From Xestospongia bergquistia (Eukaryota > Porifera > Demospongiae > Haplosclerida > Petrosiidae), in NCBI GenBank assembly GCA_963965975.1, contig OZ014415.1, positions 253,001 to 317,000 of the forward strand: a DNA stretch of 64,000 nucleotides, read 5' to 3'. Below are positions 1-64,000 of the stretch, piece by piece. The translations under genes were made by a program, and so were the position numbers. Position 1 is the stretch's first letter. The number at the start of each line of letters is the position of its first letter. The notes beneath the pieces are model-generated. The model did not search any database. It was not told the DNA's origin and saw only the letters and a program-made list of their open reading frames with translations.

Positions 1-689
1 GATTGTATCGTATATCTAGTGCAAAAAGTAAAATGGAAAAGTTATGTCAATTATTTGAAGTTGGATCTGAACGAGTTGACCTCTCTGACCTTCCACCTCA
101 TCTCATTAGCTCATGTCTTAAGTTATACTTCAGACAAGTAAGAGAACAACACAAACAAACAAACAAACAAAGAAACAAACAGACATGTGAACATAATGTT
201 GTTTTTTCTTATAGCTTCCAGAACCATTGTTAACATTCGGACTTTATCAAGAGTTCTTAACATTTGCCAGAGTAAATAAAATCTATATATATAATTAATT
301 AATTATAACTACTCTAATTTAGGAAGCGTCATTAGTTCTCCCTTGTAAATTGGACAAGTTAAACAAAGAACAATATGATAAAGCTTACACTCTTTTAAAA
401 AGATTGAAGGAATTAATACATCGTTTACCAGAATCTAATCAATTAACATTGGCTAGATTGATGTATCATTTACATCGGTATGTTGTCTTTATTTTAATTT
501 ATGTAATTTTTATCTTCTAATAGTGTTAGTAGTCCTGAACATGTACGGGTTAATTGTATGCCACCTAGTAATATTGGCATTGTTTTTGGACCTAATCTAC
601 TACGACAACAGTATGTATAATATTAATACATCATTATACATAACATAATAACATTATATTACTGTATATGACATTATAACATGTACTTG

Positions 690-730
<41 letters not shown>

Positions 731-3196
731 AATCAAATTTATATTTACATGGAATAATTTAAACCAAGAATTTATAATATTTTAATTTACATATTCAATT
801 TACACCCTCTTTATTTATAGGGAAATGTTACCATCATTAGCGCTACTAGCTAACATGAGTTATCAAGCTAAAGCTGTCGAAATTATGACTGCACACGCAT
901 TAGATGTGAGTGATAATTCTTGTTACTATGACAACTCCTTCATTATATAATTACTAGATATTTCATATACCTGAAGAAGATATTAAACAATTTGAATTGG
1001 AGTGTTCTGAGGAAGATGACATGGAAGCTATTAACGAAAGACTTGTTGATGAATTAGAGGAGTATCAAGAAACTTCAAGTATGTTTGTTATCTTATTTAT
1101 CTAAGCCCCTCCCTCTTTCTCTGTTTATTAGTTGATATTGATGATGACGAAGAAAGCAAATCAAATGTTGTCTATAATAGAACTCCAATGAGTACACCTC
1201 CTGAAAGGTAAGAAATTATTTTTTTCATCTAATTAGAAAATATTTATGTTTGTGTGTTGCTTGCAGACGGAAAATGAATGTTGAAGAGCTTCACGATATG
1301 TTAGAAGAATTTGGAAGTGGACAATCTAATTTTTTAACTCCACCACATCCAAAAGGTGTATCACAGCCGGTAAGTTAAGTATTATCTTATGATATGATAT
1401 GATATGATATGATATGATATGATGTGATATGATATGTGTGATCATTTTCCATCCAGATGCCATTCTTTGCATCACCCTTATTGCATGATTCACGGAACTG
1501 GCAAGATCATAGTCGTAGCGAGTTTTTACCAGGAAGTACTGAAGGATTTGCTGAGTCTGTTTTTAACAGCATTGATAGAAGGTTGTTACATCCTTATCAT
1601 GCTGTATCAGTGCCAGCCATGGAGAAAATACTTACTCCAGTAATGGAGAAAGAAGATTATGCCACAGATGAAGAATTCGATGAGCCTATTATGTATTCTG
1701 CTTGTAATACACTTGATTATCATCACACAAGACGTCGAGCCCAATCTTTGACAAAGTCCAGTAGTACTGGATTTAATGAAGATGATGATAAAGGTGATTC
1801 AGATGCTGTATTTCATAGTCGGACACCTTCTAATGTTAGTGATGCTTCACGCAGGGCATATTTAGGATCACGCAGTGAAGACAACCTTCTCCAGATTGAC
1901 AATCTGGATTCCCCAGTCGTGAAAGAACCCCAACGACTTTCATTTGAGTCCAATATTTTAAAATATGTTCAAGAGGAGAATGACGAGAGATGCTCCACAG
2001 AGAGCTTGGATAGTCAGGAATATAAACCATTCCAATCACCTGACGTGCAAGCACTTCTTTTGCCATCCAGTACAGAATCCTCTCCTGGGCTTTTCCCAAG
2101 GAGTGTGGAGGGCAAACCTGTCCAATCACTTCCTCGAAACTTTCATCGTCCTCCTGTACCTTCACTTCCCTTGAGGCAAATGTCCGAGGGATATATCAAA
2201 CCTATAAAGTCTCCTCGTTTTTCTGTTGGGTCTCCTCCACTTGCCTCACCCATCAGTCTTATAAGTGCCGATAAAAGTGGTAGTAGTCGAGGATCCTTTT
2301 CTGAACATTTTTTATACGATTCAGCTGAACTTGATGAACACAAAGTAGGAAAAAAAGAGATGATGCTTAAAAAGACGAGGGGAGATAGAAATGTAGAGTA
2401 TGAAGGACGTGGTGATAAGTCATCTCAACTTGTAATACGACATCAACGTGGGCGGGAGAAAACTGCTGACAGTGGCATTGAAGATCCTCCTAATTTTAAC
2501 TCTGTTGCTTCTGTGGAAGAGGAGGACATACCTCTCCCTGATAATTCTCCAATGATAGGTGTGCCCAAATTTCCACCTACACACAGGTTTTCAACTAGTA
2601 GAGATTCAGGTTTATCAGACTCGCCAGACCCGTTTGTTGAGATTGCCTCACCAAGTCATACCTTGAGTTCAAAAGTACTTGTCGATAAACTGTCCCAAAT
2701 TGTTACAGATCAAACTAAACATCCATCACCACTTATTAAGGAACAAAAAACCACAACAAAAAAAGAAGCCACACCTACTAACAACAGAGCACCTTTTAGT
2801 AAGTCTCAATCAACAGCTGTATCTCCCAAAACTCGAGTCACGCATCACATTATGAAAGTTATGAAAGCGTCTAGTCTTGACTTTGATCCATCATCGCCCT
2901 TCCAATTCTCTGAGAATGACTCAACTCTCCCCGAGCAACGGCTTCGTATGGTCAGTCCTGATCGGCTTATCTCTCCCACAGACTACTCTACTGATATCTG
3001 GAACATGAAACGTTCCAAAAGTCTTGCTGAGGGTACAGCGTTTGCTCACAACTCAGAAGAGACAGAAGAAGAGCATACTAGGATGGGAGAACTCATTATA
3101 TCAGAGGCAAAGATTGGACAGCAAAAAATATCATCTCAAGGATTCAAGAAAGGAATGGATCGTGATTTGAGTAAATCATTAGAAATATTAAGATAG
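1..3196 (+). CDS. RhoGAP protein, ARHGAP29/ARHGAP45/GMIP-like (3' part)
   Basis: GTPase-activating protein for Rho-family G proteins; the gene begins before the window. Exons fit at 1-137, 215-271, 323-477, 524-610, 821-905, 958-1078, 1132-1207, 1267-1369 and 1457-3196, all GT-AG with consistent phase. The window opens inside the RhoGAP domain at GLYRISS, whose Arg is the expected arginine finger. Then come VEKLCQLFE, KLYFRQLPEPLLTFGLYQEF, a helix with LKELIHRLPESNQLTLARL, and NIGIVFGPNLLR. VEKLCQ.FE and LPEPL spacing favour the ARHGAP29/45/GMIP group (family knowledge). After the domain come an acidic segment and a 579-codon last exon rich in Ser/Pro with no recognised fold, probably a disordered tail for phosphorylation or partner binding. 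F-BAR and C1 domains expected upstream lie outside the window. Confidence 0.8.
691..722. repeat. (TA)n microsatellite in RhoGAP intron
   Basis: Uninterrupted TA dinucleotides inside the 611-820 intron. Confidence 0.9.
1390..1436. repeat. GATAT pentanucleotide repeat
   Basis: About nine tandem GATAT units, one changed to GATGT, fill most of the 87-bp intron before the last RhoGAP exon. Confidence 0.9.
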
Positions 3197-3477
3197 TTAA
3201 ATTATGAACATGTGTGTGTGTGTGTGTGTCTCATGTTCAGTAATCAGTGATAAATTAAATGAGATTTTTATATAATGGTTTATACATGATATCTTCAATC
3301 ACTAACAATAACACTGACCTATTATTATTATTAATTGACAATTTTATTATTTCATTGCTTGTTTGGAAATAATTGAAATGTATTATGTCATAAATTTTAT
3401 ATTAAAATTAAAATTAATGAAAAGTTGAATTATGTTACCATAGAAACAACAACATGATTGGCATAAGTGTCATTATC
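3197..3477. other. Intergenic gap between convergent genes
   Basis: AT-rich 3' flank shared by the RhoGAP gene and the leftward gene that ends at 3478. It holds a short GT repeat just after the RhoGAP stop. I see no gene. Confidence 0.6.
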
Positions 3478-4664
3478 TTAAGTCACAACAGTAGAAATAT
3501 AATCACACAAAGCTTCAGTTGGTATTAAAACATGAAAAAGTCCTTCCTCACCTGGAGGAGAATTTGTAAGTCCAAGGACAAAAGAATTTAATTGAACAAG
3601 AGGTAAGTTCATAGAATAAATCATATCATATAAACGTAATAACTTCAGAGCATATTGTTTATCAATATAACCTGAAAAAAAAGAAAGAAAGACTAAAAAC
3701 AAAATAACATAAGAGTCAACCCAACATCTAGACTCAAACCTATGTTGTTGTACTTAGGTTTGAGTCTAGGTTGTACCTAGTATGTATCTCACTCTCAGAC
3801 TACACTTTATTATTAAAAGTTTTATTTTTCTCTAAGTAAAAAATACAATATTTCTCATTTTTGTATTTCTCAATACAAAAATGAGAAATATTGTACAAAA
3901 ATTTTTCAGCAGTTAAGAATCATGGCATCAAACAAAAGTAGTGGAAGAAAAGACTTTCTATTTATATTATAAAGAGATATTTTACTCCAATCACCTGTAA
4001 TATTGGAACATCTTCTAAGTGCACTGATCAAGCTAATTCTTCCTTCATATCTACGAGAATTAGTTAAATGTAAACTACTAATTTGTTTTACGTGATTGCT
4101 CTGTTGATGTCGGAAATCAGTCATATTTTCTGTGACTGGTCTTTTCTGCAATACTGCAGGTATAGTAGCTGGTAGTTGTGTCTTATAGAAGTATGGAGGA
4201 CATGTTTGTGATAGTCTTGTAGTATCAGGGTCAACAATAGAATATGTAGAAGTTGGTTCTCGGTATTCAAGTGATTTTGGAAGCTGTGGTCTGATTGCCA
4301 AGCTCTGCATGGAGTGACATATGTTAGCAGTGCAGGACTCAGCTGTTTTAGTATGGCCTTCTTCTCTGTTATCTTTCTCTTCAGATTTATGAATCTTTGA
4401 GACTCTGCAAAATATAAAATATAAACCTATTACTCTCAATTCTTACTTATTAAGCTGTGGCTGCACAGCTTGCAGCACACCAGCATTCAACATAGACTGG
4501 TCATTATGTTCTTCATAATTTCTTGGTAGAATAGTCTCCTCTTGAACTTCACTTGAATCTTTCACGTTTATTAGACTCTCTGGGACATGTATTACTCGGC
4601 TATACATTATTTTAGGGCGTAAAATGGGTTGTAAGTCTGTTCCAAAAGGTGCAATGGACGCCAT
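3478..4664 (-). CDS. Unrecognised three-exon gene
   Basis: I do not recognise this protein. Three exons fit with consistent phase: 4447-4664, 3995-4404 and 3478-3671, giving about 273 aa. The start at 4664 (MASIAPFG) is the first Met close to the neighbouring RBM48 start. The N-terminal two thirds is polar and low in hydrophobic clusters. The last 65 residues look folded, with YALKLLRLYDMIYSMNLPL and LNSFVLGLTNSPPGEEGLFH suggesting a helical to mixed globular end. There is no signal peptide, transmembrane segment or catalytic motif. It is head-to-head with RBM48 across 53 bp, so the two probably share a promoter. Reading exon 2 through its donor gives an alternative stop at about 3906, so the spliced form is preferred because it joins the conserved-looking end in frame. 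Confidence 0.55.
3728..3769. repeat. 15-bp perfect inverted repeat
   Basis: Arms at 3728-3742 and 3755-3769 (CTAGACTCAAACCTA and its complement) with a 12-base loop, inside the last intron of the leftward gene. Confidence 0.9.
3844..3895. repeat. 23-bp perfect inverted repeat, 6-base loop
   Basis: Arms at 3844-3866 and 3873-3895 are exact reverse complements around the loop TTCTCA. It is in the same intron as the hairpin at 3728, about 75 bp away. It may be a small MITE-like relic or a transcribed hairpin. Confidence 0.9.
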
Positions 4665-4717
4665 TTTGGGTGGAGCTAATATCCAATTATTCAAGGCGTG
4701 GTGTAGCCACACCCAAA
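4665..4717. promoter_or_regulatory. Putative bidirectional promoter
   Basis: Only 53 bp separate the two divergent start codons (4664 leftward, 4718 rightward). Start codons this close imply a shared promoter, with 5' UTRs overlapping or very short. The motif CCAAAATGG sits near both starts in opposite orientation. No TATA box is evident. The regulatory role is inferred from arrangement. Confidence 0.45.
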
Positions 4718-6743
4718 ATGGCTGACACGAAGAAGGCCCATCATAAGCAACAAAAAGTATGCGCTAGTCGTCCTTCATATCGCGAAGGAAGATGGGAACG
4801 AGCTGTTAAGGTATATAGAAGCTATAGACCTTCTTGAATGGATTGAAACAAGCTCAAAGTAATTGTACTGGACATGTTACCAGATTATACTCCGTCTGTC
4901 TGCATACATTTTTATCTTTGCTGCATAATTGTACCTTTTATCTGCTATGGGTTCTATCTAAGCTGGAAGTTTAGATTTTATTGGATTTACTAATAATAGT
5001 CAATGTAAAAAAATTCCATGACAGATGGTACCAGTGGCTTGACAATCAACACAGAGACCATCCACCATGTTTGATATTATTAATCCGTATATTTTCTAGG
5101 TTTATACAGTGAACCAGGAGAGTCGATATGTATTAGTATTTAATGTACCAGCTCTTGGAGTGATTAAAGATCTCCTTGAGCTGTTTGCCTTATATGGAGA
5201 AATAGAAGAGTGAGTTCCAAGTTCTGGCCAGAGCACCGCTGAGACAAACTGCACACACTAACAAGTTAATTTATTTAATTTCTATTTATAGGTACAGACT
5301 GTTAGATGACTATCCTTGTGAACCATTCACTGATGTATATTATATTAAATATAAGGAGATTGATGCTGCTAGATTAGCTAAGAAAAAATTAGATAACTGG
5401 TCATTTTTTGGTCATCAACTTCATGTTTGTTATGGTCCTGAGTACGAGAGTGTCCAGGATACTAGAGAGAAACTGAATCAGAGGAAAGCAATTATACAAG
5501 AGAAAACAAAAGGTTTGATTGTTACATTCTAATAACAATACAAATCAACAATGAAGTTATATTACAATACAACAATACAAATCAATAATGAAGTTAAATG
5601 ATAGTTATATATAGACCAGTCACTTTGTAGTATTAATTATAACTAATATCATTTTAACAGATGATCATGTAAAGAACACCAACCTTGACCAGTCTAAACA
5701 AACTTCCTCAATGTCCACCTCAACAAAGATAAGAGAACTTACTACATCAACCACATTGTCATCACCTCCACTTCCTCTTCATATTTCTTCCTCAGGAATA
5801 TCTCCTTCATATCCACCTCCTTCTTCACATAACTCACCTTCACAAACATCATTTTTGCCACCTCCACCTCCTCCCTATCCTCCTCCTTCACATATTTCAT
5901 CATCACCAACTAAACATCTACCACCTCCACCTCCTCCCTATCCTCCTCCTTCACATATTCCATCATCACCAACTAAACATCTACCACCTCCACCTCCTCC
6001 CTATCCTCCTCCTTCACATTTTCCTTCAGATCTCTCATCATCTACTAAATTCCCTTTGTTACCTCTTCCTCTATCCTTCCAATCTGCCTCTTCTTCTTAT
6101 CCCTCAACAATTGATACCACTCTCCCATCATTCAAAAGCTCTACTAGAGCAGAAAGCAAGAGATATAACACAAATACCAATGTTGATACTAGTGAAGGAG
6201 CTCTTGGTTTCTCTCATGAAGAGCGAGTAAGACTATTTCTGGAACAAAATAGGACACAAGAGAACTATGGAAGTGGAGTTAAAAGATTAAAGACATCAGT
6301 AGAAGATTCCTCTCATGTCATCTCAACAAAGATCACAAATACTAATGAAAAGACCAATCCTATTATCAATAAAAGACCTCTGAGATCTACTTGTGAAAAC
6401 TCTGATATAAAAATTGCAAAAACTGAGCCATCAGATGCTACAAACCAGTCAGGACTATTTCACGAGCCCCTTCCATTGGTAGGTATAGTAAGTGGGTATA
6501 TGTCATCACTTGATTTTGTATTTAGACTGGTCACAAGTCAATAGATTCTACTATTACTTCTGTTAGAAATAAAATGGCAACAGTAAGTAAGAATATTAAT
6601 TTCATATAATTAAATGAAGTATGAATTACATCTGTGATTAGCCACCTGCCTGTACATCTGTTCTTGTACTGTAGGTCTTCTCTTCCTTTACACCTGCTTC
6701 TGTTAATACTAAACCAAAACAAAAGAAAAGAAAAAGAATATAA
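4718..6743 (+). CDS. RBM48: RNA-binding protein 48
   Basis: RRM protein that in other animals works with ARMC7 in minor (U12) intron splicing. Exons 4718-4810, 5100-5209, 5292-5512, 5661-6478, 6526-6582 and 6675-6743 keep phase and give 455 aa. Diagnostic matches are YREGRWERAVKVYTVNQESR, then VPALGVIKDLLELFALYGEI, EPFTDVYYIKY, LDNWSFFGHQLHVCYGPEYE and TREKLNQRKA, which cover the N-terminal RRM. The C-terminal end, with TGHKSIDSTITSVRNKM and a basic KQKKRKRI finish, also fits the family and requires a 47-bp intron at 6479-6525. Reading through that intron would stop at 6544. Between them is a sponge-specific Pro/Ser-rich linker with tandem units. It is longer than the human protein (about 367 aa). 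Start chosen at MADTKKAHH. Confidence 0.93.
5860..6025 (+). repeat. Proline-rich coding repeat in RBM48
   Basis: About three tandem copies of a roughly 63-bp unit encode PPPPPPYPPPSHIPSSPTKH-like segments. Nucleotide identity between units is nearly perfect, which suggests recent expansion in frame. Confidence 0.85.
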
Positions 6744-7129
6744 AAAAGGTATTTCCCTCAATACTCTCTCTTCCCCTTTATATTCAATTGTTCATTCACT
6801 TTCATATTCAATAATGCTTTATCTAAACTAACTTATAAAAATTTTTATTTGTGGTTACTAAAACAACTTTCTATATGTCATTATATATACATATCAGTGG
6901 ATTATGATATCGTAACCAATATACCCTAGTGACCACATGTACCATATGTTAAATAATGTTAATAATAAACAATACAGTATTAATGGTGGATTATAATAAT
7001 AGTTATGATTTATAAATGAACTTAAATAAATTTATATAAGTAAATAATATCATAAATTTAAAACAAGACAGACAATGAGAACTTGTGACACAAAACAAAA
7101 TATATAATAAACTAAATAAAATAAGGATA
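6744..7129. other. Gap between convergent RBM48 and RNF11-like genes
   Basis: AT-rich 3' flanks with several AATAAA-like signals. I see no gene. Confidence 0.6.
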
Positions 7130-9134
7130 TCAATGAATTTCAGCAATAATATGTTGTGGTGATTGTACGGGTGCCGGAGGAGGTGACTGTGGAGGATATA
7201 GTTGTTCCATACTACCAGTAGCACTTGGCGATACTGTACCAGTAGCACCTGTGACACTGCCACGACTATGACTCCGTCTGTGACTGTAGTGTGTTTGTGG
7301 GTAGAATGAACGTTGATAAACTGTATCAACTCTTTGAATACATGTTGGACAAGTTATGGCACGCATTAACCAGTCATCGATACATCTTATATGATAAAAA
7401 TGCATACAAGGTAAAAGACGAATAGTCTCTCCAGGAAGAAAGTCGTTCATGCATATTGGACATCTGGTAAAGATAAGACAATTCAATTCATGAAGTGTAT
7501 GAGAAATAATTTAATATTATAAGTTGTTAAAAATATATCATTTTTTTTCATTTTATTGATACATTTGATGCTGTCCATTCCATTAGCGAAGGGAATTATT
7601 TCTATGTTATTGACTGGAATAATTGAATTGTCATCATAAACAAAGCGAGCATACTATAACAGATGACAATATACATGTTAATTGTTTATATGCTAAGAAT
7701 TATAATTATGTACAACAACGTCATTTGGGAAAAACACTTGTTATTTAAGTGTCTGTTTGATTACATAGCATAGGACTCTAATTGATAACTGTTTACTTAC
7801 TCTCTCTTCTCTGATTTGTCACTCCTCTTCTCTGCATTTTTCTTGTTCTCATATCGACCAACTGGTAAACTCTGTATAAGTGCTAGTCTACTAACAATGT
7901 GTAATCTTTGTTCTTCTGTTAACATACAAAATAATGGATTGACCTATTTATAGTACAAAGAGAGAGAGAGCTTTGATAGTAATGGTATCAGATATCGAGA
8001 AATGTTAATATTTACAAACACAATTACAATCAAAGGAGTTTAAAATATTGTATACTTGAAGTAACAGTTTATTCTACAACATAATGACCATTTAATGTAA
8101 TAATGACATATCATTTGATATTGCATATTGGACTACACAAAGCACTAGTGACTCATCATTGCATCAGTCAATACTAAAATTAGTAATATTCATTATATGG
8201 AGATTGTTTACATGTTAAGAATGTTTATTAGCATCAGCAGACTTTACTAATGCCAATGAATGTCATATACAACTTCCTAATATAGTAATCTTTATACAAT
8301 CTAATATGTGGAATGATGTCCATAAAGAGCTATACTTTAACTAACTCTATGTATTGTTAATACTACCAATAGACAATATTAATAGACTACCTTACATAAA
8401 GGGGAAATTAGATCATAAAACAATTGGCTTGTTTTCCTTTCCTTTGTGCTTACATTATATGACTCAAATATATATATATATTATTACATAGAAATATTGG
8501 ACTTATATTAGTGTATATGAATGATATTATGTATATAACAATTTGAACTCATTCAACTTATATACTGAATATCATAAACTCTGTACTGTAATATGACAGT
8601 CAGTGTCAAAGAATAAAGTGTACTTAAACTGTGATATCATATTCCCATTGGTTATACAAGGACATAGGACACTGACATTCTGAGATGATAGTGTTATACA
8701 ATTTGATCACAAGGTTCACTTACAGTATAGACAGTGACAGATGGTAGCTAATAGGATTAACACATCATGTGTTGCATACACATTATTTGACACCTAACCA
8801 TTGCTACCATTACTGATATTAGTAACTATTTCTATCACCTTGACATTTATTAAATTATACAAAGACAAGCTTAATGACTGGCTGAATAGACACTGAAACA
8901 CATGTATTAACTAATGATGCATTTATATTGTTACAATACCTAAATGTAATGGTACATACTTAAATCTCTAAGAATAATATATCATTTAAGACTCCATTTT
9001 GCACTAAATTATATCTCATAATATACTGAAGTGAAGCCTTTCCACAACAACAGTTCATATTACTGTACTGATAGGATTGTAAAATTTTGATACTTACTTG
9101 ATAAGGTGGAGGAGGACCTCGAGGTGTTTCTGAC

Positions 9135-9174
<40 letters not shown>

Positions 9175-9268
9175 GCTGCTGTTGTTCTTCTCCTCTTCCT
9201 CTCCCTAACAGAGCATCTTCAGCTTCATCAGTAGAGCTTACTGCAAAACAACTGCATTTACTGCCCAT
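7130..9268 (-). CDS. RNF11: RNF11-like RING-H2 E3 ligase with polyQ
   Basis: Adaptor-type E3 ubiquitin ligase. Exons 9098-9268, 7801-7943 and 7130-7463 keep phase and give 215 aa. The N-terminus MGSKCSCF begins with Gly2 and has nearby Cys, fitting the myristoyl/palmitoyl anchor of RNF11. A PPPPYQ motif (PY, binds WW domains of NEDD4-type ligases) precedes LTEEQRLHIVSRLALIQSLP, matching the RNF11 middle. The RING-H2 finger reads CPICMNDF..GETIRLLPCMH followed by FYHIRCIDDWLMRAITCPTC, with all eight metal ligands. It differs from human RNF11 (154 aa) by a run of about 17 Gln before the PY motif and a Ser/Pro-rich extension of about 70 aa after the RING. The first intron (7944-9097) is unusually long for this region. 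NUP155 starts 224 bp away in the opposite direction. Confidence 0.92.
9133..9190 (-). repeat. CAA/CAG run encoding polyglutamine
   Basis: About 17-19 Gln codons, mostly CAA with a few CAG, inside exon 1 of the RNF11-like gene. On the plus strand it reads (TTG)n. Confidence 0.95.
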
Positions 9269-9492
9269 ATTGTACGTGGTATAGGAGATCACTATAATCC
9301 ACTATTACTAATAAAATACTATATATAGATATATATTGTTACTAAATACAAATAAAACTTTAAGTCCTAAGCTACTATGCTGAGCGTTTACTGCAGTTGC
9401 TTTTTGTTTATTAACGAAAAATAACCACTTTATAACTAGCAGCCACGCCCCCGCCCAACCTCGTGGATCCTGAAGAAAAGGATACCGCCAAA
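9269..9492. promoter_or_regulatory. Divergent promoter region RNF11-like / NUP155
   Basis: 224 bp between divergent starts. It includes a GC-richer patch near 9445-9475 next to NUP155. No TATA box or other defined site is clear. Confidence 0.4.
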
Positions 9493-12400
9493 ATGTCTAG
9501 TAGTCAAAATATTAAGGAAGTTAAAGATGCTATTGAGAGTGCTGGGAAACTTGTAGATAAGTATCTCACTGCTGATCAAACTTTCTATGACCTCAGTGGA
9601 TTGTTAAGAGTTACTTCCGATAGTAAGTAAGCGATATCACCTTGACCCATGACTCATTGTGTATCACGTGATTTAGGAGTAACTAATGGGAGTGGTCAAT
9701 CTGATGTAGACTATCCGGCACTTACATCCTCGTTACCATCCCTTGGTGGCATGCCTTTTTTAGGGGAAGTAAACCACACCCCTTTACCACCTGAACTTCT
9801 TCAAGAATTTGAGAGTATCCCTTCCAATTACACACTAATTAATGAAATGTATTCTCTTTGTTATAATTTTAACTGAAAGTCTAGATATGCAGTGTAACTC
9901 TGCAATGGGGTTAATGCCAGTAATTAATAGGGCGTGGCTTACTATTGATAGCACAATCTACATGTGGAATTATGAAGATGGGTATGTTATTAATAACTTT
10001 TAATTAACTAGTGATCCTCCTCCAGGAAGGATTTGGCATATTTTGATGGTCTAAAAGAAGTGATATTGGCTGTTGGACTAATCATACCTAGAGTGGGTAT
10101 CTTCCAGGAACATATTCGATATTTGTTATGTCTGACCACACCCACTGAAATTGTCGTACTGGGGGTTAGTTTTGCAGGTAAATCTATTGTGTCTCTATTG
10201 AATCTATAGTGTGTCCATTAAATATATAGTCAATCCATTAAATCTATAGTGTGTCTATTAAATATATAGTCAATCCATTAAATCTATAGTGTGTCTATTA
10301 AATATATAGTCAATCCATTAAATCTATAGTGTGTCTATTAAATATATAGTCAATCCATTAAATCTATAGTGTGTCTATTAAATATATAGTCAATCCATTA
10401 AATCTATAGTGTGTCTATTAAATATATAGTCAATCCATTAAATCTATAGTGTGTCTATTAAATATATAGTCAATCCATTAAATCTATAATGTGTCCATTA
10501 AATATATAGTCAATCCATTAAATCTATAATGTGTCCATTAAATATATAGTCAATCCATTAAATCTATAATGTGTCCATTAAATATATAGTCAATCCATTA
10601 AATCTGTAGTGTGCCCCATTAATTATATAGTCAATCCATTAAATCTGTAGTGTGTCCATTAAATATATAGTCAATCCATTAAATCTATAATGTGTCCATT
10701 AAATATATAGTCAATCCATTAAATCTATAGTGTATCCATTAAATATATAGTCAATCTATTAAATTTATATTATATTCAGATATCTTTCTTTCCTCTAGCA
10801 TCCAGTACAGATCCATATTGTGAACTCCACTTACTTCCTGAACCATTATTTTGTCTGCCATCTGATAATATCAGTATGATATCTATTACAGGGACATGTG
10901 CTGGTAGAATATTTCTTACTGGAAGAGATGGCTGTCTCTATGAACTACTCTATCAAGTAAATACAGGTTAACTTTAGATATTGTCTACCTCTCTCTGTCT
11001 ATAGGCTGAAGATGGGTGGTTTACAAGACGCTGTCGTAAAGTTAATCATTCTATTTCCTATCTCTCATATATATTGCCATCATTTCTATCTTTTTCAGAG
11101 GAAGGTTTGTATTATAAGATATAACTATTAACTATTACTAATTAACTATTACTGACTAATAGATCCATTAGTACAAATTGTTGAAGATGGTTCTCGTAAT
11201 ATACTTTATACCAGAAGTGAAAAAGGAACAATACAAGTATTGAGTTGCTTCTATTATTAGTAGCAATGACATCATAGTTATTTATAGTAACATTTCTTTA
11301 TTAGGTGTATGATTTAGGTGTTGATGGTATGAGCTTATCTCGAGTGTCATATATTACTATTGATAACATTGTCCATAAAGCTTGTGCAGCACTAAGGTTT
11401 GTACTGGTTATTAATAGTTAATAATTTGTTACTATAAATAGAACTGCTGACAAAACACTTTTCAATACATTGGTACATATAGCATTGATTCCACCAATTG
11501 AATCTGCAACATTACATCTTGTAGCTATTACAAAGGTATGAGTAAAACCCTTCAATTAAAATAAATTAATGAGGTTACTTTTTTAGGCTGGTGTACGACT
11601 CTACTTCACAACAACTCCTCAAGGGATGTCCCAACGTCCTTCTCTCCTCTCCCTTGTTCATGCCCGCTTTCCTCCAGGGTATTGTCCCTCTAATGCTGCC
11701 ATGAGACCTGGTAACACTGTCCATCAAGCCTTTTACAGACGTGGGTACCTCTTATTGGCCAGTTCCCAGACTGAGGATCGGGATTCAGTCTGGTTAGTTG
11801 ATCCAGACCTGTTCCCATTCCAGTCAAATTTAATGGAAACTTTTGTCACTTATCCTTTAAATGGTATGAGTATTGAACTTATTAGTGAACTTTGATCTCT
11901 GTACATTTGACCTTTTAGGTCGTACTTGGGCAATGGCTGAATCTATTGAAGTAGGAGAACTAGAAGCTGTTGATTCTCTCTCCCCTCTGCCTCCTGCTAT
12001 TGTAACTCAACATGGCTGTCCTCCAAGACGATTTATCCTTCTTACTACCAATGTAATATATTCATTCATCCATTCGATTATTTATCTGTCCATTATTTTG
12101 ATTTTCATTCATCCATTCAATATCTATCTGTCCATTCAGCTATTAATTCTATTCATTATTATATAGGGAAGTTACATCCTGACTAAGCCACGCCCAGTTG
12201 ATCAATTAAAGTCATTACTAGAACAATACAAAACTGGTCAATGTGAACCCATAGAAGAGTTCTTTCGTCTCCATGGCAACGTTCAAGCATGTTCCATGTG
12301 TCTAATATTGGCGACAGGACCACATAGAGAGGTATAATAATTAATTAATGTTGCTAGGGGTGTGGTTTCTGTTGCTAGGTAGCGCATTGGGCATCTCAAG

Positions 12401-15400
12401 CTTATTTTTATTATGGTGGTGAACCTCATTTTATTTTCCCAACAACACTTGGTCCAGCTAATCAACAGCTAACATCACCTCAAATTTCACCATCACCAGC
12501 CACGCCCTTTTCACAGGTCTCCGCCCCCTTTTCTCCTTTGGGTGGAGCTCTAGGTCGACCAGTAATAGGTCCAGAGGTACAATTGTCTGGTAAACATGAA
12601 GGACTGAGCTTGTATCTCTCACGTTTACTCCGCCCACTATGGAATGTTCTGATATCTATTGAAGAGAGAGAAAGTACCCAACCATTTAAAGTCAGTAAAC
12701 AAAAAAATAGTGGTTAGTAATAATATATATTATTGTAAATTAAAAGAAATTAACTAATTGTACAAAAAATAAAGGTATAAAAAAATGGAAAAATTAGGGG
12801 GCACCCGGGATTGAACCGGGGACCTCTCGATCTGCAGTCGAATGCTCTACCACTGAGCTATACCCCCATATCCTGGATGTTGGGAACTGTAAATTAGTTT
12901 TAATTTTTGCCTTGATTTGTCACTGTTTTCACATATTAATATTTTAAAAATTGTTAATACTATTGTTTGTTGTTTATTTGTTTTTATTTGTTAGTATTTT
13001 AGTCGCTATACAGCCACTGAATTAGCTGTGTTGGGAGAACAGCTTTTAGAACTAAGAGCTTTTCTCGACAGAAATATTCAATTCTTTACATCAACTGACC
13101 TCAATCAAAGGTAAATTTTATAATGATATTCATAGCTTGTTGCTATGGCAATTTTTTATTGTAATAGCCAAACATCTCCATCTAATGTCCATCAACGTAT
13201 GTTGCGTTTTATAAGACCAGATAATATGCAGACTAATAGTCCAATACAAGTACAACAATCATTGCTTAATAAATATAGAAGTAAGTAGATGGATAGATAG
13301 TTGGATGAATGGATGAATAGTAATGTAGATTGATGGATGAATGGATGAATAGTAATGTAGATTGATGGATGAATGGATGAATAGTAATGTAGATGGTTGG
13401 ATGAATGGATGAATAGTAATGTAGATGGTTGGATGAATGGATGAATAGTAATGTAGATGGTTGGATGAATGGATAAATAGTAATGTAGATGGTTGGATGA
13501 ATGGATGAATAGTAATGTAGATGGTTGGATGAATGGATGAATAGTAATGTAGATGGATGGATGAACGGATAGATTGACAAACAGATAAGAAGATAACTAA
13601 TCATAATTCCATTGTTATTTTAGATGATGCTTACATGATTGAGAGAAATTCATTGCAGAATCTTCATCATCTTATTGTTCGGTGTTGTGAGAGTCTGTCG
13701 CTATGGAAACTGTTGTGTGAATATCAATTTGATGTTGTAGCTAATAAACTTGATGAGGTGGGTGTGGTCAATAAATTTGTATTATATTATATTAAATATT
13801 TTAGACAAAGAAAATGTTATTAAAACAAAGTTCATTTAAAGTATTATCTACTGGAGGAAAAGAAGTAAATTAATTAATTAATTAATTTATTTATTTATTG
13901 TATTTTTAACCCTTAAAGTTGTCATCAGCATTAATTAATAGTTTATTAGCTTGTCATGCTGGGGACTCATCCATCACTGACTCACTTGTCTCTCGTCTCC
14001 GCCAACTAGCACCCTCACTTTTCTCACAGGTAGAGCCACCAATAGCTATGAATATCATTATAAAACTACGAGCTATGAATAATTTTTATTATAGGAAGAT
14101 GCAGTTGCATCTAAAGCACAGGAACTAGTTACCATAGCAACCACATTGGAGAATCCCATAGAACAACAGACTATGCTTAGAGACTCATTAAAAGTGAGTG
14201 CTAAAACAAGTTTTTAAAACCTGTTTTTATACTGGTTTGTCTAGTTGTACAGTCAAGTGACTCAACAGATAAACTTAGTTGGTGTGTGTGAACAATATCG
14301 GAGTCTACGATATTACGAGGGTATTGTGGAGTTAGCACTGTGCACAGCTAGTCAACGAGACCCTCAAAACTTGGCACTTCACTTCTACAAATCTGGACAA
14401 CCTTTAGGAGACACCAGTGGACAGCAAGCCTTATCTGAGAGGTAACTCTGAATACTGCTAGTAAATGTTATAGTGAGTTTATTAGACAAGAGGCATATTC
14501 TGTCATTACTGGAACCCTTGGTCAACTTTTACAGCAAGCCCAGACCCCTTCATCGCCAGCTGTTCCAATTAAACCTGGTCCACCTCCCAGTAATGCTTCA
14601 GAGCAAAGGGTAGACCCTGCTAGAGACGTGAGTAAAGATATCTATCTGTTCATCTCTGTCATCTCCATATCTAGTTTGAAACAATGCTAAGATTATCATT
14701 AAGATCAGATGATGAAGTCTTTCACGTCACATTATACTCGTGGTTATTATCAGACACTGTCAAAATGGCTGACAGATTAATTGAGGTATGTGATTTTGAG
14801 TTTCAGTTTAAAAGAGTACCGGTCTCTGTCTATTTCAGATCCAATCTCCATACATTGAAGACTTCCTCAAGTATACAGTATCATTACAACAAGATAACAC
14901 AGCCATCTTAGATCTTTTGTGGCGATTCTATGAGAGAAATAAAAATTATTTAGCTGCGGCTAAAATATTAGATCAGTTAGCTCAGAGGGAGAGGTAAGTC
15001 ATTAACTAGTAATGTGATGTAGTAGTGATATATCTTGTAGTCCTGAGTTGATGTTAGATCAAAGATTAGAATATATATCACGTGCTGTGATGTGTGCTAA
15101 GAGTAGCGGAGCTGTAACTAGTGTGAGTGGAGAGGGAGAGTTTCTTCACGAACTTGAGGAGAAAATGGAGGTAGAATAGATTGCAATGTTATTGCTAAAT
15201 ATATATATATATCTCTCTCCCTCCCTCCCTCCCTCCCTCCCTCCTAGGTTGCTAGAATCCAGTTAAGTATTCTGGAGTCCATTAATAACTTGCCTTCTTC
15301 CCGTCATACTAAATCTGCTATTACAATGTTAAATGCTGAATTAATGGATGTCAGTAAAGTGAGTCTATTTAAAATACATGTTACTATATTTAGACTAAAT

Positions 15401-16597
15401 TTCTATGATGTCATTCTTAGTTATATGGAGATTTTGCTGAGCCATTTGATTTACCAGAGAGCAAGTTATCAATAGTACATTGTGCTGGTCATTTTGATCC
15501 TATCTTAATTGAGTCACTATGGAGAGATATTGTTGAACAAGGTAGCCCCGCCCACCTTATTAATACTGCTGTGATATATTTATTGTAGAGCTGCAGTTAA
15601 CATTACAACATGATCGTGATACTAGAATGGAAAATTTGAGAAATAAATTATTAACTTTAGGACAAATTTATTCTCGCAGTGAACGTTATTTTCCACTTAG
15701 TAAGTTACTAGTTTATACATCCATCAATCTATCTATTGATCTATTTATCCCTCCAACCCCTCTAATTAATTTATAGATTATTTAATTAAGCTGCTGGAAC
15801 AGCATTGTTGTCAGTTAGGATGGCGGGCTGGGTTTGTCCCAGAGACCTTCCATCAACTTGGTGTCTCTTATCCAATGTTATTTACTATCTATAATAGTCT
15901 CTTCAATGAAAGGGTAATCACTCCTAATAATAGTACATTAGTATCACTACTGTATGTATATGTCACTACTGTACTGGTATGTATATGTCACTACTGTATT
16001 GGTATGTATATGTCACTGATGTACTGGTATGTATATGTCACTACTGTACTGGTATGTATATGTCACTACTGTACTGGTATGTATGTGTCACTGATATCTA
16101 TATGTCACTGCTGTATTGGTATGTATATGTCACTACTGTATTGGTATGTATATGTCACTGCTGTACTGGTATGTGTATGTCACTACTGTATTGGTATGTA
16201 TATGTCACTGATGTACTGGTATGTATATGTCACTACTGTATTGGTATGTATATGTCACTGATGTACTGGTATCTATATGTCACTACTGTAGTGATCTTTA
16301 TATTTAGGACTCATTTTGGCAGTCAGCTGGTCATCCCTTACATATTCTCTCAGTTTTACTTGCTCTCCTGACAACATATTCTCAGAATACTTCTCTTGTC
16401 TCTTTGTATGAAAGGTATATAATATATTATATAACTAACTTGTCTATTCTATAAATAGACCCTCATTTACTGCTACTATATCTGCTGCTATTGATCGTTA
16501 TCTAGTAGAGTTACAAACATTAGATCAGACCACACCTGATCTTGTTCCCATTACAACTGGACTAAGGAATTTAAAACGTGATATACAGAGGGTCTAG
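9493..16597 (+). CDS. NUP155: Nucleoporin Nup155, complete
   Basis: Scaffold nucleoporin of the inner ring of the nuclear pore. Thirty exons could be placed with consistent phase, from 9493-9622, 9677-9814, 9885-9981, 10026-10177 and 10799-10956 through to 16308-16414 and 16459-16597. They total 1338 aa against about 1391 in human. Matches run throughout: [54 protein letters not shown] and [10 protein letters not shown] in the N-terminal beta-propeller; [20 protein letters not shown] and [15 protein letters not shown] in the middle; and the C-terminal alpha-solenoid with [44 protein letters not shown] and [20 protein letters not shown]. The start ATG has a good context (GCCAAAATG) and AATAAA lies near 16662. 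The exon near 12690 ends at AAA before GTCAGT, since the next GT would break the frame. Introns are mostly about 45-60 bp; longer ones hold minisatellites, a tRNA and a CCCT tract near 15217-15244. Confidence 0.96.
10185..10770. repeat. 40-bp minisatellite in NUP155 intron
   Basis: About 14 tandem units alternating TCTATAGTGTGTCTATTAAA and TATATAGTCAATCCATTAAA fill the intron 10178-10798. Central units are identical and outer ones diverge. Confidence 0.95.
12796..12867 (-). tRNA. trnC-GCA: tRNA-Cys (GCA)
   Basis: 72-nt tRNA on the minus strand. The acceptor stem pairs GGGGGTA (12867 side) with TGCCCCC, followed by discriminator T, as expected for Cys. The D arm is GCTCAGTGGTAGAGC, the anticodon loop is ACTGCAGAT with GCA, and the T arm is CCGGGTTCAATCCCGG-like around TTCAATC. 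There is no intron. It lies inside the NUP155 intron 12691-12994 but is transcribed against NUP155. A short T-run follows on the minus strand, consistent with RNA polymerase III termination. Confidence 0.95.
13285..13572. repeat. Minisatellite in NUP155 intron
   Basis: About seven units of roughly 38 bp based on GGATGAATGGATGAATAGTA plus ATGTAGATGGTT, inside intron 13281-13623. Confidence 0.95.
15945..16295. repeat. Minisatellite in NUP155 intron
   Basis: About thirteen units of roughly 26 bp based on TATGTCACTACTGTACTGG, inside intron 15914-16307. Open frames through it come from the repeat and are not genes. Confidence 0.95.
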
Positions 16598-16924
16598 TAA
16601 ACATTGACCAGAACCCTTAACTGTAATAATTATTATGACCAATATTTTGTATTGAAAATGAAATAAAACAAAACAAGTAATTTACTAACATAAAGTATAC
16701 TATTGTAATGTTAAAAATATAACAGTTATTTATAGTAACAAATTTGTGATGATGTCATAAATTATTGTTAAACTTGTTCCATTATAGTTTTAAGACCAGT
16801 AGACACCTATTGTAATAAAGTATTATATTATAATATATTATATACTAATTACCTCTGATATTGACCTCTATTAAAATTCTATAATCTATTATATTTATAT
16901 TTATAATTATTTAGTTCAGAATTA

Positions 16925-17065
16925 TTTATCTAATAGACTTCATTTATTACTAATATATCTGTTAATATTAATTGTTATCTAGTAATGTTATGGCACTAGA
17001 TAAGACTACACATGATCTTTTAAGATATTTGAAAACAAAATATACAGAGAATCCTTAACAGTAAT
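16925..17065 (+). pseudogene. Decayed copy of NUP155 last exon
   Basis: It aligns by eye to 16451-16600: TAATAGACTTCATTTATTAC for the acceptor region, then TTATCTAGTA, ACTAGATAAGACTACA, GATCTT and ATATACAGAG. The frame is lost. Confidence 0.75.
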
Positions 17066-17459
17066 AATATGTGATATGAACTGTTTATATAACAAATGGA
17101 CTGGTTGTCATAGCGATACATTTGTGTGATATTTTCACTAAATAAAACAAACCATTTTAATGATCAGTAAGTTAGTTTATCTAATAACTTTTAATATGTA
17201 ATGTTTATTTAACAGATTAATAATGTTATTATTATATAATATTAATATATAGTATTATATGTAGTATTAATATGTAGTATTAATATATAATATTAATATT
17301 ATTAGTAATAGTAACAATTAGCAAATTACAGTTTATATAACAAAGACATTATTAAGTACTGGTGTTCAATATTTTATCATAGCCAAATATATATGGTCTT
17401 GATTGAGAAAGCTAATTAATCTGTTCAATGAATTTATTTTTATGTGACTTATATAATAT

Positions 17460-17605
17460 AACTTTATTTATTGTTACTATATCTGCTGCTATTGATTGTT
17501 ATCAGTAGAGTTACAAACACTGGATAAGACCACACCTTATATTTTATGGTATTTGTGAACAAAATATACAGAGGGTCTAGTAAATGTTAACTAGAACCCT
17601 TAGCA
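17460..17605 (+). pseudogene. Second decayed copy of NUP155 last exon
   Basis: Closest of the copies to the real exon: ACTATATCTGCTGCTATTGA, GTAGAGTTACAAACACTGGA, then GACCACACCT and ATATACAGAGGGTCTAGTAA including the stop. The middle is deleted, so it is not coding. Confidence 0.85.
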
Positions 17606-17694
17606 ATAATAATATATGACATGATGTCTAATAGTGAGTATATTGTTTATATAATACATAGACATGTTAAATACTGATATATAATACTTCATCA

Positions 17695-20295
17695 TTAGTG
17701 GTTCTTTAGTTTAGCATAAATGTGACCTTCTTGAGTTAGTTCTTGATCAGTTATCTCATACAATGGTTCACTATAAACATAATATTATAATTTAAAATAT
17801 ATCTCCTTGTCCAGTATATTAGTAACTCACTGATCACTTGTTACTCTATAAGTTGAACTGGTTGTCATAGCGATATCTTCATGTGATGTTTTCATACTAC
17901 ATAAAACAAATCATTATAATAATCAATAAAGTTACTTTATCTAATAACATATATACCTTAATAACTGTATCTTATTATATTGTCTTATTACAACCATTAT
18001 TATAATAATAATAATAATAATAACTACTTGAATTAATAATATTGATGAACCAGTTATTATTATAATAGTAGAAGACAGAACATCAGTACTAGTGGGTATA
18101 GTAGTAGACCCTATAGATGAATGACATCATTATTACATAATACAATGACAATATAACATAATTAATAATAATATTATTAGTACTAGTAGATATAATATAA
18201 TCATTGTTAATAATATAAGTAATAATAGTTAGTGTTGTTAATGAAAATATACAAGTTGATTGTATTAATGATAACATAACCTGTTGATGTTGTAATAATA
18301 GATGTTGATGTTGATGATGATATAACTGTTGATGTTGGAGTTAAAGTGATTCCTATAATATATAATATAACACAATGTAATGTCACTATATCTTACTGGT
18401 AGATATTTGAGTATCACTCCATTCTCCTGGTCCTACACTGGTATATGCTCTCACTTCTCCTGTCTGTTGTATTACCTCACTACTTGCTGGTCCAGTTCCA
18501 GCATCATTATATGCTCTTACTGTCACAGTGTAGTTAGTGTAAGGTGTGAGTGTTGTGAGGGTGTATTGTCTGTTGTCTCCTCCAGTGATGTTAACAGTGT
18601 CACTGAATGTTGTGTTAGTGTAGTAGAGCAAGTAACCAGTGATGGGTCCATTCTGTCCAGAGCAAGGTACCTCATCCCATGATATAGTCATGGACCTTGC
18701 CTCAACTGATGATATAATGATATTACTGACAGATGAAGTGGGTGCTGTAGATAATGTAAGAACAATATAATAATTGTGAATATGATAATATAACATAGTT
18801 TACCAGATGAGAGTGTAGTGGTATTATCAGTACCCAGGACTATAGTGTCATTACCATATATTCCATTAAGACCAACAATACAGTAAGTACCAGGATCAAT
18901 ATCAGTAAATGTATATGGTGATGAGATTGAGGAATTTGTTTTGATAGGATCATACATCTTTTCACATAGTCTACGACATTGATGATAGCCCTCATATGTT
19001 TGAGGAACAAATGAAGCTTGTGTCCATATCATAGTAATAGTAGTATTAGTAGTAGTAAGTGTCAGAATAACTGAGGGTTTAACTGTAGAATAGAGTAGTC
19101 ACAATAAACAATAGATTATTCACTCACATAACGTCATAGTGGTTGCATTACTATGATCACTAGGTAGTACTGTACCACCCTCACTGCCATATGATACTAC
19201 AAAGAAGTTATATGTACTGTATGAAGTCAGTCCTGATGTTATATTCAACATTGTGTTATTGGTAGTTCCTGCACTCATAACAGAACTACTACCATTACTG
19301 AGTTGATAGAACACCTCATAACCAGCTACTCCTGACACAGATGACCAGGAAAGGTGTACATGAGCAAGACCTGTGTTCAGTCTTGTAGCAGTCAGACCAA
19401 TAGGAGTACCAGCAACTATAACAGAGAGAGAATATATATACTATCCTACTTAGTTATTTACTAACTTGTTATAGGTTGTGATGTACTACTAATACCTCTG
19501 GCATTGGAGACAGTACACTGGTAAGTACCAGCTTGTCTCATCCTCACTGTCACTGTCACCTGTGTAACAGATTTTGGTCCATTCACTACCACACGAGACA
19601 GATCACGACTAGCAATAGTGAATGGATTACTTCCATCAGTACAAGTGACATTAGTGGGAGGTCCATCAGAGACATTGAAGGTGAAAGTGAAGACTGGAGG
19701 GTTAGTATCTCTTGTCGAGATGAGAGAGAACTTCATGGAGGAGTCTGCATCAGGACCATCTATATAATAGTGAGATATATCATCACTTTATTACTACATG
19801 AACTCAGTCACTGACCATTGATATTAAAAACATGATTTGTGTATGCTCCTACCACTAGTGTTTGGTTCATTCCATTCTCATCAAGAATGATACAGGTGAA
19901 CAGACCTTCATAACCTGATATAGATGCTTTTTTAGCTAGTGCAATCTGACCTATGGACCTCTTAGACATTATTGGACTTGGTGTATAAAAAAACGCTACT
20001 TGAGTACCATTAGGATAATACCAAAGTCCAATATTAGAACCATTATTAGCACTCTGACACCACAAGGCATCATTAACACCAAAAAACTGTCCAGCATATA
20101 TCATTGAGAAGTCTGGTATTATCCCTATATTCCGATAAGCTAGATACAGTTGTACACCTGTTATTATGAAGTATATATTAATGATCACTCTAACAACAAC
20201 TACTTACCATTACTAGGTCTGTTGGTAGGTACTTGTCCATCTCCTAGTTGTACTAGTAGTAACATATAATACAATATCTTTACTAACTCCATCAT
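17695..20295 (-). CDS. Ig/FN3 tyrosine-tail receptor R1
   Basis: Predicted single-pass surface receptor of 668 aa. Exons: signal peptide 20208-20295 (MMELVKILYYMLLLVQLGDG), variable Ig 19816-20157 (Cys in LWCQSAN and YEGLFTC, core Trp in GLWYYPNG), second Ig 19466-19759 (NVTCTDG, AGTYQCTVSNA), FN3 19128-19415 (LSWSSVSGVAGYEVFYQL), Cys-bearing FN3-like 18804-19082 (HQCRRLCEK, GTYCIVGL), FN3 18397-18744 (SWDEVPCSGQNGPITGYLLY), Ser/Thr stalk 18281-18352, TM 17957-18110 (isoleucine-rich helix then RQYNKIQLLR), and tail exons 17831-17896 and 17695-17770. The FN3 exon is a hybrid: its end (VRAYTSVGPGEWSDTQISTS) belongs to the next FN3 of sister genes, so one domain was removed in frame. The tail has LYEITDQE and GHIYAKLKNH, the latter a YxxL motif that could bind SH2 domains. 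Ligand unknown. Confidence 0.8.
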
Positions 20296-20754
20296 TGTCT
20301 TTGACAGAGTTAGTACTGATGTAATGAACTATTAATAATAATAATAATATTTTTATTATTATTGTATCAACACTAACAAAGTTAGATAATCAATGTTGTT
20401 TTCATACTACATAAAACAATCTATTTTAATGATCAATAAAGTTAGTTTATCTAATGACATATCTACCTCACTGATATATACTTCAGTATAGTAATATATT
20501 TTTGTATTAAAGGAAAACTGTATTATATTATAAAATCAATAAATTGTTATAGTATATAATGATCCTTCAACTATTCTAAACTAGCTATATCATATCTAAT
20601 ATATCAGTATATCATAGACTGTTTATATGCTATTGTAATAAAGTATATTATAATATCATAATATATTATATACTAATTACTTCTGAAAATGAAATTAAAA
20701 TTCTATAGTCTATTATTTATAATTATAATTATTTAGTTTAGAATTATTTCTCTA

Positions 20755-20905
20755 ATAGACTTCATTTATTACTACTATATCTGCTAATATTAATTGTTAT
20801 CTAGTAAAGTTATAAAAACTAGATAAGACTACACCTGATCTTTAAGATATTTAAAAATAATAATATACAAGGGTCTAGTAAATATTCACTAGAACCCTTA
20901 ACAAT
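20755..20905 (+). pseudogene. Decayed copy of NUP155 last exon
   Basis: Same landmarks as the copy at 16925: TCTAATAGACTTCATTTATT, TTATCTAGTAAAGTTA, ACTAGATAAGACTACACCTG and GGGTCTAGTAAATATT. Frame lost. Confidence 0.75.
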
Positions 20906-21084
20906 AATAATATGTGACATGAACTGTTTATATAACAAATAGACTGGTTGTCATAGTGATATCACATGTGATGTTTTTACTAAATAAAACAAACCATTTA
21001 ATGATCAGTAAGTTAGTTTATCTAATAACTTTCAATATGTAATGTTTATTTAACAGATTAATAATGTTATTATATAATATTAAT

Positions 21085-21198
21085 ATATAGTATTATATGT
21101 AGTATTAATATGTAGTATTAATATGTAGTATTAATATGTAGTATTAATATGTAGTATTAATATGTAGTATTAATATGTAGTATTAATATGTAGTATTA
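21085..21198. repeat. 13-bp tandem repeat
   Basis: About nine units of TAGTATTAATATG. The R1 spacer has only two to three units at the same place (17250-17285), so it expanded after duplication. Confidence 0.9.
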
Positions 21199-21364
21199 AT
21201 ATTATTAGTAATAGTAACAATTAGCAAAATTACAGTTTATATAACAAAGACATTATTAAGTACTGGTGTTCCATATTTTATCATAGCCAAATATATATGG
21301 TCTTGATTGAGAAAGTTAATTAATCTGTTCAATGAATTTATTTCTATGTGACTTATATAATATG

Positions 21365-21500
21365 ACTTTATTATTGCTACTATATCTGCTGCTATTGATT
21401 GTTATCAGTAAAGTTACAAACACTGGATAAGACCACACCTTATATTTGAAAACAAAATATACAGAGGGTCTAGTAAATATTCACTAGAACCCTTAACAGT
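21365..21500 (+). pseudogene. Decayed copy of NUP155 last exon
   Basis: Resembles 17460-17605: ACTATATCTGCTGCTATTGA, GACCACACCTTATATTTG and ATACAGAGGGTCTAGTAAAT. Not coding. Confidence 0.8.
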
Positions 21501-21660
21501 AATAGCAAATGAAAAGCTGACTATATTATATCATTCTACTGTGGACAGTACAATTATGATATATTATCTACATATACACAATATTTAATATTGAGTATAT
21601 GACATAAACTGTTTATATAACACATGGACATGTTAAATACTGATATATAATACTTCATTA

Positions 21661-24615
21661 TTAATGGTTCTTCAGTTTAGCATAAATGTGACCTTCTTGA
21701 GTTAGTTCTTGATCAGTTATCTCATACAATGGTTCACTATAAACATAATATTATATTTTAAAATATATCTCCTTGTGCAGTATTAGTAACTCACTGATCA
21801 TTAGTTACTCTATAAGTTGAACTGGTTGTCATAGTGATATCTTCATGTGATGTTTTCATACTATATAAAACAAATCATTATAATAATCAATAAAGTTACT
21901 TTATCTAATAACATATATACCTCAATAACTGTATCCTATTATATTGTCTTATTACAACCATTATAATAATAATAATAATAATAATAACTACTTGAATTAA
22001 TAATATTGATGAACCAGTTATTATTATAATAGTAGAAGACAGAACATCAGTACTAGTGGGTATAGTAGTAGACCCTATAGAAGAATGACATCATCATTAC
22101 ATAATACAATGACAATATAACATAATTAATAATAATATTATTAGTACTAGTAGATATAATATAATCATTGTTAATAATATAAGTAATAATAGTTAGTGTT
22201 GTTAATGAAAATATACAAGTTAATTGTATTAATAATAACATAACCTGTTGATGTTGTAATAATAGATGTTGTTGTTGTTAATATTGTTGATAATGATATA
22301 ACTGTTGATGTTGGAGTTAAAATCATTCCTATATCATATTTTTAATATAACAGAGATATGTAATGTCATTGCATCTTACTGGTAGATATTTGAGTATCAT
22401 TCCATTCTCCTGGTCCTACACTGGTATATGCTCTCACTCCAATGATATAGTTAGTGTTAGGTAGTAGTCCTCCTATACTGTATTGTGTGTTGGTTGTATT
22501 AGTCATATTGTATGGACCATTACTGTTAGACTCTCTATAACATATCTCATACATGATAATGACACCATTGGGTACTGTGGGTATATTCCATGTAATGTTG
22601 ATCACTTGTATTTCTATACCACTTTGTATTAGACCAGATACCACACCAGGTTCTACAATATATCAATAATACATTATATATCAGTAGTAACTGACTTACC
22701 AGCTTCTCCTGTCTGTTGTATTACCTCACTACTTGCTGGTCCAGTCCCAGCATCATTATATGCTATTACTGTCACAGTGTAGTTAGTGTAAGGTGTGAGT
22801 GTTGTGAGGTTGTACTGTCTGTTGTCTCCTCCAGTGATGTTAACAGTATCACTGAATGTTGTGTTAGTGTAGTAGAGCAAGTAACCAGTGATGGGTCCAT
22901 TCTGTCCAGAGCAAGGTACCTCATCCCATGATACAGTCATGGACGTTGCCTCAACTGATGATATAGTGATATTACTGACAGATGAATTGGGTGCTGTAGA
23001 TAATATGAGAACAATATAATAATTGTGAATATGATAATATAACATAGTTTACCAGATGAGAGTGTAGTGATATTTTCAACACCCAGGACTATAGTGTCAT
23101 TACCATATATGCCATTAAGACTTACAATACATTTACTACCAGGATCAATACCAGTAAATGTATATGGTGATGAGATTGATAAATTAGTATGTATAATAAG
23201 ACCTAAAGTCTGTTCACATAGTCTACGACATTGATGAAAACTGTCATAAGGATTTGCAAATGAAGGTGGTATCAACATTATTGCAATAGTGGTATTAGTG
23301 GCAGTGAGTCTCAGAGTAACTAAGGCTTTAGATGTAAAATAGATAGGTAGAGAGGTCACAATATTAAACAATAGATTTACTTACAGAATGTCACAGTGAC
23401 ATTATTACTATGATCACTAGGTAGTACTGTACTACCCTCACTGCCATATGATACTACAAAGAAGTTATATGTACTGTATGAAGTCAGTCCTGATGTTATA
23501 TTCAACATTGTGTTAGTGGTAACTCCTCCACTCATAACAGAACTACTACCATTACTGAGTTGATAGAACACCTCATAACCAGCTACTCCTGACACAGATG
23601 ACCAGGAGAGTTGTACATGAGTCAGACCTGTGTTCAGTCTTGTAGCAGCCAGACCAGTAGGAATACCAGCAACTGTAACAGAGGGATAATATGTATACCA
23701 TCCTACTCAGTGATTTACTCACCTGTTATAGACTGTGATGTACTACTACTACTTGTAGCACTTGGACCAGTTTCTCCTGGTACAGGACCATTAGTTACTC
23801 TGGCATTGGAGACAGTACAGTGGTAAGTACCAGCTTGTCTCATCCTCACTGTCACTGTCACCTGTGTAACAAATCCTGGTCCATTCACCACCACACGAGA
23901 CAGGTCCCCACTAGCAATGGTGAATGGGTTACTTCCATCTGTACAAGTGACATTAGTGGGAGGTCCATCAGAAACATTGAAGGTGAGAGTGAAGACTGGA
24001 GGATTAGCATCTCTTGTGGAGATAAGAGAGAACTTCATGAAGGAGTCTGCATCAGGACCATCTATATAATAGTGAGATATATCATCACTTTATGACTACA
24101 TGAACTCAATCACTGACCATTGCTACTATAAACATGATTTCTATATATTCCTACCACTAGTGTTTGGTTCATTCCATTCTCATCAGGAATGATACAGGTG
24201 AACAGACCTTCATAACTTGATAGTCCAGTTTTTCTATTTAGTGCAATCTGACCTGTGAACTTCTTAAAAAACAATGGACTTGGGGCATTAGTATGATTGT
24301 TTCCATTAAACAAAGGTACTTGATTACCATTAGGATAATACCAAAGTCCAATATCAGAACCACTATTAGCACTCTGACACCACAAGGCGTTTAAAAATTC
24401 ATTGAACTGTCCAGCATATATCATTGAGAAGTCTGGTATTATCCTATTCTGATAGGGTAGATACAGTTGTACACCTGTTATTATGAAGTATATATTAATG
24501 ATCACTCTAACAACAACTACTTACCATTACTAGGTCTGTTGGTAGGTTCTTGTCCATCTCCTAGTTGTACTAGTAGTAACATATAATACAATATCTTTAC
24601 TAACTCTATCATCAT
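21661..24615 (-). CDS. Ig/FN3 tyrosine-tail receptor R2
   Basis: Receptor with the same plan as R1 but with the full fourth FN3. Approximate exons: signal 24530-24615 (MMIELVKILYYMLLL), variable Ig 24110-24480, second Ig 23722-24060, FN3 23385-23672, Cys-bearing FN3-like 23050-23330, FN3 22700-22998, FN3 22378-22650 (WNIPTVPNGVIIMYEI), stalk 22246-22328, TM 21920-22080, tail 21793-21860 and 21661-21736. The second Ig carries an insert (VTNGPVPGETGPSATS) between the cysteine strand and its end that R1 lacks. The tail ends with YEITDQE and GHIYAKLKNH as in R1, so R1 and R2 share one tail type. All modules are open and splice signals are present. R1 and R2 are the closest pair in flanks as well. 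Confidence 0.78.
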
Positions 24616-24934
24616 CTTTGACAGGATTACTACTGATGTAATGAACTATTAATAATAATACTATTATTATTATTATTATTATATCAACACTAAGACAGTT
24701 AGATAATCAATGTTGTTTTGTTACTACATAAAAGAAACCATTTTATTGATCAATAAAATTAGTTTATCTAATGACATATCTACCTCCCTCATATATACTA
24801 TGGTATAGTAGTATATTGTCATATTTCAAGATAAGTAATTTATCAGTAAAATCAAAAAATTATTAAGGTATATAATGATCCTTTCAACTATTCCAAACTA
24901 ACTATATCATATCTAATATATCAGTATATCATAG

Positions 24935-25290
24935 ACTGTGTATATGGTCTTGTTGAGGAGGATCAATGACGTCATAAGTTGGTTCATCTTGACCAGTTAT
25001 AAAGGTTCTTCAATTTTATTATAAAATATAATTCCATGTAGACATCAATTCATTATTAATATAAACTATTAACAATCATGATAGTCCAGTAATATATTAT
25101 TATACAATATAAATTACATTGTTTTATAATATTCAAATAACATGGAGTTAGATGAATGAGTCTCTGTTTTAGCATATGTTGGACTGTTTGTCAATATGAA
25201 TGGACTCTTTGTTGCTATAGAAACAGAGTCCACATTATTATTACTGAGTGTTAGTTTACTTTGTAATATAATATCTCTTGACTACTTCAC
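24935..25290 (-). pseudogene. Relic exons of a second receptor-tail type
   Basis: Minus-strand open stretches encode GQDEPTYDVIDPPQQDH (24950-25005) and SPTYAKTETHSSNS (25150-25200), both tyrosine-bearing and unlike the tails of the annotated receptors. A related copy is at 33060-33400. No matching ectodomain is directly attached. These could be alternative 3' exons or remnants of a lost receptor. Confidence 0.4.
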
Positions 25291-26142
25291 ATAGAGATAT
25301 CTTAAATATCACAATGTGTTTTATTATTGTTATAATTATAGGGTGGGAGTGGTTGGGTTTTATAACAATTCAAACTAATCACTTTATTATCTAATGTAGT
25401 TTCTTTTCTTTAATGTATCTCAATGTGTGTGTGTTGAAGCTATTGAAAACCTAGATATTAAAATTATGGTATATATAATAAATGAATGTTTCTATTAGGA
25501 GAATATTATAGGAAAAAGGGAAAGTGATCTCACTAATCTCCAACTCATTCAATTTACAAAGAGACAACATCTGTCAAATAATATCAAATATCACTTTGTT
25601 TGTTTGTTACTTGATTATTTCTTTTGTGATGTCTATAAAATTAAATAATAATAAAAATTAATTATAATTAATAGTATTGTTGTAGCTGGCTTAAATGGGA
25701 CTAGTTTTATTATTGGTCCTTTATTATAGTTTTAGTCTTTTAAGTTCATTGATATTGGTAATTATATTCATAACTATTGTTAATGAGTTTATAAGGCATA
25801 CAATCATGACCCACAAGAGCCAGATGACAAAATATTATTATATAGTATAAATTTATCAAATAATAATTTTTAAAACTAGTTTAACCAGTTTGACTGTTTC
25901 TTTTAAAATGTAATTGAATGTTAAACTACCTGGGTCCATGCAATTTTAGGAGCAATTACTTTTTATAAAATGTCCTATGTCTATATAACCTACAAAGGAA
26001 CATCATATATACTTTAATATGATATTAATAGACATTTAGTCTCAGGTCCATGACCAGACTAGAAGTATAGAATTATACTTCAGCTGTTTAGCTTAAGAGA
26101 CAAGCTATGTCCTACAAAGCAACATTTAAATTGTCCTTGTGA

Positions 26143-26648
26143 CTATATTTTTGTTTTCAAATATCAGGTTTTTGTAACTCTATTAGATAACAATTAGTCA
26201 ATTTTTGTATGTTTGTAAAATGGAGGTACCAGGTACATACAACTGTATAATATGAAGACATTGACCTGACATTGATATAAATGATTGTAATGATTTTGTG
26301 TTTATTATAATATATAGTTGTTGTCATCTCTCTATTACTATAGCTACATATCACTGATACTATTACTATAACTGACAAGACCAAGTATTATAAGGTTAAA
26401 TACTCCCTTTGAATAATATTAAAGACAGACAGATCTTATCCAGGATCTATTATAATGGAATGGATTGGAGAGTAATTTCAAGACTCTAGTGTTTTCTTAT
26501 TGACTAAACTGTTGTTTGTTTAGTCTGTATTTTCTTCATATTATACAGTTGTATGTACCTGGTACCTCCATTTTACAAACATACAAAAATTGACTAATTG
26601 TTATCTAATAGAGTTACAAAAACCTGATATTTGAAAACAAAAATATAC
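26143..26648. repeat. 116-bp near-perfect inverted repeat
   Basis: Arms at about 26143-26258 and 26533-26648 are reverse complements with almost no mismatches and about 274 bp between them. The right arm includes part of a NUP155-exon copy (TTGTTATCTAATAGAGTTAC), so the left arm is an inverted duplicate of it. Confidence 0.85.
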
Positions 26649-27342
26649 AAGGGTCTAGTAAATATTTACTAGAACCCTTAACAATAATGTATACACAATA
26701 TCTAATATTGAGTATATAACATGAACTATTTATATAACACATGGACATGTTAAGTACTAGTATACAATATTTCTTCATTGGTTCAATTTTCAATTCTCAT
26801 AAATATAGCCATATTGAGAAGTGAGTTCAGTTGGTTCTTGATTAGTTTCCTCATACAATGTTTCTTCAAATTTACTATAAACATGATATTATAATTTAAA
26901 ATATGTCTCCTAGTAACTCACTTAGCACTTGTTACTCTATAAGCTGAACTGGTTGCCATAGCGATATCTTCATGTGATGTTTTCATACTATATAAAACAA
27001 ATCATTATAATAATCAATAAAGTTACTTTATCTAATAACATATATACCTTAATAACTGTATCTTATTATATAGTCTTATTACAATCAGTACTAGTATTAT
27101 AATAATAATACCAGTAATAACTAATAGTACTAGTAATATTGATGATACAATAATTAGTATATTAGTAGAAGACAGGTACTCAGTACTAGTGGTTGCCATA
27201 GTGATAATAGGAGTACACCCTATAGAAGAATGACATCATTATTACATAATACAATGACAATATAACATAATCAATAATATAGTACTAGTACATACATTAT
27301 AATCATTATATCTATATGTATTATATAATATGATGATTAGTT

Positions 27343-27955
27343 GGTGTCATGCCATTTCGTCTAATCCCATTTTGTCTAACAAATGGACTTTTGTCCCATT
27401 TAGTCTAATAGTGTCTAATAGTGTAAAAGGTCTAAGATAAGTGGATTAAGGCCAGTAAAGGAGATGTAATTCTAATTACAAAGAACTAATAGTGTAAAGG
27501 CTTTGATATCTTGAAAGGTAGAGTATTTCAAGAGGAGCCATTTCATACATACAACATATTGAATCAATGGAGTTTGTTACAACAACAAGAGGAGCTAGAT
27601 CACTTATACACCAGGGTTATAGGTACATACTCAATCGAGGAACCCCAGTTTTAGGAGTGGACTACAAGAACACAAGCTTTGACAGAAGTCAGTTTAATGC
27701 AACTGGCTGCAAGAGGGCTTTCAAGAAGAAGAAGAAAGTACAGAAACCATGAGAACAGACTGAAAACTATTAAGGAAAAGCATGAAGCAGGAGATTATAT
27801 ATTACAAAGAACTTCTTAGGGCATATAGCCATTGGGTATCTTTGAATTACTGTGATTGAAATCAATTTAGTTTTTAGACGAAATGGGACAATTGTACATT
27901 ATGGTAGACGAAATGGGATTAGACAAAACGGGATTAGACGAAATGGCTATAAACC
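27343..27955. mobile_element. MULE-like non-autonomous DNA transposon
   Basis: 613-bp element with terminal inverted repeats of about 26 bp. The left end is GGTGTCATGCCATTTCGTCT and the right end, complemented, is GGTTTATAGCCATTTCGTCT; inner copies of the ATTTCGTCTAATCCC motif follow at both ends. It is flanked by GATTAGTT at 27335-27342 and 27956-27963, an 8-bp target duplication in the MULE range of 8-11 bp. The empty site is recognisable in sister genes (near 30386 and 36143). Inside is a short frame at 27567-27752 with a FLYWCH-like start. FLYWCH domains occur in animal MULE proteins (family knowledge). Confidence 0.75.
27567..27752 (+). pseudogene. FLYWCH-like zinc-finger fragment
   Basis: Encodes EFVTTTRGARSLIHQGYRYI and then NRG, which fits the start of a FLYWCH domain (F..T..G...L...GY.Y...R). 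The usual YWRC and later Cys/His are degraded, and a Lys-rich end follows. Likely a relic of the element's protein. Confidence 0.5.
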
Positions 27956-29664
27956 GATTAGTTATAGTCATATATAAATATTATATGTTATGTTATAGAG
28001 ATATTTGTGACCAGATTTACAATTAATGTGCACTTCTATCAAAACATTAAAACACTTGAATGTAAGCAATTCTGTTTAAAAGGAAATTTTCATTCTTGTT
28101 TTAAACAATAGATATAATATAGTAAACATGCAGTGAAAAATGTGTTTGTGTACACAGGAACAAAAGTTTTTAAGATGTTTTAACAAAAGTGCTCCCTTTT
28201 TGCAAATCAGGTCACATTTGATCAATTTTAAAATCACTAGTAAATGTCAATAAATTGTTGAAATAGACTATTTACTTACATAATGTCACAGTGACATTGT
28301 TACTATGATCACTAAGTAGTATAGTACTACCCTCACTGCCATATGATACTACAAAGAAGTTACATGTACTGTATAAAGTCAGTCCTGATGTTATATTCAA
28401 CATTGTGTTAGTGGTAATTCCTGCACTCATAACAGAACTGCTACCATTACTGAGTTGATAGAACACCTCATAACCAGCTACTCCTGACACAGATGACCAG
28501 GAGAGTTGTACATGAGTCAGACCTGTCTTCAGTCTTGTAGCATTCAGACCAGTAGGAGTACCAGCAACTGTAACAGAGAGAGAATATGTATACCATCCTA
28601 CTCAGTGATTTACTAACCTGTTATAGGCTGTGATGTACTACTACTACTTGTAGCATTTGGACCAGTTTGATTAGTAATAGGACCATTAGTTACTCTAGCA
28701 TCGGAGACAGTACACTGGTAAGTACCAGCCTGTCCCATCCTCACTGTCACTGTCACCTGTGTAACAGATCCTGTTCCATTCACTAACGCACGAGACAGGT
28801 CACAGGATTAGCATCTCTTGTGGAGATGAAAGAGAACTTCATGGAGGAGTCTGCATCAGGACCATCTATATAATAGTGAGATATATCATCACTTTATTAC
28901 TACATGAACTCAGTCACTGACCATTGCTATTGTAAGCATAATTTCTGTATGCTCCTACCACTAGTGTTTGGTTCACTCCATTCTCATCATGAATAATACA
29001 GATGTACAGACCTTCATAACCTCCTATTCCAAGGTTTCTAGCTAGTGCAATCAGACCTGTGGACCTCTTAGAGAATATTGGTCTTGGTGAATTCTGAGCA
29101 TCAAATGCTCCAGTAAAAAAAGGTACTTGAGTACCATTAGGATAATACCACAGTCCAATATTAGAACTATTATTAGCACTCTGACACCATAAGGCATCAA
29201 TAAGACTATCATTATTCTTATCAACATCAAAAAACTATCCAGCATATATCATTGAGAAGTCTGGTATTATCCTATTCTCATAGGGTAGATACAGTTGTAC
29301 ACCTGTTATTATGAAGTATATATTAATGATCACTCTAACAACAACTACTTACCATTACTAGGTCTGTTGGTAGGTACTTGTCCATCTCCTAGTTGTACTA
29401 GTAGTAACATATAGTACAATATCTTTACTAACTCTTTAAATATTTTTACAATTACATTATAATAACTCAAACTGTTTAATAATAACAGTATAGTATCATA
29501 AATGTTAGTATGTTACTATGGTGATATCATATCAAGACTCTAGTGTTTTATTATTAACTAAACTGTTGTTTGTCTATTCCATATTTTCCTCATATTTATT
29601 ACAATTTCATTTAATTATAGATTTACTGGAACCTCCATTTTATTTGTAATTCTAAATATCACCT

Positions 29665-29735
29665 GATATTTTAAAATATTTGAAAACAAAACATACAGAG
29701 AGTCTAGTAAATATTCACTAGAACCTTTAACACTG
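29665..29735 (+). pseudogene. Fragment of NUP155 last-exon copy
   Basis: ATATTTGAAAACAAAACATA then CAGAGAGTCTAGTAAATATT matches the 3' half of the other copies only. Confidence 0.55.
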
Positions 29736-29847
29736 ACATATGCACAATGTCTAATATTGAGTATATGACATAAACTATTTACATAACACATGGACTTGTT
29801 AAGTACTAGTATACAATATTTCTTCATTGGTTCAATGCTCAATTCTC

Positions 29848-32750
29848 TAATAAGTATAGACTTGTTGAGAAGTGAGTTCAGTTGGTTCTTGATCAGTTAT
29901 CTCATACAATGTTTCTTCAAATTTACTATAAACATGATATTATAATTTAAAATATGTCTCCTAGTAACTCACTTAGCTCTTCTTTTTACAACACTATAAG
30001 CTGGACTGGTTGTCATAGCGATATCTTCATATGATGTTTTCATACTATATAAAACAAATCATTATAATAATCAATAAAGTTACTTTATCTAATAACATAT
30101 ATACCTTAATAACTGTATCTTATTATATTGTCTTATTACAATCAGTACTAGTATTATAATAATAATACCAGTAATAACTAATAGTACTAGTAATATTGAT
30201 GATACAATAATTAGTATATTAGTAGAAGACAGATACTCAGTACTAGTGGTTGTCATAGTGATAATAGGAGTAAACCCTATGGAAGAATGACATCATTATT
30301 ACATAATACAATATAACAAAACCAATAATACAGTACTATTACATATAATATAATCATTATATCTATATGTATTATATAATATGATCATTAGTTAGTGTTG
30401 TATATAAATATATAATCAATATAATAATATATTATATTACATGTAACAATACATGTACTATTGTTATATATACAATGATATCAATAGAATATATACTGAT
30501 ATATAGTTTAATAATATCATTATATTATTTTATTATATAGTTTACTTGTGTTTATTATTAATAATATAGTAATAATAGTTAGTGTTGTTAATGAAAATAT
30601 ACAAGTTGATTGTATTAATGATAACATAACCTGTTGATGTTGTAATAATAGATGTTGTTGATGTTAATATTGTTGATAATAAAGTAACTGTTGATGTTGG
30701 AGTACAAATGATTCCTATAATATATAATATAACACAATGTAATGTCACTGTATCTTACTGGTAGATATTTGAGTATCATTCCATTCTCCTGGTCCTACAC
30801 TGGTATATGCTCTCACTTCTTTTGTCTGTTGTATTACCTCACTACTTGCTGGTCCAGTCCCAGCATCATTATATGCTCTTACTGTCACAGTGTAGTTAGT
30901 GTAAGGTGTGAGTGTTGTGAGAGTGTATTGTCTGTTGTCTCCTCCAGTGATGTTAACAGTATCATAGAATGTTGTGTTAGTATAGTAGAGCAAGTAACCA
31001 GTGATGGGTCCATTCTGTCCAGAGCAAGGTACCTCATCCCATGATACAATCATGGATCTTGCCTGAACTGATGATATAATGATATTACTGACAGATGAAG
31101 TGGGTGCTGTAGATAATGTGAGAGCAATATAATAATTGTGAATATGAGAATATAACATAGTTTACCAGATGAGAGTGTAGTGGTATTTTCATTACCAAGG
31201 ACTATAGTGTCATTACCATATGTTCCATTAATACTAACAATACAGTAAGTACCAGGATCAATACCAGTAAATGTATATCGTGATGAGATTGATGAAACAG
31301 TGTGTATAGTAAGGTCTAAAGTCTGTTCACACTGTCTATGACATTGATGAAAACCTTTGTAAGTAGGAGGAGCAAATGAAGGTGGTAACCATGTCATAGT
31401 AATAGTAGTATTAGTGGTAGTATGTGTCAGAGTAACTGAGGGTTTAGCTATAGAATAGAGAGGTCACAATATTAAACAATAAACTATTTACTTACAGAAT
31501 GTCACAGTGACGTTGTTACTATGATTACTAGGTAGTACTGTACTACCCTCACTGCCATATGATACTAAAAAGAAGTTATATGTATTGCATAAAGTCAGTC
31601 CTGATGTTATATTCAACATTGTGTTAGTGGTAGTTCCTGCACTCATAACAGAACTACTACCACTACTGAGTTGATAGAACACGTCATAACCAGCTACTCC
31701 TGACACAGATGACCAGGAGAGTTGTACATGAGTCAGACCTGTGTTCAGTCTTGTAGCAGTCAAACCAGTAGGAGTACCAGCAACTGTAACAGAGAGAGAA
31801 TACATATACCATCCTATTCAGTGATTTATTAACCTGTTATAGGCTGTGATGTACTACTACTACTTGTAGCAATTGGACCATTTTGTCCAGGTATAGGACC
31901 ATTAGTTACTCTGGCATTGGAGACAGTACAGTGGTAAGTACCAGCTTGTCTCATCCTCACTGTCACTGTCACCTGTGTAACAGATCCTGGTCCATTCACT
32001 ACCACACGAGATAGATCACCACTAGCTATGGTGAATGGGTTACTTCCATCTGTACAAGTGACATTAGTGGGAGGTCCATCAGAGACATTGAAGGTGAGAG
32101 TGAAGACTGGAGGATTAGTATCTCTCGTGGAGATGAGAGAGAACTTCATGGAGGAGTCTGCATCAGGACCATCTATATAATAGTGAGATATATCATCACT
32201 TTATTACTATAACATGAACTTAGTCACTGACCATTGATATTGTAAGCAAAATTTGTGTATGCTCCTACCACTGGTGTTTGGACTCCATTCTCATCAGGAA
32301 TGATACAGGTGTACAGACCTTCATAACCTCCTATTCCAAGGTTTCTAGTTAGTGCAATCTGACCTGTGAACCTCTTAGAGAATATTGGACGTGGTGCATT
32401 AGTTTGAACAAAGTCTCCATCAAACAAAGGTACTTGATTACCATTAGGATAATACCACAGTCCAATATTACAACCATTATTAGCACTCTGACACCACAAG
32501 GCATCATTAGTACCATCATTATTCTGATCAATATTATAAAACTGTCCAGCATATATCATTGAGAAATCTGGTATTATCTTATTCTGATAGGGTAGATACA
32601 GTTGTACACCTGTTATTATGAAGTATATATTAATGATCACTCCAACAACAACTACTTACCATTACTAGGTCTGTTGGTAGGTACTTGTCCATCTCCTAGT
32701 TGTACTAGTAGTAATATATAACATAATATCTTTACTAACTCCATCATCAT
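29848..32750 (-). CDS. Ig/FN3 tyrosine-tail receptor R4
   Basis: Open receptor gene. Approximate exons: signal 32664-32750 (MMMELVKILCYILLL), variable Ig 32230-32608, second Ig 31834-32172, FN3 31497-31784, Cys-bearing FN3-like 31166-31450, FN3 hybrid 30757-31106, stalk 30632-30712, TM 30113-30272, tail about 29970-30046 and 29848-29923. As in R1, the FN3 exon ends with VRAYTSVGPGEW, so a domain is missing. The variable Ig has an insert DQNNDGTND before LWCQSAN and an additional Cys in ANNGCNIGLW. The tail reads KFEETLYEITDQEPTELTS then VYTY and stops early compared with sisters that continue to ERIE. An AT-rich 300-bp block separates stalk and TM exons. Confidence 0.75.
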
Positions 32751-33059
32751 CTTTGACAGAGTTAGTGATGATATAATGAACTATTAATAATAATAATAAT
32801 ATTTTTATTATTATTATATCAACACAAACAAAGTTAGATAATCAATGATGTTTTGTTGTTACAAACTATTTTTATGATCAATAAAATTAGTTTATCTAAT
32901 GACATATCTACCTCCCTCATACATACTATGGTATTTTTGTATATTTTTGTCTTATAAGATAAAGTAATTTATCAGTTAAAATCAATAAATTATTATAGTA
33001 TATAATGATCCTTTCAACTATTCCAAACTAACTATGTCATATCTAATATATCAGTATAT

Positions 33060-33400
33060 AATAGACTGTTTATATGCTCTTGTTGAGGAGGGTCAGTGAT
33101 TTCATAAGTTGATTCATCTTGACTAGTTAATGTTCTTCAGTTTTACTGTAAAATATAATTCCATGTAGACATCAATTCATTATTAATATAAATTATTAAC
33201 AATCATGATAGTCCAATAATATATTATTATACAATATAACTTACAATATTCAAGTAACATAGAGATAAATGGATGAGTCTCTGTTTTAACATATTCTGGA
33301 CTAGGAATGGACTCTTTGTTGCTATAGTCTATATTATTATTATTGAGTGATAGTTTACTTTGTAATATTATATCTCTTCCTCTTATGATAGTAGAGTACT
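33060..33400 (-). pseudogene. Second copy of tail relics
   Basis: Homologous to 24935-25290: CTTGTTGAGGAGGGTCAGTG and TCTCTGTTTTAACATATTCT on the plus strand. More degraded than the first copy. Confidence 0.4.
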
Positions 33401-34837
33401 AGTCCAGACAATATTGTTAATATAACTACTAATATACTAATAGAGGACCTTTACAATTCTCACATAAATCTAATAATAAATAATGTCTGATTTGTAACAG
33501 GATCAACTCTCATTGATGAAGAAGTAAAAGAGGTGACATAGTTTCTGTTATTGTTAGAGGACAAAATGATGGAGTTATTATTGATACTTGTTTAATGGAG
33601 AAAATATAGGTATGATATTCATAAGTATCACAGCCATGCCCCACAAGAGCCTGAAGCCAAAATCTGAAACACATATAAAAAAGGAAATAAAAAGAGTCTA
33701 TGTTTGATATTAGTTATGTTGTTGACCAGTGTCTGCAGTGTCATGACCTCTCAGGTGGTCTCCAGCATACCAGACTAGGATATGGCTTGTACTTTTAAGT
33801 GTGAAGAGGTGTGGTATGTTTGCATTCCCGGTTCTACTGACAATGACAGACCCTATCTTGAATCCCATGGCTGGTTTGAAGAGAGGGGTGATGCTCCAGT
33901 CAGAATTACCTTGTCTTTGGATGAGAGTTACCAAACCACATAGGTAATCCTAGGTAAAAATAACAGCAAATCCTGGATACTTAGTAGAAGGCCCCTCAGA
34001 TAAGTCAGTAAGGTCATGTGGGGCAGCACAACAACACTTTTTTAATGCAATAGAAGTTTTTGAGCTGGGCCATACAAAGTTTAAGCGTTTACAGCAACAA
34101 TTATTGAGAAGTGATAAATGTTTAAGTATCTTGGTAGCCTGCAAAGAAACACCACACTTTATTATGAAATTAATGATGATATCTACTAACTGAATAGACT
34201 AAAGTCAAAACACTCCTTTGAACAGTACTAAAAATGGGCAGATCTTCTCCAGGCTCTTCTATAATTGAGTAGATTGGAGAGTAATATCAAGATCCTAAAG
34301 TTTTCTTATTGATCAAGTTGTTGATGCCTACTCTGTATTCCCTCATATTATTACAATTTTATGTAACTAGAGATTTCCTGGAATCTTCATTTTACAAACA
34401 TATAAAACTCGACTACTTCACATGGAGATATCCTAAATATCATAATGTGATGAAGAGGACAATTCAATTTGTATTTTATACAGGACTTGTATTACTCATT
34501 GGTAAATAGAAATATAACAATAGATTGATAGATGTATAAAAGTGTCTATTGAACATATATAGTGTAAATGTATCTTATTATAGAGACATTTATTATTATT
34601 ATTAATATTTTTTTCTCTTTCTAAATTTGTTAGCTCAGTATTCCAGACCTTGATAATTTTATTACATTAGTTGATGTACAAGAAGATATGTAATGATGTA
34701 TATTATAATATCATAATATATAAAGTATATTATAATATCATAATATATTATGTACTTATTATCTCTGACATTGTCCTCTATAGTCTATTATTTATAATTA
34801 TAATTATTTAGTTTAGAATTATTTCTCTAATAGACTT

Positions 34838-34985
34838 CATTTATTATTACTATATCTGTTAATATTAATTGTTATCTAGTAAAGTTACAACACTAGATAA
34901 GACTACACCTGATCTTTTAAGATATTTGAAAAAATATGTACAGAGAGTCTAGTAAATATTAACTAGAACCCTTAACACTAACATA
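34838..34985 (+). pseudogene. Decayed copy of NUP155 last exon
   Basis: AATAGACTTCATTTATTATT, TTATCTAGTAAAGTTACAAC, ACTAGATAAGACTACACCTG and GTACAGAGAGTCTAGTAAAT. Frame lost. Confidence 0.75.
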
Positions 34986-35085
34986 TACACAATGTCTAAT
35001 ATTGAGTATATGACATAAACTATTTATATAACACATGGACTTGTTAAGTACTAGTGTACAGTATTTCCTCATTGGTTCAATTCTC

Positions 35086-38000
35086 TCATAAGTATTCTTC
35101 AATTCTCTCATAACCATAGTCTTGTTCAGAAGTGAGTTCAGTTGGTTCTTCATCAGTTTCCACATACAATGTTTCTTCAAATTTACTATAAACATGATGT
35201 TATAATTTAAAATATGTCTCCCAGTAACTCACTGATCAGTTTCCTCATACAATGTTTCTTCAAATTTACTATAAACATGATATTATAATTTAAAATATGT
35301 CTCCTAGTAACTCACTGATCAGTTTCCTCATACAATGTTTCTTCAAATTTACTATAAACATGATATTATAATTTAAAGTATGTCTCCCAGTAACTCACTG
35401 ATCAGTTTCCTCATACGATGTTTCTTCAAATTTACTATAAACATGATATTATAATTTAAAGTATGTCTCCTAATAACTCACTGATCGGTTTCCTCAGGCA
35501 ATGTTTCTTCAAATTCACTATAAACATGATATTATAATTTAAAATATGTCTCCTAGTAACTCACTGATCAGTTTCCTCATACAATGTTTCTTTAAATTTA
35601 CTATAAACATGATATTATAATTTAAAATATGTCTCCTAGTAACTCACTGATCAGTTTCCTCATACAATGTTTCTTTAAATTTACTATAAACATGATATTA
35701 TAATTTAAAATATGTCTCCTAGTAACTCACTTAGCACTTCTTTTTACAACACTATAAGTTGGAATGGTTGCCATAGCGATATCTTCATATGATGTTTTCA
35801 TACTATACAAAACAAATCATTTTAATAATCAATAAAGTTACTTTATCTAATGACTTATATACCTCAATAACTGTATCTTATTATATTGTCTTCTTACAAT
35901 CAGTACTAGTATTATAATAATAATACCAGTAATAACTAATAGTACTAGTGATATTAATAAACCAGCAGTTAGTCTATTAGTGGAAGACTGACACTCTGTA
36001 GTAGTGGTTGTCATAGTGATAATAGGAGTACGTCCTATAGATGAATGACATCATTATTACATAATACAATGACAATATAATAATATAGTATTAGTACATA
36101 TAATATAATCATTATATCTATATGTATTATATAATGTGAACATTAGTTAGTGTTGTATATAAATATATAATCAATATAATAATATATTATATTACATGTA
36201 ACAATACATGTACTATTGTTATATATACAATGATATCAATAGAATATATACTGATATATAGTTTAATAATATCATTATATCATTTTATTATATAGTTTAT
36301 TTGTGTTTATTATTAATAATATAGTAATAATAGTTAGTGTTGTTAATAAAAATATACAAGTTAATTGTATTAATGATAACATAACTTGTTGATGTTGTAA
36401 TAATAGATGTTGATGTTGATGATGATATAACTGTTGATGTTGCAATAATAGATGTTGATGTTGATGATGATATAACTGTTGATGTTGTAATAATAGATGT
36501 TGATGTTGTTAATATTGTTGATGATGATATAACTGTTGATGTTGTTAGTATTGTTGATAACAAGGTTGATGATAGTATAACTGTTGATGTTAGAATACAA
36601 GTGATTCCTATAATATAACAAATAATGTATTAATGTTAATGGAGTAAGTGGTAGTTAAGTAGTCTAGTTAATTGACCATTACTAAAGCTAAGTAAAGCTG
36701 AGTAGGACGTTTTTATGATGGGAGACTTTTTAGTGACATGTGACTAATGGAGTGGACCCAACTCTACCACTCTCTATCTGTGTTGTATAATGGAATACTA
36801 AAAGACCAGCTAAATAGCTTTCTCTCTTCAATATCTTACCAGGTGGGATAGGTTGAGTTCTCTCTCCCTCATAATCAACTCCATTTATTTCATATGTTAC
36901 AGAAAGTGAGAACAAATAGTCTAAGTTATCTTGTAGTCCTCCTATTATACCTTCACTGCTACCAGCAGGAAAGGTCTTGTTACCCATATCAGACTGTCTC
37001 TTATGTTTACTAGTACTAATATAATAGACAGTATAGTGCTTGACTTCTTGAGCAGTAATAGGTTGCCACATAGCAAGTACTGCAGTGTTATTGATTTTTG
37101 TTATATTAAAACCAGAAACTATAGCTATAGAGGAAAGGATATAAGTTATTGAAAAGACAGCCAAAAGACCTACGTATGTTACTTGTAGAGATTTGAGTAT
37201 CATTCCATTCTCCTGGTCCTACACTGGTATAAGCTCTCACTCCAATGGTATAGTTAGTGTTAGGTAGTAATCTTCCAATACTGTATTGTGTGTTGGTTGT
37301 ATCAGTTATAATGTATGGACCATTACTGTTAGACTCTCTATAACGTATCTCATACATGATAATGATACCATTGGGTACTGTGGGTATATTCCATGTAATG
37401 TTGATCACTCGTATCTCTGTACCACTTTCTATTAGACCAGATACCACACCAGGTTCTACAATATATCAATAATACATTAATTATATCAGTAGTAACTGAC
37501 TTACTAGCTTCTCCTGTCTGTTGTATTACCTCACTACTTGCTGGTCCAGTCCCAGCATCATTATATGCTCTTACTGTCACAGTGTAGTTAGTGTAAGGTG
37601 TGAGTGTTGTGAGGATGTACTGTCTGTTGTCTCCTCCAGTGATGTTAACAGTGTCACTGAATGTTGTGTTAGTATAGTAGAGCAAGTAACCAGTGATGTG
37701 TCCATTCTGTCCAGAGCAAGGTACCTCATCCCATAATATAGTCATGGATCTTGCCTCAACTGATGATATAATGATATTACTGACAGATGAAGTGGGTGCT
37801 ATAGATAATATGAGAACAATATAATAATTGTGAATATGATAATATAACATATTTTACCAGACAAAGAGAGTGTGGCAATATTTTCAGCACCCAGGACTAT
37901 AGTGTCACTACCATATATTCCATAGAGACTAACAATACAGTAAGTACCAGGATCAATACCAGTAAATGTATATGGTGATGAGATTGATGAATTAGTGTGT

Positions 38001-39382
38001 ATTAAAGTCTGTTCACATAGTCTTTGACATTGACGATGCCCCTCATATGTTTGAGGAGCAAATGAAGGTTGTGTCCATATCATAGTAATAGTGGTATTAG
38101 TGGTAGTAAGCATCAGAATAACTGAGGGTTTGACTATAGAATAGAGAGATTGCAATATTAAACAATAGACTATTTACTCACATAACGTCACAGTGGTTGT
38201 GTTACTATGATCACTAGGTAGTACTGTACTACTCTCACTGCCATATGATACTACAAAAAAGTTATATGTACTGTATGAAGTCAGTCCTGATGTTATATTC
38301 AACATTGTGTTAGTGGTAGTTCCTGCACTCATAACAGAACTACTGCCACTACTGAGTTGATAGAACACCTCATAACCAGCTACTCCTGACACAGATGACC
38401 AGGAGAGTTGTACATGAGTCAGACCTGTGTTCGGTCTTGTAGCAGTCAGACCAGTAGGAGTACTAGCAACTGCAATAGAAAGAGAATATGTATACCATCC
38501 TACTCAGTGATTTACTAACCTGTTATAGGCTGTGATGTACTACTACTATTTGTAGCAGTGACACTACCAATAGTACCAGCATCTACTCTGGTATTGGAGA
38601 CAGCACACTGGTAAGTACCAGCTTGTCTCATCCTCACTGTCACTGTCACCTGTGTAACAGATCCTGGTCCATTCACTATCACACGAGACAGGTCACTACT
38701 AGCAATAGTGAATGGGTTACTTCCATCTGTACAAGTGACATCAGTAGGAGGTCCATCAGAGACATTGAAGGTGAGAGTGAAGACTGGAGGGTTAGTATCT
38801 CTTGTGGAGATGAGAGAGTACTTCATGGAGGAGTCTGCATCAGGACCATCTATATAATAGTGAGATATATCATCACTTTATTACTACATGAACTCAATCA
38901 CTGACCATTTTGACTGTAAACATCGTTTGTATATGCTCCTACCACTAGTGTTTGATACACTCCATTCTCATCAGGAATGATACAGGTATACAGACCTTCA
39001 TAACCTGTTATTCCTCGATTTTTAGCTAGTGCAATCTGACCTGTGAACCTCTTAGAGAATACTGGACTTTGATCATTAAACAAAGGTACTTGAGTACCAT
39101 CAGGATAATACCACAGTCCAATATTAGAATTACTATTAGCACTCTGACACCACAAGGCATCATAAACACCAAAAAACTGTCCAGCATATATCATTGAGAA
39201 GTCTGGTATTATCCTATTCTCATAGGATAGATACAGTTGTACACCTGTTATTATGAAGTATATATTAATGATCACTCTAACAACAACTACTTACCGTTAC
39301 TAGGTCTGTTGGTAGGTACTTGTCCATCTCCTAGTTTTACTAGTAGTAACATATAGTACAATATCTTTACTAACTCCATCAT
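35086..39382 (-). CDS. Ig/FN3 receptor R5 with repeated tyrosine mini-exons
   Basis: Longest open receptor. Approximate exons: signal 39296-39382, variable Ig 38905-39243, second Ig 38520-38846, FN3 38182-38470, Cys-bearing FN3-like 37858-38136, FN3 37503-37800, FN3 37197-37455, a further FN3 36840-37122 (FNITKINNTAVLAMWQPITA), an expanded stalk 36392-36607, TM about 35864-36030, tail exon about 35730-35805, six mini-exons at 35233-35683, and last exon 35086-35185. The fifth FN3 is absent from R1-R4. The mini-exons would add repeated KFEETLYEETD segments to the tail. The last exon encodes ETLYVETDEEPTELTSEQDY followed by GYERIEEYL. Whether all mini-exons are spliced in cannot be told from sequence. 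Confidence 0.75.
35233..35683 (-). repeat. Six tandem 36-nt tyrosine mini-exons (83-bp unit)
   Basis: Six units at exactly 83-bp spacing: exons 35233-35268, 35316-35351, 35399-35434, 35482-35517, 35565-35600 and 35648-35683. Each has its own AG acceptor and GTGAGT donor, and each gap is 47 bp. Each exon starts and ends in phase 2 and is 36 nt, so any number can be included without a frameshift. Each encodes KFEETLYEETD or a close variant. The unit at 35482 has Pro in place of Tyr, and two units have Lys in place of the first Glu. Other receptors have a single such segment. Confidence 0.9.
36392..36600 (-). repeat. Expanded Ser/Thr stalk repeat in R5
   Basis: Tandem units encode STSTSIITTSTVISSS-like sequence, about three times the R1 stalk. 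It would lengthen and heavily O-glycosylate the membrane-proximal stalk. Confidence 0.8.
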
Positions 39383-40124
39383 CTTTGACAGAGTTAGTAC
39401 TGATGTAATGAACTATTAATAATAATACTAATACTATTTTTACTGTTATTATATCAACACTAAGACAGTTAGATTATTAATGGTGTTTTCGTAAAACAAT
39501 CTATTTTAATGATCAATAAAGTTACTTTATCTAATGACATATCTACCTCACTGATATATACTTCAGTATAGTAATATATTTTTGCATTAAAGGAAAAACT
39601 GAATTATATTATAAAATCAATAAATTGTTATAGTATATAATGATCCTTTCAACTATTCTAAACTAACTATATCACATCTAATATATCAGTATATCATAGA
39701 CTGTTTATATGTTCTTGTTATTAAAATGAGTTATAGTATCATAATATATTATAAAATTAAAATTGAAATTAAAATTCTATATTCTATTATATTTATAATT
39801 ATAATTATTTTGTTATAATTATTTCTCTAATAGACTTCATTTATTCCAAATATATATCTGTTAATATTAATTGTTATCTAGTAACGTTATGACACTAGAT
39901 AAGACTACACATGATCTTTAAGATATTTGAAAACAAAAATATACAGAGAATCCTTAACACTAATAATGTGTGACATGAACTGTTTATATAACAAATAGAC
40001 TGGTTGTCATAGCGATATCACATATGATATTTTCACTAAATAAAACAAACCATTTAATGATCAATAAGTTGGTTTATCTAATAACTTTCAATATGCCATG
40101 TTTATTTAACAGACTAATAATGTT
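39383..40124. other. Array spacer R5-R6
   Basis: AT-rich upstream region of R5, with a NUP155-exon copy at 39835-39960. No gene is seen. Confidence 0.65.
39835..39960 (+). pseudogene. Decayed copy of NUP155 last exon
   Basis: ATAGACTTCATTTATTCCAA, TTATCTAGTAACGTTATGAC, ACTAGATAAGACTACACATG and ATATACAGAGAATCCTTAAC, closest to the copy at 16925. Confidence 0.7.
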
Positions 40125-40770
40125 AAGTGAGTTACTAATATACTAGACAAGGATATACATTTTAAATTATAATATTATGTTCATAGTGAACCATTGTATG
40201 AGATACCTGATCAAGAACTAACTCAAGAAGGTCACATTTATGCTAAACTGAAGAACCACTAATAATGAAGTATTATATACCAGTATTTAACAAGTCCTTG
40301 TGTTATATAAACAGTTCATGTTATATACTCAATATTAAATATTGTGTGTATATGTAGATAACATATCGTAATTGTACTGTCCACAGTAGAATGATATAAT
40401 ATAGTCATCTTTTCATTTGCTATTAGTGTTGAGGGTTCTAGTGAATATTTACTAGACCCTCTGTATATTTTGTTTTCAAATATAAGGTGTGGTCTTATCC
40501 AGTGTTTGTAACTCTACTGATAACAATCAATAGCAGCAGATATAGTAACAATAAATAAAGTCATATTATATAAGTCACATAAAAATAAATTCATTGAACA
40601 GATTAATTATCTTTCTCAACCAAAACCATATATATTTGGCATTTGCTATGATAAAATATTGAATACAAGTACTTAATAAGCCTTTGTTATATAAACTGTA
40701 ATTTGCTAACTGTAACTATTACTAATAATATTAATACTACATATTAATACTATATATTAATATCATATAA
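40125..40770 (+). pseudogene. Inverted block with orphan receptor tail and NUP155 fragment
   Basis: This block is reversed relative to the array. On the plus strand it carries the R1/R2-type last tail exon at about 40195-40263 (LYEIPDQELTQEGHIYAKLK then NH and stop). A NUP155-exon copy follows on the minus strand at about 40435-40550. The left break lies at the AGTGAGTTACTAAT donor region and the right break inside the R6 stalk exon (AAAGTGATTCCTATAATATA). It is therefore an inversion or inverted insertion that replaced the R6 TM and tail exons. Confidence 0.8.
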
Positions 40771-40774
40771 TAAA

Positions 40775-43215
40775 GTGATTCCTATAATATATAAACTAAT
40801 GTCTTACCAGGTGAGATAGGTTTGGTTCTTTCTCCCTCATAATTAACTCCATTTATTTCATATGTTACAGAAATTGAGAACAAATAGTCTAAGTTATCTT
40901 GTAGTCCTCCTATTACACCTTCGTTACTACTAACAGGAAAGCTCTTGTTACCCATATCAGACTGTCTCTTATGTTTACTAGTACTAATATAATAGACAGT
41001 ATAGTGCTTGACTTCTGGAGTAGTAATAGGTTGCCACATAGCAAGTAGCTATAGAGGAAAGGATATAAGTTATTGAAAAGACAGACAAGAGACCTACGTA
41101 TGTTACTGGTAAAGATTTGAGTATCATTCCATTCTCCTGGTCCTAAACTGGTATGTGCTCTCACTTCAATGATATACTTAATGTTAGGTAGTAGTCCTCC
41201 TATACTGTATTGTATCTTGGTTGTATTAGTCATATTGTATGGACCATTACTGTTAGACTCTTTATAACGTATTTCATACATGATAATGACACCATTGGGT
41301 ACTGTGGGTATATTCCATGTAATGTTGATCACTTGTATTTCTGTATCACTTTGTATTAGATCAGATACTACACCAGGTTCTACAATATATCAATAATACA
41401 TTATATATCAGTAGTAACTGACTTACCAGCTTCTTTCATCTGTTGTATTACCTCACTACTTGCTGGTCTAGTCCCAGCATCATTATATGCTGTTACTGTC
41501 ACAGTGTAGTTAGTGTAAGGTGTGAGTGTTGTGAGGTTGTACTGTCTGTTGTCTCCTCCAGTGATGTTAACAGTGTCACTGAATGTTGTGTTAGTATAGT
41601 AGAGCAAGTAACCAGTGATGGGTCCATTCTGTCCAGAGCAAGGTACCTTATCCCATGATATAGTCATGGATCTTGCCTTAACTGATGATATAGTAATACT
41701 ACTGACAGATGAAGTGGGTGCTGTAGATGTGAGAATAATATAATAATTGTGAATAATTATGATAATATAACATAGTTTACCAGATGAGAATGTATTGGTA
41801 ACTCCAGTACCAAGGCCATATTGGTCATTACCATATGTTCCATTAAGACTAATGATACATTAAGTACCAGGATTAATACTATATGGTGATGAGATTAAGG
41901 AATTTGTTATGATAGGATCATACATCTTTTCACATAGTCTTTGACATTGACGATGGCCCTCATATGTTTGAGGAGAAAATGAAGGTTGTGTCCATATCAT
42001 AGTAATAGTGGTATTAGTAGTGATAAGCATCAGAATAACTGAGGGTTTGACTATAGAATAGAGAGATTGCAATATTAAACAATAGACTATTTACTTACAG
42101 AATGTCACAGTGGTTGTGTTACTATGATCGCTAGGTAGTACTGTACTACCCTCACTGCCATATGATACTACAAAGAAGTTATATGTACTGTATGAAGTCA
42201 GTCCTGATGTTATATTCAACATTGTGTTACTGATAATTTCTGCACTCATAACAGAACTACTACCATTACTGAGTTGATAGAACACCTCATAACCAGCTAC
42301 TCCTGACACAGATGACCAGGAGAATTGTACACGAGTCAGACCTGTGTTCGATCTTGTAGCAGTCAGACCATAAGGAGTACCAGCAACTGTAACAGAGAGA
42401 GAATATGTATACCATCCTACTTAGTGATTTACTAACCTGTTATAGGCTGTGATGTACTAGTACTACTACTACTTGTAGCAATTGGACCAGTTTGTCCAAG
42501 TATAGGACCATTAGTTACTCTGGCATTGGTGACAGTACACTGGTAAGTACCAGCTTGTCTCATCCTCACTGTCACTGTCACCTGTGTAACAGATCCTGGT
42601 CCATTCACTACCACACGAGACATGTCACTACTAGCAATGGTGAATGGATTGCTTCCATCTGTACAATTGACATCAGTGGGAGGTCCATCAGAGACATTAA
42701 AGGTGAGAGTGAAGACTGGAGGGTTAGCATCTCTTGTGGATACGAGAGAGAACTTCATGGAGGAGTCTACATCAGGACCATCTATATAATAGTGAGATAT
42801 ATCATCACTTTATTACTACATGAACTCAGTCACTGACCATTGATATTATAATTATAAATTGTGTATGCTCCTACCACTAGTGTTTGGTTCACTCCATTCT
42901 CATCAGGAATGATACAGGTGTACAGACCTTCATAACCTTTTATTCCATAATTTCTAGCTAGTGCAATCTGACCTGCAAACCTCTAAGAGAATATAGTAGA
43001 TGGTCCACTTCTAAATTCTCCAGTAAACAAAGGTACTTGAGTACCATTAGGATAATACCACAGTCCAATATCAGACCCACTATTAGCACTCTGACACCAC
43101 AAGCCATCGTTAGTACCATCACTATTCTGATCAATACTATAAAACTGTCCAGCATATATCATTGAGAAGTCTGGTATTGTCCTATTCTCATAGGGTAGAT
43201 ACAGTTGTACACCTG
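40775..43215 (-). pseudogene. Broken receptor R6
   Basis: Ectodomain exons remain: variable Ig 42845-43212, second Ig 42436-42782, FN3 42098-42388, Cys module 41780-42050, FN3 41425-41725, FN3 41110-41370 and the last FN3 40808-41045. The lesions are: no signal-peptide exon (sequence jumps from the Ig acceptor to an AT repeat at about 43228); TAG in the FSKR motif near 42985; TAA in the Cys module near 41860; a 38-bp deletion at the start of the last FN3 that shifts frame; and no TM or tail on this strand. With several independent stops it is almost surely dead. Confidence 0.9.
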
Positions 43216-43629
43216 TTATTATGAATATTATTATTATTATTATTATATCAACACTAACAAAGTTAGGTAATCAATATGTTTTGTTACTACATAAAACAAA
43301 CCATTTTAATAAACAATAAAGTTAGTTTATCTAATGATATACTACCTCCCTCATATATACTTCAGTATTGTAGTATATTTTGCATTAAAGAATTATATTA
43401 TAAAATCAATAAATTGTTATAGTATATAATGATCCTTTCAACTATTCTAAACTAACTATGTCATATCTAATATATCAGTATATAATAGACTGTGTATATG
43501 CTATTGTTAATAAAATTTGTTATAATATCATAATATATTATATACTAATTATCTCTGACATTGATCTCTATTAAAATTCTATAGTCTATTATATTTAAAT
43601 TATAATTAATTAGTTCATAATTATTTCTC

Positions 43630-43780
43630 TAATAGATTTCATTTATTGTTACTATATCTGTTAATATTAATTGTTATCTAGTAAAGTTACAACACTAGAT
43701 AAGACTACACCTGATCTTTTAAGATATTTGAAAAAATATGTACAGAGAGTCTAGTAAATATTAACTAGAACCCTTTAACA
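43630..43780 (+). pseudogene. Decayed copy of NUP155 last exon
   Basis: TAATAGATTTCATTTATTGT, TTATCTAGTAAAGTTACAAC and GTACAGAGAGTCTAGTAAAT; near-identical to the copy at 34838. Confidence 0.75.
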
Positions 43781-43884
43781 ATAATATAATATATACACAA
43801 TGTCTATTATTGAGTATGTGACATGAACTATTTATATAACAAATGGACTTGTTAAGTACTAGTGTATAGTATTTCCTCATTGGT

Positions 43885-45030
43885 TCAATGTTCAATTCTC
43901 TCATAAGTATAATATTGTTGAGAAGTGAGTTTAGTTGGTTCTTGATTAGTTTTCTCATACAATGTTTCTTCAAATTTACTATAAACATGATATTATAATT
44001 TAAAATATGTCTCCTAGTAACTCACTTAGCACTTGTTACTCTATAAGCTAAACTGGTTGCCATAGTGATATCTTCATATGATGTTTTCATACTATATAAA
44101 ACAAATCATTATAATAATCAATAAAGTTACTTTATCTAATAACATATATACCTTAATAACTGTATCTTATTATATTGTCTTATTACAATCAGTACTAGTA
44201 TTATAATAATAATACCAGTAATAACTAATAGTACTAGTGATATTGATGATACAATAATTAGTATATTAGTACAAGACAGGTGCTCAGTACTAGTGGTTGT
44301 CATAGTGATAATAGGAGTATATAAGAATGACATCATTATTACATAATACAATATAACATAATCAATAATATAGTACTAGTATATATAATATAATCATTAT
44401 ATCTATATGTATTATATAATATGATCATTAGTTAGTGTTGTATATAAATATATGATCAATATAATAATATATTATATTACATGTAACAATACATGTACTA
44501 TTGTTATATATACAATGATATTAATAGAATATATACTGATATATAGTTTAATAATATCATTATATTATTTTATTATATAGTTTACTTGTGTTTATTATTA
44601 ATAATATAGTAATAGTTTTGTTAATAAAAATATACAAGTTAATTGTATTAATGATAACATAACCTGTTGATGTTGTAATAATAGATGTTGTTGTTGATGA
44701 TGATATAACTGTTGATGTTGGAGTTAATATGACTCCTATAATATATATAACACTAGTACATATATATACAATGATATCAATAGAATATATACTGATATAT
44801 AGTTTAATAATATCATTATATTATTTTATTATATAGTTTACTTATGTTTATTATTAATAATATAGTAATAATAGTTAGTGTTGTTAATGAAAATATACAA
44901 GTTAATTGTATTAATAATAACATAACCTGTTGATGTTGTAATAATAGATGTTGATGTTGTTAATATTGTTGATGATAAAGTAATAGTTGATGATGACATA
45001 ACTGTTGATGTTGGAGTTAAAGTGTTTCCT
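43885..45030 (-). pseudogene. Receptor 3'-end fragment R6b
   Basis: Only the membrane end survives: last tail exon 43885-43975 (LYEKTNQEPTKLTSQQYYTY then ERIEH), first tail exon about 44030-44095, TM exon about 44150-44315, and two stalk exons near 44660-44735 and 44935-45028. The TM exon acceptor is damaged: CTATAG of sister genes is missing before TATACTCC. No ectodomain precedes it. It may be what remains of R6's original end, separated by rearrangement. Confidence 0.8.
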
Positions 45031-46381
45031 ATAATATATTATATAAAAATAGGAGAGTAATTTACAATATAATGTATTAAGTATTAAAGAGATAATAAGT
45101 AGTCTAGTTAATCGACTGTTACTAATGTTAAATTATATTATTGGAGTGGACCCAGTTCTATTACCTACTGTGCTGTATAATGGACTCATAAAAGACCCTT
45201 CTTCTTACTCTCTAAAAATTAATAAATAAAATAGGTAGTACTGTACTATCCTCACAGAGTCAGTACTGCTATAATAATAGTAATACTATTTTTACCATTT
45301 ATTATATCAACACTAATAAAATAAAATAATCAATGATGTTTGTTACTACAGAACAATAAAGTTTATCTAATGACAATTATGACTATAAATGTGAAAAGTT
45401 ATACATATAGTTTTTAATACAAACCAAAAACAACATAACAAGTTCAAACAAGGTTTGTATGTAATTTGTTAAATTCTAATGGCTTCAACTTGGAAATGGT
45501 AAATTCATTTTTAATCATTCAAAACATAAAATGTAGTTCTAATAAAGAATTGTTTACAAACACTATAACCTCATTTTTTATTGTGACAATTTTTGCACTT
45601 AAATTTATAACACTATAATAATAATGTAATAGAATGTTGAGTTGGACCTGAATGGGTAAGTAAAAGGTTTAATAGGAGCAATTAATATTTACAATATTAA
45701 TATTTTTAAGTATCTAGGTAGCCTATCTAAGTATCATCATATTTTATCATGAAATTAATAATGATGCCTGGTCTCGGCTCCATACTAAAAGTATACTTAA
45801 TTTGCAGCTGTTTAGTTTAAGAGACAGGTCATGTCCTATAATGCAGCACTTAAACAGTCCTGATGACTCATCTAACAATGATGTCAGTGGTTGTAACAAT
45901 TTTGCGTTTGGTATATATAACTGTTGTTACCGGTCTATTGCTATAGCAACGTATCATCATTACTATAGGTGACAAAACTGAGTATTATAAGATTGAAACA
46001 CTTAAATTTACTGAAAACAAACAAATATTCTCCAGGTTCTATTAAATGTAGTTGATTGGAGAGTAATATCAAGACTCTAGTGTTTTATTATTAACTAAAC
46101 TGTTGTTTGTCTATTCCATATTTTCCTCATATTTATTACAAGTTCATTTAATTATAGATTTACTGGAACCTCCATTTTATTTGTAATTCTAAATATCACC
46201 TGATATTTTAAAATATTTGAAAACAAGGCATACAGAGGGTCTAGTAAATATTCACTAGAACCCTTAACACTGACATATACACAATGTTTATTATTGAGTA
46301 TATGACATGAATTATTTATAGAACATATAGACATGTTAAGTACATGTACTAGTGTATAGCATTTCTTCATTGGTTTAATGT
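45031..46381. other. Array spacer R6b-R7
   Basis: Starts with a piece of the stalk-to-FN3 intron (compare 47160-47340), then unique AT-rich sequence 45240-45760. After that comes a block shared with 26040-26520 and 29530-29650 and a NUP155-exon fragment at 46200-46270. No gene is seen. Confidence 0.6.
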
Positions 46382-49300
46382 TCAATTCTCATAAGTATAA
46401 TCTTGTTCAGAAGTGAGTTCAGTTGGTTCTTCATCAGTTATCTCATATAATGTTTCTTCAAATTTACTATAAACATGATAATTTAAAAAAATGTCTCCTA
46501 GTAACTCACTTAGCATTTCTTTTTATAACACTATAAGCTGGACTGGATGTCATAGCGATATCTTCATATGATGTTTTCATACTATATAAAACAAATCATT
46601 ATAATAATCAATAAAGTTACTTTATCTAATAACATATATACCTCAATAACTGTATCTTATTATATTGTCTTATTACAATCAGTACTAGTATTATAATAAT
46701 AATACCAGTAATAACTAATAGTACTAGTAATATTGATGATACAATAATTAGTACATTAGTAGAAGACAGGTGCTCAGTACTAGTGGTTGTCATAGTGATA
46801 ATAGGAGTAAATCCTATAGAAGAATGACATCATTATTACATAATACAATATAATATAATCAATAATATAGTACTAGTATATATAATATAATTATTATATC
46901 TATATGTATTATATAATATGATCATTAGTTAGTGTTGTATATAAATATATGATCAATATAATAATATATTATATTACATGTAATAATACATGTACTATTG
47001 TTATATGTAATGAAAATATACAAGTTGATTGTATTAATAATAACATAACCTGTTGATATTGTAATAATAGATGTTGATGTTGTTAATATTGTTGATGATA
47101 AAGTAATAGTTGATGATGATATAACTGTTGATGTTGTAGTTAAAATGATTCCTATAATATATAATAATAGGACAGTAATTTACAATATAGTGTATTAAGT
47201 ATTAATGAGATAAGTGGTAGTTAAGTAGTCTAGGTAATCAAAAATTACTAATGTTAAATTACATTATTGGAGTGGACCCAATTCTACCATCTACTGTGTT
47301 GTACAATGGACTCATAAAAGACCCTTCCTCTTCCTCTCCAAAAATTAAATAATATCTTACCAGGTGAGATAGGTTGGGTTCTCTCTCCCTCATAATCAAC
47401 TCCATTTATTTCATATGTTACAGAAAGTGAAAACAAATAGTCTAAGTTATCTTGTAGTCCTCCTATTACACCTTCATTGCTACTAGCAGGAAAGGTCATC
47501 TTACCCATATCAGACTGTCTCTTACGTTTACTAGTACTAATATAATAGACAGTATAGTGCTTGACTTCTTGAGCAGTAATAGGTTGCCACATAGCAAGTA
47601 CTGCAGTGTTATTGATTTTTATTATATTAAAACCAGAAACTGTAGCTATAGAGGAAATGATAAATGTTATCGAAAAGACAGACAAGAGACCTACGTATGT
47701 TACTGGTAGAGATTTGAATATCACTCCATTCTCCTGGTCCTACACTGGTATATGCTCTCACTCCAATAATATAGTTAGTGTTAGGTAGTAGTCCTACTAT
47801 ACTGTATTGTGTGTTAGTTGTATTAGTCATATTGTATGGACCATTACTGTTAGACTCTCTATAACGTATCTCATACATGATAATGACACCATTGGGTACT
47901 GTGGGTATATTCCATGTTACACTAATTAAGTCTATACCAATACCACTAAGCCGTAGATCAGATACCACACCAAGTTCTGTAATGATTATTAAGTTAGCTA
48001 ACAAATATTATGATACTCTTACCAGCTTCTCCTGTCTGTTGTATTACCTCACTACTTGCTGGTCCAGTCCCACCATCATTATATGCTCTTACTGTCACAG
48101 TGTAGTTAGTGTAAGGTGTGAGTGTTGTGAGGTTGTACTGTCTGTTGTCTCCTCCAGTGATGTTAACATTGTCACTGAATGTTGTGTTAGTGTAGTAGAG
48201 CAAGTACCCAGTTATGGGTCCATTCTGTTCGTAGCAAGGTACCTCATCCCATGACACAGTCAGGGACCTTGTCTCAACTGATGATATAGTAATACTACTG
48301 ACAGATGAAGTGGGTGCTGTAGATAATGTGAGAATAATATAATAATTGTGAATATGATAATATAACATAGTTTACCAGATGAGAGTGTAGTGATATTTTC
48401 AGCACCCAGGACTATAGTATCATTATCATATATTCCATAGAGACTAACAATACAGTAAGTACCAGGATCAATACCAGTAAATGTATATGGTGATGAGATT
48501 GATGAATTAGTGAATATAATAAGACCTAAAGTCTGTTCACATAGTCTACGACATTGATGAAAACCTATATATGTTTGAGGAGTTAATGAAGGTAGTATCC
48601 ATGTCATAGTAATAGTGGTATTAGTAGCAGTAAGTGTCAGAGTAACTAAGGGTTTAGCTATAGAATAGAGTAGTCATAATGAACAATAAACAATAGATTA
48701 TTCACTTACATAACGTCACAGTGGTTGCATTACTATGATCACTAGGTAGTACTGTACTACCCTCACTGCCATATGATACTACAAAGAAGTTATATGTACT
48801 GTATGAAGTCAGTCCTGATGCTATATTCAACATTGTGTTAGTGGTAGTTCCTGCACTCATAACAAAACTACTACCATTACTGAGTTGATAGAACACCTCA
48901 TAACCAGCTACTCCTGACACAGATGACCAGGAGAGTTGTACATGAGTCAGACCTGTGTTCAGTCTTGTAGTAGTCAGTCCAGTAGGAGTACCAGCAACTA
49001 TAAGAGAGAGAGAGAATACGTGTGCCGTCTTACTTAGTGATTTACCAACCTGTTATAGGCTGTGATGTACTACTACTACTTGTAGCAATTAGACTATCAT
49101 ATCCAGGTACAGGACCATTAGTTACTCTGGCATTGGAGACAGTACACTGGTAAGTACCAGCCTGTCTCATCCTCACTGTCACTGTCACCTGTGTAACAAA
49201 TTCTGGTCCATTCACTACCACACGAGATAGGTCATCACTATCAGAGGTGAATGGGTTGCTTCCATCTGTACAAGTGACATCAGTGGGAGGTCCATCAGAG

Positions 49301-49963
49301 ACATTGAAGGTGAGAATGAAGACTGGAGGATTAGTATCTCTTGTGGAGACAAGAGAGAACTTCATGGAGGTGTCTGCATCAGGACCATCTATATAAGAGT
49401 GAGATATATCATCACTTTATTACTACATGAACTAAGTCATTCACCATTGATACTGTAAGCAGAATTTCCATATGCTCCTACCACTAGTGTTTGGTTCACT
49501 CCATTCTCATCAGGAATAATACAGGTGTACAGACCTTCATAACCTCCTATTCCAAGGTTTCTAGCTAGTGCAATCTGACCTGTGGACCTCTTAGAGAATA
49601 TTGGACTTGGTGCACCATTGTTAAAACCAAAGTTTCCATCAAACAAAGGTACTTGAGTACCATTAGGATAATACCATAGTCCAATATTAGAACCATTATT
49701 AGCACTTTGACACCACAAGGCATCATTAGTACCATCACTGTTCACATCAACATTATAAAACTGTCCAGCATATATCATTGAGAAGTCTGGTATTATCCTA
49801 TTTTCATAGGGTAGATACAGTTGTACACCTGTTATTATGAAGTATATATTAATGATCACTCTAACAACAACTACTTACCATTACTAGGTCTGTTGGTAGG
49901 TACTTGTCCATCTCCTAGTTGTACTAGTAGTAACACATAACACAATAACGCCTTTAACCACAT
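46382..49963 (-). CDS. Ig/FN3 tyrosine-tail receptor R7
   Basis: Open receptor with the full set of modules. Approximate exons: signal 49878-49963, variable Ig 49445-49830, second Ig 49050-49388, FN3 48710-48998, Cys-bearing FN3-like 48378-48660, FN3 48023-48320, FN3 47700-47978, FN3 47362-47640, stalk 47052-47150, TM about 46650-46815, tail about 46510-46580 and 46382-46467. The signal peptide starts MWLKALLCYVLLLVQLGDG, differing from the MMELVKILYYM type at its first residues only, and the 5' flank is also different. The variable Ig carries DVNSDGTND before LWCQSAN. The fourth FN3 differs at its start (ISVTWNIPTVPNG) and has its own intron end. The tail reads LYEITDEEPTELTSEQDYTY then EN. 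Confidence 0.8.
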
Positions 49964-50109
49964 TTTATTTGTTGCTGACAAACTGTCCAAAGGCTGAGAT
50001 TAATCAGATCTAATTTGCTTGTTGAGCAATTTATAATGAAAAAATGAAGTCTAAATTTAAAATGTTATCATAACTGTTTGTAGCAGTATTAAATATCTCT
50101 AATAGTACA

Positions 50110-50890
50110 TCTACTATTTGTATTATAAATGTAGGTACCAGTCTATCTCATTCTCACAATCACTGTCAGCTGTAACAAATCCTGGTCCATTCACTATTAC
50201 ATGAGACAGGTCACTACTAGCAATGGTAAATGGGTTACTTCCATCTGTACAAGTGACATCAGTGGGAGGTCCATCAGAGACATTGAAGGTGAGAATGAAG
50301 ACTGGAGGATTAGTATCTCTTGTGGAGATGAGAGAGAACTTCATGGAGGAGTCTGCATCAGGACCATCTATATAAGAGTGAGATATATCATCACTTTATT
50401 ACTACATGAACTCAGTCACTGACCATTGATATTGTAAGCATAATTTCTGTATGCTCCTACCACTAGTGTTTGGTTCACTCTATTCTCATCAGAAATAATA
50501 CAGGTGTACAAACCTTTTTAACCTGATAGTCCAAGATTTCTACCAAGTGCAATCTGACCTGTGAACCTCTTAGAGAATATTGGACTTGGTGCTGCACCAT
50601 CATCAAATGCTTTTATTAGAACCAACTCTGACACCACAAGGCATCATTATACCATCACTATTCACATCAACATTATAAAACTGTCCACCATATATCATTG
50701 AGAAATCTGGTATTATCTTATTCTCATAGGGTAGATACAGTTGTACACCTGTTATTATGAAGTATATATTAATGATCACTCTTACAACAACTACTTACCA
50801 TTACTAGGTCTGTTAGTAGGTAGTTTTCCATCTCCTAGTTGTACTAGTAGTAACATATAATACAATATCTTTACTAACTCTATCATCATC
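50110..50890 (-). pseudogene. Receptor 5'-end fragment R8
   Basis: Contains part of the second Ig (50123-50370), a deleted and frameshifted variable Ig (50430-50760) and a good signal exon (50800-50890, MMIELVKILYYMLLLVQLGD). Lesions: a stop in the GYEG motif (GGTTAA near 50521), loss of the GLWYYPNG core, and a single-base loss near 50648. The second Ig is cut at 50123 beside sequence shared with the R7 and R9 5' flanks. Confidence 0.85.
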
Positions 50891-51078
50891 TTTGACAGAG
50901 TTAGTGGTGATAAAATAAACTATTATACTATAAACATAATTAGTTATGAAAAATTATTACATTTATTAATAGGTCTAATAGTTTATTTATAGTAACATAA
51001 TTGTGATGACATCATAAATTATTGTTAAATTTGTCCCATTAGTTTAAGATCAGTAGATACCTATTATAATAAAGTGTA

Positions 51079-53498
51079 TTATAATATTATAATAATATAA
51101 TGTATTACCTCAAATGTACATCCAGTTGATGATCTTATATCTTCAATACTGACCCCTTCTGAAATTTCTATCAACTTCAGACCCTTCTCAATATCAACAT
51201 CAAACACACACTATACATATATTGGTTACCATGACAACACATGTACATAATTTATTGTACCAGTTCTGTAATTATTCTATTCACACAATTCTTTCCTGTT
51301 AATGGTAGAGTACATTGATCTAATATTTTATGACCACCTCCCTGGAAGGAGAGAAAGAGAGAGAGAAATAAAGATCAATGATCACAGGGTCCTATACCTT
51401 AGCAGTATGTTCCATTGTGATGACTACTTTAGTATCTTTACTAGATACTAGATCCATAGCTCCGCCCATTCCTTTTACCATCTTACCCTATATTAGAAGA
51501 TAATACCATTAACTATCATAATATCATATACTGGTATCATCCAGTTAGCAAGATCACCAAATTTTGAGACTTGCATAGCACCTAAAATAGTAAGATCGAG
51601 ATGGCCCCTATCATATAAGAGAATTACATATAATTATATTATAATTATAACAATATTTAATAGGGGCTTACCCTCTTATCATAGCAAATGACTCATCACT
51701 AGAGAAATAGGATCCAGATGGTAGAATAGTGACAGTCTCTTTACCAGCATTAATTAAATCAGCATCTTCTTCACCCTCGTATGGAAATGGCCCCTATAAT
51801 AATAGGGGCATAATCAAATAGGTGTGGCCCATGTTAACCACACCTACCAGTCCTAAGATACCATTTTCACTTTGTAACACCACATTCATTCCATCAGGAA
51901 TGTAATTACTAGCCAACATTGGCATCCCAATTCCCAAGTTAGCTGGTATGGGATTCAGGATATGTAACATTAAAATATTAAAAGTATTTAACTATTATAT
52001 CTCCAAGGATACCAAACATGCCATCTTTAAATTCCAATGCAACTCGTCTAATAATCTTTTCTCTGATATCAGCTCCTTTACTAGTATCTGACTCAGTATT
52101 TGACTCCGCCCTCTTACGAACAGTACGACGCTAAGAGACACAATGTAGTAATAATAATATTATAATTTATTTACTTCAATTCTTTTTTCATATTTTTCTC
52201 CTTTAACAACACGATGTACAAAAATACTTGGAATATGAATATCTTCAGGAGCAAATGAACCAATATCAACAATCTCTTCAACCTTAAAAATGTGATTTCA
52301 AAGATGAATATATTGAGAAAATAAATAACAACAAAAAATAAAAGATAAATAAACATAATTAGTTAAATAAATAGATGAACTAGTCTTAGCCAAAAATAAG
52401 ATAGAAACAAATAACAGATCATATGAATGGACAGATGGAGTGGATAAATGGACAAATAGTTGACATAAATGGACTACATACAAACTTTGCAGTACTATAT
52501 AGTTATTAATTACATTGTAGTACTAGTTATTAATTACATTGTAGCACTAGTTATTAATTACATTGTAGCACTAGTTATTAATTACATTGTAGCACTAGTT
52601 ATTAATTACATTGTAGTACTAGTTATTAATTACATTGTAGCACTAGTTATTAATTACATTGTAGCACTAGTTATTAATTACATTGTAGTACTAGTTATTA
52701 ATTACATTGTAGTACTAGTTATTAATTACATTGTAGTACTAGTTATTAATTACATTGTAGTACTAGTTATTAATTACATTGTAGTACTAGTTATTAATTA
52801 CATTGTAGTACTAGTTATTAATTACATTGTAGTACTAGTTATTAATTACATTGTAGTACTAGTTATTAATTACATTGTAGTACTAGTTATTAATCACATT
52901 GCAGTACTAGTTATTAATTACATTGTAGTACTAGTTATTAATTACATTGTAGTACTAGTTATTAATTACCTCTGCTATTGTAATAGGACTGGCTTTGGCC
53001 ATAGGAACATTAAAATTTCTAGTTGACATTCTAAACACTAAATTTCCAGCTCTATCTGATTTCCATGCTTTAATAAGAGAATAGTCACCAGTAATGGCCT
53101 CCTCCATTATGTAGTTATGTCCATTGAATACTCGAGACTAGAGAGAATGGATCAATAAACAGGTAGATAGATTAATGAATGGAAGGTGAAGAAATGAATG
53201 GACACACCTCTCGTGGTTTGCTTGCAATTTCTATATTTTTCTTGCTGTCATATTTTATTGGTGATCCTCCTTGATGGATTAGAGTACCATAAGCTGTCGG
53301 AGTGAAGAATGCTGGTATTCCAGCACCTCCAGCACGGATCCTCTCAGCCAATGTCCCTTGAGGGGTAAGCTCCACCTCTAATTCACCAGATAAAAACTGC
53401 CGCTCAAATTCAGCATTCTCTCCAACATAGGATGATATCATACGCTTTATTTGATGAGAATTTAATAGTAAACCAAGACCAAATGAATCAACACTGAG

Positions 53499-53536
<38 letters not shown>

Positions 53537-53953
53537 TATCATCATATACATTATATATTATTACATACCCAGCATTATTACTAACAATAGTCAATTCATT
53601 AGTACCAGTCTTAATTAATGCATTTATTAAATTCTCTGGAATACCACACAACCCAAAACCTATAATAAAATCAATAACATTATTACATCATAATGATGTC
53701 ATCATTAATACATACCTCCTATGAGTAATTTTGATCCATTTTTAATATCTTTAACAGCATCTACAGAGCTATCATAAAACTCCACCCACTTTCCACTACT
53801 CAGGGATATACCACGACACTGCAATGGATAAAAGAGGACATTAACTAATACTACAATACTCACTTGAGATACTGATAGACTAGAAACTACTGATTTGAGA
53901 GTTTGTAAACGTGTTTGTAAGATACTACGAGATAGAGTAAACGTGAAAGCCAT
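51079..53953 (-). CDS. OXCT1: Succinyl-CoA:3-ketoacid CoA-transferase, mitochondrial
   Basis: Ketone-body enzyme that moves CoA from succinyl-CoA to acetoacetate in the mitochondrial matrix. Thirteen exons keep phase: 53864-53953, 53716-53818, 53569-53659, 53208-53493, 52970-53137, 52175-52282, 52013-52130, 51848-51942, 51672-51793, 51532-51607, 51398-51487, 51261-51341 and 51079-51210, about 519 aa. The N-terminus [20 protein letters not shown] is Arg/Ser-rich, fitting a transit peptide. CoA-transferase motifs are [13 protein letters not shown], then [16 protein letters not shown], and [17 protein letters not shown] followed by [15 protein letters not shown], whose Glu in SENG is the catalytic residue of the family. 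[15 protein letters not shown] and [13 protein letters not shown] follow. The C-terminus STGCTFEV then runs into AT-rich sequence. A GAG/GTAATA junction there may be the donor for a final exon that is no longer next to the gene. Confidence 0.93.
52490..52968. repeat. 24-26-bp minisatellite in OXCT1 intron
   Basis: About twenty units of ATTAATTACATTGTAGTACT plus AGTT, in intron 52283-52969. Variants with GTAGCACT cluster at the left end. Confidence 0.95.
53494..53534. repeat. (GA)n microsatellite in OXCT1 intron
   Basis: About eighteen GA units inside intron 53494-53568. They form the polypyrimidine tract for the leftward gene. Confidence 0.9.
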
Positions 53954-53998
53954 TGTTTACAAAGTGGTAGACACGCCCATCAATTAATTTCTGCAAAG
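53954..53998. promoter_or_regulatory. Putative bidirectional promoter OXCT1/TRAPPC13
   Basis: Only 45 bp separate the divergent start codons. No core motif is evident. A shared promoter is inferred from spacing. Confidence 0.45.
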
Positions 53999-54170
53999 AT
54001 GGAGCAACAGCAGTCATCTTCCACCTCTCAAACCGACCATGTGTTAGGATTAAAAGGTATTTAAATGTAGTGTATATTGACTGTGATATTTCTCTCTCTA
54101 GTGATGAGGTTGACCAAACCTTATTTAATGGCTCCACCTTTTTATATGGGAGAGCCATGGGATCCTATTA
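53999..54170 (+). CDS. TRAPPC13: TRAPPC13 N-terminal exons (partial)
   Basis: First two exons of a subunit of the TRAPPIII vesicle-tethering complex. Exons 53999-54056 and 54102-54170 join in phase to give HVLGLKVMRLTKPYLMAPPF then YMGEPWDPIS. LKVMRLTKP matches the family start (human LLALKVMRLTKPTLF). A GTATGTG donor follows at 54171, but no continuing exon is found before receptor-array sequence starts about 750 bp later. Either the rest lies beyond the window, leaving R9 and R10 inside a giant intron, or the gene was cut by the array expansion. The protein is about 400 aa in other animals, so only a tenth is here. Confidence 0.7.
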
Positions 54171-54621
54171 GTATGTGAGCATAATGGATGCATGGACGGT
54201 TAAATGGATGCATGAATTAGCATATCTATAAACATATAGATGAAATAATGGATGTTTCATGAACTATGTAATAGGATAGTATGTTTAATGATAATATTTC
54301 CATATACTACATAATACTAGTTCTGACATTTGTTAATATCTTATACAAAGTATTAATAGTGTTTAGTACATTGTGTATTTAATATGATGTGCCCCTGATC
54401 ATTAGTGTCATAATAATTGTCTGTTTGTTTCAACCACACCTACTAACACAAGTATTACAGAGGTCAACAATGAATTATTAAAATGACATGTATCCACACT
54501 AAAATCAATGGACGTGGAAGATGAAGATCAGATAAGACAAATACTATGTCAGACAAGCAATGATTTACAAGTGAAATAGATGAATAGATAAACAACATCA
54601 ACATCAAATACATACTATACA

Positions 54622-54632
54622 TATATACATAC

Positions 54633-54725
<93 letters not shown>
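54622..54725. repeat. (CATA)n then long (TA)n tract
   Basis: About six CATA units followed by roughly forty TA units. Likely unstable and a replication slippage site. Confidence 0.95.
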
Positions 54726-54729
<4 letters not shown>

Positions 54730-54737
54730 TATTATAT

Positions 54738-54845
54738 ATATTGGTTACCATGACAACAAATGTACATAATTTATTGTACTAGTTCTGTAATTATTTTATT
54801 AAAACAATTCTTTCCTGTTAATAGCAGAGTACATTGATCACACAG
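54738..54845 (-). pseudogene. Duplicated OXCT1 exon fragment
   Basis: Copies 51217-51325 with few changes: TTGGTTACCATGACAACA, ATGTACATAATTTATTGTAC, AATTCTTTCCTGTTAATAGC and AGAGTACATTGATC. This is part of OXCT1 exon 12 plus its intron, so it is non-functional here. Confidence 0.85.
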
Positions 54846-54936
54846 GGTTTAAGGTTTAATATTAAGTATATGACATGAATTGTTTATAAAACTCATCAAC
54901 TTATAAAGTACTAGTGTACAGTATTTCTTCATTGGT

Positions 54937-57900
54937 TTAATGTTCAATTCTCTCATAAGTATAGTCTTGTTCAGAAGTGAGTTCAGTTGGTTCTTGATCA
55001 GTTATCTCATACAATGTTTCTTCAAATTTACTATAAACATGATATTATAATTTAAAATATGTCTCCTAGTAACTCACTTAGCACTTGTTTTTACAACACT
55101 ATAAGCTGGACTGGTTGTCATAGCAATATCTTCATGTGATGTCTTCATACTATATAAAACAAATCATTATAATAATCAATAAAGTTACTTTATCTAATAA
55201 AATATATACCTCAATAATTGTATCTTATTATATAGTTTTATATAATCAGTACTAGTATTATAATAATAATACCAGTAATAACTAATAGTACTAGTAATAT
55301 TGATGATACAATAATTAGTCCATTAGTAGAGGACTGGTACTCAGTACTCATGGTTGTCATAGTGATAATAGGAGTACACCCTATAGAAGAATGACATCAA
55401 TATTACATAATACAATGACAATATAACAATCAATAATATAATACTAGTATATATAATATAATTATTATATCATAATACATTATATAATTATATTAATATC
55501 CATAACGATACTATATGTAAATGAAATTAATCATTCAATCCCATCCTCAGATGGCAAATTGACGTGCATCCAGGACGCCCACATGCAGGCATTTCCGTGC
55601 CAAAGAACAATAGAGAGGCATTGAAAGAGATGATTGATTGAATGAGATGGTGGGAGATCCATACATTATGCTTGTTGTTTGCCAATCAGCCTGAGGGTAT
55701 TGATTGCTTCATCGCTCCATCCCCCCCAGTGACTCAACTACCAGAGGGACAAAGGAGACATCAGCAGCTAAACAGTTTTCCAGATGTATATGAAACTTTC
55801 TATCCTCTCCGACAGCGATCACATAACCAGGAGTAACAGAGGCAACTTGAATGGTAAGCTGCTGAAGAGGAGAGATAACAGTGACATCAAATGCAGTAGG
55901 TTTCCCCCGCTTCCAACAAGGGAAGAAGATATCAGCTGGACGATGATACTAGAGATGGAACCTCTTTCCTAGGAGCTAAAGCAGCTGATTGGGCAGCAGA
56001 AAAAATGGTATCTCTGAGGGAGTTATGTTGATGAATGAGGTCCCCATTGCCTCTACAACCAACTTGATGGTCACCAAAGCCATCAGTCACCACCTGACAA
56101 ACAGGGCAAGTCGACCCCTCCTGACACATTTGAACACCCAGCCAATACCATAAACACAATCCAAAATCACGATCTTGAATATGCAGACCAAGAGCCTTAG
56201 AAGGCACCACCTTCAGCCAATCTCCATCATGATGAACAGAAGATGACAAAGCCAAAGCCTTTGACCAAGTGTCTGGAGCTGTGTCAGTCAGGATATTAAA
56301 GGATGCCTGGTCAATAACTCTGGACAAATAGTGTTGACGGATGGAAGAGTCAATATTGTCCAAAGAGGACCACTCCGGTCTGTTAGATAATAACTCTAAC
56401 GTTGAGAAGAGATAGGGAGAAGATGGAGTGACACAGTTAAGAATTCCAATTATGAGATCAGTTGATTGAACCCAAGAGCTAACAAAAGCCGCTGGGGCAT
56501 GAAGAGATGCTTGATGAATACCAAAACCACCAAGTGAGATTGGTAAAGAAGCCTTCCACCAAGACCAATCAGACAAGAGAGCACCAACCAAATCAGATAC
56601 AGACTAGTACATGGAGATGTCAAAAGAGGAAATCACCTCCTTGATGTAACTTGGAGGACAAGTTCGTAGAGAAAAGGAAAATTTAGGGATGGAGAGACAT
56701 GAGCGCAGCTAAGCACATTCCATCATTATATCATTATATTATATAGTTTACTTGTATTTATTATTAATAATATAGTAATAATAGTTAGTATTGTTAATGA
56801 AAATATACAAGTTGATTGTATTAATGATAACATAACCTGTTGATGTCGTAATAATAGATGTTGATGTTGATGATGATATAACTGTTGATGTTGGAGTACA
56901 AATAACTCCAATAATATATAATAATGGGATAGTAATTTACAATATATAGTGTATTAATATTAATAAGATAAGTGGTAGTTAAGTGTTCTAGTTACTGGAC
57001 TAGTACTAATGCTAAGTAAAACTGAGTAGGAACATTTTTATGATGGGAGAGTGATACTAATGTTAAATTATATACTGGAGTGGACCCAATTCTACCACCT
57101 ACAATATTGTACAATGGACTCATAAAAGACACTTCTTACTCTCTAAAAATTAATAAATATCTTACCAGGTGAGATAAGTTGAGTTCTCTCTCCTTCATAA
57201 TCAACTCCATTTATTTCATATGTTACAGAAAGTGAGAACAAATAATCTAAGTTATCTTGTAGTCCTCCTATTACACCTTCACTACTACCAGCAGGAAAGG
57301 TCTTCTTACCCATATCAGACTGTCTCTTATGTTTACTAGTACTAATATAATAGACAGTATAGTGCTTGACTTCTTGAGCAGTAATAGGTTGCCACATAGC
57401 AAGTACTGCAGTGTTACTGATTTTTATTATATTAAAACCAGAAACTATAGCTATAGAGGAAAGGATAAATGTTATTGAAAAGACAAACAAGAGACCTACG
57501 TATGTTACTGGTAGAGATATAAATATCATTCCATTCTCCTGGTCCTACAATGGTATATGCTCTCACTCCAATGATATAGTTAGTGTTAGGTAGTAGTCCT
57601 CCTATACTGTATTGTGTCTTGGTTGTATTAGTCATATTGTATGGACCATTATTGTTAGACTCTCTATAACGTATCTCATATATGATAATGACAACATTGG
57701 GTACTGTGGGTATATTCCAAGTAATGTTGATCACTTGTATCTCTGTACCACTTTCTATTAGACCAGATACCACACCAGGTTCTATAGTATATCAATAATA
57801 CATTATATATCAGTAGTAACTGACTTACTAGCTTCTCTTGTCTGTTGTATTACCTCACTACTTGCTGGTCCAGTCCCAGCATCATTATATGCTCTTAATG

Positions 57901-60661
57901 TCACAGTGTAGTTAGTGTAAGGTGTGAGTGTTGTGAGAGTGTATTGTCTGTTGTCTCCTCCAGTGATGTTAATAGTGTCACTGAATGTTGTGTTAGTGTA
58001 GTAGAGCAAGTAACCAGTAATGGGTCCATTCTGTCCAGAAGAAGGTACTTCTTCCCATGATATAGTCATGGACCTTGCCTCAACTGATAATATAGTAATA
58101 CTACTGACAGATGAAGTGGGTGCTGTAGATAATGTGAGAATAATATAATAATTGTGAGTGTATTATAGTTTACCAGATGAGATTGTATTAATAATTCCTA
58201 AACCCATACTAGCTACCATACATTCCATTTAGACCAATAATACATTATATATCAGTAATAATTCACTTACCAGCTTCTCCTGTCTGTTGTATTACCTCAC
58301 TACTTGCTGGTCCAGTCCCGCCATCATTATATGCTCTTACTGTCACAGTGTAGTTAGTGTAAGGTGTGAGTGTTGTGAGAGTGTATTGTCTGTTGTCTCC
58401 TCCAGTGATGTTAACAGTGTCACTGAATGTTGTGTTAGTGTAGTAGAGCAAGTAACCAGTAATGGGTCCATTCTGTCCAGAAGAAGGTACCTCATCCCAT
58501 GATATAGTCATGGACCTTGCCTCAACTGATGATATAGTAATACTACTGACAGATGAAGTGGGTGCTGTAGATGTCAGAGTAATATAATAATTGTGAGTGT
58601 ATTATAGTTTACTAGATGAGATTGTATTAATAATTTCTAAACCCATACTAGCTGGTTCACTACCATATATTCCACTTAGACCAATAATACATTATATATC
58701 AGTAATATCAGTAATAATTCACTTGCCAGCTTCTCCTGTCTGTTGTATTACCTCACTACTTGCTGGTCCAGTCCCGCCATCATTATATGCTCTTACTGTC
58801 ACAGTGTAGTTAGTGTAAGGTGTGAGTGTTGTGAGAGTGTATTGTCTGTTGTCTCCTCCAGTGATATTAACAGTGTCACTGAATGTTATGTTAGTGTAGT
58901 AGAGCAAGTAACCAGTGATGGGTCCATTCTGTCCAGAGCAAGGTACCTCATCCCATGATATAGTCATGGACCTTGCTTCAACTGATGATATAATGACATT
59001 ACTGACAGATGAAGTGGGTGCTGTAGATAATGTGAGAATAATATAATAATTGTGAATATGATAATATAACATAGCTTACCAGATGAGAGTGTAGTGGTAA
59101 TTCCTAATCCCAGGCCAGCTGGTTCACTACCATATATTCCATAAAGACCAATAATACAGTAAGTACCAGGATCAATACCAGTAAATGTATATAGTGATAA
59201 GATTGATGAATTTGCTATGATAGGATCAAACTTCATTTCACATAGTCTTCGACAATGACGATAGCAGTCATATGTTTGAGGAGGAAATGAAGGTTGTATC
59301 CATATCATAGTAATAGCGATGTTAGTGGTAGTAAATGTCAGAATGAGAAAAGGGATAGCTAAAGATAAGGATAAGAGCAATAGTAGCTTTTGTTCAAAGA
59401 CAGAGCATTATATGATACTAAATAAAGTTTTATTTATTTATTTATTACTTACAAAATATCACAGTGATTGTGTTACTATGATTACTAGGTAGTACTGTAC
59501 TACCCTCACTGCCATATGATGCTACAAAGAAGTTATATGAGTTAATGAAGTTATTTGTTCTGTAAGTCAGTCCTGATGTTATATTCAACATTGTGTTAGT
59601 GGTAGTTCCTGCACTCATAACAGAACTACTACCACTACTGAGTTGATAGAACACCTCATAACCAGCTACTCCTGACACAGATGACCAGGAGAGTTGTACA
59701 TGAGCAAGACCTGTGTTCAGTCTTGTAGCAGTCAGACCAGTAGGAGTACCAGCAACTATAACAGAGAGAGAATATATATACCATCCTACTTAGTAATTAC
59801 TAACCTGTTATAGGCTGTGATGTACTACTACTACCTCTGGCATTGGAGACAGTACACTGGTAAGTACCAGCTTGTCTCATCCTCACTGTCACTGTCACCT
59901 GTGTAACAGATCCTGGTCCATTCACAACCACACGAACCAGGTCACTACTACCAATGGTAAAGGGATTATGTCCATCTGTACAAGTGACATCAGTGGGAGG
60001 TCCATCAGAGACATTTAAGATGAGAGTGAAGACTGGAGGATTAACATCTCTTGTGGAGATGAGAGAGAACTTCATGGATGAGTCTGCATCAGGACCATCT
60101 ATATAATAGTGAGATATGTCATCACTTTATGACTACATGAACTCAGTTACTGACCATTGTTATTGTAATTATGGGTTGTGTATATTCCTACCACTAGTGT
60201 TTGGTTCACTCCATTCTCATCAGGAATAATACAGGTGTACAGACCTTCATAACCTCCTATTCCAAGGTTTCTAGTTAGTGCAATCTGACCTGTGAACCTC
60301 TTAGAGAATATTGGACGTGGTGCATTAGTTTGAACAAAGTCTCCATCAAACAAAGGTACTTGATTACCATTAGGATAATACCACAGTCCAATATTACAAC
60401 CATTATTAGCACTCTGACACCACAAAGCATCAATAATGTTATCATGATTATTATCAAAAGCATAGAATTGTCCAGCATATATCATTGAGAAGTCTGGTAT
60501 TGTCCTATTCTCATAGGGTAGATACAATTGTACACCTGTTATTATGAAGTATATATTAATGATCACTCTAACAACAACTACTTACCATTACTAGGTCTGT
60601 TGGTAGGTACTTGTCCATCTCCTAGTTGTACTAGTAGTAACATACAAGACATTAACAACAT
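54937..60661 (-). CDS. Receptor R9: FN3-expanded, probably tail-less
   Basis: Receptor with all ectodomain exons open. Approximate exons: signal 60578-60661 (MLLMSCMLLLVQLGDG), variable Ig 60153-60537, second Ig 59804-60097, FN3 59455-59758, Cys-bearing FN3-like 59080-59358, then three copies of the SWDEVPCSGQNGPITG-type FN3 at 58725-59030, 58270-58570 and 57830-58125, FN3 57520-57785, FN3 57165-57450, stalk 56840-56905, TM about 55215-55378, and tail exons to 54937. The TM exon carries a 1-base loss after VLII, giving TAA right after the helix. A translated protein would keep a membrane anchor but lose the KFEETLYEITDQEP tail. A retroelement lies in the stalk-TM intron. Two FN3 copies have Ser in place of Cys in VPCSGQ, removing a cysteine. 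Confidence 0.65.
55530..56705 (-). mobile_element. Decayed retroelement pol fragment
   Basis: Inserted in the stalk-TM intron of R9; sister genes have continuous AT-rich sequence here. The main frame (55932-56591) ends in a Cys/His cluster: CPVCQVVTDGFGDHQVGC, then RHN-like GDLIHQHNSLRDTIF, and upstream LGGFGIHQASLHAPAAF. This pattern is typical of the C-terminal part of pol-like proteins of invertebrate retroelements (family knowledge, exact clade not assigned). The reading continues in another frame (RPADIFFPCWKRGKPTAFDV) after a frameshift near 55945, and a G-run near 55725 shifts it again. It is dead. No reverse transcriptase core is seen, so it is 5'-truncated. Confidence 0.7.
57830..59030 (-). 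repeat. Tandem triplication of one FN3 exon in R9
   Basis: Three FN3 exons of the same type at about 455-bp spacing. Between them are stubs of the Cys module (about 58160-58255 and 58605-58715: ACCCATACTAGCT, TCCATTTAGACCAATAATAC). The repeated unit was therefore the FN3 exon plus the end of the preceding Cys exon. Confidence 0.9.
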
Positions 60662-61519
60662 TATGTTTGCTGCAGACAATTAATATACTCCTCAAGTAAT
60701 TATAATGAAAAATAAGGTCTAAATTAAAAATGTTATCATAACTATTTGTAGTAGACCTCTAATAGTACATCTACTCTGGCATTTATGTACTAGCCTGTCT
60801 AATCCTCACTGTCACTGTCACTTGTGTAACAAATCCTGGTCCATTCACAATGACATGAGACAGATCATCACTAGCAATTGTGAATGGATTACTTTTATCT
60901 TTACAAGTGACATTAGTGGGAGATCCATTAGAGACATTGAATAAATAAAATAAATTATGTTACATTAACAATAGATTTGTGAGGGGGCTGGCCTCACATG
61001 ACTATTTAAGACTATTAAAGTAGATTTATCTTCCAATTGATAAAAAGTAATACTAAGTAAAAACATTTCCATGAGCTTCAACATCATTGTTGATTTTAAG
61101 CATACAATATATATATATATATATTGTTTAGAAGTAACAATTATTGCTATTGGAATCTCTACCTATAGGTACAATACTCAACTTAACATTAAATTAGGGG
61201 GTAGGGCTAACCAATGTGTAACACTCTAGCAGAATTGTCGTATCATGTATTGTAAACAAAAATGTAAATAAGAAAGTCCACTTCTTTAACTAAAAGTAAA
61301 ATGATAAGCTTTCCTTTGTTAGCAAAACCTAACAAGTAGATTTTTATACACGTGTATCCAAAGCAACAAACACAGCATATCTAATACAGCAATATGATTG
61401 GTCAACATGGTACAAGCTCAATGACCATTGATGTATAAAAATAAAGTATTTACATTAACATCAATGTATAACCTATACATGTATCTATTGTTATATGTAC
61501 AATGTTCCTATATTATATA
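60662..61519. other. Spacer R9-R10
   Basis: 5' flank of R9, then an Ig fragment (60770-60945), then sequence about 60960-61490 that I do not find elsewhere in the array. No gene is seen. Confidence 0.6.
60770..60945 (-). pseudogene. Orphan second-Ig fragment
   Basis: TCCTCACTGTCACTGTCAC, CCTGGTCCATTCACAATGAC and GTGACATTAGTGGGAGATCC match the second Ig exon. It is cut at both ends. Together with 50040-50160 it marks a block shared by the 5' flanks of R7 and R9. Confidence 0.8.
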
Positions 61520-63485
61520 TTATTATAACACAGATAGGTAATGTCACTATTCTTACTGGTAGAGATTTGAGTATCACTCCATTCTCCTGGTCCTACGCTA
61601 GTATATGCTCTCACTCCAATGATATACTTAGTGTTAGGTAGTAGTCCTCCTATACTGTATTGTGTGTTGGTTGTATTAGTCAAATTGTATGGACCATTAC
61701 TGTTAGACTCTCTATAAAGTATCTCATAGATGATAATGACACCATTGGGTGCTGTGGGTATATTCCATGTAATGTTGATCACTTGTATCTCTATACCACT
61801 TTGTATTAGATCAGATACCATACCAGGTTCTACAGTATATTAATAATACATTATATATCAGTAGTAACTGACTTACTAGCTTCTCTTGTCTGTTGTATTA
61901 CCTCACTACTTGCTGGTCCAGTCCCAGCATCGTTATATGCTCTTAATGTCACAGTGTAGTTAGTGTAAGGTGTGAGTGTTGTGAGGTTGTACTGTCTGTT
62001 GTTTCCTCCAGTGATGTTAACAGTGTCACTGAATGTTGTGTTAGTGTAGTAGAGCAAGTAACCAGTGATGGGTCCATTCTGTCCAGAGCAAGGTACCTCA
62101 TCCCATGATATAGTCATGGATCTTGACTTAACTGATGATATAATGATTTTACTGACAGATGAAGTGGGTACTGTAGATAATGTGAGAACAATATAATAAT
62201 TGTGAAAGTGAGATATTGTGAATATAGTATAGTTTACCAGATGAGAGTGTAGTGGTAATACTAGAACCCAGGCCAACAGCTGGTTCACTACCATATATTC
62301 CATAAAGACCAACAATACAGTAAGTACCAGGATCAATACCAGTAAATATATATAATGTGATGAGATTATATGAAGTCAGTCCTGATGTTATATTCAACAT
62401 TGTGTTAGTGGTAGTTCCTGCACTCATAACAGAACTACTACCACTGCTGAGTTGATAGAACACCTCATAACCAGCTACTCCTGACACAGATGACCAGGAG
62501 AGTTGTACATGAGTCAGACCTGTGTTCAGTCTTGTAGCAGTCAGACCAGTAGGAGTACCAGCAACTATAACACAGAGAGAGAATATGTATACCATCCTAC
62601 TTAGTGATTAACTAACTTGTTATAGGCTGTGATGTACTACTACTACCTCTGGCATTGGAGACAGTACACTGGTAAGTACCAGCCTGTCTCATCCTCACTG
62701 TCACTGTCACCTGTGTAACAGATCCTGGTCCATTCACAACCACACGAACCAGGTCACTACTACCAATGGTAAAGGGATTACTTCCATCTGTACAAGTGAC
62801 ATTAGTGGGAGGTCCATCAGAGACATTGAAGATGAGAGTGAAGTCTGGAGGGTTAGTATCTCTTGTGGAGATGAGAGAGAACTTCATGGAGGAGTCTGCA
62901 TCAGGACCATCTATATAAGAATGAGATATATCGTCATTTTATTACTACATGAATTCAGTCACTGACCATTCATATTGTAATTATGAGTTGTGTATATTCC
63001 TACCACTAGTGTTTGGCTCACTCCATTCTCATCAGGAATGATACAAGTGTACAGACCTTCATAACCTGATATTCCAAGAATTCTAGCTAGTGCAATCTGA
63101 CCTGTGGACCTTTTAGAGAATATAGGAGATGGTCCACTGTCAAATGAGTCACTATGTAAAAGTACTTGAGTACCATTAGGATAATACCACAGTCCAATAT
63201 CAGAACCATTATTAGCACTCTGACACCACAAGGCATCATTAGTACCATCCTTATTCTCATCAAGAGCATAAAACTGTCCACCATATATCATTGAGAAGTC
63301 TGGTATTATCCTATTTTCATAGGGTAGATACAGTTGAACACCTGTTGTTATGAAGTATATATTAATGATCACTCTAACAACAACTACTTACCATTACTAG
63401 GTCTGTTGGTAGGTACTTTGTCCACCTCCTAGTTGTACTAGTTAGTAGTGACATATAATACAATATCTTTACTAACTCTATCATC
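61520..63485 (-). pseudogene. Broken receptor R10 (3'-truncated)
   Basis: Modules present: signal-like exon 63388-63482, variable Ig 62965-63342, second Ig 62616-62910, a fused FN3/Cys exon 62232-62566, FN3 61880-62178 and FN3 61553-61835. The fused exon joins the start of the first FN3 (GVAGYEVFYQL) to the end of the Cys module (GIDPGTYCIVGLYG) in frame. Lesions: the signal exon has gained 4 bases (ACTA) near 63437 and 1 base near 63417, which shifts frame. The stalk, TM and tail exons are absent, since sequence beyond 61520 is unrelated. Its variable Ig is open and distinctive (DENKDGTND). Confidence 0.8.
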
Positions 63486-63695
63486 ATCTTTGACAGAGCT
63501 AGTACTGATATAATGGAATATTATATTATCAATATAATAACTTTAGTTATGAAAGTTATTACATTTATTAATAGTTATAATAGTTTATTTATAGTAACAT
63601 AATTGTAATGATGTCATAAATTATTGTTATATTTGTCCCAATGGTTTAAGATCAGTAGATACCTATTATAATAAAGTGTATTATAATATTATAAT
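63486..63695. other. R10 5' flank with NUP155/OXCT1-flank block
   Basis: Repeats 50935-51090 nearly base for base (TAGTAACATAATTGTAATGA, ATTATTGTTATATTTGTCCC, GATCAGTAGATACCTATTAT). No gene. Confidence 0.75.
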
Positions 63696-64000
63696 AATAT
63701 AATGTATTACCTCAAATGTACATCCAGTTGATGACCTTATATCTTCAATACTGACCCCTTCTGAAATTTACATCAACTTCAGACCCTTTTCAGCATCAAC
63801 ATCAAATACATATTCAACACATGTACATAATTTATTGTACCATTTCTGTAATTATTCTATAAACACAATTCATTCCTATTAATGGCAGAGTACATTGACC
63901 TAATATTTTATGACTACCTCCCTGGAAGAAGAAAGAGAGAGACATTATCATCACATACATTATATATTATTACATACCCAGCATTATTACTAACAATAAT
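63696..64000 (-). pseudogene. Duplicated, deleted OXCT1 fragment
   Basis: Copies of OXCT1 exon 13 (63700-63800, with TGTACATCCAGTTGATGACC) and exon 12 (to about 63925). The sequence then jumps to OXCT1 intron and exon 3 (63940-64000, ACATTATCATCACATACATT, matching 53532-53590). Exons 4-11 are missing and bases are lost in the exon 12/13 gap, so it cannot encode the enzyme. Confidence 0.88.

What the first reader, a model, noticed from the sequence alone, without database searches (positions are those of the whole stretch)
17695..63485. Tandem array of Ig/FN3 receptors with tyrosine tails: candidate self/non-self recognition complex
Seen: ten or more copies in one orientation. Each has a signal peptide, a variable Ig, a second Ig, several FN3 modules, a Ser/Thr stalk, a TM helix and a short tail with YxxL or YExT motifs, mixed with pseudogenes. 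Known: Hydractinia Alr genes and vertebrate receptor clusters combine the same traits (type I receptors, Ig folds, tyrosine tails, pseudogene-rich tandem clusters). Inference: this could be an allorecognition or immune receptor complex. No kinase domain is attached, so signalling would need SH2 partners.
Basis: partly seen in the sequence, partly recalled or inferred. Interest (0 to 1): 0.88.

Follow-up and report, generated by a model that had tools for sequence, protein, structure and literature searches.

The report
Tandem sponge recognition-receptor gene array
A sponge chromosome carries a row of near-copies of a cell-surface receptor whose outer tip varies from copy to copy, and a second row on the same chromosome puts the same kind of outer tip on a phosphatase, which makes the family a testable candidate for how sponges recognise other cells.

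Summary
The array is real and larger than reported. The window holds 10 of 22 receptor units, all on the minus strand, spanning about 131 kb of contig C5. Three of the 10 window units and 11 of all 22 give open gene models. The host is inferred to be a sponge: best homologues are Amphimedon queenslandica proteins at 44-60% identity, so it is not that species.

The outermost domain (Ig1) has a near-invariant frame with four hypervariable blocks. Positions variable in A. queenslandica are also variable here (rho 0.56), with pN/pS 1.59 against 0.56 elsewhere. Ig1 shows a recombination signal.

A second array on the same chromosome (C5:625-748 kb; two of ten genes read in detail) joins the same ectodomain type to a cytoplasmic Ig and two tyrosine-phosphatase domains. 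Ig1 sequences of the two classes are interleaved, up to 96% identical. A. queenslandica has both classes too.

Most likely a recognition system of paired type. Allorecognition is plausible but untested: no alleles, grafts or expression in this species. A canonical ITAM is not general: 5 of 19 tails fit.

The parts
46382..49963 (-). unit g15, reference intact gene, 889 aa: SP 49963-49879, Ig1 49828-49445, Ig2 49388-49050, F1 48997-48710, F2 48657-48376, F3 48316-48023, F4 47976-47695, F5 47645-47361 (contains KRKRQS), stalk 47151-47050, TM 46813-46642, tail exons 46581-46510 and 46466-46382
   Evidence: spliced with AG/GT sites into one open frame; Pfam fn3 in 4 stretches; Ig2 only sub-threshold Ig matches
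35086..39379 (-). unit g17, intact model; short Ig1 loops; six partial 83-bp-spaced copies of the second tail exon before the full one
29847..32744 (-). unit g18, intact shorter model; F3 exon fused in frame with the end of F4, F5 not found
21697..24612 (-). unit g20, open from SP to first tail exon, variant TM and tail
17731..20292 (-). unit g21, open from SP to first tail exon, variant TM and tail, F3/F4 hybrid exon
54937..60661 (-). unit g13, broken: three F3 exons, damaged TM exon; a separate 223-codon open frame lies between F5 and TM
61548..63465 (-). unit g12, truncated: SP remnant, Ig1, Ig2, part of F1, F3, F4; no TM or tail found
50131..50886 (-). unit g14, fragment: SP, broken Ig1, partial Ig2
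40808..43212 (-). unit g16, broken: stops in Ig1 and F2, truncated F5, no SP found
43892..44322 (-). orphan TM and tail exons not attached to an ectodomain
26790..29431 (-). unit g19, broken: stop in Ig1, gapped Ig2, F1, TM, tail

Best explanation
This is part of a large family of type I recognition receptors, so far seen only in sponges of the Amphimedon kind. The outer Ig1 domain, with its four variable blocks, is the ligand-binding tip. Ig2, the FN3 modules (variable in number) and the Ser/Thr stalk hold it away from the membrane. The short tail is a tyrosine substrate: a tyrosine kinase would phosphorylate the SPAY and LYE tyrosines, and SH2 proteins such as the tandem-SH2 phosphatases encoded elsewhere in this genome would dock there. 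A sister array on the same chromosome carries the same kind of recognition tip on a receptor tyrosine phosphatase. Similar recognition specificities would therefore be read by one receptor that accepts phosphate and one that removes it, and the balance would set the outcome of cell-cell contact (paired-receptor logic). Shown: anatomy, arrays, shared ectodomain, shared variable positions in two species, recombination signal, presence of SH2 partner genes. Inferred: phosphorylation, docking, antagonism, ligand, and a role in self/non-self or cell-cell recognition.
For: Tandem array with intact and broken units; at least 150 Ig1 matches genome-wide, a lower bound because 150 of 193 candidates were scored. 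Ig1 variable blocks: at positions chosen by entropy in 27 A. queenslandica domains, pN/pS here is 1.59 (1.13-2.48) against 0.56 (0.36-0.87) at the rest; entropy correlation 0.56, p 2.5e-11. PHI test within Ig1 p 0.001. Phosphatase-linked array: all 10 full-length Ig1 matches of at least 70% identity between C5:629 and 746 kb are followed on the same strand by PTP matches before the next Ig1; two read in detail have Ig1, Ig2, F1, a hydrophobic TM stretch, a region like the cytoplasmic I-set of P0014 and two PTP regions, and the first PTP keeps a WPD segment and, with the splice I infer, HCSAGVGRTG. Phosphatase-linked Ig1s do not form one clade (p-AU 0.0001, at least 6 changes); W10 and L038 are 96.4% identical in Ig1 DNA against a mean of 82.0, sd 4.1 over 210 pairs. 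A. queenslandica has both tail classes. Partner genes.
Against: One assembly, no alleles, no expression data for this species. On average Ig1 is not special: F2 has a higher pN/pS (1.02 against 0.87) and F1 an equal one (0.88), and the tail exons show no purifying selection among array copies (1.43 and 1.08 over 24 and 28 codons). F4 also shows recombination (p 0.005; Ig2, F1 and F2 do not). The fold of Ig1 is not confirmed: no Pfam match, AlphaFold2 pLDDT 38. In A. queenslandica a single phosphatase clade is not rejected (p-AU 0.096). The Ig1 tree has few columns, 28 of 64 inner branches are unresolved and its bootstrap had not settled; recombination inside Ig1 weakens all Ig1 trees. Pairing of function between the two arrays is inference.
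Confidence: 0.6

Rival explanations
1. Immune or symbiont receptors: the variable tip binds microbial surfaces rather than conspecific cells, and copies diversify against microbes.
For: Many copies, diversification between paralogues, pseudogenes and length variation of the ectodomain fit immune repertoires as well as allorecognition.
Against: No direct evidence for or against; a tyrosine-tail and phosphatase pairing on one ectodomain type fits cell-contact sensing, but immune receptors do this too.
Confidence: 0.3
2. Ordinary cell adhesion molecules of the LAR phosphatase type that multiplied by tandem duplication; the variation is drift plus gene conversion with no recognition role.
For: Best solved-structure match of the ectodomain is the FN3 stretch of PTPRF (E 1e-23). 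F2 and tail exons also have pN/pS near or above 1, suggesting weak constraint overall.
Against: Relaxation alone does not explain a near-invariant Ig1 frame beside blocks with pN/pS above 1 at positions picked in another species.
Confidence: 0.2
3. A decaying gene graveyard with one or two working genes.
For: Eleven of 22 units are not intact in the strict model.
Against: Eleven units remain open over 7 to 35 exons, including one with 25 open F3 exons; related proteins occur in A. queenslandica and in a contig with an uninterrupted 868-residue frame (P0006).
Confidence: 0.05

Closest known systems
LAR-type (R2A) receptor tyrosine phosphatases, PTPRF/PTPRD/PTPRS
   Same: Ig then FN3 ectodomain; F3-F5 match PTPRF FN3 repeats best among 114 solved sequences, followed by PTPRD and contactin-2; a KRKRQS basic site in the membrane-proximal FN3, as at furin-cleaved LAR receptors (recalled); the sister array carries two PTP regions
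   Different: window copies have no phosphatase but a short tyrosine tail; Ig1 is hypervariable; large arrays; the phosphatase class has a cytoplasmic I-set domain
Hydractinia Alr allorecognition complex
   Same: clustered single-pass IgSF genes with pseudogenes (passages of PMC11067881) and ITAM/ITIM motifs in tails (passages of PMC12065747)
   Different: none of the 33 proteins matching Ig1 is named as cnidarian; FN3 modules present here; no genetics linking this locus to fusion or rejection
Botryllus fester co-receptors (FcoR)
   Same: type I receptors with a variable-type Ig and ITIM or hemITAM tails in a histocompatibility locus (passages of PMC12065747)
   Different: no sushi match in the Pfam scan of the reference copy; no hemITAM in 19 tails; different phylum
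Vertebrate paired receptors (for example KIR, SIRP and SLAM families; recalled)
   Same: one recognition domain type coupled to tails of opposite sign
   Different: here one side of the pair would carry the phosphatase itself
Geodia cydonium sponge adhesion molecules and the sponge aggregation factor (recalled; a Geodia adhesion molecule, written GSMS, and the aggregation factor are mentioned in passages of PMC11999971)
   Same: sponge molecules tied to cell adhesion and recognition; the Geodia molecule has Ig-like domains
   Different: no sequence comparison was made; the aggregation factor is an extracellular proteoglycan complex, not a receptor

Membership tests
Immunoglobulin superfamily (Ig1) | conserved Cys, Trp and Y-x-C of an Ig fold | tested here: met
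   C39, W51 and C102 invariant and Y100 nearly invariant in alignments A2 and A3
Immunoglobulin superfamily (Ig1) | match to an Ig profile or fold | tested here: inconclusive
   no Pfam Ig match; AlphaFold2 pLDDT 38; the only three PDB profile hits are Ig-type molecules by name (JAML, NCAM, a Fab heavy chain) but with E 0.62-0.86
Immunoglobulin superfamily (Ig2) | match to an Ig profile | tested here: inconclusive
   window copy below cut-off; homologue P0022 passes the Ig_2 cut-off with its best stretch at residues 197-265, where its Ig2 lies by my reading
FN3 receptors | FN3 domains | tested here: met
   fn3 134.8 bits over cut-off 25, 4 stretches; FN3 structure matches for the A. queenslandica homologue P0012
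LAR-type receptor phosphatases | two cytoplasmic PTP domains | tested here: not met
Hydractinia Alr family | sequence relationship to Alr proteins | tested here: inconclusive
   of 33 Ig1 matches 32 are A. queenslandica and one is a JGI protein; the search needs shared 5-residue words, so distant relatives could be missed
Allorecognition locus | allelic polymorphism and segregation with graft outcome | not testable with these tools
   one assembly only
ITAM receptors | YxxI/L-x6-12-YxxI/L in the tail (pattern recalled) | tested here: not met
   5 of 19 tails fit; the other 14 have His at one tyrosine
ITIM receptors | [ILVS]xYxx[ILV] (pattern recalled) | tested here: not met
   1 of 19 tails fits
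ITSM receptors | TxYxx[VI] (pattern recalled) | tested here: not met
   5 of 19 tails fit, as TSYEDI
Tandem receptor complex with pseudogenes | many same-orientation paralogues, intact and broken | tested here: met
   22 units, 11 intact

The most novel reading that the evidence does not exclude
Haplosclerid sponges have a paired-receptor recognition system in which one hypervariable Ig tip is shared, through repeated exchange between arrays, by receptors that offer phosphotyrosine docking sites and receptors that carry the tyrosine phosphatase itself; with an expanded set of tandem-SH2 phosphatases, this is the receptor arm of sponge self/non-self recognition and takes the tyrosine-motif logic of cnidarian and tunicate allorecognition down to sponges.
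Probability: 0.3. Interest if true: 0.93.

Novelty: new variant of a known kind. Interest (0 to 1): 0.74.

Why it matters
Sponges discriminate self from non-self grafts with remarkable specificity (abstract of PMC5450542), and PMC12065747 (passages) calls the mechanisms of invertebrate allorecognition a complete mystery, with no conservation of candidate proteins between sponges, cnidarians and ascidians. This family gives a concrete set of variable receptors with relatives in A. queenslandica, the species of the published autograft and allograft transcriptomes (PMC5450542). A term search of that paper's main text, supplements not searched, found no occurrence of 'immunoglobulin', 'fibronectin', 'phosphatase' or 'receptor', so the receptors could be examined in existing data. 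If the shared tip between a phospho-acceptor tail and a phosphatase is functional, it is an unusually direct form of paired signalling.

Tried and rejected
ITAM as the general mechanism: the reference copy shows YEDI-x7-YSVI and YNKI-x8-YEDI, but 14 of 19 tails have His at the middle tyrosine; rejected as a family rule.

The host as A. queenslandica: full-length ectodomain exons of the array are mostly 77-97% identical to the reference copy in DNA, but the A. queenslandica proteins found are 44-60% identical; rejected.

Fold of Ig1: AlphaFold2 on Ig1 (pLDDT 38) and on the homologue P0012 (Ig1 and most of Ig2 below 50) failed. VIA-align rows cover mainly the FN3 part (residues 265-740) and say nothing of Ig1; the absence of an Ig1 match there is not evidence.

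Choosing variable blocks by eye gave pN/pS 1.40 against 0.52; this is circular, so I rely on the test with positions chosen in A. queenslandica. That test used 19 of 22 array Ig1 exons; g14, g16 and g19 were dropped for stops or truncation, but open exons of otherwise broken units were kept. In the tail exons pN/pS is above 1, which does not support constraint among young copies. A single phosphatase clade is not rejected in A. queenslandica (p-AU 0.096; 18 rows labelled, 5 phosphatase and 13 tail; P0022 left out of the test).

Prior description: searches listed no paper that describes this family, as far as titles, abstracts and the passages read show; the library holds open-licence papers only. 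PMC4704026 (one passage) notes many Ig and FN3 domains in haplosclerids, enriched in A. queenslandica. PMC5336234 (passages) treats an A. queenslandica receptor phosphatase of another subtype (R3, FN3 only).
Full report
WHAT IS THERE. The window is C5:253001-317000 of a 146-Mb assembly in 21 contigs. The receptor exons lie on its minus strand. A reference copy (g15, 49963-46382) splices with AG/GT sites into an 889-residue type I membrane protein: signal peptide, Ig1, Ig2, F1, F2, F3, F4, F5, Ser/Thr stalk, TM and a tail in two exons, with phase-1 introns throughout the ectodomain. Pfam finds fn3 well above cut-off in four stretches; Ig1 and F2 have no convincing Pfam match and Ig2 only sub-threshold Ig matches. 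The labels signal peptide, stalk and TM are my reading of the sequence; no predictor was run for them.

EXTENT. Joining the window to fetched neighbours shows one array from window 17.7 kb to 148.3 kb with 22 units, all minus strand. In one search, 11 of 22 units give an open model from signal peptide to tail stop; stalk exons were left out of these models, which does not change the frame if they are phase 1 at both ends as in the reference. In the window 3 of 10 are intact (g15, g17, g18), 2 are open to the first tail exon with a variant TM and tail (g20, g21) and 5 are broken. Unit g10, outside the window, has 25 F3 exons spaced about 449 bp and a model of 3,205 residues. Genome-wide, Ig1 gives 150 matches, a lower bound since 150 of 193 candidates were scored, in clusters on C5, C8, C1 and C2 and singly elsewhere.

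HOST. The best matches are A. queenslandica proteins at 44-60% identity, plus one JGI protein at 57%. Ig1 alone finds 33 proteins: 32 from A. queenslandica and the same JGI protein. The host is therefore inferred to be a sponge related to, but not, A. queenslandica. The JGI protein P0006 reads 868 residues from within the signal peptide to the tail on a 3,059-base contig, which suggests that a spliced transcript of a homologue exists; this is inference.

IG1 VARIABILITY. Among open array exons the pooled pN/pS is 0.87 for Ig1 (19 exons), 0.49 Ig2, 0.88 F1, 1.02 F2, 0.49 F3 (53 exons), 0.80 F4, 0.71 F5, 0.81 TM, 1.43 and 1.08 for the tail exons, so Ig1 is not special on average. It is special in pattern: a near-invariant frame beside four variable blocks with indels. 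To avoid circularity, positions were ranked by entropy in 27 A. queenslandica Ig1 domains; the top quartile (30 of 122 columns) has pN/pS 1.59 (bootstrap 1.13-2.48) in the window species against 0.56 (0.36-0.87) for the rest, and column entropies correlate between species, rho 0.56, p 2.5e-11. The PHI test gives p 0.001 for Ig1, 0.12 Ig2, 0.09 F1, 0.77 F2, 0.005 F4.

SISTER ARRAY WITH PHOSPHATASE. PTP matches lie on the minus strand at C5:625-766 kb. Of the Ig1 matches between 629 and 746 kb, all 10 with at least 70% identity and full length are followed by PTP matches before the next Ig1; a partial match at 666 kb and a 51% match at 760 kb are not counted. Two of the ten were read in detail: signal peptide, Ig1, Ig2, F1 (one also with F2-F4; F5 not found in either), a hydrophobic TM stretch, a region like the cytoplasmic I-set of P0014, two PTP regions; the first PTP keeps a WPD segment and, with the splice I infer, HCSAGVGRTG. 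No PTP match among those listed lies in the window array (not all 194 matches were listed). A. queenslandica proteins show the same two classes.

EXCHANGE OF THE TIP. In an Ig1 tree of 67 rows, 25 A. queenslandica sequences form one clade (100/100; P0022 falls outside), while in the window species phosphatase-linked and tail-linked Ig1 are interleaved (few columns, 28 of 64 inner branches open, bootstrap not settled). With 19 tail-linked and 10 phosphatase-linked rows, one phosphatase clade is rejected (p-AU 0.0001) and at least 6 changes of class are needed. W10 and L038 are 96.4% identical in Ig1 DNA and 95.0% in Ig2, against means of 82.0 and 84.1 over 210 pairs (21 array units, broken ones included, by 10). 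In A. queenslandica there are 5 changes but one clade is not rejected (p 0.096). Gene conversion and recent duplication with change of tail both fit.

TAIL AND PARTNERS. All 19 tails scanned have a Yxx[ILV] and an LYE- or LYV-type tyrosine; 5 have TSYEDI, which fits ITSM and, with the upstream YNKI, ITAM spacing; 14 have His there; ITIM 1 of 19, hemITAM 0 of 19. Among A. queenslandica relatives a DI-x-M-x-x-SPAY motif recurs. The genome has 81 SH2 matches, including a tandem SH2-SH2-PTP cluster at C3:1265-1284 kb with 5 open genes, one interrupted gene and one PTP-only fragment (one of them and the C7 gene were scanned by Pfam), SH2-kinase genes on C6 (one scanned) and a gene at C5:8.49 Mb with two SH2 exons and kinase exons that resembles Syk by my reading of its motifs (recalled). 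Three A. queenslandica proteins with SH2 and PTP domains are among the 120 listed of 1,318 matches, so more than one such gene seems to be present there too.

ORIGIN. The ectodomain's best solved match is PTPRF FN3 repeats (E 1e-23, query 468-727, that is F3-F5), and F5 carries a KRKRQS site. FN3 repeats are common, and contactin-2, Dscam and others follow in the same list. A LAR-like receptor phosphatase that lost its enzyme and gained a tyrosine tail is a reasonable source; inference.

LITERATURE. Passages of PMC12065747 report ITIM, ITAM or hemITAM motifs on cnidarian and tunicate candidate allorecognition receptors and no conservation of candidate proteins with sponges; PMC11067881 passages describe clustered Alr genes with pseudogenes. 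The A. queenslandica graft study (PMC5450542: abstract, outline and term search) does not use words beginning with immunoglobulin, fibronectin, phosphatase or receptor in its main text.

VERDICT. A real, diversified receptor array; recognition role likely, allorecognition plausible and untested; the shared tip with a receptor phosphatase is the most interesting part.

Noticed in passing
C5:326.2-337.3 kb (window coordinates 73.2-84.3 kb, outside the window): One unit (g10) has 25 open F3 exons at about 449-bp spacing, predicting a 3,205-residue receptor.
   Followed up: partly
window:35232-35685: Six partial copies of the start of the second tail exon at 83-bp spacing before the full exon of g17.
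   Followed up: no
window:30748-31161 and 18389-18799: F3 exons fused in frame with the end of F4 in g18 and g21, removing most of F4.
   Followed up: partly
window:47361-47645: F5 carries KRKRQS (KHKRQS in other copies, RKKRQ in A. queenslandica), a furin-like basic site (recalled) in a membrane-proximal FN3.
   Followed up: no
C3:1265-1284 kb (L021-L023): Tandem cluster of SH2-SH2-PTP genes in single open frames: 5 open, 1 interrupted, 1 PTP-only fragment.
   Followed up: partly
C6:1622-1697 kb (L024, L025): Cluster of SH2 tyrosine-kinase genes; only the two ends were read.
   Followed up: partly
L029, L030 and P0014: The receptor phosphatases have an I-set type region between TM and PTP, on the cytoplasmic side, which looks unusual to me.
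   Followed up: partly
C1:24.536 Mb (L028); P0019, P0033: Possibly a third tail class with a different TM and tail on the same ectodomain type; read by eye.
   Followed up: no
window:53175-53956: Open frames inside the array that read like succinyl-CoA:3-ketoacid CoA transferase; recalled by eye, no search run (frames).
   Followed up: no
window:55935-56603: A 223-codon open frame between F5 and TM of the broken unit g13, possibly of a mobile element; read by eye only.
   Followed up: no
window:12796-12867: tRNA-Cys (gca) on the minus strand.
   Followed up: no
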